Assembly (NCBI RefSeq): GCF_964355755.1
Contig: NC_092672.1
Location: 27,462,501 to 27,526,500, forward strand
Direction of reading: 5' to 3'
DNA length: 64,000 nt
Source of the DNA: Antedon mediterranea
Lineage: Eukaryota > Echinodermata > Crinoidea > Comatulida > Antedonidae
Under the pieces are notes generated by a model. The model worked only from the letters and a program-made list of their open reading frames with translations, was not told the DNA's origin and ran no database searches. Of this stretch, positions 1 to 64,000 are shown one piece after another. Both the position numbers and the translations under genes were made by a program. How positions within the stretch are numbered: the stretch's first letter is position 1; every line of letters begins with the position of its first letter.

Positions 1-703
1 CAATTAATTTGTATTTGATAGTCCTGTCGTTTTCCTGAATTTAATTCCACAATCTGACATAGATAAGGTAGGTATCAACGGAGGTTTGTCTTTAAAGTTT
101 AGCCAGGAAGGTAGTTCTATACCCTTCCTGGTTTAGTATTATTGTGTTTCTTTCCTCAGAATTAAGCATGATTATATGTAGAAAATAAAGTAAATTGATT
201 ATTAAGGTAACTTTTTGTTTTGTTTAATAATACAACTATTTGTATCATTATATTTTTACCAAAAAATAACATTTAATAAGTCAATGAACCAATGGTATAT
301 TTGTATTGTATTTTAATATTGTTTTCGTTTTCTTTATATTAAAATTCAGCCTACTGTATATATAGCAGAACTGCACAAAGAGCCATGTCACAAACTCTGA
401 TGGAGTGGAAACACAGTTTGATCAATTGCAACAACTGTTGATGAATAGGCATGACCTGAGGCAGGAACACGATATGCATAAGTATGGACAGCTGCATATG
501 CTATTATCACATCGATCCGCACAATTAATGATTGAATAAACATATTATTTCTAAATTTGAGGCGTATGAATAGAGTCTTTGTTTGAGCAGCACTGCAAGT
601 CGTTTATATTGCTAGCATTGTCGAATCGTAAGTTCACTTTGCTGTACTGTAACTCTGCTTTAGGATATTGCTGTTGGATAGACATTTTTAAACAGAAAGA
701 ACT
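1..703. other. Upstream region of first Mab-21/cGAS-like gene
   Basis: No coding sequence is recognised here. A possible splice donor (GTAAGT) at about 628-633 and an AACAG a few bases before the ATG at 704 suggest that the downstream coding exon may be preceded by a 5-prime UTR intron. The rest is AT-rich sequence with no repeat that I can name. Confidence 0.3.
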
Positions 704-2659
704 ATGACTAAATCAAGCCAGGATGACATGGATTTAATTGCAGATATCGTTCTGACGAAGGCAATTGGGCCGAGAGATCTTCATAATGCTTATATTAAAG
801 TTAACCAGAAACTACAAGATATTGCATTCAATCAAATACCTTCCATTGATTATCACAAATATGGGACTGGAAGTTGTTTTGAAGGTGTGCCATTACCATT
901 TTGTGGAGATCAAGATTACATGTATAACTTTTCACATTGCCCAGTTGTATTGTGGCCATTTGAACCAGCAAGGAAGTATCATAAAGGTGGATATCTAATC
1001 GCTGAGCAGAGTCCAAATGAACCAGCTTTTTTTACACTGAAAGTAAACAGCAACTGGCCTTTGGATGAGTCTTTGAAAAATGGTGTTGATAAGAATGGCT
1101 ATTTTAGGACTAATGCTCTTCAAACGATAGATGTCAGTAAATTAAAGAATGTTAGAAAACATGGTCCTGCATTTGAACTAACTCATAACTATCGTACAAC
1201 TGATCTAATACTGTGTTTAAAATGCCAGTCATGGCCGTTTCTTTTAAAAAATTGTTTCACAAGAAAAATGTCTAAGCTTGCATGTCTGTTTGTTGGTACT
1301 GAACCTCCAACAAGCAAATCAAAAGAAATGGAGTGGAGGTTATCGTTTTCGCTAGCTGAAAGAGAATTATGTTTAGAACTTGCTGAACCATTTGTCAAAT
1401 GCATGTGTGCACTTAAGGCAATAAAAAATCTTTATGTATTTAGGAAACCTGCACCGTTCTGTTCTTACTTTATTAAGACAGCTTGCTTCTGGATGTGTGA
1501 AACTTCTCTTAATAGTATTAGCACTATGGACTTAATTAGGAAGACACTTGATTGGCTGATAAAATGCTATCTGCATGGGAACCTCCCTCATTACTTTATT
1601 TCCAAACAAAATTTAATTGGACACATAAAAAAGACACGTTGTGAGGAAGTGATAACATTATTGAATGCAGTTAAACAACATCTTTGGAGCAATGTAATGT
1701 CAGGTATTGAAGTTGCTGTTGATTTCTTACCTGTCTTTCGAGGATCACTCAAACTAAGTCTTTCCAACTATTCAGAACTGGAGTCTGTCCTACGGAATAG
1801 CAGAGATAGTAGGATCAAGGAGATACCATTAGAATTACGTAACATGAGTGATAAAGCACTACAATTATTAAGGTTAACTACTATGCATTTTGATGGATTT
1901 GATAGAATCTTTCAAAATGAAATAGAGCAAAATACATTTAATCACCTGGAAACTCTTAAACTGAAACTAGACGATATGATTGAATCAGTTTTACAAAGTG
2001 ATGACAAAATAGTACCAAGCGACTACGAGCATATTTTAAGGCATAGTTTATATTGCTCTTTAGCAGACAGTTACACAGGATTTTTAAAATATTTGCAAGC
2101 TAATGGGAGACATGATCTGAATGGATACCTCAATAAGCCATTGGATTATTATGAGAAAGGATCAGAGCTTGTGTACCCTGATAGATGGAGTGACCAGCAC
2201 CACATAGGTACCAAAATTAATGTCATTAAACATTACTATTTAATGAATGATGTGCAAAAACTGAAAGAAATGCTTGCCAAGTTTGAACCAGTACTTAACG
2301 AAGTCAAAAGAAATAAAGGTGTAATGACAAGACTAAGAAAAGTTTTAATTGGTCTTACTATTATGACCTTTGATCACTTTTCTTGGCAGAACATTGATAT
2401 GGACATATTTGGTCTTGCTGCTAAAATGACCTTAAGTCCATTTTTGAACATTAATCCAATTGTTTTCATACTTTATGTTAATGCAAAGATCTCACTCAAA
2501 GAAAAAGACATTCATAGAGCATTTGGATATTTAAATGAAATGAAATCAAGTTTGACTGTGATTCAAGAAGCAGATCATGAAGTAACACAATATCTAATCA
2601 AAACAATAGAATGGCATTTTCTGTACACATTTTGGTTCGCATTTAGAACGCTCTTCTAA
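704..2659 (+). CDS. Mab-21/cGAS-like nucleotidyltransferase with C-terminal helical extension (copy 1)
   Basis: Intronless 651-residue protein of the Mab-21/cGAS-like (cGLR) superfamily. The nucleotidyltransferase core shows a GS motif at residues 56-57, an acidic pair D69-x-D71 in GDQD, and a candidate third catalytic Asp at 167 in the D-x3-C-L-K-C-x-SWP context. The Mab-21 C-terminal helical domain starts at EWRLSF (about 210-215) and ends near LPHYF (294-298). After about residue 310 comes a roughly 340-residue helical extension shared with the other copies, ending in a hydrophobic tail (LYTFWFAFRTLF). Compared with copies 2-4 it lacks about 14 residues before EWRLSF (the WPTQATLRK segment and the VGVGH turn) and is shorter after KAIK, so it is the most divergent copy. 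In characterised relatives the family makes cyclic dinucleotides from NTPs on ligand sensing; activity here is inferred. The ATG was chosen because it aligns with the other copies. Confidence 0.9.
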   Translation: MTKSSQDDMDLIADIVLTKAIGPRDLHNAYIKVNQKLQDIAFNQIPSIDYHKYGTGSCFEGVPLPFCGDQDYMYNFSHCPVVLWPFEPARKYHKGGYLIAEQSPNEPAFFTLKVNSNWPLDESLKNGVDKNGYFRTNALQTIDVSKLKNVRKHGPAFELTHNYRTTDLILCLKCQSWPFLLKNCFTRKMSKLACLFVGTEPPTSKSKEMEWRLSFSLAERELCLELAEPFVKCMCALKAIKNLYVFRKPAPFCSYFIKTACFWMCETSLNSISTMDLIRKTLDWLIKCYLHGNLPHYFISKQNLIGHIKKTRCEEVITLLNAVKQHLWSNVMSGIEVAVDFLPVFRGSLKLSLSNYSELESVLRNSRDSRIKEIPLELRNMSDKALQLLRLTTMHFDGFDRIFQNEIEQNTFNHLETLKLKLDDMIESVLQSDDKIVPSDYEHILRHSLYCSLADSYTGFLKYLQANGRHDLNGYLNKPLDYYEKGSELVYPDRWSDQHHIGTKINVIKHYYLMNDVQKLKEMLAKFEPVLNEVKRNKGVMTRLRKVLIGLTIMTFDHFSWQNIDMDIFGLAAKMTLSPFLNINPIVFILYVNAKISLKEKDIHRAFGYLNEMKSSLTVIQEADHEVTQYLIKTIEWHFLYTFWFAFRTLF

Positions 2660-2858
2660 CTCGAAACATATATGTAATTACGTGTCCGTCGTGTAAACTA
2701 GGTAGTAATATTCCAAATACTTTTATTACATTACATAAAAAACTGTATATCAATTTTTTTCAAACAACGTTTACTTTGGTTTGATTACAAATATGCAACG
2801 CTAAAGCAAATAATTGATCTCATGTCATGATCATATTTCTCTACAGCTTACTATGTCG
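2660..2858. other. 3-prime flank of copy 1
   Basis: AT-rich sequence that probably includes the 3-prime UTR of the preceding gene. No clear canonical AATAAA was placed. Confidence 0.3.
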
Positions 2859-3478
2859 TTCGGTCGGTTGGTCGGTCGGTCGGTAAACACTAACTTGTAT
2901 ATGGCCTTTTCTTGACATCAGTTTCATCTAGTCAAGTCAATTTTTTACAGTATATTCCTTATGGCCAGAAATCGATGTGGTTATGTTTTCACGGTGCGTA
3001 ATCAAAAATTACGCGGTCTACGCACGATTTAACGAAATCACGTTTGTAATCATATCTTCACAAGCATGAATAACAATTAAATAAAATTTGGTACTCATAA
3101 ATTTCAGAGCATAAATCATCATGGCAATACAATTACGTGCGTAGCGCATGTGACGCATGCGTACGCGCGCTTAAACTTTTTTAAATTGTCAAAATTTATT
3201 TTCGATGAAATAAGATTACGTTTGAAGCATTTTAAGCGTTTAAAACATTGCCATGAGTGCACAGCTTTTTGCACGTGCACAGCGCGTTAAATGTTGATAT
3301 GCACTCACCTGATTTCTGTTTTACAACCTTTCTTTAATAATACTGTATCATCATATTTGATTCAATTTTCAACTCGAAATTACGTTTTACGAGCACGTCA
3401 AAAGTGACATGTTCAGCAAATCGGTTGGTTCGTCGGTCGGTAAACACTAACTTGAGCACGCGACTGCAGCCATCTATC
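2855..3478 (-). mobile_element. GACC-array repeat element, copy A (inverted)
   Basis: About 620 bp of a non-autonomous dispersed repeat, in the opposite orientation to copies at 7484-8198, 8553-9304 and 60003-60425. It has CGGT/GACC tetranucleotide arrays near both ends and a conserved middle rich in ACGTGCGTAG / CTACGCACGTAA motifs. One end carries CACGCGACTGCAGCCATCTA, the inverse of the start of the copy at 7484. There is no coding capacity. It was probably mobilised in trans. Confidence 0.7.
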
Positions 3479-4366
3479 ACATATTGTAGATTGTTATTAT
3501 TATTATTTGTAAATAAACCTCAATTTTTTAGAAATCAGTTTTGTCAAGATGAATCTCATAAAATGTAAGAAGTAGCAATAATTGCTTTCTGGTTAAAATC
3601 AAGCTGTTCTAAAATAGTTAGTGTCTAACATTACTTTATTTTCAATAAATTATTGATAAAGCAAAACGTGGTTTTTTAGTGTTTAGTGACTGATGTAATG
3701 TGATTAAACATAGGGTCTATGTATATAGACTGCAGATGACCATTTTCAGTTCTTTATACTTTACCATCCTCAAAATCTGCTGTACATTAACTATAGCCTA
3801 TAAAGTGAAAAGATATCTTTTATCTATAATCTATCTATAATATAATAGCACTAAAGCCAAAATGTATTCCTCTATCTCCTCCTAAGCCGAAAGTCCAATA
3901 CGTAGCACCTTTTAATTCTCCTTTCTCCAGTATTCTATATTATAATTGCAAATGTTTACTCAAAATGTTTATTTTGAACCAATTTGTTTGCAATAACTGC
4001 CAAACGCTGAGTTTGGTAATTCTTGGCCATTTCACAATTAGGTCACCAGCACATGTGATCACCATAGCTAGCAGTAGTGCTGCCGTGCGCCAAACATAGG
4101 ATTGAAAACCCTTTTACCAAACACCAAAATGCTGTGATAACACTAGGCTAGGTTATGTTTCCTACTAATTACTATTTCTAAGCTGCTAATTTGTCAATCC
4201 GGTTCAGGTTTGACGGGACGATTCGGCCCACATTAGGCCAATATAATGTCTGACTAAGAGAGGCATCTTATATCATTAGCTCTTGGTAGGGAATATGATA
4301 TGAAATATTGCAAAGTACATTATGCTAACATTATGTTTTGTTATTTTTCTTGATGTTATACAGATA
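3479..4366. other. Intergenic region, no gene seen
   Basis: AT-rich sequence with no convincing coding segment or recognised repeat. It ends at the 3-prime end of the LINE fragment. Confidence 0.4.
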
Positions 4367-4369
4367 GTG

Positions 4370-6190
4370 ACTTACTTACTTAAGCATTGTTACACATAGC
4401 AGTGCATAGGTCATCAACTACACGTCTCCATCTCACACGGTTCTGGGCAATTCCTTCCACCTCTGTCCAGTTTTGGCCAGCATCCTTCACCTCCTTATCC
4501 AGTTCCCTCCTCCATGTGTTCCTTGGGCGTCCTCTTTTTCGTTTTCCTTGGGGATTCCATGTTAGGGCATGCCTAGTTATGTTGTGTTTTGGTTTCCTTA
4601 GTGTGTGACCAATCCATTTCCATTTCCTTCTGCTAATTTCAAATTCCACTGGCTCTTGTCCAGTCCTAACCCATAGATCCTCATTTCTTATTTTTTTCTG
4701 GCCACCATATTCTGAGAATCCTTCTCAGACATTTATTGATGAACACTTGGATTTTCCTTATTATTTGATTAGTAGTTCTCCATGTTTCTGATCCATATAA
4801 CAGTAGGCCTACTGATTTGACATTTGAGTTGAATATTTTGATCTTTGTTTCTGTGCTGATGTATCTTGCCTTCCATACTTTTGTTAGTATATTGAAAGCC
4901 ACCTGTGCTTTCCCAATCATTCCTTTTACATCTTCCTCTGTCTCTCCTCTGATGTTGACTTTGCTACCAAGGTAAGTAAAAGTTTCCACTGGTTCTGTTT
5001 CTCCTTTCCTTAGCTGGATTGCATGATTATTTCGTGTGTTGACCATCATTACTTTAGTTTTCGCTATGTTTACATTTAAGCCAAGCATACTTGATGTTTC
5101 TTCAAGAAGTCTGGTTTTGGTTTGCATTTGCTGATGTGTTTGTGACAACAGAACAATGTCGTCAGCATAGTCCAGGTCTTCTAATTGTTCCCATAAAGTC
5201 CATTGAATCCCATTTCTTTTCCTTGTGTTGTTTCTTTCATTATCCAGTCTATTGCAAGATTGAACAGGAACGGAGACATCAATCCTCCTTGTCTGACACC
5301 TGTTTTGATTTCAAATTCTCTGGTAAGACTTCCCTCATGTAAAACTTGACATGTGACTCCTGTATATGATTTGCTGATTATTTGTATGAACTTTTCTGGT
5401 ATGCCATAGTGCCTCATTATCTTCCACAAAGTTGGTCTGCCTATACTGTCAAAGGCTTTTTCGTAGTCAATGAAATTCATCCAAAGTGGTGTGTTCCATT
5501 CTATTGTTTGTTCCAATATTATTCTGAGTGTGGCAATATGGTCAGTGCATGATTTCTCTTTCCTAAATCCTGCTTGGTTGTCTCTTAATGTCCTATCGAC
5601 TCCCGCTATCATTCTGTCTAGTAGGATTCGGTTAAACACTTTTCCTGCTACTGAGAGCATGGTTATCCCTCTATAGTTTTGCATTCACTTAGATCGCCTT
5701 TCTTTGGTTATTTTACAATGTATCCCTTCTTCAAGTCCTTTGGTATTTCCTCCATTTCCCATATCATGTTGATTATTTCCATCATCATCTGTGATGATGT
5801 GTTCAGATCGGCCTTAAGTGCTTCGGGTGGTATTTCGTCTGGTCCTGGTGACTTTCCGGTCTTCAAATGTTTTATAGCTTTCTTGATCTCTTCTCTTCTT
5901 GGTTTATTACAGTTGATCTGAAGAATGTTTTCAGCTGGTGGAATGTCTACCGTCTCATCTGGTGATGGTCGATTCAATAATCCTTCAAAATACTCTGCCC
6001 ATATATGTGCTTGGTCTTCTTTGGCTTGTAAAACATTACCTTGTCTGTCCTTCACTGGTCTTTGTAGTTGTTGTTGGTTTTATTTGCAAGTTTCTTTGTG
6101 ATTGAATAAAGTTCTTTCAAGTCATTTCTTAAAGCTGCCTCTTCTGCCCGTGTGGCTAGTTCTTCTATTTGTTTCTTCTTATCTTTCTTT
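4370..6190 (-). mobile_element. Degenerate non-LTR retrotransposon (LINE), reverse transcriptase region
   Basis: Minus-strand LINE fragment. Four open segments follow one another with frame breaks. 6055-5708 holds a pre-RT region (KTGKSPGPDEIPPEALK). 5684-5181 holds the core RT blocks: NYRGI, QAGFRKEKSCTDHI, the FIDYEKAFDS catalytic Asp box and TGVRQGGLMSPFLF. The second catalytic box YADD lies at about 5165-5155 but in a different frame, continuing in 5148-4681. 4649-4380 is the C-terminal tail (WIGHTLRKP...GKRKRGRPRNTW). A one-base indel near 5205-5215 separates the two catalytic boxes, and another stop splits the protein near 5690, so the copy is dead. The end at about 4370 has short ACTT repeats. 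No endonuclease domain is seen, so it is probably 5-prime truncated. The clade may be RTE-like, which is uncertain. Confidence 0.85.
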
Positions 6191-6722
6191 AAACTTTTTC
6201 TTCACCTTTGTGTGCACCATAGTATACTCATACAGATATTGACTGCTTAGAGGTTAAATAAAAGATTTGACATCCCCGAGGGAATGATATTTTGTTCGAG
6301 GGAACATATCGTCGTTTAAATTAACAGAAGAATTTCCATCAATAAGCCTACATAAATAATAATAATAATAATATTATTATCAGGTAGGCCGAATAATTTT
6401 TCTTCTTCGAGGATCCGAATCACCGGATGTTCGCCGCGTCGCGCGTAACAGGTTACTACCATGAGTATTAACCAATCACAAACGGTTTTTTCATCACATA
6501 TAGTGAGGACTAATAACAAATGAGGCCGCTATGTATGCATAGTTTAAATAGTTTAGTTGATTTTTTTTTCAAGCAAGTTGCAAATCATCGTGAGTTCAAA
6601 TCATCCAAGCAGATGACTTTATTTATTTATCGCCAAAAGCGAGTGTTGCCACACGAAAATTACACAGTCAATGTCATCGTACTCGAGAATTTCCTGGATT
6701 TTATATGTTTATTATGATATGT
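6191..6722. other. Intergenic region, no gene seen
   Basis: Contains a small ATAATA/TTATTAT palindromic run near 6355-6380. No coding feature is supported. Confidence 0.3.

Positions 6723-6770
<48 letters not shown>
6723..6770. repeat. (AT)n microsatellite
   Basis: Uninterrupted TA/AT dinucleotide run of about 48 bp, directly next to the left copy of the 79-bp direct repeat. Confidence 0.95.
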
Positions 6771-6774
<4 letters not shown>

Positions 6775-6849
6775 AAATCAGGCAAAGAACATTAATTCTA
6801 AACCGCCCGGTAATATACTGAAATTTAATTAATTAATTTGAAACGATAA
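6771..6849. repeat. 79-bp direct repeat, left copy
   Basis: Identical by eye over 79 bp to 7121-7199. Both copies are preceded by a TATATA run. The pair flanks a segment that carries a tRNA-like sequence. Confidence 0.9.
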
Positions 6850-6888
6850 AGATGAGGAAATCTGTGAGAATAAGAAAAAGTCGCCCCA

Positions 6889-6961
6889 AACCGAGACTCG
6901 AACTCGGACCGCCTGCTTGATATCCAGATGTCCTAACCATTAGACCACTGGGGCTTTCATG
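6889..6961 (-). tRNA. tRNA-like sequence (SINE head or tRNA pseudogene)
   Basis: The minus strand reads GCCCCAG for the 5-prime acceptor strand and TTGGGGC for the 3-prime one, giving 6 pairs plus one G-T. The D arm is GTCT/GGAC. The T arm is a perfect 5-bp CCGAG/CTCGG stem around TTCGAGT. The A-box-like GTGGTCTAATGGTTAGG and the B-box GTTCGAGTC are clear. The anticodon arm is imperfect: one stem mismatch and a loop that would give anticodon AUC, unusual for a eukaryotic tRNA-Asp. With its position between long direct repeats, a tRNA-derived repeat is more likely than a working tRNA gene. Confidence 0.5.
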
Positions 6962-7120
6962 GTATTGTTCGAACTCGATTAACATTCTCGGCGTGGTACG
7001 GCGGAACAGCACTAGTCCTCAGTTGTACGCACGCGCACCAGGGATCAAATTGATACGCCCTCATCTTACAAAATTTTTATTCACGAGGCGGGATCTCCGA
7101 AGAGACACTTTTATATATAT

Positions 7121-7199
7121 AAACAAATCAGGCAAAGAACATTAATTCTAAACCGCCCGGTAATATACTGAAATTTAATTAATTAATTTGAAACGATAA
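7121..7199. repeat. 79-bp direct repeat, right copy
   Basis: Matches 6771-6849 at every base by eye. The 350-bp spacing, with a tRNA-like unit between, looks like LTR-like or solo-unit flanks of a small repeat. Confidence 0.9.
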
Positions 7200-7224
7200 G
7201 TGCTACGCATATATATATAAACCC

Positions 7225-7388
7225 AAAACCAAATTACTGAAAAAAATGACAATGCTGTGGGTATCAGTGGCTGGATCTCAATGGAGATACAAATAAAAGC
7301 GAAAAGCTAAATCAAAATGATAAAGTAAACAGCCAGAAAAGTTAGCAGAGCTTTCGGGCAATAATAGCCCTTCATCAGTGCAAGTGAT
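7225..7388 (-). repeat. Penelope-like repeat unit with hammerhead-ribozyme-like core, copy 1
   Basis: About 165-bp unit repeated at 7413-8290. On the minus strand it contains the ordered motifs CTGATGA, a stem of GGGC/GCCC with a short loop, and GAAA. This is the conserved core of a hammerhead self-cleaving ribozyme, a known component of Penelope-like retroelement terminal repeats. No reverse transcriptase is present nearby. Confidence 0.55.
7352..7378 (-). ncRNA. Hammerhead ribozyme core (CUGAUGA / stem II / GAAA)
   Basis: The minus strand reads CTGATGA (7378-7372), then GGGC-loop-GCCC as stem II, then GAAA (7355-7352). All invariant core bases of a hammerhead are present. Helices I and III and the UH cleavage site could not be assigned by eye, so activity is uncertain. 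Confidence 0.5.
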
Positions 7389-7412
7389 ATTTATATATAT
7401 AAATTCAGTGAT

Positions 7413-8290
7413 CCAAAGGCAAATTACTGAAAAAAATGACAATGCTGTGGGTATCAGTGGCTGGATCTCAATGGAGATACAAAAAACAAGGCCATATAGA
7501 TGGCTGCAGTCGCGTGCTCATTAGTGTTTACCGACCGACCGACCAACCTACCAACTGACCGAAATTACTGAACATGTTTAAAAATTTTGAAATGGTTAAA
7601 AACATTTATATTTTTTTTATTTACACGTGCGTAGCCTGTCACTTTTGACGTGCTCGTATAAGGTAATTTCGAGTTGAAAAGTAAGACAAGAAAACAGAAA
7701 TCCTGCAAAAAGAGTGCGAGATAACATTTAACGTGCACTAATCTCCGCACTCAAGGCAATTTTGTAAACGCTTAAAATTGTCTCAAGCGTACTCTTATTT
7801 CATCGAAAATAAATTTTCAAAATTTTAAGCGCGCGTACGTATGCGTTACATGCGCTACGCACGTAATTGTATTGCCATATGATGATTTATGCCCTGAAAT
7901 TTATGAGTACCAAATTTTATTTAATTGTGATTCATGGTTGTGAAGATATTATTACAAACGTGATTTCGTTAAATCGTGCGTAGACCGCGTAATTTTTTAT
8001 TGCGCACCTTGAAAACATAACCACATCGAATCCTGGCCATAAGGAATATCCTGTGAAAAATTAACTTAGCTAGATTAAATTGATATCAAGATAATGTCAG
8101 AAAGCGATAAAACGCATAGTGATACCGGACCGACAGACAGACCGACAGACCGACAGACCGACAGACCGACCGACATAGTGAACTATAGAGTCGCGTCTAA
8201 AAAGCGAAAAGCTAAATCAAAACGATAAAGTAAACAACCAGAAAAGTTAGCAGAGCTTTCGGGCAACACTAGCCCTTCATTAGTGCAAGT
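7413..8290 (-). repeat. Second copy of the Penelope-like unit, interrupted by an insertion
   Basis: The left half (about 7413-7483) and right half (about 8199-8290) match 7225-7388. They are split by the GACC-array element at 7484-8198, so the uninterrupted unit to the left serves as an empty site. Its hammerhead core (8257-8283, minus strand) reads CTAATGA instead of CTGATGA, a change at an invariant core G. Confidence 0.65.
7484..8198 (+). mobile_element. GACC-array repeat element, copy B
   Basis: About 715-bp non-autonomous element. It starts near CAAGGCCATATAGATGGCTG and ends near GAACTATAGAGTCGCGTCT. Near each end it carries GACC/GACA tandem arrays. The middle matches copies A, C and D. 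The borders are set by comparison with the uninterrupted Penelope-like unit to its left. No protein is encoded. Confidence 0.7.
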
Positions 8291-8343
8291 TAGGGAATTT
8301 GGATAAATAAAAGTCATAGCATATGAGTTGGCAATAGTTAAAA

Positions 8344-8412
8344 TGTCTCTGGCGGGATTCGAACCTGCGACCTCTCGCTTATAGGCTTATCATACCACTA
8401 GACCACAGAGTC
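8344..8412 (-). repeat. tRNA-derived SINE head (tRNA-Pro-like)
   Basis: The minus strand begins GACTCTGTGGTCTAGTGGTA and carries the B-box GGTTCGAATCC, as in tRNA-Pro. The acceptor strands GACTCTG/CAGAGAC pair at 6 of 7 positions. The anticodon arm does not fold properly, so I call it a tRNA-derived SINE or pseudogene. Confidence 0.5.
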
Positions 8413-8552
8413 ATATATTTTTCATTTATTTATTCGACCAATACACAGATACAGAACAGAACAGAAGCAAAACAAAATGGTCATGGGCAACTAAAGTAAA
8501 ACAATTACTATAACTCAAAGAGTCAGTTGCTCCTTAAACAAGGCCAACAGCC

Positions 8553-9304
8553 ATTAAGTCGCGTGCTACAATGCATGATACCGGACCGACAGACAGACCG
8601 ACAGACAGACCGACAGACAGACAGACAGAGAGACCGACCGACCGACATAGTGAACTATACTGACCGAAATTACTGAACATGTTTAAAATTGTTGAAATGT
8701 TTAAAAACATTTATTTTTTTTAATTTACACGTGCGTAGCCTGTCACTTTCGACGTGCTCGTATAACGTAATTTCGAGTTGAAAAGTAAGTCAAGAAAACA
8801 TAAATCGGGCAAAAAGAGTGCGCAATAACATTTAACGCGCAGAAGGCACGCAAAAATATGCGCACTCATGGCAATTTTGTAAACGCTTAAAATTGCCTGA
8901 AATGTACTCTTCTTATTTCATCGAAAATAAATTTTGAAAATGTTAAGCGCGCGTACTCATGCGTTACATGCGCTACGCACGTAATTGTATTGCCATATGA
9001 TGATTTATGCCCTGAAATTTATGAGTACCAAATTTTATTTAATTGTGATTCATGGTTGTGAAGATATGATTACAAACGTGATTTCGTTAAATCGTGCGTA
9101 GACCGCGTAATTTTTTATTGCGCACCGTGAAAACATAACCACATTGATTCCTGGCCATAAGGAATATACTGTGAAAAGTTGACCTAGCTAGATTAAACTG
9201 ATATCAAGATAAGGACAGAAAGCGATAAAACGCATAGTGATACCGGACCGACAGACAGACCGACCGACCGACATAGTGAACTATAGAGTCGCTTCCACGC
9301 GACT
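8553..9304 (+). mobile_element. GACC-array repeat element, copy C
   Basis: About 750 bp, highly similar to copy B. It begins near AAGTCGCGTGCTAC and ends near CCACGCGACT, giving short terminal inverted matches. GACC/GACA arrays occur at both ends (about 8585-8645 and 9245-9275). Confidence 0.7.
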
Positions 9305-10391
9305 AAAAACATCGAAATACAAAAAATATTGCACCAAGTAAGACATTTGTACAAGCTTAAAAAAAGTATCTTAAGACTCAGTATTAGCACAGATTTTCAC
9401 CCACCAGATACATTCTCTCATTCAACAAATGCCCTCAGTGATGACTAGTCAGAATAAATTCCAACTTTAATACGCAGTAAAGTATTTATAATTGCTTTTA
9501 GGATTAAAACAAAATAGACACTGAAATATAAAGAAGAATACTGTATGCCTATTAACTTTATGTTCCTTCTAATATAAATGCTGTATACTGTGCCTCTCGG
9601 CACTATACATCCATTTATAGATTTGTGTATATTGCATTGTACTATATTACTATTTTATCTTTTTGATTCCCGAACCTTACAATCGTTATAAAATGATGCC
9701 CGTCCTTCGGACGTGTACCTGCTAGTTAGTAGTATAATAAACGAATGATCTTACTAAAAAACAAAACTATTTTAATTTTACAAAATCTTTAAATTGAAAA
9801 AAAAATGACTTTACTATAATATTATAGGCCTATCTTTAAAAACTTTAAAAAGTATCACCAACATTAGTAAATTAGCCAAATTTAAAAAAATGACATATAT
9901 ATTCTTCATTTTTTTGTTTTATATTTACTGTAGGCCCATACTTTACTAATTTATTTTTTAAACCAATATTGTTATATTTAAATGTTTTGTTTTATATTAT
10001 AAGATGCATCAATGACACTTCTAAAGCGTTTTAGGCTGCTATCCTTGAAATTTATTTCCAATAGTGTTATTACTGGTGGGATATTAACACCAAGTGATTT
10101 TCTAAATAAACTCAATTTAAATAAAAATCATACTGATCATTATTTTTTGTAGCTGAGTCAGAACATAAATATTATAGCACTGGTACACTGATTAATAGCA
10201 ACATGATGCCTGTTTCAGCGCAGAATAAACTGTTTATTTCAAAAAAACTTTTTATTTATATCAACTGCATTTCTGCGAAATTTGTGCTCACATAATTATA
10301 GTCGTAAGTAGGTCACAAAGACATAACAATGTAATAGTATATCTCTCATTTTATTGTAACAGGACCTTTTCAATTTGACATCACCACAACA

Positions 10392-10429
<38 letters not shown>

Positions 10430-10988
10430 AACAACAATAATAATATATTATAATTTAATGAATATTATTCAAAACCTGAGCTTCACTGACAATATATAAT
10501 AATAATGAAACACTGTCTGCAGATTGGATATAAGCCCTATATGTTTAATTGGTGTATGTTCTTTTAGTTCTGGTATAACCATTATTCCACAATATCATAA
10601 TACGTGTTTTTATTTTTATTGTATTAGGTTACTAGGTTACCATTTATGTCTTGGCACAATACACATTGTAACGTAGATTGTATTATTATGTTTATTGATT
10701 GCCATTCATCATTCCAATGAATCATTGGCTGAAATAACATATTCTTTAACATTGAAAGCTGATTCTCTGTATTGTGTGTTGAGCATCTCAATCATCACTG
10801 TGGTGTAACAGTCGTTTTTACTAATTCAATATTCCTAATATTTGGCTTTCAGTACTTAGTGTTTCCTGCATAGATTGCTATTGTCTATTTCTACTATATT
10901 TTTGTTGGAGGCCTACACGCACTGGAAACAACAGTTAGTTTGTCTACTACTGAGGATTGAAATTTACCCAGTAAATTAGAACAGAATT
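9305..10988. other. Intergenic region upstream of copy 2
   Basis: No gene is recognised. The stretch is very AT-rich and includes a triplet microsatellite at about 10392-10440. An AACAG just before the ATG at 10989 may be the acceptor of a 5-prime UTR intron. Confidence 0.35.
10392..10440. repeat. (GAC/ACA)n triplet microsatellite
   Basis: ACGACG and ACAACA repeats over about 50 bp, running into ATAATA. Confidence 0.9.
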
Positions 10989-13052
10989 ATGGCAGCTGTA
11001 AATAAATCCCGTGATGACATGGATACAATTGTAGATACTTACCTTATGATGGCCATGGCATCAAGAGATCTTGTAATTACTCACATTAAAGTTGAGCAGA
11101 AACTATGGGATATTGCTTTTAATCAATTACCCTATATAACATATCAAAAATATGGGACTGGAAGTTATTTTGAAGCTATGCCTCAGGAGATATGTGGAGA
11201 TGAAGATTTCATGTATAACCATTCAATTTATCCAGATGTATTGTGGCTATTTGAACCAGCAAGGAATGACCATAAAGGTGGTTACGTAATAGCTGAGCAG
11301 AATCCAAATGAACCAGTTTATTTCACACTTAAAGTAAGCAGCAACTGGCCTTTGAATGAATCTTTGAAAAATGTTGCTGTGAATGATTATGTAATACCTG
11401 ATGCTCTTATATTGTCAAATACATTCTATAGTGATTCTGAAAAATATCTCAAAACGTCTAGAATGCACGGTCCTTCATTAGAAGCTACTTTAATAAACTC
11501 TGAAAAAACAGATCAAACCCCTTGTTTAAAATGCCAGTCATGGACACTGGAATCAGAATTTTTTACAAGAGAAAGATTAAACTGGCCAACACAAGCAACT
11601 TTAAGAAAGATTTCAAAGCTTGATTGTCTATTAGTTGGTGTTGGACATGCAAGTAGCTCATCAAAAGAAATTGAATGGAGGTTATCCTTTTCCCTTGCTG
11701 AAAAAGAACTCTGTTATGAACTTAGTGAACCATATGTAAGATGCATGTGTGCCCTTAAGGCAATAAAATCTTCAAAATACATTAATTTATTTAGTGAATC
11801 TGATTCTCCAACACCATTCTGTTCTTACTTTATTAAGACAGCTTGCTTCTGGATGTGTGAAACCCTTCCTTGTAACAATCAAAGCACGATGGACTTGATC
11901 AGGAAGACTTTGGACTGGCTGATAGATTGCTACCAACAAAAATACCTTCCTCATTATTTCATTCCTCAACAAAATTTAATTGGACACTTAACAACGAAAA
12001 GTTGCGAAGAAGTGATAGTTTCATTGAAAGCAGTTAAACGAGACCTGTGGTGCTATGTGATGTCAAGTATCGCAGTTGCAGCTGGTGACTTTACTAACAA
12101 CACTTTTTGTGTCAAATTCAAGCTCCCCAAACTTTCAAGTCCAAAGGACTATGCAATACTGGAGTCTACATTACTTGATAGCACATGTAAGATTGAGATC
12201 ATGAAACGTGATTTAATTAGAGGTTACAATGTATTTTCCATCGGAAAACGACTATTATGTTATACTGTTTTGCATTGTGCAGAATTTAGTAAAATCATAC
12301 AAGAACATATGCAAGTACACGTTGATAAATTGGAAATTCTTCAACTTCAACTTGGCAATATGATTCAATCAGTCTTAGAAAGTGATGACGATATCGTACC
12401 AATCGGCTACAAGAAACTTATTCAGCATCATTTGTATTGCTGTTTAGGAGACACTTATACAGGAATGCTGAAATTTTTTCAAAGTACTAGGAAAGATGAT
12501 CTGCATGACTACCTCAATAAGCCATTGGAATACTATGAGAAAGGATCAGAGCTTGTGTACCCTGATGGATGGAGTGATCAGGGTATAGGTACCCAAGTCA
12601 ATGTGATTAAATATTATTATTTAATGAATGAAGAGGAAAAACTGAAAGAGATGCTTACCAAGTTTGAACCAGTACTTAGCAAAGTCAAAAGAAACAAAGA
12701 TGTAATGATGAAACTAAGAAAAGTTTTAATACATGGACATCTTACTGATGTTGTAGCCTTTGATGAATTTCCTTGGCAAACTGTTGACAGGGACATATTT
12801 AGTCTTGCTAAGAGTTCAACCAACTTTTTTTTTGTTAATCCAATCGTTTTCGTATTCTATGTAAATGCAAAATTATCACTGAAAGAAGGAGACATTTATA
12901 GGGCCTATACAAACTTAAATGAAATGAAGTCAAGTTTGACTGTGATTCATCTTTTAGATCATGAGATAACACAATCATTAATCCAGATCACAGAAAAACT
13001 ATTGGTTTTATGTTTGTATAAGTTTTTGTTCTTATTTAGCAAACTATTCTAA
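10989..13052 (+). CDS. Mab-21/cGAS-like nucleotidyltransferase with C-terminal helical extension (copy 2)
   Basis: Intronless 687-residue protein. GS is at 58-59, the acidic pair D71-x-D73 is in GDED, and the candidate third catalytic Asp is 175 (TDQTPC). A conserved FFTRERLNWP segment leads to [12 protein letters not shown] (about 227-238), the start of the Mab-21 helical domain, which includes [14 protein letters not shown] and LPHYF (320-324). From about 340 to 650 is a helical, TPR-like extension. Its best-conserved blocks are [20 protein letters not shown] (507-526) and NPIVFVFYVNAKLSLKEGDI (617-636). The last 20 residues are hydrophobic and aromatic (CLYKFLFLFSKLF). The stop codon overlaps a possible AATAAA polyadenylation signal (TAAATAAAA). 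Family members sense nucleic acid or other ligands and signal through cyclic nucleotides; this role is inferred. Confidence 0.92.
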   Translation: MAAVNKSRDDMDTIVDTYLMMAMASRDLVITHIKVEQKLWDIAFNQLPYITYQKYGTGSYFEAMPQEICGDEDFMYNHSIYPDVLWLFEPARNDHKGGYVIAEQNPNEPVYFTLKVSSNWPLNESLKNVAVNDYVIPDALILSNTFYSDSEKYLKTSRMHGPSLEATLINSEKTDQTPCLKCQSWTLESEFFTRERLNWPTQATLRKISKLDCLLVGVGHASSSSKEIEWRLSFSLAEKELCYELSEPYVRCMCALKAIKSSKYINLFSESDSPTPFCSYFIKTACFWMCETLPCNNQSTMDLIRKTLDWLIDCYQQKYLPHYFIPQQNLIGHLTTKSCEEVIVSLKAVKRDLWCYVMSSIAVAAGDFTNNTFCVKFKLPKLSSPKDYAILESTLLDSTCKIEIMKRDLIRGYNVFSIGKRLLCYTVLHCAEFSKIIQEHMQVHVDKLEILQLQLGNMIQSVLESDDDIVPIGYKKLIQHHLYCCLGDTYTGMLKFFQSTRKDDLHDYLNKPLEYYEKGSELVYPDGWSDQGIGTQVNVIKYYYLMNEEEKLKEMLTKFEPVLSKVKRNKDVMMKLRKVLIHGHLTDVVAFDEFPWQTVDRDIFSLAKSSTNFFFVNPIVFVFYVNAKLSLKEGDIYRAYTNLNEMKSSLTVIHLLDHEITQSLIQITEKLLVLCLYKFLFLFSKLF

Positions 13053-13424
13053 ATAAAATATTACGCAGCTGCTCTGTGTGCGGTTTGGGTGTTAATCTAC
13101 TTTGTACACAAGCTTGTAAACGGAATAGATATAGATAGATATTCTGAAATGCTGCATGATATACAGTAGTGCTAGTCTAGTAGTTCTGATCGCAATTTCA
13201 TTAATAAACTTGTCCCTCACTTTGTGGAAAAAGTGCTAATGTTGGGTTATCTAGGTAATTTAGGCGGGAATTGTATTACAGTACTAACATCTGTCATTTG
13301 CCTTTATTGTGGCATTTTTAAAATAAACAACTATAAAGATTGTGTAGGCCTACTACACATTGACATTTGCCATAACAGAATTATCAAATATATAAATCAA
13401 GCTAAAAAGACATAGATAGAGTTG

Positions 13425-13735
13425 TAGAGGAATTTCTGAAGAGGGGCATGGTATAAAGATTGTTTACAGTGGTTCTATGTGGGATATTGCTTATCAGCAT
13501 TTACCCTTCATAACTTATCACAAATATATGGTGGGTGGTTTTATAAATATATGCCAGTGTGGAGATCAAGATTGAATGTTGAAAGTAAACAGCACCTGGC
13601 CTTTAGATGAATATTGTATTGTTGACAAGAATGGTAACAAATTTCTGAGATGCTTTCAGGTAATTTAATTAAGCGTAAAACTCTACATTGGGCTGAAGTA
13701 GAAATAACAGATTTTTTCACAAGAAAATGAATAAA
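13425..13735 (+). pseudogene. Decayed fifth copy of the Mab-21/cGAS-like gene (N-terminal part)
   Basis: Translated pieces match the N-terminal half of the neighbouring copies in order: a WDIAYQHLPFITYHKYMVGG-like stretch around 13478-13540, a CGDQD-like piece (TGTGGAGATCAAGATT at about 13558-13574), then LKVNSTWPLDE at about 13580-13612, VDKNG at 13620-13635, and a DFFTRK-like end near 13711-13728. Stops, frameshifts and an internal deletion between the GDQD and WPLD blocks make it non-functional. It lies directly downstream of copy 2 in the same orientation, which suggests an old tandem duplication. Confidence 0.75.
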
Positions 13736-14850
13736 TAACAGGTCAATTACACCATCAGTCAGTTTAAATATGAAACGTACACAGCAAAACTATGCTATCC
13801 AAACACATATACATTTGAGCATGACAAAATATCTGACTGAAAACTATATATACCACCAAACCTTGCAAATTTAAAATACTAAGTGGGTGGGTTTAGGTGT
13901 GCAATGTAAACTTCTTATCGAATACACTAAATCTTGATCGATCGATAAATCGATCGCGCGAAAAATTATATTTTGAAAATAAAATTCAAGAAGAAATGAA
14001 TAGGCTTACTGTATGTTGTTTTATTTTGTTTGTAGTATTTAGGAAAAATGTATGTTTACCATTTATCGTAAATCGTTTTTGCCCTAGTGTGTTGCAGCTT
14101 ATATAGTTAAGCCAATCAAATGTCAATCATGTTCAAGTTTATATGCCAACAAATTAAACAACAAACTCCCGAAGCGACATTATTCAATTATTTTGGTTTA
14201 AATTTGTAGATTATACATTATTTTAAATGCACACGCAATCAGGCAATCTGCAGTCACATTTTTCATAATGCCAACCAATTAGTCAACAATATCCTGAAAC
14301 ATTATTGAAATATTTTGGTTTAAATTTGTAAATTTTACAATTTTTCTTTTATGCTGCACTACTGTACTACGCGCACACACTTAGGCACAATCTTAAATGA
14401 AAATTGTACTGTGCTGAGCATATGCTTATTTCTTTCTTTCATTTATTTGACATCTCAATACATAACATTAAAAATACATCAATAATATATATAATCACCT
14501 TTCATATTAGAAAGATTTGTGAATTTAAATCACAATACTTAGTTTATATTATGGACCAAAAGTGGTAGATCTAACAACTTCTATACTAAATGATTGACTT
14601 TAGATTCATGTGTATAAATGGAGATGACGGCTCTCTACCTACTAAACACAAGAAAACAATTATAATGTGGTTATACTATAGAATCAATCCAAAATGCGCT
14701 GTGCACAGTACAAACTTTAATCTGTGCAACACTTTTCCACATAATCTGTGCGCAAAGTGTAGTATTAGGTACAGTATATAGATTCAACAAATTCACCCGT
14801 ACACTGTACAAGTCAATACATTGCTTTTATTGTATTCTTTGGATTGTAGT
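13736..14850. other. Intergenic region
   Basis: No gene seen. A 30-bp phrase TATTTTGGTTTAAATTTGTA occurs twice, near 14190 and 14310, as an imperfect direct repeat. Confidence 0.3.
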
Positions 14851-15730
14851 ATTGCGTTTGTCTACTATATCAAAGAATATATATCACAAGAATGATTATT
14901 CCGCGATTTTTGCATGAGAAATTTGTAACAGAGAGCTCCAGTGAGTGATGCCCGCCCTCATAAGGGCGGATGTATACATACTAAATAAGACTTGATTTAA
15001 TAGATATTATACATGTCACATTAAATAGAATTATGATAATAGTTTTTGCAATTTTAAACTATTTTATAATACATATTTATTAACAAACTAGTGTACATTC
15101 ACTTTTACAGACAATTATTTACTAACATGCTAAGTTAGTACACAAAAAAGGCCTAACACAGCAACACCAAAAATCAATGAATCGTTACTCAGCATGGCCT
15201 ATTCTTTACCATTGCCGTTTACTACTCTACGCCCGGTAAATTAAGTATTGTTTTTATGATATAAATTAGTATAAAATACATGTTATTAATAGGACAAAAT
15301 GTTAAATGTTATTAACATTTATTTGTTTTACCAGAAACAAGTTAAATATAGGAATATTATTAAACAATCCTTCGTGAAAACGCGTAAACACCACACGCCC
15401 GGTCACGCTATCGTAGCGCCCGGTTGATAAAGCAAACTGTTTATACGGCAGTTTTTACTAAATAAATTGCATAAAACGAACAATTAAATATCCAAATAGT
15501 ATTTAACATGAAGTTGGCATGTAGTTGATAACATTTTTTATCATGAAAATACTACCGGTGGTCTAGCCTTTGATTATTGAAACCGTCACAAAAAGTTGTA
15601 TACATCCCAGATACATCTACACTTATGGCGGCGCCCTACCACATGGACAATATTACTGTTACAGGGAAAATCGCGGATTACTCATTCTTGTGATATATAT
15701 TCTTTGACTATATTTAGACATAGACGCAAT
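14851..15730. mobile_element. Non-autonomous DNA transposon with about 80-bp terminal inverted repeats
   Basis: The left end (ATTGCGTTTGTCT, then CAAAGAATATATATCACAAG, then CCGCGATTTT) and the right end (AAAATCGCGG, then CTTGTGATATATATTCTTTG, then AGACATAGACGCAAT) are near-perfect inverted repeats over about 65-85 bp. The 880-bp body has no coding capacity. It sits between copies 2 and 3 of the nucleotidyltransferase genes. Confidence 0.75.
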
Positions 15731-16087
15731 GTAAAAAAAGCAGCTACGTAGACTATGGAATAATGTATACAGCATACAGTATGTATATTGATTCTTCATT
15801 CATTGTTTGCAGAGCTGTTGGTTGAGTCATAGACCTAGCTCCGTAGTTGAATAAACATATTCTATACAATTATAATGTATAAGCATACGACACAAAAATC
15901 ATTGAAGTGTGTTACCCAGTCTAAAGGATTACTAGCTGCAGTATGGGAGTATGATCCAAACAAATAACCGGTATAATGTGTAGGCCGTGTAGTTGGATTT
16001 AAGTTCGTGCTTATTACCGTACTGTTAACATCTTACTCGATCTTCTTACTTTGTGGTGTTCAAAATAACTAACATCATAATAACAGT
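15731..16087. other. Upstream region of copy 3
   Basis: No repeat or gene recognised. AACAG immediately precedes the T before the ATG at 16088, consistent with a 5-prime UTR intron acceptor. Confidence 0.3.
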
Positions 16088-18124
16088 ATGGCAGTTGTGT
16101 GTAAATCAAGAGGTAAAGACAATGATAGAATTGCAGATAAGCTTCTTAAAAGAGCCATGTGTTTAAGGTCTCTTCGTATTACTTCTAATAAAGTTAAACA
16201 GAAACTATACGATATATCTATTACTGCATCCTGCAAAAGAAAATATGTAGTGGGAAGTTTGTATGAAGCTATGCCTCACATAATTTGTGGAGATCAGGAT
16301 TTCATGTTAAATCATCCACTTTATCCAGTTGTGTTGTGGCCGTTTGAACCAGCAAGAAAGGATCATAAAGGTGGCTATCTAATGGCTCAACAGAATCCAA
16401 ATGAACCAGTTTATTTTACGCTAAAGGTAAACAGCAACTGGCCTTTGGATGTATCTTTAAATTATGCTATTAATGAGTATGGTTATATAATGCCTGATGT
16501 CTTTACGAAAGATGAATTCCGTAAATCTGAAACAACATTTCAGGAATCGTCTAGGAAACATGGTCCTTCAATAGAATTAACCCATTATGACTCTACAACA
16601 ACTGATATTATTTCTTGTTTATCCTGTCAGTCATGGCCATTGCATTCAGTAGATTTTTTTACAAGAGAAAGAGAAAACAGTTGGCCACCAGATGTGATTT
16701 TAAGAAAGATCCCCAAGGTTGATTGTCTGGTAGTTGGTGTTGGACATCCAACAAGCCCATCAAAAGAAATTGAATGGAGGTTATCTTTTTCTCTAGCTGA
16801 ACGAGAACTTTGTTATGAACTCTGTCAACCATATGCTGAATGCATGTGTGCTCTTAAAGCAATAAAATCTTCAAAGTACATTGATCTATTTAGTGAATCT
16901 GATTCACCAACACCATTCTGTTCTTACTTTATAAAGACAGCTTGCTTCTGGATGTGTGAAACTTCACCTACTAAAGGTCATGTCAGCACTATGAACTTGA
17001 TCAGGAAGACACTTGATTGGCTGATAAAATGCTATGAAGAAAGGTATCTCCCTCATTATTTTATTTACCAACAAAATTTAATTGGAAATTTCTCAAGAGA
17101 ATGTTGCGATAAAATGAGAGTTTCACTGAAGACAGTCAAAAGAGATCTTTGGAGCAATGTGATGTCAAGTATTGCTGTTATAGTTGGTGGTTGTATGGAT
17201 GTCATTCTAGATCATCAACTCTTTATTCCCAATAGCCCTAAGGAATATTCAGAACTAATAAATAGCAAAGATAAGATTAAGGAGATTAACACAAATATAC
17301 TTAGCAATGATTTTACAAAAGAGTTTGAACTACGGTGTTTAACTACTTTGCAGTGTTTTGTATTTAGTGGTATCATACAAGATTATTTCTGTCAAAAAAT
17401 CGATCCATTAGAAATTATTCAACTTCAACTCGATGATATAATTGAATTAGTCTTAGAAAGTGATGACAAAAATAGTACCAATTGGCTACAAGGAAGTTTA
17501 CATTATTTATATTGCTGTTTAGGAGATACATATACAGGTTTATTGAAATATTTACAAGACTGTGGGATATATAATCTGCAAGACTACCTCAACAAGCCAT
17601 TGAATTGCTATGAGAAAGGATCAAAGCTTTTGTACCCTGATGGATGGAGAGATCAGAGATGTATAGGTACCCAAATTAATGTTATTAAATTCTACTATTT
17701 AATGAATGAAGAAACAAAACTGAAAGAGATGCTTGTCAAGTTTGAACCAGTACTTAGCAAAGTCAAAAGAAACAAACAAATATTGACAAAACTAAGAAAA
17801 GTTATAATAGGTACTACTAAAAACACACAAGTGGATATTTATGCATGGCGTATTGTTGATAAGGACATATTTGGTATTGCTAAAAATTCAAAACATATTA
17901 CTTGCTTTAATGCAATTGTTTTTATATTTTATGTAAATGCCAAACTATCACTTAAAGAAGGAGACATTTATAGAGCATATGAACATTTAAATGAAATGAA
18001 GTCAATTTTACATGTCATTAAATTAGCTGATACTGGGGGTACACTAAAGTTGATTATGATCATAGAAAATTATTTGATTAAAAGTGTATATATGTTTTGG
18101 TTATTATTTAGAAAGATCTTCTAA
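16088..18124 (+). CDS. Mab-21/cGAS-like nucleotidyltransferase with C-terminal helical extension (copy 3)
   Basis: Intronless 678-residue protein. GS is at 56-57, D69-x-D71 is in GDQD, and the candidate third Asp is 173 (TDIISC). The Mab-21 helical domain begins at [12 protein letters not shown] (228-239) and contains [14 protein letters not shown] and LPHYF. The remaining roughly 340 residues match the helical extension of copies 2 and 4, with DYLNKPLNCYEKGSKLLYPD and a second helix-rich block near the end. The C-terminal tail is hydrophobic and aromatic (SVYMFWLLFRKIF). Catalytic residues look intact. No membrane-spanning segment longer than the tail is seen, so a soluble or peripherally attached protein is likely. 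Confidence 0.92.
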   Translation: MAVVCKSRGKDNDRIADKLLKRAMCLRSLRITSNKVKQKLYDISITASCKRKYVVGSLYEAMPHIICGDQDFMLNHPLYPVVLWPFEPARKDHKGGYLMAQQNPNEPVYFTLKVNSNWPLDVSLNYAINEYGYIMPDVFTKDEFRKSETTFQESSRKHGPSIELTHYDSTTTDIISCLSCQSWPLHSVDFFTRERENSWPPDVILRKIPKVDCLVVGVGHPTSPSKEIEWRLSFSLAERELCYELCQPYAECMCALKAIKSSKYIDLFSESDSPTPFCSYFIKTACFWMCETSPTKGHVSTMNLIRKTLDWLIKCYEERYLPHYFIYQQNLIGNFSRECCDKMRVSLKTVKRDLWSNVMSSIAVIVGGCMDVILDHQLFIPNSPKEYSELINSKDKIKEINTNILSNDFTKEFELRCLTTLQCFVFSGIIQDYFCQKIDPLEIIQLQLDDIIELVLESDDKNSTNWLQGSLHYLYCCLGDTYTGLLKYLQDCGIYNLQDYLNKPLNCYEKGSKLLYPDGWRDQRCIGTQINVIKFYYLMNEETKLKEMLVKFEPVLSKVKRNKQILTKLRKVIIGTTKNTQVDIYAWRIVDKDIFGIAKNSKHITCFNAIVFIFYVNAKLSLKEGDIYRAYEHLNEMKSILHVIKLADTGGTLKLIMIIENYLIKSVYMFWLLFRKIF

Positions 18125-19429
18125 CATAAATCTAGTATCGCTGTTTGTATCATAGTCTTTAAACTCAAGTATCAAAACAAAATAGAAGGTTCTGCAATAA
18201 TGCGCAAGATTGATTCTAGCATGACTGAAAATAGCATATTACACTTGCTACAGTCATAGCAGGAAATTGCCGTACCTAATAATACTGTAGGTACAAGTAT
18301 AAGAAATTAAAAAGGATGAGTATAGCATAGAATAGCAAAAATCCTATGTTATAATATCTTGCATCTGAATTCCTGTTTCCAACCAGGTCATCTATTTATA
18401 GTACAAGTAAAAATGACGGAATTCTTTGAATAAAATATTAAAAAGGTTTAGAGTTTCTTTCAAAATATAAGACATATTAGTTGAAAGAAGAATGAAGGCT
18501 AACAGAGCAGAATATCCAATATTACAATATTAAGTATTGTACATTTTAAATACTGTAAATTTTGGGCGATAATATCAAAGTTTATTTTGGTCAGTAATTA
18601 AATAGGCCTAGACCTAGATAGGCTAGGCCTAAATAGAAAAAACACCTTGTCGACTTGTTGTTGCCTTATTAATTATTGCCATCGTGTTGACGGGTTGATT
18701 AAATACACATCATTTTTTTATTTGTGTATTTTAATTCTCGAAACCGACCAGACACGACACGTCGATGAAAATCTTCTGACCAACAACCGTTTACAATTAT
18801 GCGCTCTCTATGTTGAGTAAAATTAAAGATGGTAAAATTACGCACCGTTTGTAAACCTCTCCCTTGCGTGAAATCCTTCCGATCCTTCCGTCCAATAGAC
18901 ATAAAATAAATCGGAAAAAAAGCCAATGTTACATTTCTTTATTTTGTAAACTGTTTAAATTAAAAACATTTCTAAACACATACCGGCTTTTAAAAGATAA
19001 TTTGATATATGAATTGTTTTAATTTAGCACTGAAACAATACATTTAAAGAAATGTAACATTGACTTTTATTCTGATTTATTTACTATACTTGTGAACTCG
19101 TAATAAAGTCAACTCAATAAAACTATGTCTACACTATCAAACTAGTTTGACAAAAAAAAAAGTGCGATGTAGCCAAATATGGTAGTGATATGCCCAAATT
19201 ATACAAATCTATTATACCTCCTCACCTTGGATGTTGTTCAATTCAATTATTTCTCCATGTCAGGCCCGTCGAATTGACGCTGTTCAACGGAAGTTTGTAC
19301 GGTTCCTGTCTTATAATTGTCCTAATTTTGCCTTTTCCATTAATTCTGTTCAGCAATCGTCGTACTATATCTGATATGTTTTTTAAAATATTTTTTTAAC
19401 ATTTTAAATTTTGAATATGACTGTTAATT
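18125..19429. other. Intergenic region downstream of copy 3
   Basis: AT-rich sequence with scattered AGGCCTA motifs (18600-18640). A partial copy of the short inverted-repeat MITE lies at about 19118-19197. No gene is supported. Confidence 0.35.
19118..19197. repeat. Foldback MITE family, copy 1 (partial)
   Basis: Contains GTCTACACTATCAAACTAG and a GCCAAATATGGTAGTGATAT phrase shared with copies at 30078, 40509, 43765, 45655 and 53248. Only one end is present. Confidence 0.65.
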
Positions 19430-20620
19430 TCGCAGCTTATCTATATATAAATTTACGTAAGGGCAAAATTCGGTAAATCGCGCCTTACTTCTAGAATTTT
19501 TACTCGATGGTATATAAAGTTGGTTCGTACTTTCGGTACTGATTTTAACCACCTGATGTAACCCTGTTTACTAATTAAATTAAGTTAGATAATTAGTTAT
19601 TGGCGATTAAAACGAATTTAGGTTCAACGATTTGCCCCAAATAGGGGTGTTTTCCGATCGTGGTATACACTGTCTAATGGATGTCCGTCTTGAAAAATAC
19701 CCGCCACAAAAATGCGAGGAGGCTTCGCATTTTCCTATCTCCTCCTACGATAATTGTTTTTAATAGCTGAAAACCGGTTGAACAGTTCGAGTACAGCATC
19801 ATAATGTTGAAGACAGGCCGATTTTCTTTAAAAATACTATTTTGATACATTTAATATACGTTTTTACAAATGTATTGATTTGTGATGAATGGAACATTCC
19901 AAATTATTTGGTTTAACCATACAGGTATAGATTTAGATTTATGGGCCCCCTTGGAGAATAAACATAAATAGTATTGCAATGCTGTACAATACTGTTAAGG
20001 TATTAACCACTTTTGATCGCAATTTGAATCGCAAATTTCTTACTGTGAGTGTTGGTACTGTTAGATGTAATATAAAAATATATACAAATAAACTTTATTA
20101 CTGTGAGTGTGGGTAGGCCCTACTGTTAGATTATAAACATATAATATAGAAATAAACATTCCAAATTATTTGGTTTAACCATAGAGGTATAGATTTAGAT
20201 TTATGGGCCCCCTTGGAGAATAAACATAAATAGTATTGCAATGCTGTACAATACTGTTAAGGTATTAACCACTTTTGATCGCAATTTGAATCGCAAATTT
20301 CTTACTGTGAGTGTTGGTACTGTTAGATGTAATATAAAAATATATACAAATAAACTTTATTACTGTGAGTGTGGGTAGGCCCTACTGTTAGATTATAAAC
20401 ATATAATATACAAATAAATAAACGTTATTACTGACAGTTGCTTCTCAACGTTTGTATTAATTAATAATTTAAAAATATATAAACGTCGTAGTGGTGTACT
20501 TTACTATTTCAATCGACTATGACAGTGAGAGTTTTAACAAAGTACCGTATTAAATCGTAAATGTTTTACTGTATTTAGTGGTATATTATTTATAGGCCTA
20601 TAAAACATTAAAAACAATAT
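19430..20620. repeat. Dispersed repeat, copy 1 (with internal tandem duplication)
   Basis: Shares long blocks with 47920-48400, including CGATTTGCCCCAAATAGGGG, TTTTCCGATCGTGGTATACA and a TGACAGTTGCTTCTCAACG block. The two blocks are close together in the other copy but separated here by a duplicated 262-bp unit. Type unknown, no coding capacity. Confidence 0.7.
19894..20417. repeat. 262-bp tandem duplication
   Basis: Two nearly identical head-to-tail units (19894-20155 and 20156-20417), starting at ACATTCCAAATTATTTGG. Differences by eye are few, such as CATACAGG versus CATAGAGG, which implies a recent duplication. Confidence 0.9.
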
Positions 20621-21492
20621 TTCGTTACTGAGTGGATAAGAATATATTTTAAAATGTTTCCTCTTTGTACCTATCTTCTTCCCCCATCCCTCAACCCTTA
20701 ATGTTACATACAAAACACAAATTGGGTTTGTTTAAATGAGTCCAAATAAAAAAATTTGACTCATTTTGTTTTTCTCTCGGAAGTAATTCCCAGGGTGCTA
20801 ATTTTGGTTGACTACATAAATCATTGTGTATATTTATTCGTTTCTGTAAACGACAATATGTATTATAGTCCTGCGGTACGTACACTGTTTGAAATCTCCA
20901 TTTTTTTCTCGCTGGAAATACTGTGTATTCGAGAACCATCTGTGGGCACGACCTAGATGGTACGCGAGCGAAGCGAGCGTGCCATCTAGTATTAACTAAT
21001 TAGGCCTAGTAATGTATTGGTAAGTGTAATAATATAAAACAAGGAAAAAGGGTTTGGAAAACCATTATGATTCAACATTTCCAATTTTATGCCATATAAT
21101 TATTGTTCTCAATATGCTAAACATTTAATCCGTAATTGAAGATGCTTAAATTAAAATAAATATTAAAATCACACACGACTCAATTTTAGACTAGTCGTTA
21201 ATCTGAATCTAAATCACTTTAGGAAGATAAATTTTATTATGATTATATTTATCTCAAGTCTAGTAAAGAATTGTATTGCTAATTTATTTACACTTTTAAA
21301 TGATTGAGATATTTTTTAGAAGCATTATTAGCATTTGTGTTTTTTTGTTGTATATTTTGTATACCCGAAAACAAATGAATTTGAAAAAAATAATGATGTG
21401 AATATAATAATCTGAATCACAACACAAAAATTACAATCTGCGCATGTCTTACGCAGCTTTATAGGTACGATGGCAAACATCGCTTCTTTCGA
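20621..21492. other. Intergenic region upstream of the SLC6 gene
   Basis: Includes a short palindrome (CTAGATGG...CCATCTAG, 20953-20989) around GCGAGCGAAGCGAGCG. Otherwise AT-rich with no gene. Confidence 0.3.
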
Positions 21493-21500
21493 TGACGTAA
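21493..21500 (+). promoter_or_regulatory. CRE-like site TGACGTAA
   Basis: A CREB/ATF-type half-consensus 80 bp upstream of the proposed SLC6 start codon. Related TTACGTCA (22130-22137) and TGACGTGA (22172-22179) sites, with inverted and direct CCAAT boxes (about 22157 and 22193), lie downstream in the proposed first intron. A promoter role is inferred only. Confidence 0.3.
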
Positions 21501-21579
21501 CAATTGTTTACCTTTGAGTTAGTTTGCACGTAGTAGAGCATACTGTGGTTATTTATCGTTTACAATTTTGCTAATCAAA

Positions 21580-21618
21580 ATGTCGACATTAAAGACCCGT
21601 TTTATTCAAGTAACACCA
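21580..21618 (+). CDS. SLC6 exon 1 (proposed start exon)
   Basis: ATG in the context ATCAAAATGTCG opens 13 codons ending at CCA before a GTAAGT donor, in phase 0 to exon 2. It is proposed because exon 2 has a strong acceptor, an upstream in-frame stop in the intron (22424) and no in-frame Met of its own. It is not confirmed by homology. Confidence 0.45.
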
Positions 21619-24600
21619 GTAAGTTATTCTTGAATATCATTTCCAACAAACTGTATAGTTTGATTTTATTTTATTTCAGATTTAGGTGAAAATACAGTGA
21701 TTTAAAAAAATTATATTTGGCGCTCATCGGGGACGGCATAGAAAAATAAGGTCCGGGCACAATGTGTGATTTAGGTTACTGGGTATCACATCTGTCAAAA
21801 CTCGGAGGGAAATACAGTATTTAAAAGTTTACCACATAGGCCTACTATTTAGTATAATGCTTTAGCTATAACTTTAAACACGGGGAAAATACAGATGTTG
21901 CTTTATCTCTCTATTGCTATATTATTTGTAGTAAAACAAAAAAAGAAAACAATAATATTAATATTACAAAACCGTAGTACTTAACGCAAATTTGTCCTCT
22001 GCACATACCAACAGCGCAGGTTCTGTCTTGACAACAGTTACGCCCCACTGTTGTTGTGACATCATGGAGAGGGTTTTCTTCTTCACAATGTAATATTCAG
22101 TCAGCCGCCGGCCGCAGAAAAGAAAGTGGTTACGTCATAGACACGTCGGTGGTGTGATTGGCGGTTGTGTGTGACGTGAGGTCTACTTTTAACCAATAAG
22201 CTTCTGCTGTCTGGCATCTATAATTTACATATTATTGTGGGGATCATCTCATTATTACAGCAGCAGGAAGTACGCGCGGTAGAGGAGCGCGCGAGATCGA
22301 GCTAGAGAGAGAACATAACCCAACCAACGACATTATCCTCGCCCGGCCCTGAGACAGGCTGTAGCATAGGCGTATAATTAATAAGCCTAGCTAGGCCTAG
22401 TAATGGTTTAAGGTTAGGCCTAATGATGTATTTTTTTAAATATATTTGTGCAGATTGATAACATTGAGGAGGACATCGAATCTCAAGTATCAGAGGGTGA
22501 TGATGTAGGCCTAGGCCTAGGCCTATCTCAAGAAAGCACAACTGTGCGGGATGCATGCATCCTCAAAATTGAGAATGAGACTGAGACTGTCGAGAGTGAT
22601 TCCTCATCTGCAGACCAAAAAGACATAGGCCTAGACAAGAGTCTTTTTGAAGAAGGAAAAAGTAGTAGTGAAAACAGCACCTCAAGTAGAGGCACATGGG
22701 ACAATAAAACAGATTTTCTGTTGTCTTGTCTGGGGTATGCTGTTGGGTTAGGAAATGTTTGGCGATTTCCTTACCTGTGCTATGAAAATGGTGGCGGTAA
22801 GCATCTTAATTTAATTTAATTTTTTATTTAAAAACTGTAAAGTTTATGTTTATAAACATCATTAGTATAGAGGCCGAGATAAAAAAAAAAGTGCATCCTT
22901 CACTACACTGTACCACTCCTAGGCCTAGAACAAAAACATTAACAATAAAAAATCATCTTTTCTAAGGCCTATGCTCGCTAGAGTAGTACTATACTAGGCC
23001 GCCTATAGTATAGTACTGTACTGATTAGGTTATAATGCAGTGTACATAAAGTAAAGCATCTGGCGGAGGCCTATTATTATACCATGTTCGCCTTAATTAA
23101 AACTTCTGAATAGGCCTAGGCCTAGGCCTATTTCATTTCTTTTTCTAAACCAAATTATGGAATGAACTTCAACAATATAAATCTCTAAATTAGAATCTTA
23201 AAGATGTATTTTCCCTCAAAAACATGAAAAATGAAGAGTAATAAAATCAGACTTTATAGGCCATTTTGCAGTTTACAGTAATAATAAAGTTATCCACTTT
23301 AATAAAAAATTTAAATTTTTTTTTTCACAAACGGTTTTCAGTTCGGAAATTAATTATTTTGAATGGTTTAAGAAAAATTGTTTGATATTGTATTCATCTA
23401 TATTGCTCTGATTTAATTATTATTATTTTATTATATTATAATCATAATGATTAAATCATAAATGATTAAAGTAAAATGTTCAGCTTATTATTGCACACTA
23501 AACAGACTGTATATGAGAATATGTATATAAAATCATGTATCATTTTAGGTGCATTCCTTATACCTTATGCAACCATGCTGTTGTTAGCTGGACTTCCCAT
23601 GTTCTTCATGGAGCTTTGCCTTGGACAGTACTCCAGCAGTGGACCAGCAACTGTCTGGAGGATTTCACCAATGTTTAGAGGTAAATCCAAAATGCTAAAT
23701 AATGAATAAAGATAACACTACATTTTAATTTAACAGACACATTTATGTTAAAGATTTAACTACAGCAACAAAATGAACAAAACTGGTTTCAATTTGTTTT
23801 GAATACTACAATAGTAACCGACCACAAATTTATACTACACTAAATAATAAATTTTGAAGTTTAACTTAGATAATAAATAGTATTATGATAGAACCTCTAT
23901 TAAGGGGACACCTTTGGGACCAAAAAAGTGTCCCCTTATAATATACAGTATTATATTTCCATTGTTCATGTCATGGGAAAGTGTCTCCTTAATAGGGATG
24001 TCCTCTAAATAGGGTGTTCCACTAATTGTTTCACTTTTATCGTTTCACATTGTTAGATTAAAATAATGTATTGTTACTGCATCATGATGGGAAAATTTAA
24101 AATCTGTTTATACGTTTTTGCAGTTGTGTATCAAATGTTTTGGTCGCCCTTTCATGACATGTTTTTTTTCTTTATAAATGTGTTTTGTTAATTCTTTATT
24201 CACTTGGAATTTGTAAGACAACTCCAGAAATCTTAGGCTTTGGTCTTTGTTTCCTATTCCTTCCTGACTGAGGAATCATTGTTTTCAAACTTAGTTTTGT
24301 TGTCGTTATGTATAGGAATGGGTTACGGAATGGTGCTGATTTCAGCTTTTATCGGCCTTTACTACAATGTGATCATAACATACATATTGTATTACATGTT
24401 TGCTTCATTCACTAACAAACTGCCCTGGATCGGATGTAACAACCCTTGGAACACGGACATGTGTAACGGCATCTACGACGAGTGTCTGCGCACTGGTAAC
24501 AAGATCATGACGGTGAACAACACATGCGTTGGTGTCGACTCCCTTTCAGAAGAACAACTTGACTTTTACAATATTGGACTCAACACACTAGGAGAAATAG

Positions 24601-27600
24601 ATCTAAGTAACTACATCGATCCATTGAAGTCAAAACGGAAACTTCCCAGCGAAGAGTATTTCAAGTAATTTTATAGTTTTATTTTATACAGAGTTGAAAA
24701 TTGATATGTGATTAGATTACTGTTTCGTCAATGATGCCACAGAATAACTCTAAACATGTACTTTTACAGAAAAAAAAATGTAAATAAAATATGATGGCTA
24801 GGTAATAGATCAACTATGTTCATATTGTACTTACGAACATTAGCCATTAACATCAACTTTGATGAATTGAAACAGGGATCAGCTCAGAAGTTTGTAAATG
24901 CCAAATGGTTGCAAAAACTATTTTTTATTTTAGGAATGCTGTCCTGCATGAGGCATCTGGGATTGGTGAATTGGGCACTGTTGTTTGGCCATTACTAAGC
25001 TGTCTTGTCTTTGCTTGGATCATCATCTATTTCTGTCTTCAAAAAGGCATTAAATCTTCAGGAAAAGTAAGCAATGCAATATATTTCAATTTATATCAAA
25101 GAAGATCTTTAAATTAATCTCTCAATAAAAACAATATGCCCATGCTAATTTTAATTGAAGTTGGTTTAAGATTTTAAGTACTAAGAGACGTTTACTATAT
25201 AACTTCAAAATAAAATGTAATGACAAAAACAGATTGACATTTCTGAACCATGGTGGTTATGATGCTTGGCTACCACTTCAAGGTTCAAGCCTGTCACATG
25301 TCAGGATTTTTTCTAAGGACAAAATTACAACTCCACTCCCAAAGACTTTGTTTATGTAGAGCATCTTGTGTATATGTTTGTCTTGTGGATCTCTGAGGGT
25401 CCCTAATGATCAACAATTGCTGGATGGATCACCCTGAATAAATATGGTCCAAAAAAAAAATCATGGAACGTCCATTCTCAAGAACAAATAAGTCACATTA
25501 ACAACTAAACAAAGTACGAACACCAAAGGATGACAGGAAATAATTAACAATTAGTTACAAAGACTGAAAAATCTAAAATGATAGGCTTCTCTTGTTAATT
25601 ATTAAACAATTTGGCTGAGTCATTTTGTTTTTTCTTAAAACAGGCACTTTTTTTTAATTTAAGATTTGACAATGAGATTTCTATAGGTGTGACTTGGTAT
25701 AAATTGTATGTTTAGCTAATCAGTTTATTCACTAGTGGTAGTAGCAACAACTGAAATATGTACTGTATTCAATTTTATAGTATAGCTACCAATAAATTGT
25801 TAATGTTTGAATGTCTTGTTTTATATAGGTGGTATACTTCACAGCCACATTATGTTTGAATGTCTTGTTTTATATAGGTGGTATACTTCACAGCCACATT
25901 ATGTTTGAATGTCTTGTTTTATATAGGTGGTATACTTCACAGCTACATTATGTTTAAATGTCTTGTTTTATATAGGTGGTATACTTCACAGCAACATTCC
26001 CATACATTGTATTGGTACTTTTCTTGATACTTGGACTGACATTGGAAGGTAGTTACAACGGCATTAAGTTCTTCCTAACCCCACGCTGGGAAATCCTCTA
26101 TGAACCAAAAGTATGTTTTTTTTTAATTTCTATATTAGTAATATTATTATTATTATTGTTTGTGTATCATTTGTCATGTGTATGCAGATCCATCCCATCC
26201 CCTCAATTCTGTAAAAGTCTCCAGATGTATTGAATGGAGCGGTAGACTCCGGTCATCCGGTACGAACGGCTATAGAAATTTGTTTATCTCTAATGGGATA
26301 TGATGTAATGACAATTTTCAGAGATAATCTGTTTGATATATTTAATTAGATAGTTGTTTTTAATATCATCATTATTGTATTCTTGAACTTCGAACAATGT
26401 AAAATTTCCTGTGAAGGAGGAAATAAAGTTTATCTGTATCTGTATGTGGTAAATTGGGTAAAGTTTTTATGAAATTCAAGTAAAAAATCTTTATTATGTT
26501 TTCAACAATAGGTATAGAACCAAAATTGCTTACTGGTTATGTGACAGAGAAATGGATATCAAATACAAACATATAAAAAGCTTTTAGGCTTATGTATTAG
26601 TTATCTGATTATAACTATAGGTATCCCAATGTAAAAATTTAAATTAATGATGGTATTTTTTCTTTTTTCAGTTAATCAAAAGGAACTTACTGACTGAACC
26701 TAAACTTTTTCAATTTAAATGATTGAAATCGGATTATCCATTCAAAAGTTATGGTCCGTTAAAGTTGCCAAAAAAAAAGAAAAAAAAGTTCTTATTTTTG
26801 CCAATAGATACCAGAATCAGCATGAAGCCATGGTGCCCGACCCTCAGATTTAAATATGGCGTTTGACAACACACAAAAATAATAATCACTACATCATTAT
26901 TTTTTTAGGTATGGCTGGACGCAGCAGTTCAGATTTTCTTCTCCCTTAGTACATCATGGGGTGGATTACTGACATTGTCCTCATACAATAGGTTCCACAA
27001 CAACTGCTACTTGTGAGTGAATGAAATATATTATTTATAATTAAAACATTTTCTGAATTTGAAAAAAAATGAAATATTATTTGACTGTATGATTGGAACC
27101 AATCTGAATTCGGAAAAAAAAATGCTATTAAACTTTGAATATTTTATTGCCAGAGACCAATGCTTGTCATTGTCTGGACTTAGAAACCATCAAATCTGTG
27201 TCTACGTGGGAAGCCAATAAATATGTCCCAATATCCTTGCATGCATACAATAGATTAACATTAAGTTTGATCATCGGCGCCGGAAATTAAAAGTGTTTTT
27301 CACCATGCAAACCTTTTAATGCATAATAAAATTATATAAAATAATGTTTGTTTAGCATTTTCCCAGCCATGACAGTAATAAATATGATTACCTTTACAGT
27401 GATGCCATATTCATAGCCCTAGCCAATTGTATGACCAGTGTATTCGCTGGAGTTGTAATCTTTTCCATCCTTGGCTTTATGGCAAATGAACTTGGACGAG
27501 AAGTCAGCGAAGTTGTAGACCAAGGTATGAAAATTTGTAGGCTATAAATTTGTAAAACACTCATAATTAATGGGATCACTTGGGGTGGTCAAGAAAGAAG

Positions 27601-30600
27601 GAGCATTTACAAAATCAATCGATTTTAAAGCGCGATTCCAATGATCATTGCTCTTGGCGTTGTAAAAAAGAAAATCATAGTGACTTGAAACTGTCCAATG
27701 ATGACGAGTTTCTAATGTGTAAAGGTAGATTGTTCCTGATGACCAAAATGTATATGGTCATTTTGTTGTTTATAACAAACATTTCAAACAATATGTAACT
27801 ACTAAATTATTATTTTTTTTTTGTAAGGCTTTGGTCTAGCTTTCATTGCCTACCCAGAAGCCCTTGCTAGGCTGCCTGCAGCACCAGTCTGGTCAGTCCT
27901 GTTTTTCTTTATGCTGCTCACCTTAGGCCTGGACACCCAGGTAGAGTTTATTCATTGTAGTTTGTGCTTAGGGAGACCTTTGGTTTAAGAGAGATCCATT
28001 AGTCTATGAATGGGTTTTCCACAGTGCTCCTTTTTTTCACTAAAAGAAATAAAATAAAACAAATATTGTATGTATATAAAGATAATATTGTACTCTATCA
28101 TTTTGAAACAATTATTTCTTGGTGAATATGATTATAAAATTTTAACAACATACTATTAAACAATATAGTTATTCACTTTGACCAAAAGTATTTGAAACAT
28201 GATTCAAAGAAAAGAACAAGTCAACTGAAGCCCATTCTATTGGTTATAGGCCCAACATTTATTTTATCAAGTTTTTGGTTTAAATTAAATTATATTTTTA
28301 ATTGTTATTAATCACTTCTTTAAAAAAAAAAATAATTAAATTGTTGATTTAGTCATCTTTGCTTTTCATGTTTTGGGGGACAAAACTCATCCTTAGTGTA
28401 ATATTCTGTTTTATTTGGTATGTCAGCAATGATTTCACTAACAATGATTTTTTATTTAAGTTCACCATAATGGAGACTGTTATGACATTCATCACAGATT
28501 TCTTTCCAAACCTAAGAAGGAACAAACCAAAGGTTCTCTTAGCCAGCTGTACCATGATGTGCCTCGCCTCTCTCATCTGTGTTACTGAGGTATGTTTACT
28601 TTTTACAAATGGGGGGGGGGGGGGGAGTGTTAACATTATATTACTAACAGTAACACACAGTTTGTCAAAAATATATATCAAAAATTCAAGTTCTTTTTTT
28701 TCATTTTAAATGTCATGCTCCAAGCGCAACCCAAATAGACCTTTAGTTAATCAAAGGGGGGCTAGTAGTAGTGCCTACAAATTGTACCTTTAGCGGTAGA
28801 CAGGAGATTGCTTGAAATATCGGGATATCTTATGATTAGCAGGAGACTTAGACAGGAGGTCTGTCACTGAAAGAATTTCTCTTCACAGGCCGGAGTATAC
28901 TGGGTGAGTCTATTAGACTCGTACTCAGCTAGCTTTGTCATGCTGACCTTTGCCACTATGGAATGCATAATTGTAAGCTGGGTGTATGGCTATGACAGAT
29001 TCAAGGAAGACATCTCCATCATGATTGGTTCTGCAAGAGTTAACAACAAACTCTTCAATTATTGGCGTGTCTGTTGGTGCTTTATCACACCAGCTCTGCT
29101 TAGTGTGAGTAAACATTAATTAACTATCTGCAATTAACAATAAGTTTAATCAGAATTGACAGAGAATGTAGTAAAGAAACTTATTTATCTATCTAAAAAA
29201 CTTTCTTGCTAAAATGACTCATGTACGTGGATATTATTCAGTAGGGAGCATGACAAACTGCCATATCTGAGTAGCCAATTTCTGCAGATTTATTTGGTAA
29301 TCTTTCCCTTTTTATCGGGTTATGGCAGAAATCATAATAATGCATTGGTTTAATTATTTTCAAAATAGCTGACCTTTACCTAAATAATACTGAACCTAAC
29401 CCTCTATTAATACAACTATTTAAAAAACACAGATGATGTTGATGGCATTGAACCCAGGGCTCCAGTTCCTTAAACTGAAGCCTACACCACATTTGTCTTG
29501 GTGAAACTTTTTGACACAAACTATTTGATTATATCCATGCTGAGCACTCTCTATAATGTCATAATTGATGTCATAATTAATATCATGAATTATTTATGTT
29601 TTCTGGCATAACCTGATATAAGAAAAAATAATGCTGGGCATGCAGGCAATACAACTATCCGGCAATTCCATGCACCACCATTATCGACTTACTGTTTCTA
29701 TGATTGCGTCACTACAGTCGACTATCTAGCTGTCTTATTAAGTCTATGAGATATATGTTTATATTACAGTTTGTACAAGTGTACAGCTTTGTCAACTGGA
29801 GTGCGCCATCTTACAACGGAGGCTTCCCAACCTGGGCACATACAATTGGATGGCTCATTACAGGCTCCACCATAATTCTGGTTCCAGTCTTCATCGTTGT
29901 AGAGCTGCGTAATGCATCAGGCACATTCCTTCAAGTAAGTAAAAAAAATGAGTTACGGTAGGTGTCAAATCAAATATCATTTCATCTTTATGTAGCTTGC
30001 CCAGGTAAATGTGTTCATCAGCTGATTTTTTTCTCATGACAAAAAATAACTCCACTCCAAAAAGGCTTGTAATATAAAGATCTATCTACACTTTATCAAA
30101 CTTTATGTGACAACAAAATGTGATGTGTTCAAACATGGACACATGTCATATTACTACTATATTTGGGCATATCACACATTATTTGTCAAACTAGTTTGAT
30201 GACAGAGCCGTAGATGTTTTGTAGAGCATCTTGTGTATATGTTTGTGAACAGGGTTGCAGAATTTGCTTATGGTTATACTGTACTCTTGGTAATTTGCCT
30301 AAACACAAGATAGATTTATTTTAGAATTTCACTTAAATATTTAAAAAAATGTACACAAAATAGCATCATAGATTGATGAAATACATCTCTGAGAAGATTG
30401 AAAATGTTCATCTGGTTTGTTAGTATAAGTATATTGAAAATATTCTTTTTTTCAAACCAATAATTAGTAAAAACTTAGTTAGTTTTTACTAATTATTGGT
30501 TTGAAAAAAAGAATATTTTCAATATACATCTCTGAGAAGTATTAAATTAGCCTACATCTAATTTTAGGTTTTTAATTGATTAATTTCAGCGACTAAAACT

Positions 30601-30923
30601 CATCAGCGCTCCTGCTGCAGATTGGGGACCACTGAAGTACGAACATCGGGCCTTGGTCAGGATATCTGAAAGTTCAGTTTCTACCATATCCGATCTGGTT
30701 GAACAGGAAAAGGGTAAAAATATATTATATTATAATTGTAATAGAGTATATGCTAGTTATCTAAATAATTATAAATATAATTCTATTTTTTATTTGATTT
30801 TTTTTTATTAAACAAATAAATATTATTATTAGTTAATAATATAATGCAATGCTTTTTCTCTTTTGTTTAGGCAAAACGAGTGGCTCCACAGAGCCTAACA
30901 AAGCCTCACATGACCCTACTTGA
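21580..30923 (+). CDS. SLC6-family sodium/chloride-dependent transporter, glycine-transporter-like (14 exons)
   Basis: Spliced gene of about 719 residues, normal for SLC6. Residues come from exons at 21580, 22454, 23549, 24316, 24934, 25976, 26909, 27400, 27828, 28461, 28889, 29770, 30590 and 30871, all with GT/AG borders and matching phases. TM1 carries the sodium-site signature [12 protein letters not shown]. The large second extracellular loop has [11 protein letters not shown] and an N-glycosylation site (NNT). TM6 reads [18 protein letters not shown], very close to vertebrate glycine transporters (SLC6A5/SLC6A9). [26 protein letters not shown] and the DWGP-x4-EHR tail also match that branch. 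The likely role is plasma-membrane uptake of glycine or a similar small amino acid driven by Na+ and Cl-. Substrate is inferred, and echinoderm-type genomes carry many diverged paralogs. Confidence 0.93.
22130..22200. promoter_or_regulatory. CRE/CCAAT cluster in SLC6 intron 1
   Basis: Within 70 bp lie TTACGTCA, ATTGG (inverted CCAAT), TGACGTGA and CCAAT, followed by a GC-richer stretch (22260-22350). This looks like a promoter-type cluster, possibly an alternative start for the SLC6 gene or an enhancer. Confidence 0.35.
22454..22796 (+). CDS. SLC6 exon 2 (acidic N-terminus and TM1)
   Basis: Acceptor TTTGTGCAG|ATTGAT and donor GGCG|GTAAGC. Encodes an acidic, serine-rich cytoplasmic N-terminus, then [20 protein letters not shown] and the rest of TM1. 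Residues GLGLGLS are encoded by three copies of the genome-wide AGGCCT motif. Confidence 0.9.
22797..23548. other. SLC6 intron 2
   Basis: AT-rich, with a TAGGCCTAGGCCTAGGCCTA run at about 23112-23131. No gene inside. Confidence 0.6.
23549..23680 (+). CDS. SLC6 exon 3 (TM2 region)
   Basis: Acceptor TTTTAG|GTGC and donor AGAG|GTAAAT. Encodes [20 protein letters not shown], then ELCLGQY and WRISPMFRG, classical SLC6 TM2 and intracellular loop 1. Confidence 0.93.
23890..24030. repeat. Dispersed repeat of the CTATTAAGGGGACACC type
   Basis: Shares CTATTAAGGGGACACCTTTG and a GGGTGTTCC end with fragments at 36795, 40483, 44895 and 47135. The two ends are roughly inverted. It lies in SLC6 intron 3. 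Confidence 0.6.
24316..24664 (+). CDS. SLC6 exon 4 (TM3 and extracellular loop 2)
   Basis: Acceptor TATAG|GAATGG and donor TTCAA|GTAATT. Encodes [20 protein letters not shown], then the conserved [11 protein letters not shown] with paired cysteines, an NNT glycosylation site and a long loop. Confidence 0.92.
24934..25066 (+). CDS. SLC6 exon 5 (TM4)
   Basis: Acceptor TTTTAG|GAATGC and donor GAAAA|GTAAGC. Encodes [20 protein letters not shown], then a hydrophobic TM4 and KGIKSSGK. Confidence 0.92.
25245..25460 (+). repeat. SINE-like repeat with B-box
   Basis: A GGTTCAAGCC B-box-like motif near its start and a body with CTCCACTCCCAAAGACTTTG and GTAGAGCATCTTGTGTATAT. The same body occurs at 30030-30250, split by a MITE. 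Probably tRNA-derived. Confidence 0.5.
25803..25998 (+). repeat. Four tandem 49-bp copies of an intron 3-prime end plus exon start
   Basis: Units begin at 25803, 25852, 25901 and 25950. Each contains TTTATATAG|GTGGTATACTTCACAGC, that is, a 3-prime splice site and the first bases of SLC6 exon 6. Only the last unit leads into the true exon at 25976. Confidence 0.97.
25976..26110 (+). CDS. SLC6 exon 6 (TM5 region)
   Basis: Acceptor TATATAG|GTGGTA (the last of four tandem copies) and donor CCAAAA|GTATGT. Encodes [20 protein letters not shown] and [19 protein letters not shown], strongly conserved in glycine-type SLC6 transporters. Confidence 0.93.
26180..26455 (+). repeat. LINE 3-prime-end fragment
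   Basis: Ends in AATAAAGTTTATCTGTATCTGTAT, a tandem-tail structure typical of CR1/L2-type LINE 3-prime ends. A short untranslatable body precedes it. It is inside SLC6 intron 6. Confidence 0.5.
26909..27012 (+). CDS. SLC6 exon 7 (TM6)
   Basis: Acceptor TTTTTAG|GTATGG and donor TACTT|GTGAGT. Encodes [20 protein letters not shown] and [14 protein letters not shown], the substrate- and ion-binding TM6. Confidence 0.93.
27400..27524 (+). CDS. SLC6 exon 8 (TM7)
   Basis: Acceptor TTTACAG|TGATGC and donor CCAAG|GTATGA. Encodes [29 protein letters not shown] and EVSEVVDQ. Confidence 0.93.
27828..27940 (+). CDS. SLC6 exon 9 (TM8)
   Basis: Acceptor TTGTAAG|GCTTTG and donor CCCAG|GTAGAG. Encodes [20 protein letters not shown] and [14 protein letters not shown]. 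The LGLDTQ end includes the TM8 sodium- and chloride-site region. Confidence 0.93.
28461..28589 (+). CDS. SLC6 exon 10 (TM8-TM9)
   Basis: Acceptor TTTAAG|TTCACC and donor CTGAG|GTATGT. Encodes [20 protein letters not shown], then TM9. A run of 15 G bases (28611-28625) begins about 20 bp past the donor. Confidence 0.92.
28889..29104 (+). CDS. SLC6 exon 11 (TM10-TM11)
   Basis: Acceptor CTTCACAG|GCCGGA and donor CTTAGT|GTGAGT. Encodes [32 protein letters not shown] and [14 protein letters not shown]. Confidence 0.92.
29770..29934 (+). CDS. SLC6 exon 12 (TM12)
   Basis: Acceptor ATTACAG|TTTGTA and donor TTCAA|GTAAGT. Encodes [22 protein letters not shown]-x-x-IGW and the hydrophobic TM12. Confidence 0.92.
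29995..30250 (+). repeat. SINE-like repeat split by a foldback MITE
   Basis: AACTCCACTCC-type sequence at about 30048 and GTAGAGCATCTTGTGTATAT at about 30220 match the repeat at 25245-25460. The MITE copy at 30078-30215 is inserted between them. Confidence 0.55.
30078..30215. repeat. Foldback MITE family, copy 2
   Basis: Inverted ends TCTACACTTTATCAAACTT and AAACTAGTTTGATGACAGAG with the ATATTTGGGCATATCACAC middle. Nested in a SINE-like repeat. Confidence 0.65.
30429..30527. repeat. Perfect 47-bp inverted repeat with 5-nt loop
   Basis: 30429-30475 and 30481-30527 are exact reverse complements by eye, separated by TAGTT. The hairpin ends about 60 bp before the exon 13 acceptor. The phrase ATACATCTCTGAGAAG occurs on both sides (about 30380 and 30524). 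Confidence 0.95.
30590..30713 (+). CDS. SLC6 exon 13 (C-terminal cytoplasmic)
   Basis: Acceptor TTTCAG|CGACTA and donor AAAGG|GTAAAA. Encodes [20 protein letters not shown], matching the glycine-transporter C-terminal juxtamembrane signature. Confidence 0.92.
30871..30923 (+). CDS. SLC6 exon 14 (last coding exon)
   Basis: Acceptor TTGTTTAG|GCAAAA. Encodes [17 protein letters not shown] and a TGA stop. Phase fits exon 13. Confidence 0.85.
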
Positions 30924-32177
30924 AGGATCATTAAGGTCCTGGCAGAGGGTGTGCATGGGACAAGCGGGGGCTTCAAAATAATGTGGTAAGAAAATATTAG
31001 GTATATTATATAAATATGAGTGTATTTTCAGTGATCCTACCTAAATTTTTTATTATTAGCATTTTGAAGAACAATCAAAGCAGAGAGCTTCACTGGAACA
31101 CATTTTAGCTCAAGACATTTTCATATTGATTATTTTTTAACACATTAAGAGAGCCAGTCACTAAAAATCAAACATTAGGTGGCAAGGGTAAAAATTTCGA
31201 ATTGGCTCATATTTTGCACATTGGTAGACCTTGATGTAAGTAAACCTGATGTGTAGATTGTTTGGTAAAATATCGCTTAGTTTTCGAGAAAATCGAAAAA
31301 TAACGATTTTCAGCCAATTTTGTTAACTTTTGGTGTATAATTTACATTAAGTTTTACAGCCTCTGGAAGCCAAACATAGCAACGTAGTGTTTTATTATTT
31401 TACACTTACGTTAACTAGCATCTTGACAATAATTTAGTAAAGTTTCAAAAAATTTGATGAAATTTTAAGATTTTGACTAATTAATTACTAATTAGCATAT
31501 ATAAAACTCTTAAATGTAGGGTTTTTTTTCATGTTCGACGAATTTTTATAAAATAAAAAAGTCATCAATCTAAAGTTTAGATACTAATATTTATGAATCA
31601 AGTAAACAAAATTTGGGGAAACTATTTTGCGCTCCGTGCCAGAGCCACAAAGTTGTAAGAAATTAAAAGATTTTATCTGTCGGCAAGATCAATCAGATGT
31701 ATTGTTATCTATTTAGCAATCTAAGTCGCTTTAAGCCAAACTTTTATTACGAGAAACAAACTTGAAAGATAAATTTTGAATTAAGTTGCAATTTAAACAC
31801 AAACTAAACATACGTTTCTGGTAAAATTTCAATTACTAACCAATATACGAAATTAGGCAATTAACTAAAAATCACTCGCTTATTCTTTGTCAAACCACAT
31901 TATTATAAATTATTTCATCCTCTCATAGTTTATAGGATAAAACTGAAAAATAAATTTGTTTTAACTTGTTATCGTTTTCCTGTTTGTCGAACCTGGTCGA
32001 ACTTACTCAACAAGAATGTTTCAAAACATTAACCACAGTAGACAAAACACTTTACTGCGTATATTCGATAGATAACGATATCTTCATTGACGTTGACAAC
32101 GGAACTGATTTGTTATCCATTTTAGTTTATGTCTTACAATGTAAAGACGTGTTGAAAATAATTCTTATATATAATTA

Positions 32178-32834
32178 TTGTCTGATGGCTTTAAGTTCAA
32201 ACAAAATGGGTTGTCGGCGGAGCTTGTGTATTTGATAGAAAAGACCGCAAACAGAGCACTGAAGTCCTACCTTTACAAGCATGATATGCCAGAAGGAAAT
32301 CGCTGCACACAGATACATGTTTTACGGGCATCGATAGTGAGTGGTACTATTTGTGCAGCAGGGAAATGGAAAGGTGTGAGTCACATCAACAACATAAGAG
32401 TATGGAAGCAGGTCCATGAAGGTGTGGATGGCGTATGGTATTGGTGCAGGACAAAATCTACTTTTGAGTAAATTCTGTGTGCCCTCGAAGCTACCCAATT
32501 TAATTCATAACCAAGATAAGATGATGATGATTACGATAGTGACGAAGTCGAAGAAAATGGAGACGATTCAAAAACGGAAAAGGAAAGAGAAATTCAACTT
32601 TTGTCGCAAACCGTACTGGACACAATAGGCTTGCAGCATCCAATAATGTTTGAAATGCATAATATTTGTGAACTGAAAGCTCAAGAAAAACTCTCCAGAT
32701 TCTCTTTGCCAATGTTGCAAGAAATGTGTACTTCTCTTGAACTTGATACCACAGATATAACCATAAAGCGCAAGAAGCCATACATTGATTTGCTGGGAAA
32801 GCTGGTTTCCATGTGCAGTTGCTCGATTGATTAA
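32178..32834 (+). pseudogene. Degraded ORF inside the TTAA element (SAP-like C-terminus)
   Basis: Several open pieces in two frames. The first (32178-32471) has NRALKSYLYKHDMPEGNRC and WKGVSHINN. After a frame break comes an acidic segment (DDDDYDSDEVEENGDD, about 32520-32570), then KLSRFSLPMLQEMCTSLELD and KRKKPYIDLLGKLVSMCSCS, ending at 32834. The last part resembles a helix-extended-helix SAP-like fold (my reading). Function unknown; it may be element-encoded or captured. Confidence 0.5.
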
Positions 32835-33429
32835 GGTAGCAATGAAGGTAAAACTATGTCTGTAAGAATTCTTTAAAATAACAATTTAATATGTGGGACG
32901 ATTCTGTTGTCTAAATTGTTAGTATTTAAAGTTGCGTTCTGTAAATTTTTAATAAAGCGAAGGGATGAAACAATGGTTTACAACAATAATTTATTGTTTA
33001 GGCTACGAATTATTAGGAAATTTCGCACGAGCACATGAATGTTATCGGATGTCACCATTCTACTCATTTGCATAACAGAGTTCAGTGAACATTTGCGTTA
33101 ACGTACTTGCTCGTTTTGATTTCGCGCTTCGACGGGAAGTGCAGAACGCTACGCATGTGTAGCGCACGCAACATACGCCACAGGTATTAAAACAAATCAT
33201 GGAATACCTTGGGTTTATAGAGACTAAGCCTAGCCAGGCATGTTTAATCATGTTTTTGTTAACGTTTTCATTTACGCTATTTTTCTCGACGCAGGTAACT
33301 AAAGTTTTTCGTAATGCTTGCGCACGCACAGCAAGTTGTTTACAAAGTGGGCGGAGCTTGGAAAATAGCGTTAACGTGCTCGTGCGAATACTACCTATAT
33401 GAGAAGATAAGAACATTATGTTATATAGC

Positions 33430-33608
33430 CTGTTTTCCACTAGGCGAAATTATTCGCGCAAATCAAACATTTTCGCGTATACGCGCACGTCAAATGGAAC
33501 ACTTTGTTGATAAAAATAAACTGCGCATGCGCACGTATAGTGCAAAAAAATAATATTATTATTATTATATTATAATAATAAGAATAAATTCACCTAGTGG
33601 AAAACATA
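33430..33608. repeat. Small MITE-like element nested in the TTAA element
   Basis: Ends TGTTTTCCACTAGGCGAA and TTCACCTAGTGGAAAACA are inverted repeats around a 140-bp, CpG-richer body with a TTATTATTATA run. Confidence 0.65.
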
Positions 33609-34337
33609 ACATGTGATGAAACGAAGCGAGTTATAATGTTGAGCTCAGATAGTAATTGCTTAATTTCATGGGTTAGTCGTTTAAATTTGACTAGAAATTT
33701 ATTTTTAGATGTTTTTATATTAAAACGTAATTCCAAATTATTCAGGACCTTTCAGTTTACCTTTAAAGTTTGTTTCTCGTAGTAAAATTTACCTTAAATC
33801 TGTAAATAGAGAACAATAGGTACATCTGATTGATCTTGCCGACAGATAAAAATCTTTGAATTTCTTACAACTTTGTGGCTCTGGCGCGGAGCGGAAAATA
33901 GTTTCCCCAAATTGTTTTTACTTGATTCATAAATATTAGTATCTAAAAAGTAGATTGACGATTTTTGTATTAAAAAAAAATTCGTCGCACCCTACTTTTT
34001 AAGAGTTTTATATATGCTAATTAGTAATTAATTAGTAAAAATAGTAGAATTTCATTAAATTTGTTTAAACTTAATTATTGTCAAGATGCTAGTTAACGTA
34101 AGTGTAAAATATTAAAACGCTAGGTTGCTACATTTGGCTTCCAGAGGCTGTTAAACTGGCCGAAAATCGTTATTTTTCGATTTTCTCGAAAACTAAGCGA
34201 TATTTTACCAAACAAACTACACATCAGGTTTACTTGCATCAAGGTCTACCAATGTGCAAAATATGAGCCAATTCGAAATTTTGACCCTTGCCTCTAAATT
34301 ACGAATATGTCTGATTTTTGGTGACAAGCACTCTTAA

Positions 34338-36202
34338 AAAGCTTGGAAAATAAGCTATTAAATAACTTAATTTAAGTTTAGAGAAAAATTGCAAAATCAG
34401 TACTGTGGTCATGTTACGAAAGTCAAGTTCTGAAAACAATATACTATCTGATAATTAACTTAACCACATAAAACTCATAGAAAGAAGGAAGCGTTTTGCC
34501 ATTTTTCCCCTGACTTTTATATTATGACTAAACATTAGTGTTGTCACCGACCAAATGTTTGTAAAGGGAATGTTTAAAAAGTAAATTAATGTTTCTCTTT
34601 GTTTACTTTCAAACAGAAATAAACATAAAAAACTGATGAGGACAAAGGAATCAGTCCTAGTGTAAACTCTCTACATAAAATGGATCTGGACCAAGACCAT
34701 GTAAAGGTCAAGACAATAGAGGAAAAAACCACAAGGAATGGACACAGTTTTCACCAGTATTGTAGCCTACCAGAGCTGTACCCTAAATATTATTGAGAGA
34801 ATAAAAAAACCACAAGGAATGCATCATTACAGAAATGGACACAGTTTTCACCAGTACTGTAGCCTACCAGAACTGTACCCTAAATATTATTGAGAGAATA
34901 AAAAAAGATACCACAGACACCACTATATGATTGTTACAATCTATTATTTAGTTAGGAATTCATAACAGACCTTTGGTCCTTTGTCTGGCTGCAACAAATA
35001 CCAACAGTACTGTACTTACATATTCTCTGCAGCGCGGTGTATGTCAAAACAAGAGTGTGGAACTGATCGTGTTGCAGTCACGGATAAACCCTTTGATCTC
35101 CGGAGCGCAGTATGGTTAGATTGCCTTGCTTGAACTAGATAAAAAGAGTGTATATCTACATACCTGTACAACAATATCAGATGCATATGATATCTCCTTA
35201 CTGTGTCATTATACATATGTAGGCCTAGCTTTGTCGAATTTGTATTATTAGTAAAAAAATCGTTTTAGCAACCAAAACAGTAACAATCAATACTCGCTAC
35301 ATGTAATACAATAGGCCGGAAGTATATCTAAGTTTTTTTCGGATATATTTTTTAAATATTTACTTTGCCTCTCAATTTGTAGACCGGCATTCATATCGTG
35401 TGATGCAATTTTTTACGGTTCAATGCACAGGGTCTACTACTATATTTAGACAATGGAAAAACACTGCCCATCATTTTTTTTTCTTTATGAATTTTCAAAA
35501 TTCATTTTTATTGTCTATTGGATTATGAAGTCCATTTTTTATGGAGATAATCTCTGAGAAATTAATGTTTCTCCATCTCTATTGACAATGACAATTAAAT
35601 ACTTTCATGACAATATGATTTATGGCTACCATTCACAATTTTTAAAAGTGTGACAGAAATTTCTACCCATTTCTCATCAAAAGTTCTTCAATAAGTAAGC
35701 CATTGTGGACACTCTAGATGCACCATAAACAGACTACACCAATGTAATAACAAAGTAGTTTCTCCTTTACCACACAATTATTGGAACTTCTCGTTTATTG
35801 CGCAACTGTTTTATATACAATTTTTTTCAATATAAACTTTAATTTAATATGTTTACAAAAATGATATACACTACTGTAAAATGTATACAAACACAATTTT
35901 AATTAAAACATTTTAAAACAACGTTTTTTCATAAAATATAAACATTTATGTTTATTAAATATTTGATTTATATACAATAATTGTATTTATAAAATGTACA
36001 AAAGCCAAATCTTATGCAATAAAATATATTACAACTTTTCATTAAACTTTTTGAATAATAACAATTTACAAAGGTAACTTTGGATACAAGTTTTTTTTAA
36101 TTTATTTATTTCATAAACCTTAACATACAAACTTTTTTAAAGTAATACTTTTCATAAAAACATCCTAGTTTCTCATGTTCTTTACTTTTTAAACATATGC
36201 GT
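34338..36202. other. Convergent intergenic region between SLC6 and dynein genes
   Basis: Contains a short direct duplication at 34723-34907 and a long AT-rich stretch (about 35800-36180) likely to be the dynein 3-prime UTR. No gene is supported. Confidence 0.4.
34723..34907. repeat. Direct duplication of about 85-100 bp
   Basis: Units 34723-34803 and 34804-34907 share ACCACAAGGAAT, CACAGTTTTCACCAGTA and CCTAAATATTATTGAGAG. The second unit has a 17-bp insertion. Confidence 0.85.
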
Positions 36203-36490
36203 TTACTTGATGTCGCACAGAAGAGCAACACCACGTAAAATCCAATGATCTGGACTTTGCACAGTCTTCAACCAAAGTGGCGTAATATACGTCAAGTCAG
36301 TTCGTTGAGGCTTCTTGTAGACCGGGCATTGGTAGAGACGAGGATCTTTAGGAGCGGTTGAGTTGATAGCAAACACGTGTACAACAGGCAGCAGTGTGAA
36401 TAGCACTTTAGGTGTAGCTTCCATCAGCTTACAACCTTTTCTATCCCAGCCTGCACCATCTAATGACAACCCATGTACATATACTCCTTC
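36203..36490 (-). CDS. Dynein heavy chain last coding exon (C-terminus)
   Basis: Acceptor TCACAG|GAAGGA. Encodes [45 protein letters not shown] and [13 protein letters not shown] with a TAA stop at 36205-36203. Confidence 0.95.
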
Positions 36491-39400
36491 CTGTGATTAT
36501 AAAAATAATAACATGAATGATGACTAAAAACTAATATAGACTAATATTGTGAACAAGAGCAACCAGAGAGGTTGCGTATGCCACCAGAAGTAAAAACTCC
36601 CTCTATATAATCATGCGTCCAGATTCAGATTGCCGCCCTGAGAAAAATATCATGGAAATGGGTTCAGTGGTAATAGGATCGTACAATTTAAATCCTTACC
36701 AGATTCGGAGCAATGGATCCATTTGTTTCCTGAAATGGTATGATTTTATTTTGACCAATTAACAGTGAGCATGAATTACCTCATTGACAGTATACAATTA
36801 TCCCCTCAATAGGGTGCTCTGAATAGAGGTTGGTTGTAAATAAAAATTAAATATATAGTAAATTAAAATGTATGTATACTTCTTGGGACAGTATACCAAT
36901 TATTTGTTTATTACTAATTATTTTTTTTTAAGTTCTTGGTGGTGGTTCAGAGTATTACATTGCAAGGCTCTCCAAGCTAACTAGTTGCAGTGTTCATGCC
37001 TTGAGGCTCCTTAAACTCCGGGGCCTCTCGGTTTAGCCATAGCGCTCATAGCCATTATGCAGTGGTTCTATAAAAATTAAACTCACTTGTGGTGGTGATG
37101 ATATATCTTCTTTAAAAGACTTGATAACTTCATTGTGAAGTGTGACAGAATCCAAAGCCCATCCCTTGTGAGCTCTTGTTACTTCTTGTCTCATAGCAGT
37201 CAGGAAACCTATATATAAAAATTTTATTTTTTTGTGATGTTAAGTACTAGTGCATGCTTGTGAAATTGTATTGGTACGGAATTATCGTGTAAACTAAATA
37301 AATAAAAATGTAATGATATATTGAAAATGTTCGTAAAGTGAAAACATTATTTTTTCCTACATAAGTGAATAAATTTATTAAAACTGCAAATTATGGCTTA
37401 TTTAAAGTCTTCTTTTTTCATGTTTTTTGGCCATATTTAATGGCCACTGTTTTTAACCATTACCTTGTGGGTTAAAGAACCCAGTCATCCAGAACACATT
37501 TGGTCTTCCATCCCAGATCCAACTTGAGAATTGCTGATTCCGTTCTAAGAACTCGGTGAACCAGAACCCTAGTGTAGATGATTCCCAAGATACTTTACGC
37601 CACAGCGCCGGTACTCTCGCATCGTACATGTTGTCCAGTGCGTCACGCAAGCTCTGAAATCAAATGTAAATTTAGAGTATTTGCAGGGCAAACATGTACA
37701 CATTATCAAGCCTACTCTAAAATCCACTTTTGTATAAAAAAAAAATGTGTTAAATTGAGTATGCTACATTTTCATGAATTTTATTACAAATGAAAAAAAT
37801 ATGAGAGAACACATTGCATGTTTCAACATAATTATATAAATAACAATAACAACGATTTATGTAATAATTGATTCTTTTAAACTTTTTTTATAGCACACTG
37901 TATTTTGAATAAGTTATTTAACACATACTTATTGGTAATGATTTTCTGATGTCATAGACACATGAAATAAAAAAAAAATCAAGTTTACCTCACTCATTAT
38001 GATAGTGCCTTCAATGGCCAGTCCTAGATCCAGCAGTGTGGAGCGTACAAGGCCAATAACTCTCTGCATCCGGTCTATCTCTTGACGCAAGAAGATGTTC
38101 ATAGACGACAGAGCTCCCATCTTTTGAAGGCGCGCTTTCACCTAGGATAGACACAGCGTCAAATATAGTTATAGAATTTCAACACAGAGCCAAAAGAGTT
38201 ATTGACAATGACATTCAAATCATTGATCATATTATTTTTAATGCCATGTAAATGGATAATGCCTAGCCTGTGCAGATATATACATTTAACTAAATTCTCA
38301 AGTCCTATTTTTAGTGTCACAAAAATTCAATAAAAAAATCATAAATATTATAATAAAAAACAATGATTTATTTACCATATGAGGAATGTAATCAGGAGGT
38401 AGTTTCTCCAACATATCTTTTGCAAGACGGCTGACCAGACTTTCTCTTGTTTCACCTCCTCCCCCTCCACTGTCCTTGGGCTGTATGTTCAGTATGGTAT
38501 CAAGAACTTCTTTTGATGTGTTGCTCTGATAACTGATATTAACAGAAGAAAATATTAAAAGGATTTCAATATTCAGTAAAATCCATGTCAGGAAACCTTC
38601 CATTAACTTACCCATTTTGTGGCCAGTCAATTTTTCACTTCATATAGGCTTACATGTTAAATTTGGGCAAAAAACAAAGGTGGATTACTGACCCCTGCAA
38701 GTTAAAAACAATTTTAGGATGCAAGGCAGCGACTTATCGATGCACAGTGGGAACTGAAGAAGCAAATATGCTGCAAGCATCAGTACAGGAAATCAAATCA
38801 GTTTGATTTATTTCATGCAATAACGCAAGTAAAAAAAAAACATGAAAAAACACAGCGAGTCCTTAAGTACGTTGGGTGAACCAGGTTAAAGTCTACTTTC
38901 GTTGACGTGCAACAAGCAGGTTTGATTTCACGCAAACGGAGCAGACACAAGTGTTGCATTTGCATCACTAGTGAGAACCCACCCTGGCATTATCATATGA
39001 AAAAAGAATTAAATTGTGAAAATTTAGGGCAATTTGTCATCTGGCAAGGTAAACACATACACACACATTTACTTAGTTCTTAATCAACTAGATATTGTTT
39101 TCCACAGGTTAGATATAAATTTTAATAGATAGATATAACTTGTATTGTATTGTAACAAAAGGAAATTCATCTTCCATTGCCAAAATACAATACTGAGTAA
39201 AACGTTAAACAATACCTCAGCTATTTCATAAATTTTTTTCCCTCCATGCTGTAAATGATTATTCAGACAAGACACAATTATGTATGTAGCTTAAAATTAT
39301 GTAAGATGGTTACAGAATTGACTTTTAATAGTTGCTAGTACTTACGTAATGTCTGCATTAGGATGCAGGCCAAACACCTGAGGTGTGTCTGTTAATGGCA

Positions 39401-42400
39401 GAGTCTCAATATGTTCCATATACTCTGTGATAGTCTTACACTTTGGAATCTTGTAACCTGTGTAAAATGCAAATGCATCTTGAAACATGTGCTCACCAAA
39501 CCATACCTACATAACAGAATAGGGAAAATTTACAACATTCAGATACTTTTGATTATTATAACAAATTATTTTAAGATGCCAAAAGCTTTTTATTAGCACA
39601 TGTTATCCTCCTTTTATAATTTCAAAGAACGTTTCATCTTTTCTAATGTTATGCACAGAAAGAGACCAAAGCAGCTCTGCTCTGACCCACGACTTACCAT
39701 AATATTAAGCTATTAAACCTACTTAAGAGTAAGACCTTTTGAGGCCGATAAAGTTGTCATTTTCCCGTTTACAAAGAACGACTAGAAATAATGTACATAT
39801 AACCTTAACTATACAGTTCAAATTACATTTAAACATGGAATTTTCAAAAACTCTAATTAATATTTGAACTGCTAATTTAATTGTTTAACGAAATAACATT
39901 TTTATTGGGTTAAAATAACTGTGTTAAAAGCAATACATTTTGCGCAGCGTTTGAATGCGAGGCCCTAAGCTAGAAAGGCTAGACCTATACTGTATCACCA
40001 GAGCCAAACGATTCAGGAAGGCCCCGTGTCGCAAGACATGGTAGTGAGAGAGACCGCGGGTTGTCGTCTTCGAGTAAGGGGTGGGTAACTAATAAAACGG
40101 CTATGTCGACTGTATATGATTTTATGCTCTAGCGAACACAGAATGCCCGTCAGATCCTCCTCTAACCATCCTGTTTTCTAAAGTCCCTAGTATCAGAACA
40201 CTGGCAATGAAAAGAATCTACTGTTATATATCTATTGTTTATTATAAACAAATAATGTTATTTGTATAATAATTTACCTTTGAAAATGTGTTAAGAAGTC
40301 TCTTGTCATAATCATCTGTTACCCTGCCTCCATATTGTACTTCACCCAGCATGTACCGTACTGTATTCCACGACACACCCTACAGGCAAAATAAAGATGT
40401 AACTTGTTTATTCAATTACAATAGCTTGTAGCATGGAGGACAAAAGATCTCAGATGTTTGCTGCTTGTAACTCCTATACAGTAGAACCCCTATTAAAAGG
40501 ACACCTTTAAGCTCTGTCTACACTATCAACTAGTTTGACAAAAAATTGTGATGTACGTGCCCAAATATGGTAGTGATATGACATCACCATGTCCATATAC
40601 GGGAACATCACATTTTTTTGTCACATGAAGTTTGATAGTGTAGACAGAGCTTTTGGACCTGACAATCTATTCCCTTATAAAGGGTGTACCCTGAATAAGG
40701 GTTGGTGGTAGTGTTAAAACATATGTTGCCCTACTGCATTATTTTCACAGGAACGTATCCCTTTAATAGGCCAAATTGCGATAGCAGGCTTTTGTTTTTT
40801 TGTATGTATTATACAAAGAGAAAAGCGTACCTTCTTAGGATCGATATCATCCAGATGATTTTGGATGAACTGGACACTGGCAGTCTGATCAGCAGCATTG
40901 AACTCGTATGGTATGTTCCATCCAAGTGGGCCAAACTTACGACGTTCCTACATTGTATAGAGTAATACTCATTTAAAAATCCTTTTAAAAATTAGCAATA
41001 CGTCTGTACAGTAAGAACAATACAGATAGATTCAAAATAGCAACAAAAAAAATAAATATAATTGTAAAAAAAATTTTTTGAAGATAAAATAATTATTACT
41101 CGATACTTTTAACAAGCTTCTTGGAAAAAAACATTTTTTAATCAAATGTTCATATCATGCAACTTTTGAGATAAACATATTTATTTATCGTTTATACTGT
41201 ACATATTTTATATTTCAATCCGCCCCTGTGAGCTGGTCAGTTGTATACAAACCTGTACAGTTGTGTGCAGCATAGCTACAGCATATAACATGGGTTTCCA
41301 CTGTGGTAGGTTGTTGATATCCAGCTGATCTTGTGTCACACTGGCAAATGTTCGTTTTAAGCCTGCTTTCACACCTTGAGGTGGTTCATTAGTGAACTTG
41401 ATTGAACTCTGTAAAAATATATATTTTATTATAGATAAAAAAAAAATTGAAAATATTTGTTTAGGCAATATTGAAAAACAAAATGGAGGAACAAATGTTT
41501 TCAGATGACTCATTGGATACCTTTGTGGATCATGTCAAAATTATGCCACTGCAGTTACTACAGTTTACTCTTTTACCTGTTATTGCAAGATTTTCTTTGT
41601 ACCCATACACACTGTTTATTGCAGTGACTGCCTGATCAATTTCTACATTTGAACTAAAATCATACATTATCGCAGTAAAAATGTAGTTACTGCAGTAAAC
41701 CGCAGTAGAATAGTTTCAACATGATCACTATCTAAACCAATGAAAACACATTCATTTAGAGTTCAAATACAGTTCACACTATTAGATAATAACTGGTGTT
41801 AAAGGAATAGTAACTGTCACCAGTGTTTTGCATTATGAAAAAATATTTGTTTCAGCGGTGGTGCTTGTCATACAAAATGGAGAGCTGTTTAGTGACAGCT
41901 AGATACGTTTGAACTCTCAAGAGAATGGACATTTGTTGTATGTGTAACGGTAGTCCACTACTATTTGTCATTGTAGAAAATACATTATAAATACGAAGCA
42001 ATGATCAATTATTAGAAATTACACACCTGTAGCAGGTTGATAGGGAAGGATGGGTGAACCTCAGTGGTAATCCACACTCTAAATGATTCATGTACTGGAT
42101 CCTGAGTGATGACTGTATCAAGCAGTTCATCCATGAAATCAAGACCAAGATGACAGTTCTGAAGCAACACCCAGCCACCCTAGATAACATTAACAATTAT
42201 AAGAAAATAAGAAGCTCGTAACTACTGAAATTCTCATACTAAGTAGTTTCCTCTTTTGTCTACATGTGAGACATGTGTATTTTTCTTCCAATCTTCTACA
42301 GTAGGCGGAGGTATGCACTCTCGGAGTGGCTTTCTAGTTAAATATGTTATTCACTTGTGAAATTCCACAATGGGCCCTATTAGGTGTACATCCCCATTAG

Positions 42401-45400
42401 AACTTTTTGGTCAAAATCCTTATCAGATAAATCAACTAAGCAGGTGATTAATGACCTGAATCCTATTATACCACTGTGATTTTATTAGCTCTCTTGTTAT
42501 TGACTGATTAGGACAAGGTACATTCTTCAGTATGCAAGGTCAATGGTCAGGCAAAAACTAGCAGAAGTCGGTGATGATATATAAACACATGTCACAGTAG
42601 GAGGTTAAGTGACATTTACCCGAAGTTTTTCAAAACTTAGGGTAAAAATGAACACATTCTCTAATGGGGCTGTACACATGCCCATTGGAAATAAGTCGGC
42701 CACTTGATTTTTATGCTGATTTCCGGGTTACCCAGATATTCTTTTAAAATCTTTGTATGTATTCACATAAAGGATGTCTAATAAAATCAATCAATCTACT
42801 GTTGGAGACATTGTAATACTCTACACTCTATATGTACTCTACATGAACCATAAATTCTGCAAGTAAACTAGAACATTTGACAAGTAAAAAATAATGACAA
42901 TTAGAATATATTTTACCCCAGAAGCTGATTGTGAAACCAGACGTCTAGCATGTACTTCTTGTCCCTGACCCATTGAGATAGCTCGACATTCTATATTAGA
43001 CAAAAAATTAAAAAAAAGTTTTTTCACTATAAATTAATTTTAAACCACACCTGCCCTGTAGAACTTAGCATATCGGTAAAACTATCCTTGCTGAGACTCG
43101 GGTAAACACATCACCTTCACCATGCGAGTAAAAATCTAGCGTTTAAGGTTAAATTTAGATAAAACCATGAAGTGCAAACAATGGCCAAATTTGGCTTGGG
43201 TAAAACTACCTTGGTATATACCATCAAGTTCAGAACTTTAGATTTCAACTTATTTATTTCTAATAATCCTTATCAACCACCTTACCAACTTTGAGTTTCT
43301 TAGCTAGGCCTTCAATCTGGTTGGTAGGATCAGAGCCCATTGACAGGAAGCAGATCAAAGGTGTTCTGACGTCACTCTCTTCCCAAGTCTTCTCAAGGTC
43401 AAGTATCACTGGGTCAGCATATCGTGCACCTTGAGATGAAGCGATGTATTTACGTGCCTGTGGGATAGTACGATCTGGGCACCAAGACCTGCAAAACAAG
43501 GCAATATCCATAATTATATACAAAATACTCAAGTTATTCACATGGCCTAAGACAGTTTTTTAAGAAAGAACATTTTTGGGTCAGTCCCCTGATTTGATTG
43601 GTCAGTTAAATAGTCAGTCCCTTGGCATTCAGATGTAAAAACAACACTGTTTGTGACAACATAGTATCTTTAATTTAGAGCAACTGGATCTACAAGAAAC
43701 ATGCTGCCTTACAAAATGTAATGTTATACTTAAGTATAGCCTTTCACCTTTCAGAGTTTTCTGATTATCACAAATGATGTGACAAAAACATGTGATGTGC
43801 CCATATATGGATGTCATATCACTACTATATTTGGGCATATCACTACCATATTTGGGAACATCACACTTTTTTTGTCATACTAGTTTGATAGGTAGATAGA
43901 GCTTAATACACTATTCAAATGTAGCCATTCATCTAGTAACAAATACGACATGAATGTGAATGAATGTAATGCCTAACCTGACCAAAAGAAGCTTTCTAAA
44001 AGTATCAAGTGAACTGTTGTATCCATCAGGAATTGGTTCCTCTTCTGGAGCATCCTTGTCAAACCACTGCTTCCAGCCACGCTCATTTCGAGTAATCTAC
44101 AGTAAATCAGAATTTAATTACCTTTTAAAATTGTAATTCTTAAATAATACTTTCAGTCCTAACATTTTACAACCTCACAAAATGTTTCATGGATAGCAAG
44201 CATATTTAAAAATTCAATAAAATTGATTGATTGAAATATATATTTATACTGGGTAACCTCTTCAGTCAAAGACTGGTCTCCCAGAGGGCCCAGTTGGTGA
44301 TCAGTGGCTGCGATGTACTAATACACAGGGGTAACCCCCTACTCGTCTCGAAAGATGTACTAGATTCTTTAAAGTGCACACGAACTAGATGTGTACACTG
44401 GACCTACGGTTTATAGTCCTTATCCGAGAAGACTCGTTCTACCACCAGAACCATGGAGTGAGTGAGCCTCGAATCCGTGCCGATGTTATGGCTACGTAAT
44501 TACGGTTCCACTTTCTTAACCGCTCGGCCATGGAATAGTAAATGGATGCTGGTCCCACATGGCTTGCGGGTCTGGAGAATTATACATTTTAAGATAGACA
44601 TAATGTACAGTACATACCTGATTAAGGATTTCTGAGAACTGTGCTAGTTTGCTCAGCTCAACTAAATTCAACCATGTTATATCAGTGATCCATTTACATG
44701 GCTTAGGTTGACATGCCTTCAAGTCTAAGGCAGCACCACCTAAATACAACCACAAAGACATTTTCATACAATACAATAACTTTTATGTCAAAGTCAATGT
44801 TGAAGTCCTAATTCAAGCCAAAATTTAGAAAAATAGGGGATGCCAATGGTGGTGAATTATCGGACAATTTACACAAAATTTTTCCTAATAACTTAAGGGA
44901 CACATTTATTTAAGGACACCTCCATTAAGGGGACATCACTAACAGTACCTTTAATCAGAGTTTGGAATTCCTGGTGTCTGACATTTTCTTTCTGCATGTC
45001 AATCTTCAATGCCAGCAACATAGTGAACAAGAACTTGTGGTTTTCATAGAGACCACGGCAGGAATAGCAGAACACTTCATACGTCAGGCAATCAATAATG
45101 TTAGCAATGCGCTTAGCAGGGATAGGAGACTTATCAGACCTGGTAAAAATTAAAAAAAAAGAATGTTATGAGAACCATTTAAAAAAAACATAATTTTAAG
45201 AAAATCAAATAAATTACCAAACATTACCCTCTAAGATGCCAAGATATTGTAAAACCTTTAATACATAAATAATAGTTTGGGTACAAGCAAAAAACAACAG
45301 TAGGCCATTTATAGTTAAGTAATGTTTTATTGTTGATTAATTGATAGCATATAGACACTATACTTTGATACCTACAGTAGTTATATTCCACAACCCAATT

Positions 45401-48400
45401 TGGAACCCATTTTCTCTTTTTAAAGAAGGCTTTTATACCACAGTCAGCTTCAAGCTTCTAAAAACTCACTTTGCCATTGAGAGATCAAATATCCCGAGGA
45501 ACTGCTTGAGTGATGTCTGGTACATGACGTTCACCATACTCATTTCAGTGATCAAGAAATACAGGATACTGCCTCTTGTTGCAACTAAAAGGGAAGCAAA
45601 TAATAGGTTATGCTTTATGCTTCAGCAGTTCACATAAAGTAGGACATTCAATATCTTAGCACTGTCTACACTATCAAACTTCACAAAAAAAGTGTGATAT
45701 GCACATTTTATTGTCACATAAAGTTTGATAGTCTAGACAGGGCTTTACCACGGTACTTCCTTTTTTCTTTTCTTCTATGAGAATGGTAAAATTAATAGTA
45801 TCTATTTCAAAACTTGATGTCATTTGTATAATACTACATTTATAGACCTGTCAAATGCAGTATTATTATAAGAGATTGGTTGTGTCTCCCTTCAACTTAA
45901 ATGCATTGTCCCACAAAAACATGAAAAGTGCAAATTTGCGGTTCAATAAATGATTAAATATAATCAAAAACCAAATTTGACGTTTTTTCGTTGCAGTTTT
46001 TTCAGGTAAATAGTTTTGGTTCAAACTGAACAACTTTTATGTAAAAAATGATATATTAAAAAAAAAGTATCTATTCAGGGGACAATCACTCTATACAAAA
46101 GTCCTATGTATTGAAACTCCTGTTCTTTATGTAGAATAAACAAAAAATATACTTGATCCTTAAAGTAATCCAAATCAAAACTGCTTTAAAAGTGGTCTTT
46201 GACAATGGTACAAAATGTTTTACTCTACCAGGCCTAAATTCCTCTCTAGCTTCATTAATTTTAATCTCTGTCTCAGCAGCAACCACAAGCTTCTCAGTGA
46301 CTTCTTCAGCCGTCTGTTTAGTGACTCCAAGTACCGCAATCAAAGACTCATCTTCCACAAGTGAGCCTTGAGTACTGGTCAAACGGTAGAGAAGGTTGTC
46401 TTCAAGTTCTTTCATCTTGCGTTTGTTGGCAGTTACATCTTCCATTAGCTTGGTTCTTTCCGCTTCTAGTTCTTGTTTCTCTGTGAGGATGACACGACCA
46501 AGCAACTGGTCTTCCAGGCCTTTCATGGTGACAGTGAAATCTATGATAGATGTTCTGGCAGATACCTACGGATAAAAGTAAATTAAAAATTACAACAGTG
46601 CAGGAAATATTAATAGAAATCGGACGGTATTTGCAGATGCAGTTGATTTCTGTTTTGATTTTTTTTATAAGCCTTTGCTATGCATTACATTTTTTGTTAT
46701 TGCTGTTTGGACTTACCTCTGGTGTGTATGTAGGGTTAGCCAGTTTGGTTGTGACATACAAACGGAATCCTTTCATCACATCCACTTCTTTGTCACCAAC
46801 TTTGACCTAAAAAGAAAACAGAAATAGGTCAAATAAAAATAGAAAATTGTTTTAATAGTATTATATTATAAATGTTTAGTATTTACCACATAGTAAAGTA
46901 GTCAAATGAGGCAACTAATATCTAAATGACTTACCTTCAATGTTCTGCCAGACTTGATAAAGTTCTTTTCCAGTACATTATCTAGTGCAGGATCCAACTC
47001 CTCGCCGATGTCCTCAATAAGTAGAGGGCGCCCTAGAGATAGACTGTCTTCCAAATGGGTTCTGAAGTACTTGTGATTTAAAGAAGTCACCTATAAAGGA
47101 ATGGATTTGAAAGAATTTATCAACTGCTAAAATGTTAGTGGTTTGAACACCTATTAAGGGGACACTTTTGAGACCCAACAAAGCGTCCCTTATAGAGGTG
47201 TCCTCTGAATAAGGGTATTCCAAAGGATTGGTTTTATTGTATATATCAAAATAGATATGTCTGTTATTGTATACAATCTCTTTTTACCATATTTTTGTTT
47301 ATTAAGTTAAAAGCTAAGTTTAGGACTTTATTAACTGTCCTTATTTTTCTTATGTATGAGCAAATACAGACACACTAGCCAAAACCAAAACGCTCTGAAC
47401 GAGTCCTACTAAACACCATACAACACATACTACACGCACCTAATCCTAGACGCAATGTTAGAACTTATCCCATAAATAACCTCTCCCATCTAGTTAGAAT
47501 ACTAAAGTGCATTTATAACCTAGGTGCATGTGGTACAATTTACAGCTTTGTTTTGTAACATGTAGTGTTTAACAGGACTGCTGTGAACTGCCGAATGTTA
47601 CCTGTAACTCAAACTCCTGTTCCCTATTCTTGATCCATGTCTTGCCTTGTCCTTGAGGATCAATCAACAACGGGTATCGTGTTGCCTTGGTAACAATGAT
47701 GCCGTTTTGTACGGATAACTCGTCATTTGGTAATCCTTGAAGATTCCACTCTCCAATCTTTATACAATAAAAGTTTAAAATTTAATCACATTCAGATACT
47801 AAATTATATAGTATGTCCTTGTAACAGTAAACTATACATATATACGTAACCAGTATCATCTGTACGCACAGGTATGAAATTAACACTCTGTGTGATATTA
47901 CAACAGTATCCGGTGTATCTATATATAAATCGCGCGTTATTTCTAGATTGTTTACTCTATGGTATAAAAAGTTGGTTAGAATCTCGGTCTGATTTTAACC
48001 ACCTGATGTAGTCCTGTTTACTAATTAAATTGAGTTAGATAATTAGTTATTGACAAATTGAACGAATTTAGGTTCAACGATTTGCCCCAAATTGGGGTGT
48101 TTTCCGATCGTGGTATACACTGTACACATATACAAAGAACATTTATTACTGTGACTGTGGGTAGGCTCTACTGCTGGATATATAAACACATAATATACAA
48201 ATAAAAACTTTATTACTGACAGTTGCTTCTCAACGTTTGTATATTAATTAATAATTATAAAAAATATAAACGTCGTAGTGGTGTATCGTTACATGTACTT
48301 TACTATTTCAATCTACTATAAAAGGGACAGAAAAAAAAGGTATTAAATCGTAAATGTTTTACTGTGTTTAGTGGTATATTATTAATAGGCCTTAATAGTT

Positions 48401-51400
48401 ACTTTCACTTGTATATTGAACACCGAACAATAATCATTATTATTATAACTATGCCTCGTGTATAGTATACAAATAATGAATGTTTATGAGTGCAATGGTA
48501 CAAATAATGGCACGAGGTGAATGATGAAAGGTTATATCAACGAGGCAAAGCCGAGTTGATATAACCTTTCATCATTCACCAAGTGCCATTATTTGTACCA
48601 TTACACGAATACAAAACATTCATTATTTGTTTTATATAACATCTAAATAACAAACAAAAATGTTTCAAAAAGTACTATTTAACGATCGTTGAATAGTGCG
48701 TACTATTGCACGCCATGTGACCCACATTCGTCCAATCAAATGACAGGAATTTATATAGGTGTTATATAATATACAATACAGTAGGCATATTAACATCCCA
48801 TACACTTTTCAATTTGAACATCTCACTCATTCTACTTACCGTGGGTCCATCCACTAACATAGCTGATATATTGAGATTCTTTGTAAATGGAATCTTGTTA
48901 GTACTTAGTTCACTTTGCCAGTTGTTGTTGAGGTTGATGCGGAATACTTGATTGAATGGACCGGAATAAGACAAGAAACCAGTGGCAAGTAGAACATCAC
49001 CAACCAACCTACAACAATTAATAATATATTTTAGTTACAGTATGTTCAGACGGCCTTCGACTGATGTACAGTTGCACTGCATGATACATATGATGAGCGT
49101 CCACACAATGCATAGTACAAGGTGAATCACACCAATTTCCTGAAGTAGCTTGCAATTTTGCCAGATGTGGAAAGCGCTGATTATAGTGAGCCGTAATTTA
49201 TACATATTTACTTGCAAGACGCATCCATACATTCCTCAGTAGCACATTTACTGAGACTGCTCAGGAGTAAATTTTCTAGTATAGCAAGGTTGAAGTTTAG
49301 TAACATAACAATAATGAGCATCTTCATGGCTTACAACAAATAAACTGCTAACTTCATATTCATATTACTTACTACTAGAGATCAAGATTATTTAGATGTA
49401 GCTTATTGTAAATTTTATTTTGAAAAATATATTCTTCATAGATTAAATATAATTATGTTTAATCAATACTATCACTAATGTTGGTAACTGACCGGTTAGT
49501 CTGTGATTTGAATTCTTTACTCTGTTCTGTCCATCTGATCTTTTCACCACCAAGGCCATTGATGAGAGCTGAAGCTGCTACCATCTTACGACGACAACTT
49601 TCTGCATCATCAAGTAAATCCTAATAAACATAAATATTGATATAAATTAAAAGAGACATATGTAATTGATATCATGTTGAAGTAGGCAAATATCTTGAGG
49701 TGTTTATATTAAGTTTTCAATTTGCAACCACCAACAACAAAAGTATGTTATGTTTTGTCATCAGTTTGCACATGTAGACATATTAAGACGCTCATCATCT
49801 CAATAGAGTTTTAATAAACATTAATTGACCTGACCTAGTTGGGTCGTCAGTTTTTGCCAATCAAAAGCTCCCTGTTAGTTATGTAAATATTATGATCAAA
49901 TACAAGTACAAGATAACTTGTCTGGAAGAAGAGTCATGGCTTAAACCGGTCATTACACCCAATTAAAGTTGCAAATAAAATTGTGATAACCTCAACCAAA
50001 CACAGTAATTAAATGTGATATAACAGATAGTGTAATCAAATTTGGGGAAACAAAATTCATTAATCATATTTGTAAATATTATTTCCCAAATTCTTATTGT
50101 ACAGAAACAAGTATTTTGAATATCGATGTGAACGAAAAGTAGACCAAAGAGTGCAGATCTCGAAAAAGTTGCTCACCAACATAAACAAAAAACAAACATA
50201 AAATAAACAAACAAAACCAAATTGCAACAAACCTGTTTTAATTTCATGGCAGCATCAAACTTTGCTTGTACAAAATCCAATTCCTTTTGCTTTTCATCTA
50301 AGGTAGCCTGAGCTTCATTCAATTCCTTGGTTGCAATGTTCAGTCTGCCTTCTTGGATAGCAAGACTTGCCTACAAAAAAACACAACACTGTTTATAATT
50401 ACCTAATACTTAAAAGATTATACAGACACAAATGGAACATGATTTACCAATCTTTTATAGTTTTATTGTAAGTTTTTTAATGTTTTTTTTATGAATGTTT
50501 TTTAATCTCTAAAAAACAGGACCATATGTAAAACAGGTGCAATCTATACCTGATAATTTTTTTATCCTGTAGTCAAACATAAAAAAAGAACAAATCTTAT
50601 GCACTATTTTTAACCAGATTTTTCTTAAGGTCCAAAAGATCACAAATTAATTTTTACAAATAAAAACACATTCTGAATACCAGACTTTCCAGAAAACCAG
50701 ACATATTTTGCCAGTCCAAAGATGTCTGGTTTTGGGAGAGTTAAACAATAGAACAAAGTTTGGAACCATGGAGCACACAAGGTGCACCGCAAGCTTTATA
50801 TCAACAAATCAAAATAAAAATTTAATTGAATGAATGAAATTCTTATTTGTGTTTTAGTTCACCTTAAGTGGAAGAACTTCTTTATTGATTGTGAAAAAAA
50901 ATGCCATAGCCTGTGTCCAGGAGCAGAGACCAGCTACATCGCCACACACTTTCTTAGCAGACTCTAAGCTGTAGTCTTCCATGTCAAGGTATGGTCTGAG
51001 TAACTCTACTGTTTCCTCATTGATGGTGTCTTTTGGAAAGGTTTGTAAAGATGCCAAGAATCCAGAACCACTCATCAGCTATGAGAAGAAAAGGTATTCA
51101 ATTAAATGTTTTTTTGCTATCCCCCTGGTTATTATTATTTAGTATATTATATTAGCATTTGCTAGTCTGAAAAAACATTCTAGTAGTGGTGGGAACTATA
51201 AAGTAGACCTTCCATAGTAAAAGACAATGAACATGTTAGCTAGTATAAAGTGTGACGGTTTAACAAAATAGCTATCTATAAAATGAGAATTTCAAATGCA
51301 CTTTTCTATTTTCTATTCCATTGTAACCAAATCAAATAAAACATTTTAATGATAAAAATAAATTATACCTTTAAAGATTCACTCCATGACGGTTTAGGAC

Positions 51401-54400
51401 AAGGCCTATCAGGATCCAAGCTATTAATATCAAGCCTCTTCTGGAATAGCAGCATCACACAGTCCATAATACGCATAATGAGATGAGGTGGTTTACCCAG
51501 TTTACGTACGGTAGATATATGAGATGGTTTGAGTGTGTTGAGAGCATTTTCAGCCTCTTCAAGAGCTGGTCTGGCTGCTTCTAACTTAGTCTCTGCTATT
51601 GTCTTATCTGCTTCGATCTCATCTACAATATGCTGTGCTTTATCTTTTACTTTCTGCACTGCATTCTTTACTTTCTCTGCTGCCTGTGCCGACACTGTTA
51701 CCTCTGCCAATACCTACCAAATCAAGTGCAAGAAAATTATATTGTAGATAATTATGATTTATTAAAATGTGTGTACATTTTTGGTGAATTGAATAATATA
51801 CAAATCTAGGAGTACCATGCCAAACAAAGTATTGGGACCAGATAGGCACATAGTAACAGTTGGGCTTATCATTTTTAATATTGTTCTTAGGATGGGGCTT
51901 GGTTAATGTTTATGGGCTGGTTACAAAATATTACTTTTTTCATATACCCACACACATCATTGAATGGGGAGAAGAGAACATTGTATGTAGTTCTGGGTTT
52001 AAAATTTTCTATTTCAAAATGAGCATCATTAAATAAAGCCCCCTTTTTAAAAAATAAAGCTGATTTATGTAAATTGCAGGCATTGTTTTTTATAAGGAAA
52101 AATGTATAATTAAAAAAAAAATAAATTTTACATTAGAAAATACAATTTTATTTCAATTAACCAGTTAACAATTGTAATTCTTATCTATAACATTATGAAA
52201 AACTTTTTTTTTTTGCCCTGGTATCAGAAAGTTTGTATAGGGCGACTACATCATATCAAGAATTGAAGTGTGTTGTTTTGTTCGCCTTAGTGTTGATATC
52301 AGAATGTTTGTATAGGCCTACATCATATCAGTAATTGAAGTGTGTTGTTTTGGTGCCCTGGTGTTGATATCAGAATGTTTGTATAGGCCTACATCATATC
52401 AATAATTGAAGTGTGTTGTTTTGTTCGCCTTGGTGTTGATATCAGAATGTTTGTATAGGCCTACATCATATCAATAATTTGTTAATGATTAATGAACATT
52501 ATGTCTATATTCTCTATTCTATTGCTTACAATTTGGTTGGGGTGCATTGAATTGATTATTCTTCATTGGAACTGAATGGTTTCAAACATTGTTTAAATTC
52601 TGTTGTGGCTAACTTCTCCCATTGTAGGCCTATATCTATTTTGAAACTATATTTTGTATTCTAGAATTATTCTAAATTTAACAATTATCATTAAAAAAAA
52701 ATGTCCATATGACATTGAGACAGAGACACATTATAGGCTTTTGACTACTATTAAGAGGCCAGGTATTATATTTATGGGGAAAGAAGACCACTACATGTTT
52801 GAACAATCACTCCTCCCATTTCTATAGTTATTAAATAGACTAACCTGTTCAGCTTTCACAGATGCCACAGCGAGTTCTTTCTCCTTGTCCACAAGTTCTA
52901 ATGCAAGCTCAGCTACAGACTCTGTTGCCTCAATCAGTTTGTTTAAGCCTGTGTTCATACGCTCAGCCAATTCATTGATTAATGCGTGTTTCTCCTTGTA
53001 GATTGTTTTGTATCCTTCCAGAAAGGACAGGTATGACTTTGGTGTGACATGTGTCTGCCGTCGATACCTTAAAAAAAATAAAGAAATTTACATTTTTGTA
53101 CACGTTGCTAAAATCTAATCTAAGCCATTGTGTAAAAATGAGTGTTATCACAAATCCCACTCTGATCATTGCCTATACAAAAACTCATCATGATAATTAT
53201 GTTTTATAAAATATTCAAAAAGTCATAATACAAACCCATTTTGCAGTGAGCTCTGTCTACACTATCCAAAAGTGTGATGTGCCCAAATACAGTAGTGATA
53301 TGCCCAAATAAGGTAGTGATATGATGTCGTTGTGTCCATATGGAAAAATCACATTTTTCATTGTGTAAAAAGAGTAAAAGATCATACCTCTGGAAGTACT
53401 CAATGCAAATCTCAGCAACTCCATCATGAAACACTCCCATAGTGTTGACAACAGACTGCTTAGTCTCTGGTGTACATACAATATCAAAACTTGACAAGAA
53501 GTGTTGTGCCACAGCGACCAGAGCATCTTTAGGCCAGCGAGTGAACCAATCCATCGTACAGCCAGATATAAGTCCAGGAAATTTCAGGGAACGATTACGG
53601 AACTTTTCTCCAACCTTTAATAAAATGTACGCATTGATGCTTAAAACTAAGAAATGTATTGTAGTACGTATTGAAGTACAGGTCTCAAATTAATATACAA
53701 ATAATAATTTGTTAATGTTTATGAGAAGGATGAACAAATAATTTCATACAGTGAAAGATGAAACTCAATCTAGTAAAAATAAGAAAAACCTAAATGTCTG
53801 ACACCATTATAGATATTCTTTATGTGTGCTGGAGGCCATTGTTCATTGAAATAAAAGAAGGAAAGGAACTATCTCTAATTAAAGTCTACTGTTGGAACCA
53901 GGGTTTGTATACTAATAGACCTAACTACTGTTAAATAGCTTGACCCTATATTAACCAAGGCAGCATGTACAGTTAATCTTCACTGGCCTTTCTCTTGGTC
54001 ACATACATATGATTTATTTTTGAGTTTCTATCTTATAATGTTCATACAGCAAGAAAATATGAAAATGAACACATCATACTGCTTTTTGCTGATAATGTAT
54101 TTAACTTACTGGTGAAAAGCACAATACCACATGTAGGTTGTTTCTAGCTCTTGAGATGAAGTAATCATACAAGTTATCTTGAGTTGGTGGATGTCTGGGA
54201 AATTCCTTCTTCATGACGGGAATCAACTCTTGCGTTATCTCATCCAACTCTTCACGAGCAAATAAATTAGAGACCTAGAGAGAAAAAAATAAATAAAATA
54301 CAGCATTATTATTAAAAAACAATAATATTTTTGCATTAAAAAAAAATCTTTACATTCTGAAAATCATCCAATTCAAAAAAATGCTATTATTTTTTTCAAC

Positions 54401-57400
54401 ATAGTACACGTAATATTTGGACTGGGTCAGTGCTATTTTGAAGTTCATATTTTAAATCATGAAGGTTAGTAGTCTTTCTTGTTACTCTTCCAAGAATTTA
54501 CAGGGTTTTAAACTTGCAATATATTGTAACATTTAAAACAAAATATAAAGATTTTCAGTAGGTATAAAGAGCTAATGAATTAGCTTACCTCTCCAGAGCT
54601 GAGGACATTGTTGATATATTCTAAGAAGGCTTCATCCTTGACTTCATTATCAGTGAAGATGAATGTGATACCTTGGCCCTCACAACCAGCAACACGATAC
54701 ATGTACTTGAGATCATCCATCAAGTTCGTAACATTGTAAGACCTTAATTTTTATAGAATTTAATTTTAATAAAAGACATGTAATGTGATTAGGATAATAC
54801 CTGTATAATTGCAATTTATAAGAACAGAAAGCAAAAATAAAGATGAAGGAAAAAATATAAACCATAAAAAATTGATTTAGACAGGGCAATGCATGGTAAT
54901 AAACATCAAATAAATTATATAATAATTTACTAAAAAAGATATATAATGTGATTAGGAAATAATATTGTTAATGTAATGTACGGTAATAGGCATAAAATAA
55001 ATTGTAATTAATTTTAATTAAAAAAGATATAATATAATGTGATATGGATAACATATTGCAGTTTTAAAGACAGCAACATTAAGAAGGAAAAAAGAATGAA
55101 TTTAAACTATATAACTGATTTAGATGCGGCAATTATGCATGACATTGTAAATAAAACATAATATAAATTGTATATTATATGCATTTCCAACACTGATATA
55201 GCCAGAATGGTGTTATTATACAATATTAGCAGCTAGCAAATCCCTGGAAGATAGACCAAATTATTGGTTGTGTTTTTTTTTTGTACAGTAATAATACCAT
55301 CAGGTTTTCCACTATACTTATAGTAGCTAGTTGTTGCTATTTTGATAAACAATAGAAGATCAAAATCCCCATTGTTCACATAACTAATTTCAACAACTCC
55401 CAACTCTTCATCCCTTTACCCACTTCACACATTGAACCTTCACTTACTTTATTCAATCATTTTCAAATCAGAGTAAACATTAACAGACAGAATTTAAGCA
55501 AACTAGAACAGATTAGAAAAAGACCTTTGTACAACAAAAAGCAATCACTATTTACATGATCATCAAACCCTTCTAAGGTACAGTACAATAGACAGTGTGA
55601 ACTTTTTTTTTAAGTTCACTCTATTTTGACTGCTTTTGAGTATTGCTGTTGGAAATATCTCTAAATTCTATCCTTGTTAAATTACAATAAATTACTTGAA
55701 ATAACTGTAAGTTTGTGTACCATTACGAATTGCACCTGCGGGCCAGTAGAAATATGAGCAGAATATTACGTGAAGACATGGATTCAATTGCAGATTCGTT
55801 TCTTAAAATGGCCCTGTCAGATAGGGATCTTCACATTGCTCAACTTAGAGTTGAACAGAAAGTAAGAGATATTGCTTTTACAGAATTACCCTTAATATCC
55901 TACAGAGAATATTTGCAAGGGAGTTTTTATGAATCAATGCCGAAAGCATTATGTGGAGATCAAGATTTAATGTTTAGTCAACCAATTTATCCAGTTGTAT
56001 TGTGGCCATTTGAACCAGAAAAGATGCATCCTACAGGTGGATATGTAATAGCTGAGCAGAATGCAAAGCAACCAGTTTATTTCACACTTAAAGTACACAG
56101 CAACTGGCCTTTGGATGAGTCTTTAAAAGACATTGTTGATAAGAATGGTTACATTATGCCTGATGTTTTTATAAATAATGAATTTCATAAAGTTTATACA
56201 CCATCTCAAGGAACGTATAGAAATCATGGTCCTTCAATAGAACTTACCAGCAGGGACTTAGTATTAGTGATGGATCAACTATATTGTTTCACCTGCCAGT
56301 CATGGCCATTGCATTCAGAAGATTTTTTCAATAGAGAAAAACGAAATAACTGGCCAACACAAGCAATTCAAAGAAAGATGGCTAAGCTTGATTGTCTGGT
56401 AGTTGGTGTTGGACACCCAAGAAGTGCATCAAAAGAAATTGAATGGAGGTTATCATTTTCCCTTGCTGAAAAAGAACTCTGTTATGAACTTAGTGAACCA
56501 TATGTTAGATGCATGTGTGCCCTTAAGGCAATAAAATCTTCAAAGTACATTAATTTATTTAGTGAAGTCAAATCTGATTCACCAACACTATTCTGTTCTT
56601 ATTTTATTAAGACAGCTTGCTTCTGGATGTGTGAGACTTTTCCTCCTGAAGGTCATAGCACTATGGACTTGATTAGGAAGACACTTGATTGGCTGATAAA
56701 ATGCTATGAAGAAAGTTACCTTCCTCATTATTTTATTCGCCAACAAAATTTAATTGGAAATTTATCAAGGGAATGTTGTGAAGAAATGATAGTTTCATTG
56801 ACAGCAGTTAAACAGAACCTGTGGTGCAATGTGATGTCAAGTATTGCAGCTGCAACTGGTGACATTATCAAAAACTCTTTTAGTTTCATATTGAACATCT
56901 CTGAAGAACCAAATAGTCCAAAAGACTATGCAAAAGTGGAATCTTTCCTACTAGCTAGCGTTAATAGGATTGAACAGATGAATAATGTTTTAACACAACT
57001 TATGGATGGTTTTGTCAGTTGCGCACGACTATTATTTTTAAATACATTAGTTTTTTCAGAATTTAATAGAATCATAGAGCATAATGGGGTTGATCCATTT
57101 GTAGTTCTTAAGCTTAAATTTGACAACATAATTGAATCAGTCTTTGAGAATGATGACAACTTAGTACCAAATGGCTACACAAAATTTTTTAAGCATCATT
57201 TGTATTGCTGTTTAGGAGATGCTTATACAGCATTATTGAAATGTTTACAAAGTAGGCCTACTGGGAGAAATGATTTGGGTGACTACCTCAATAAGCCATT
57301 GGAATATTATGAGAAAGGTTCAGATTTTGTGTACCCTGATGGATGGAGTGATCAGTGCATTGGTATTCAAATTAATGTCATTAAATATTACTATTTAATG

Positions 57401-60400
57401 AATGAAGAGGAAAAACTGAAAGAGAAGCTTGCCAATTTTGAACCAGTACTTAGAAAAGTTAAAAGAGACAAAGATGTAATGACAAAACTAAGAAAAGTTT
57501 ATGTACTGTGTGCTTCGCAAAATGAATTAGCTAATTGGCATAACATTGACAATGACCTAGACCTAGGTCTTGTTGTTAATGATAAAATATTTGTATTTAA
57601 TCCAATTGTTTTCATATTTTATGTCAATGCAAAAATATCACTAAAAGATGGAGACATTTATAGAGCATATGCAAATTTAAATGAAATGAAGTCAAGTTTA
57701 ACTGCGATTCCAATATTGGAAAGATACGATATACCTTTGCTAATTACGATTATTGAAAGGTTATTGGCTAATTGTTTATATAGATTTTGGTTCTTATTCA
57801 GAAATCTTTCCTAAATATAAAAGCTATGCAGTTGCTCTATGAGTACAGTGTGAATATACCTAATTGTTACCCTACTTATTCAAACTTATGGTTTATGTTT
57901 TGCATGTCTTTTGTTTTACAGTTTTATATATTAACTATTTCTGCATGTATCTAGCTCTTTAGAGGCGTGTTTTTATGGCAATACCTATTGTTTGCCTTAT
58001 ACAGTTGAGTACGTATCGGCTGGTGCCTAGAAAAAAATAATCGGATGTAATGTAAACTAGATTTAATTCGTCACTATGACGAATTATAGGTTATATGCAT
58101 TGATTTAAATAAAGATAATTGATTGATTTAAGATATTTTGATTGATTGATTTTCTCAGAATCTTTAGTTATTTATAATATATGATAGGATCTTGCTAACG
58201 CAAATACAATAGCCGGTATCATAATCCGATCAAAGATCCTTCTGCGTATATAATGTCGTGAACCACATTTGTGTTTTTATCTAAATTTCATTATAAATCA
58301 TCTGTATAATCTATACACTAAGAATACAATTGAACAAACAATACGGATAATAAAAAAAAATCTTATTTCGCTTCGTTTCCCAATGTGAGACTCGAACTCG
58401 GTACCTTGAATGCTATAGACACGAGAAAAGACCACCGAGCCATACACAACGGACTAAAAATTATGGAAAGATTCCTCCATGTATTTACTATGCAGTAACC
58501 ACTTTGGTGCAGATAGATTATTACATACCGCAATGAATTATAATGTTTTACTATGATGACATCTTTAAAGATTTTTAAAAATGATGCACTGTCAAACTAT
58601 ATACTTTTAACTTTAATATATGAACTTCTTAAAATGGACCTGAATGGATTTTCGATTTTTTTCATTTTAGAATGATGTTTTGGGGGCTATTAGGTGTTGC
58701 TAGAATGTATATTGTTACAAAATATAAATTGGCCCTTTTGGGGAAAGCCCCATTTGAAAATCAAAAAAATTCGCGGGTGACGTCACTTTGCGAATATATT
58801 CCTATCCCTCCAATGGAAAATTTGCAGTTTTTTGGCTATAACTCTTGAAATCTATGGAGTATTTTCTAAAAAATGCTTGTGCATTTGCAGAAACGTATTT
58901 AGAATTTTTTTAGATAAAATTATTACCGTATAAACGGTTATTCATCGAGAAAATGACGATTTAAAATCTTAAAATCAACGGTTTTTTTCTGGCAATACCG
59001 AAGTTGGCCTGGCAACGTTGTCCGGGATACAGCTCCGTGCGCAATGATGCGTATCCATATTTTCCGTTCGTGTATTTTGTATATCGTTCGTAATTTATAC
59101 TGCTAAAATTTGTTAGTTTCTTTAGTTTTTAGTTTAGCAGAATTAAATTAGTAATATGAGATGATAATTTATTTGTCACGAATCAGGCAGTTTGAAAACA
59201 AATTTTATTCATATTTTACTTTGGCTTGACAATGAGCGCAGGAAGTTGTTGATATCGCTTTGGTCCTTGGATACACATGAAACGGAGCCTCGCCGCATGA
59301 TGTGGGTGGTGGATCGACTCCGCGCTCTGGATTGGGGGCCTAGGCCTAGTAAAGGTTTGGGAGGTAGGCCTTCTAAATTTGGGTTTTAGAACAAACGAAG
59401 TATATTTTAGGGACCTATATTTCAACACCATTAGATATTGAATAAATTAGTATTAGTGTTCCAGGCTGTCGATCATTCACTGACTATCGGGCGGCATACA
59501 CGCTCTCGATATCATCGTATGTATATGTGACGTCGTGAATATAGAGGCTTCCGACGGCCGTTGAAATAGAATATTGCAATGGCGTGAGTAATTTTCACTA
59601 ATTTACCATGGTATCTTAAAATTTCGTTTTTACTCAAAATACTATACATTTTGTTTTTATTTGTGTGGGTTTGTGTTAATTTGATACATTTAAATAACAT
59701 GTGTGAATTTCTTGAAAAACGAAATTCCATTTCAGGTCCATTTTAAGGAAGAAAGTTAATGTTAAGTTTGTTATTTCGGCCTAAGAAAATGTTATAATTT
59801 GTTTGATTGTCGAAATTAATTTTTGTAAATTTAATATGCCATTAATGATGACTTAATCAACTTTTGTTCTCTTAATTTCATAATAAATCATACATATGAT
59901 AAATACAGTACACTTCAAGAAAATGAAATAAAAAATAGCTGTTCCCGAGCATTCCAACGATATATATTAATTTAAAAATTTAGCATATTTTCACCATTTT
60001 GTTAACTTATACGTGCGTAGCCAGTCACTTTTGACGTGCTCGTATAACGCAATTTCGAGTTGAAACGTGAATCAAATATGATATTATTAAAGATTGTAAA
60101 ACAGAAATCGGGCAAAAAGAGTGCGCTTAACGCTTAAAATTGCCTGAAACGTACTCTAATTTCATCGAAAATAAATTTTGACAACTTTGAACATTTTAAG
60201 CGCGCGTACGCAAGCTTTATATGCGCTACGCACGTAATTGTATTGCCATATGATGAAATATGACCTGAAATTTATGAGTACCAAATTTTGTTTAATTGTG
60301 ATTCATGCTTGTGAAGATATGATTACAAACGTAAAATCGCGCGTAGACCGCGTAATTTTTGATTGCACATCGTGAAAATATAACCACATCGATTCCTGGC

Positions 60401-63400
60401 CATAAGGAATATACTCTGAAAACTTGACTTGAATTAACGGACAAAATAGTGCTAAGGAAAGAATAAATAAATAAATAAATAAAGATTTTGACAGAATCAA
60501 GAGGTTATATGCATGATAATGCATATAACCTTTACAGTACATGATACCATAGATATATAGTGTAAAATATTAATATTTACTAATGATGATGATACACTAT
60601 ACTTCACTGTATGAGTACGATACATGCGTCAATATCATGTTACATCCAGTTATTTTTCAGGTGAAAATCGGCAATTCATTTGCAACTCATAGAAATTTAT
60701 AGACATGTATCGCTAGTACGCTCATACAGGAATACGAACGAGTTTTACAAATTTTTCAATTTACGAATAACCTTTTGTACTGTGGGACATACTATGGGAG
60801 GATTTTAAGAGTATTGGGCATGTCTGGGATGGGGGGGTTCGCAGTTAAGGGGGGGGGGGGGGGGCGCCCGAAAAAAAAAAAAAAAACCCTGGCTACGGGC
60901 CAGTACACGCTTGCCTATGATAAAGTACCCAGTCAACGTGATAGTTATAACTTGCACATGCTCAAAACATGAAATGATGTCAGGGTATAAAAGTCGACAT
61001 AGTGGACGTGTAAATTGAAAAGTCCCTAATAATGTGTTTCTACTCTATTTTATTTCGACGATAAATGGTAGAAGAATTAAAATATTTATGAATTAATGGT
61101 ATCAAGAGACTTGCAATTGATTAGTTTTTCAAACGGTGATGATTGTTAAATATAGACATGGATACAAACACCGAATGTAGCAGATAGTATTTAGTAATGA
61201 TTTATGTTTAAAGCTGAAACTTGGGTCCATTAAGTCGTCAAGGTCAAAGGAATGACATGTGATGCATATATTAATTAACTAATCAAACTGCATGAATACA
61301 ATCGTGTGTGTATCTATATTTATATAACAGTTTAACACCTAAATAAATTCCTGTCATTTGATTGGACGATTGTGGGTCACATGGTGCGCAATAGTACGCA
61401 CTATTAAACGATCGTTTTAACACGTTCACTGCCACGGCGTATTTATACGTCAAAAATTGCGTGTCGCTACTTGCCAAGACGTAATACTACGTCAAAATCG
61501 TAGCACTTTTGTATTGTATGTAGAATCGCTGGCAGTGGTGATTGGAACAGGAATTATCGCATGGCAGTTTATGAATGATGTACGTAAACGATAATCTAAA
61601 AATAAATGTCATATGTTTGTTTGTGTTTATTCCCTCATGCATTGAATATGGCGCCCTCACACTCAATATAATCATCTCAAACGGGACTTGGCACTGGGAC
61701 AGAAATTACGGAAAATGCCTTGGCAGTCAATGTGTTAATAGTCCTTTTTTTCGTGTATGAAAAAAAAAAATCTGTTTGGCATTTTAAACAGATTTTTTTT
61801 ATTCTATTGCTTTTGAAATACAACAGCGCCACCTATTTTGTACTTTCGTTGAGAATCAATGTTATTGTTATGACTGGTTTAGTGATGGATACATTTTTGG
61901 AGAGATTTATTTTACATACGTTTGGTGATTGATGAGTTTTCTCGGCGCGGTTGAAATCACCGGGGCTCACACTGTAGATGATGGGTACTAATGCTAGTAA
62001 AATATAATATGCATTTAATACATATATTTTTTTGGGATAATTTACTAAGGGTAGAAGAATTTAGTTTATAAATAAATTATTTTAGTTAGTGAATAATTTG
62101 TTTAAACTGTGATGATTGTTAAACATAGACATGTATACAAACATAGAATGTAGCAAAGAGTATGAAAAAAAAAAAAAAAAGGTGGTTGTGATATCAGCAT
62201 GTGTACAGCAAACTATACTATTCTAGAGTACATGCAGTCATTCTGATTGATACATAACAATTTACAACTTACCCTTTATCCAAAACTGTTGAAAGTCAAA
62301 ATATATTTTAAAATCTTATTATTACAAAAAGTCATCATTTACATTTATAACATGTCTAAGTAGATTTTTGTCATTTGATTGGACGATGGGTCACATGATA
62401 TAAAAATAGTTGTTCGTATAAAATTGAATACTGAAATTTCATTTTGCGTCTTTGTCCTGTGTGGACGCCAGTTGATATAAACGTAATTACTGATGTATGT
62501 GGTTGGTTAATGTTAGTCCTGCCGCTACAATTACAGTTGTGGTACGTGAGTGCTGAGAAGCCGCCTCGTAAAAATATATGTTGTTGGGAATTGCGAGTTT
62601 GGTGTAAACCTCAGCAGACCACAGTGACTGTGTGTGTACGCGAATGCCGAGAAGCCGCCTCGCAATAATGTATGTTGGTGGGAATTCGAGTCCGGTGTGG
62701 ACCCAGCAGACCACAGTGTGTGTACGTGAATGCCGAGAAGCAGCCGTGACAATATTTGCGCGTTGTGTTGTGGATTTTCATGGCCCGGTAGATTTGCTTG
62801 GAATGTACATGTGTGGTGTTTCGTTTACCATTGGTACCAACGCAAAAAACGCAAGCTAGGCCTAGCCAAGGAAGAAAACTGGTGTGGACTGTCCGGTAGT
62901 GTCTGTTGTTGTTTTTTTTTGTGTTATTGAAATTTGGGTATTATTATCATTATTGTTTTATTTTGCTATTATTAATGTTATACATTCTGAAGTTTGCAAA
63001 CTTATTAAAGATGAATACAAATGAATAAATTAGTAGAGAACTCGTATTATTATTACGCATTGTGTGCGATAAAACAACTTGGCCACTTTGTGACACCATT
63101 CAAAATGTAATGTTAACATGTTTACTATTAATTATTATAACAAATTGCAGATATTTACCTTGTGAGTGTTATTTGAAAGTTCTTGTATCCAGCAATAAAT
63201 GATGATAATCTAGTTAAACTCTGTTTACCGGATCCACCTACGCCTACAAGCAGAGCATTGCCACGTGGTGTACGAATTATCCGAGATATCTGGTTCAAAA
63301 TCAATAAATTATTCAGAATAATGCATTTGGTTATGTCCATAAAGTACCAGAACCATCATGTATTCTGACAGTAACATGTTACTAAAAAAATTTTGAATCC

Positions 63401-64000
63401 TGACATGATATACACAAGCACACAGTGGTGTGGTAGCAGTGGCGTAACTCAGTGGGCAAAAAACCCTGGTTTAGCACTCATAAGGGGCCCTCCAACGGCT
63501 AGAATTTGCATTGGGACTGCTCATTGTCTGGGACCTCTTAGGCTCTGTGCCCCTGAGTTTAGTCAGTGAGCGCTTATAGTTGAGGTGAGATATAGATATA
63601 TTACCAAATATGGACACTCCCCAAAAAGAAAATGGAATAGTTCAGGCACCTTTAGCAGGCTGTATAAACGTCTCTCACGCATATCATCGTCCTCATATTT
63701 AGGAATAATGTCATATGTAGGGTCTATACAGGTAGGAATTTCACGAAATATACTAGTTTTTTATTACTGAGTATGTAGTGAACTTTATTAGGCCTACGTA
63801 TTCCACTTTTGGTACATAACGGTGATGAGTGGACCTTTTGTTTTATGAAGTAATTATATTATTGAAAGCATGTGTGTTCATTTCTAATCACATGACTCAA
63901 TCTTACCTCTCATAACATGCCTTTCATTTATCAAAATAAATAGTAGTGAAAATCTGCACTTACCTTGACAAGATGTGTCATTGCATCTTTAAAGAACACC
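36203..64000 (-). CDS. Axonemal dynein heavy chain, DNAH5/DNAH8 type (3-prime part, runs off the window)
   Basis: Thirty-one exons from 64000 down to the stop at 36203 give about 1,697 residues, all with GT/AG borders and matching phases. In order they cover the AAA4 P-loop ([12 protein letters not shown]) and Walker B (FIFTDNE), stalk coiled coil 1, the microtubule-binding domain ([20 protein letters not shown]), coiled coil 2, AAA5, AAA6 and the C-terminal domain ending [13 protein letters not shown]. The full protein should be about 4,600 residues, so the 5-prime two thirds lie beyond the right edge. The [10 protein letters not shown] linker and the [22 protein letters not shown] tail identify the outer-arm gamma-type chain rather than inner-arm or cytoplasmic dyneins. 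It drives microtubule sliding in motile cilia and sperm flagella. An antisense gene lies in its largest intron here. Confidence 0.95.
37087..37208 (-). CDS. Dynein exon (C-terminal domain)
   Basis: Encodes [20 protein letters not shown] and EDISSPPQ. Donor CACAA|GTGAGT. Confidence 0.92.
37464..37653 (-). CDS. Dynein exon (C-terminal domain)
   Basis: Encodes [20 protein letters not shown], then [13 protein letters not shown] and [11 protein letters not shown]. Strong match to dynein C-terminal domains. Confidence 0.95.
37989..38141 (-). CDS. Dynein exon (C-terminal domain)
   Basis: Encodes [36 protein letters not shown] and [10 protein letters not shown]. Acceptor ATCCTAG|GTGAAA. Confidence 0.95.
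38376..38532 (-). CDS. Dynein exon (C-terminal domain)
   Basis: Encodes [20 protein letters not shown], a glycine-rich [10 protein letters not shown] linker, then [14 protein letters not shown]. Confidence 0.94.
39346..39506 (-). CDS. Dynein exon (end of AAA6 / C-terminal start)
   Basis: Encodes [37 protein letters not shown] and [10 protein letters not shown]. Confidence 0.94.
40278..40379 (-). CDS. Dynein exon
   Basis: Encodes [20 protein letters not shown] and [14 protein letters not shown], the invariant [14 protein letters not shown] region. Confidence 0.95.
40483..40700. repeat. CTATTAAGGGGACACC-type repeat interrupted by a MITE
   Basis: Left end AACCCCTATTAAAAGGACAC and right end GGGTGTACCCTGAATAAGGG are separated by foldback MITE copy 3 (40509-40655), so the MITE is younger. 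Confidence 0.65.
40509..40655. repeat. Foldback MITE family, copy 3 (complete)
   Basis: Begins AAGCTCTGTCTACACTATCA and ends TGATAGTGTAGACAGAGCTT, a near-perfect terminal inverted repeat. Total about 147 bp. Confidence 0.85.
40831..40947 (-). CDS. Dynein exon
   Basis: Encodes [20 protein letters not shown] and [15 protein letters not shown]. Confidence 0.95.
41253..41408 (-). CDS. Dynein exon (AAA6)
   Basis: Encodes [20 protein letters not shown], then [19 protein letters not shown]. Confidence 0.95.
42027..42179 (-). CDS. Dynein exon (AAA6)
   Basis: Encodes [20 protein letters not shown], then [19 protein letters not shown], the classical QNCHL motif. Confidence 0.95.
42371..42690. repeat. 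MITE-like repeat with imperfect inverted ends
   Basis: Left CAATGGGCCC...TGTACATCCCCATTAGA and right TCTAATGGGGCTGTACACATGCCCATTG form an imperfect inverted repeat around about 260 bp of non-coding sequence. Confidence 0.55.
42917..42990 (-). CDS. Dynein exon (74 bp, AAA6)
   Basis: Encodes [20 protein letters not shown] and SASG. Small but phase-consistent. Confidence 0.93.
43286..43488 (-). CDS. Dynein exon (AAA6)
   Basis: Encodes [46 protein letters not shown] and the start of the next helix. The donor is GTTG|GTAAGG, so the GKVVDKDY read-through is intronic. Confidence 0.94.
43765..43905. repeat. Foldback MITE family, copy 4
   Basis: ATGTGCCCATATATGG, ACTATATTTGGGCATATCAC and the end ACTAGTTTGATAGGTAGATA match the family. 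Confidence 0.7.
43978..44096 (-). CDS. Dynein exon
   Basis: Encodes [20 protein letters not shown] and [19 protein letters not shown]. Confidence 0.94.
44235..44532 (-). repeat. tRNA-derived SINE (tRNA-Ser/Leu-like head)
   Basis: The minus strand begins CATGGCCGAGCGGTTAAGAA (A-box) and has GGATTCGAGGCTC (B-box), then a roughly 200-bp body. It ends in a (TTGA)n-like tail near 44210-44235. Located in a dynein intron. Confidence 0.7.
44618..44739 (-). CDS. Dynein exon
   Basis: Encodes [20 protein letters not shown] and [21 protein letters not shown]. Confidence 0.95.
44949..45139 (-). CDS. Dynein exon
   Basis: Encodes [40 protein letters not shown] and QEFQTLIKG. Acceptor TACCAG|GTCTGA. Confidence 0.95.
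45470..45584 (-). CDS. Dynein exon
   Basis: Encodes [20 protein letters not shown] and [19 protein letters not shown]. Confidence 0.95.
45655..45747. repeat. Foldback MITE family, copy 5 (short)
   Basis: GCACTGTCTACACTATCAAAC and GTTTGATAGTCTAGACAGGGC inverted ends enclose a shortened middle. Confidence 0.75.
46229..46565 (-). CDS. Dynein exon (after AAA5)
   Basis: Encodes [54 protein letters not shown] and the REEFRP end. Confidence 0.95.
46717..46806 (-). CDS. Dynein exon (90 bp)
   Basis: Encodes [20 protein letters not shown] and [10 protein letters not shown]. Confidence 0.95.
46935..47090 (-). CDS. Dynein exon (AAA5)
   Basis: Encodes [40 protein letters not shown] and [12 protein letters not shown]. 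Confidence 0.95.
47135..47225. repeat. CTATTAAGGGGACACC-type repeat fragment
   Basis: ACACCTATTAAGGGGACACT and GTCCTCTGAATAAGGGTATTC match the family. Dynein intron. Confidence 0.6.
47602..47757 (-). CDS. Dynein exon (AAA5)
   Basis: Encodes [39 protein letters not shown] and [13 protein letters not shown]. Confidence 0.95.
47920..48400. repeat. Dispersed repeat, copy 2 (see 19430-20620)
   Basis: Matches copy 1 at ACCACCTGATGTA, CGATTTGCCCCAAATTGGGG and TGACAGTTGCTTCTCAACG without the duplicated 262-bp unit. Confidence 0.7.
48474..48770. repeat. Long hairpin repeat plus dispersed ATTGGACGA-type element
   Basis: 48474-48632 is an imperfect inverted repeat with about 75-bp arms (AATGATGAAAGGTTATATCA / TGATATAACCTTTCATCATT). 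The following 140 bp match 61320-61420 in inverse orientation (CGTACTATTGC, GTGACCCACA, TCCAATCAAATGACAGGAAT), and a piece occurs at 62360-62400. Confidence 0.7.
48840..49008 (-). CDS. Dynein exon (AAA5)
   Basis: Encodes [35 protein letters not shown] and [11 protein letters not shown]. Confidence 0.95.
49493..49620 (-). CDS. Dynein exon (stalk coiled coil 2 base)
   Basis: Encodes [30 protein letters not shown] and [13 protein letters not shown]. Confidence 0.95.
50233..50370 (-). CDS. Dynein exon (stalk coiled coil 2)
   Basis: Encodes [35 protein letters not shown] and FDAAMKLKQ, with a heptad-rich pattern. Confidence 0.94.
50863..51078 (-). CDS. Dynein exon (microtubule-binding domain to coiled coil 2)
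   Basis: Encodes [47 protein letters not shown] and INKEVLPLK. Confidence 0.95.
51369..51713 (-). CDS. Dynein exon (coiled coil 1 and microtubule-binding domain)
   Basis: Encodes [53 protein letters not shown] and [20 protein letters not shown], the stalk tip that contacts microtubules. Confidence 0.95.
52211..52480. repeat. About 72-bp minisatellite, four units
   Basis: Units share GATATCAGAATGTTTGTATA, CATCATATCA and GAAGTGTGTTGTTTTG. Spacings are 75, 71 and 72 bp. Located in a dynein intron. Confidence 0.9.
52845..53067 (-). CDS. Dynein exon (coiled coil 1)
   Basis: Encodes [20 protein letters not shown], then [20 protein letters not shown] and [17 protein letters not shown]. Confidence 0.95.
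53248..53372. repeat. Foldback MITE family, copy 6
   Basis: AGCTCTGTCTACACTATCCA start, GTGATGTGCCCAAATACAGT and GTAGTGATATGATGTC. The right end is truncated. Confidence 0.7.
53388..53614 (-). CDS. Dynein exon (AAA4 C-terminal part)
   Basis: Encodes [40 protein letters not shown] and [14 protein letters not shown]. Confidence 0.95.
54110..54274 (-). CDS. Dynein exon (AAA4)
   Basis: Encodes [34 protein letters not shown] and [14 protein letters not shown]. Confidence 0.95.
54589..54742 (-). CDS. Dynein exon (AAA4 Walker B)
   Basis: Encodes [36 protein letters not shown] and [13 protein letters not shown]. Walker B is FIFTDNE. Confidence 0.95.
54743..55713. other. Proximal part of the 8.4-kb dynein intron
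   Basis: Very AT-rich. AAAAGA-x-TATAATGTGAT phrases recur at about 54772, 54933 and 55022 as an imperfect tandem repeat. No gene until the nested copy 4. Confidence 0.4.
55754..57814 (+). CDS. Mab-21/cGAS-like nucleotidyltransferase (copy 4), nested antisense in a dynein intron
   Basis: Intronless, 686 residues when started at the ATG at 55754. This start is preferred over one at 55715 because it puts GS at 56-57 and D69-x-D71 exactly as in copies 1 and 3. The candidate third catalytic Asp is at about 174 (MDQLYC). [20 protein letters not shown] and [14 protein letters not shown] form the Mab-21 helical domain. The helical TPR-like extension contains [20 protein letters not shown] and [20 protein letters not shown]. 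The hydrophobic tail is [13 protein letters not shown]. The whole gene sits inside the dynein intron between the AAA4 Walker A and Walker B exons, on the opposite strand, about 40 kb from the other copies. This may reflect retroposition or transposition of an already intronless gene. Confidence 0.92.
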   Translation: MSRILREDMDSIADSFLKMALSDRDLHIAQLRVEQKVRDIAFTELPLISYREYLQGSFYESMPKALCGDQDLMFSQPIYPVVLWPFEPEKMHPTGGYVIAEQNAKQPVYFTLKVHSNWPLDESLKDIVDKNGYIMPDVFINNEFHKVYTPSQGTYRNHGPSIELTSRDLVLVMDQLYCFTCQSWPLHSEDFFNREKRNNWPTQAIQRKMAKLDCLVVGVGHPRSASKEIEWRLSFSLAEKELCYELSEPYVRCMCALKAIKSSKYINLFSEVKSDSPTLFCSYFIKTACFWMCETFPPEGHSTMDLIRKTLDWLIKCYEESYLPHYFIRQQNLIGNLSRECCEEMIVSLTAVKQNLWCNVMSSIAAATGDIIKNSFSFILNISEEPNSPKDYAKVESFLLASVNRIEQMNNVLTQLMDGFVSCARLLFLNTLVFSEFNRIIEHNGVDPFVVLKLKFDNIIESVFENDDNLVPNGYTKFFKHHLYCCLGDAYTALLKCLQSRPTGRNDLGDYLNKPLEYYEKGSDFVYPDGWSDQCIGIQINVIKYYYLMNEEEKLKEKLANFEPVLRKVKRDKDVMTKLRKVYVLCASQNELANWHNIDNDLDLGLVVNDKIFVFNPIVFIFYVNAKISLKDGDIYRAYANLNEMKSSLTAIPILERYDIPLLITIIERLLANCLYRFWFLFRNLS
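57815..58628. other. Dynein intron, downstream of copy 4
   Basis: Includes the copy 4 3-prime flank, a GATTGATTGATTTT-type tail near 58110-58150 and a tRNA-like SINE head at 58378-58448. Confidence 0.4.
58378..58448 (-). repeat. tRNA-derived SINE head
   Basis: The minus strand has GTATGGCTCGGTGGTC (A-box-like) and CCGAGTTCGAGTCTC (B-box), then an A-rich stretch. The cloverleaf is imperfect. Confidence 0.5.
58629..59746. mobile_element. 1.1-kb TTAA-bounded element with inverted ends
   Basis: Left TTAAAATGGACCTGAATGGA and right TCCATTTCAGGTCCATTTTAA are inverted repeats of about 25-28 bp, each ending in TTAA. The interior is AT-rich with a CpG-containing patch around 58780-59040 and 59270-59360. 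No clear transposase. Confidence 0.65.
60003..60425 (+). repeat. GACC-array repeat element, copy D (core only)
   Basis: Matches the middle of copies A-C (TACGTGCGTAGCCAGTCACT, GCGCTACGCACGTAATTGTA, TTCCTGGCCATAAGGAATAT) but lacks the tetranucleotide arrays. Confidence 0.7.
60830..60900. repeat. Poly-G / poly-A low-complexity stretch
   Basis: A run of 16 G (60849-60864), then CGCCCG, then 16 A (60871-60886), then CCCTGGCTACGGGCC. Probably a repeat-element end. Confidence 0.8.
61320..61440. repeat. Dispersed repeat, inverse copy of 48640-48770
   Basis: ATTCCTGTCATTTGATTGGA, GTGGGTCACATG and TAGTACGCACTATTAAACG match the other copy in reverse. Confidence 0.7.
62540..62760. repeat. About 90-bp imperfect tandem repeat, 2.5 units
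   Basis: GTACGTGAGTGCTGAGAAGC, GTACGCGAATGCCGAGAAGC and GTACGTGAATGCCGAGAAGC recur with CAGCAGACCACAGTG. This creates several spurious ORFs on both strands. Confidence 0.8.
63159..63289 (-). CDS. Dynein exon (AAA4 P-loop)
   Basis: Encodes [20 protein letters not shown], then [20 protein letters not shown]. The P-loop is GVGGSGKQS. The acceptor is ATATCTCGG preceded by CAG. Confidence 0.95.
63290..63963. other. Dynein intron next to the window edge
   Basis: Contains a repeat-like CAGTGGCGTAACTCAGTGGG phrase at about 63430 and a protein-like minus-strand open stretch at about 63640-63740 that does not fit the dynein reading phase. Confidence 0.4.
63964..64000 (-). CDS. Dynein exon, partial at window edge
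   Basis: Encodes [12 protein letters not shown] directly before ISRIIRTP of the next exon. Donor GTCAAG|GTAAGT. Continues beyond the window. Confidence 0.9.

Follow-up and report, generated by a model that had tools for sequence, protein, structure and literature searches.

What are the four related genes in the 64,000-nucleotide stretch of Antedon mediterranea DNA analysed here (the window): active cGAS-like receptors (cGLRs), or members of the same fold with another role? When ORFs with ATG starts and at least 150 aa were considered, four intact single-ORF genes were found, all on the + strand and paralogues within the Mab-21/cGAS superfamily: W1 (704..2659, 651 aa), W2 (10989..13052, 687 aa), W3 (16088..18124, 678 aa) and W4 (55754..57814, 686 aa). 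Their identity is 54-61%, the reference being the first row of each alignment. The initial annotation described them as intronless; each is a single open frame as judged from genomic DNA, but this does not distinguish them, since single ORFs also encode the Mab21L of this genome and the family's short relatives. A relic of a fifth copy lies between W2 and W3 (13480..13639, +), matches positions 55868-55974 and 56090-56153 of W4, and carries a stop immediately 3' of GDQD. W4 is flanked by dynein heavy chain exons of the opposite strand, and the sole further ORF listed for the window is a reverse transcriptase fragment (5181-5684).

All four ORFs scored above the cut-off of the Pfam model Mab-21_C, and two of them above that of the Mab-21 NTase model (30.6 and 28.2 bits); ORF 704, with 24.0 bits against a cut-off of 24.1, and ORF 16088, with the lowest score of the four (17.2 bits), fell below it. 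In PDB searches the cGLR1 chain 8gjy_A was matched at 6.9e-16 by a profile of the four sequences and at 1e-26 by a profile of 25 long-form sequences from this genome. These matches exclude chance similarity and bear out the superfamily assignment made initially. The top two PDB matches of the 25-sequence profile were 8gjy_A and 8gjw_A, both cGAS-like receptor 1, with 8gjy matched over positions 150-351 and cGAS 6x59 over positions 32-333. Concordantly, PF03281 and PF20266 matched all 25 long proteins at E<=1, giving homology to both NTase core and helix bundle.

The active site is best described for W4. Its activation-loop GS motif (G56-S57, 55919..55924, +) precedes D69-Q-D71 (55958..55966, +), which aligns over E-F-D of cGAS and would provide the first two catalytic acids, while D174 (56273..56275, +) aligns over the third Asp of cGAS and cGLR1, and E230-E239 (56441..56470, +), [10 protein letters not shown], over TWRLSFSxxE of cGAS. 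In the joint alignment W4 and cGAS line up at each of the 11 site columns examined (G, S, three acids, R, S, S, E, Y, K), and none of the 11 is missing from any of the four window copies. W1 has GS at residues 56-57, DQD at 69-71 and its third Asp at D167; W2 has DED, W3 has DQD, and both keep the third Asp. The claim of intact catalytic residues thus holds, with the full acidic triad in four of four copies aligned to the cGAS columns. Of the common motifs proposed initially, GS, GD-x-D, the third Asp and the ten-residue motif recur in all four ORFs, as does C-x2-C-x-SW, but the SWP turn does not, W2 reading SWT. An AlphaFold run on the four window sequences gave a mean pLDDT of 35.9, and the triad geometry is drawn from sequence alignment only.

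These features extend to the long family as a whole. The three acids occur in 24/24 long proteins covering the site (23 with D and one, L005, with E at the third place), as does G[S/G]; the 25th, L016, is truncated and lies outside this count. Pocket residues are nearly invariant. G precedes D-x-D in the window copies, and some other members have A, S or N there. According to its Methods, PMC9980059 recognises cGLRs by criteria that include G[S/G], a catalytic triad, a hydrophobic residue in the middle of the first acid pair and a spacing of 50-90 residues to the third acid. The same source adds NTase core and helix bundle homology, predicted structural homology to cGAS and synthesis of nucleotide second messengers. 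Of the 24 long proteins, 13, among them all four window copies, have a polar residue at the position separating the first two acids and 11 a hydrophobic one; the third acid follows after 95-132 residues in 24/24, beyond the published range. In cGAS itself this distance is about 91 residues, so the published limit is soft. The published motif, run as a literal regular expression, was dropped as a discriminator, as it passed one of 25 long and two of eight short rows and also failed the rows of 7lz3 cGAS and 8gjy cGLR1.

cGLR1, the best PDB match, shares with the window proteins the Mab-21 NTase and helical lobe (8gjy_A/8gjw_A); 8gjy also has GS and all three acids, the third Asp being followed by a TWP turn. 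The window proteins differ from 8gjy in having D-x-D instead of E-F-D and R at a column occupied by C in 8gjy, so that this pocket column is not decisive; moreover, the cGLR1 chains, 376 and 355 aa long, are without the extra C-terminal domain of the window proteins. cGAS 7lz3 aligns at 11 of 11 catalytic and pocket columns, whereas the window proteins have D for its first E, a C-terminal extension, and an alignment gap opposite its Cys-rich zinc-thumb stretch (CC...CC). MAB21L1 (5eog) and the genome's Mab21L (L035) belong to the same fold family but, unlike the window copies and the long family, lack GS and have Q in place of the third acid; their R/S/S columns read V/Q/A and G/S/T, respectively, and both fall outside the long clade. 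MID51, the best PDB match of L026, the sole short protein searched, is without the first two acids, both of which are kept in the eight short relatives.

Genome-wide, we counted 25 intact long-form ORFs, broken copies, eight short relatives, four ankyrin-fused relatives and one Mab21L, which substantiates a large expansion of the family within this genome; the expansion may also be specific to the lineage, as proposed initially. Broken long-form loci comprise about 15 unfetched places, by our own grouping of match rows, and four fetched ones. A tree of 42 rows (34 of 40 fetched loci, the four window ORFs and four references, calculated without the broken L006, L021, L023 and L024, the truncated L031 and the fragment L040) grouped the 25 long proteins into one clade apart from the non-enzymatic MAB21L1, with branch support of 100/98. 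A phylogeny placing them with such proteins had been named initially as a possible refutation. STING_LBD gave 15 exon-level matches in one cluster at C1:19.07-19.11 Mb, corresponding to about seven STING copies. On viral contigs 25 stretches fit a pattern, and none of these encodes a relative. A PDB search with an ankyrin-fused protein was left unused, ankyrin-repeat chains swamping the 60 matches listed.

The C-terminal part of W4 (residues 356-686; 56819..57811, +) is apparently helical and found no convincing relative in Pfam or PDB searches. Pfam matches of this domain are weak and scattered, each in one to three of 22 members and none widely common, and its best PDB match is a MarR-type regulator at E 0.018. 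With such matches a TPR nature is unsupported; the label TPR-like reflects an impression from the repeat-like pattern AKxSLKxGDIxxA.

Diversifying selection is evident in the window clade taken together with the chromosome-7 (C7) cluster. Five of the six window pairs, W1/W3 being left out, showed dN/dS of 0.55-0.69 at dS of 0.39-0.53 with frames kept, and dN/dS reached 1.06 for L017/L019. Codon-site tests covered ten of the 25 long genes, and seven in a second test, using our own script with fixed relative branch lengths and naive posteriors; M2a was started once for the 673-column run and the nulls and twice for the strict-column run. For the ten genes, comparison of M1a and M2a gave 2dlnL of 151.8 on 673 columns and 65.2 on 331 strict gap-free columns, against a maximum of 8.85 in 40 null simulations, of which three passed the nominal 5% line. 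Gene conversion was addressed only indirectly, through separate trees per segment, which yielded 38.5 for the NTase part and 16.4 for the C-terminal part; in the Mab21_C lobe of this set the signal was nil (2dlnL 0). Selection is not claimed for the second clade of seven genes, with 2dlnL of 46.5 on all columns and 0 on strict columns. Selected sites include W4 residues 58, beside the GS loop, and 175, beside the third catalytic acid. Together with core pI values from 5.3 to 8.9 among the window copies, this selection lends indirect support to the initial proposal that ligand-facing surfaces differ across copies.

We consider it rather likely that the window genes belong to a radiated cGLR family of regulated nucleotidyltransferases that make cyclic dinucleotides for STING and diversify under conflict; for the window proteins we infer enzymatic activity, product, ligand, STING coupling and immune role. 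Each is most likely a regulated nucleotidyltransferase, with a long C-terminal domain specific to the family. The NTase lobe, the C-terminal domain or both would bind a ligand that comes from a pathogen or signals stress, upon which the GS activation loop would close and the D-x-D...D triad would link two nucleotides into a cyclic dinucleotide, to be read by one of the animal's several STING proteins. Under host-pathogen conflict, the copies would diversify both at ligand-facing and at pocket-adjacent positions.

An alternative that merits serious weight, though we regard it as unlikely, is that the proteins work as nucleotidyltransferases with their site intact, but in a non-immune or otherwise different capacity, making for example a linear or other product or responding to an endogenous ligand, and not as STING-coupled sensors. 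W2 and W4 have acidic cores (pI 5.3 and 5.7) in spite of their intact sites, which fits poorly with all four copies being cGAS-like nucleic-acid sensors, and a C-terminal domain matching nothing convincingly in Pfam or PDB would allow for other ligands and partners. However, the turnover of copies, the diversifying selection and the STING cluster are typical of the immune case. It is distinctly improbable that the proteins are Mab-21-type pseudo-enzymes, using the fold for binding with the acids kept for metal or nucleotide binding. The polar middle residue of D-x-D in the window copies, as against E-F-D, and the NTase scores of ORFs 704 and 16088 would agree with such a role, and MID51 illustrates that loss of acids can occur within this fold; yet the triad persists throughout the site-covering long proteins in a nearly invariant pocket, residues of this kind being in part missing from MAB21L1 and MID51, and the tree sets the long proteins apart from MAB21L1. 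A very improbable account is that the genes are tandem or retro copies in decay and with little function, the site-model signal being produced by misalignment or gene conversion. The broken loci, the high dN/dS, up to 1.06 in L017/L019, and the second clade's loss of signal on strict columns lend it something, but against it stand four full frames kept at dS of about 0.4-0.5 and a ten-gene signal that survives both strict gap-free columns and separate trees for the NTase and C-terminal parts.

As a radiated cGLR family, the genes are a further example of cGLR/STING radiations already published and not a new kind of system. The portions of the preprint PMC9980059 drawn on here describe such radiations in cnidarians and bivalves (Stylophora, Crassostrea virginica, Dreissena), where cGLR genes number from tens to hundreds, with three to ten STING genes in some of these species, a precedent for coupling, and fusion of some cGLRs to ankyrin or TPR modules. 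The present C-terminal domain differs in having no convincing Pfam match. Some copies on C7 carry a hydrophobic extension, which is probably membrane-spanning, makes their sub-branch the oddest part of the family, and does not feature in those portions' description of the cnidarian and bivalve radiations. It is possible, though rather unlikely, that the copies differ in sensing, product and location. With selection beside the third catalytic acid (W4 residue 175) and beside the GS loop (residue 58), copies may differ in product or activation threshold, matched to the several STINGs, and the C7 sub-branch would be a membrane-anchored cGLR with synthesis at the membrane; if so, this would be an unusual placement of cyclic-dinucleotide synthesis. 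If the favoured reading is true, some 25 cGAS-like enzymes in one genome, with about seven STINGs alongside, form a natural series in which sites of conflict-driven change are marked. One could then test directly what a radiation diversifies: the ligand, the product or both.

With respect to how copies arise, blastn homology between window copies stops at or near the ORF ends. At dS of about 0.45 neutral flanks may have diverged beyond the reach of blastn, which blunts this comparison as a test of retroposition versus tandem duplication. Among young pairs, flanks are common to L017/L019 and, to a lesser extent, to L012/L016; therefore at least L017/L019 look like products of DNA duplication.

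Four intact ORFs of one family lie in the window, all on the plus strand (W1, 704-2659; W2, 10989-13052; W3, 16088-18124; W4, 55754-57814), with protein identities of 54-61% when each is compared with the first row of its alignment. The Mab-21_C Pfam model matched all four above cut-off and the Mab-21 NTase model two, one further ORF being short by 0.1 bit and one scoring 17.2. The motifs listed in the initial annotation were recovered in all four, except that W2 has SWT where SWP was expected. A relic of a fifth copy, with a stop directly after GDQD, lies between W2 and W3.

These genes belong to a larger radiation in the 354 Mb, 18-contig assembly, in which the window occupies C3:27462501-27526500. 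The Mab-21 model matched 44 places, all above cut-off, and the W4 protein 69, both lists being per exon, so that weak matches may escape. From 40 fetched loci plus the window ORFs we counted 25 intact long ORFs (596-869 aa from the first Met; L016 is N-terminally truncated and L025 very diverged), and four long-form loci were broken (L006, L021, L023 and L024). About 15 more W4-match places, grouped by hand, hold only stops or fragments. Further relatives comprise eight intact short proteins (319-371 aa), four ankyrin-repeat proteins with the Mab-21 NTase domain and the three acids (L036-L039), whose ORFs extend beyond the fetched stretch, and one Mab21L (MAB21L1 match at 6.4e-195). The single-ORF short proteins with basic cores (L026-L034) map to C1:23.48-24.25 Mb and C7:24.49 Mb. 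For L026, the only one searched, the best solved match was MID51, and the NCBIfam CBASS cyclase model remained far under cut-off (E 0.0022).

In a joint 42-row alignment, 11 active-site columns coincide for W4 and cGAS: the G and S of the GS motif, three acids (D69, D71 and D174 in W4), and R, S, S, E, Y and K, which we take to be pocket residues from cGAS structures. W1-W4 each carry all 11, so that an intact site is predicted from the alignment. The GS/D-x-D part is covered by 24 of the 25 long proteins, all of which keep the three acids; the third is Asp in 23 and Glu in L005, and in L025 Asn replaces one pocket Ser. All eight short and four ankyrin rows likewise retain the acids. In contrast, MAB21L1 and the Mab21L of this genome lack the GS found in the window copies and carry Gln instead of the third Asp, and MID51 lacks the first two acids, whereas the eight intact short relatives keep the full triad. 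The R column is not decisive, because the cGLR1 chain 8gjy has Cys where the window copies have Arg. In the family alignment, 95-132 residues separate D-x-D from the third acid in all 24 long proteins; 13 of them, W1-W4 among these, have a polar residue in the middle of D-x-D. Since the published cGLR motif specifies 50-90 residues and a hydrophobic residue between the first two acids (PMC9980059), the window copies depart from it, by the letter, at two places while retaining the acids.

In a tree of the 42 rows (IQ-TREE, LG+C20) a single branch (100/98) separated all 25 long proteins from the remaining rows. MAB21L1, Mab21L and cGLR1 8gjy clustered together (98/92), the ankyrin forms made a single group (100/98) and the short proteins grouped with MID51 (99/99). 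Thus, the grouping with non-enzymatic Mab-21 proteins that would speak against the initial annotation is absent, and the window genes are set apart. W1-W4 form one set with L001 and L002 (100/98), all from C3:26.89-27.52 Mb; four C7 genes adjoin it, the ten together at 100/99. The deep branching order is unsure because of the long branches of cGAS, L025, the ankyrin rows and MID51.

Five window pairs, all except W1/W3, gave dN/dS values of 0.55-0.69 with dS between 0.39 and 0.53. For ten genes (W1-W4, L001-L005 and L007; 673 columns) a positively selected class fitted far better (2dlnL 151.8; 9.5% of sites, omega 4.5), as it did on the 331 strict columns at least 5 positions away from any gap (2dlnL 65.2; 3.4% of sites, omega 6.0). 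In 40 null simulations the maximum was 8.85 against the 65.2 observed, and three crossed the nominal 5% line. With separate trees per segment of the ten genes, 2dlnL was 38.5 for the NTase part and 16.4 for the C-terminal part, and the Mab21_C lobe on its own tree gave no selection signal (2dlnL 0). A second clade of seven genes reached 46.5 on all columns, yet 0 on strict columns. Seven strict sites exceeded 0.9. W4 residues 15, 27 and 38 lie in the N-terminal part, presumably opposite the cGAS spine helix as judged from the alignment; 58 directly follows GS, 175 directly follows the third Asp, and 614 and 657 fall in the C-terminal domain. This diversifying selection is the best support for the proposal that ligand-facing surfaces differ across copies, but the signal points at the catalytic pocket as well.

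The C-terminal domain (W4 residues 356-686) is alignable across 22 members, for which a Pfam search returned no widely shared or convincing model; the best match in a PDB search had E 0.018. Core pI is 8.9, 5.3, 8.1 and 5.7 in W1 to W4, with medians of 7.0 for the long (n=25) and 8.9 for the short proteins (n=8). Compared with the short forms, W2 and W4 bear less resemblance to nucleic-acid sensors.

The genome also encodes STING: 15 exon-level STING_LBD matches all lie within C1:19.07-19.11 Mb, a tandem cluster of about seven ligand-binding domains as estimated from profile coverage. In the best-supported reading, the window proteins would be ligand-gated synthases of a cyclic dinucleotide, which would feed STING. 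The analysis establishes homology, a site intact in the alignment, radiation, selection and the presence of STING in this genome; catalysis, product, ligand and immune role are what we infer here. According to a preprint (PMC9980059), animal cGLR radiations comprise tens to hundreds of genes, with several STINGs in some species, and are notable in bivalves and cnidarians (one coral has 42 cGLRs and 7 STINGs); it also describes animal cGLRs fused to TPR or ankyrin modules. As such radiations are already reported, we file the window genes as another example rather than a new kind of system.

Outside the window, within the same clade as W1-W4, hydropathy marked N-terminal hydrophobic extensions in a sub-branch at C7:8.058-8.090 Mb (L003, L004, L005, the broken L006, and L007). 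In L004, L005 and L006 the extension adds about 200 residues, within which three to five segments are hydrophobic (hydropathy above 1.6 over 19 residues); L003 has a shorter extension with one such segment, and L007 has a single strong segment. The extensions may be multi-pass membrane regions. Their best peaks reach 2.1-2.7 (L004-L007), but hydropathy alone is not specific: several other members have C-terminal peaks, the highest being 2.09 in L014. The extension as query gave six matches, all in this C7 interval. L004 and L005 differ at 12% of bases, their single-base alignment gaps cancel each other pairwise, and only about 1% of simulated random-mutation draws stay free of stops; weighing the other way, the extension has a dN/dS of 0.80, not clearly under 1. 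We found no membrane-anchored cGLR in the passages of PMC9980059 consulted, or in the titles and abstract openings of the papers at the top of one literature search, which is weak evidence of absence.

W4 probably lies inside an intron of an oppositely oriented dynein gene, because dynein heavy chain exons flank it on both sides (46104-46565, 52791-53087 and 63155-63355, minus strand; Pfam, two above cut-off and 52791 below). Exons of a sodium:neurotransmitter symporter gene occupy 22427-22819 and 24237-24668 (plus strand), probably with more downstream. Retrotransposon reverse transcriptase fragments in two frames lie at 4681-5684 (minus strand; RVT_1 match on two ORFs tested). Pieces of a dispersed repeat, about 0.5 kb long, occur at 2839-3409, 7989-8155, 8715-9288 and 59997-60432; they are 77-87% alike and located near several of the cGLR-like genes.
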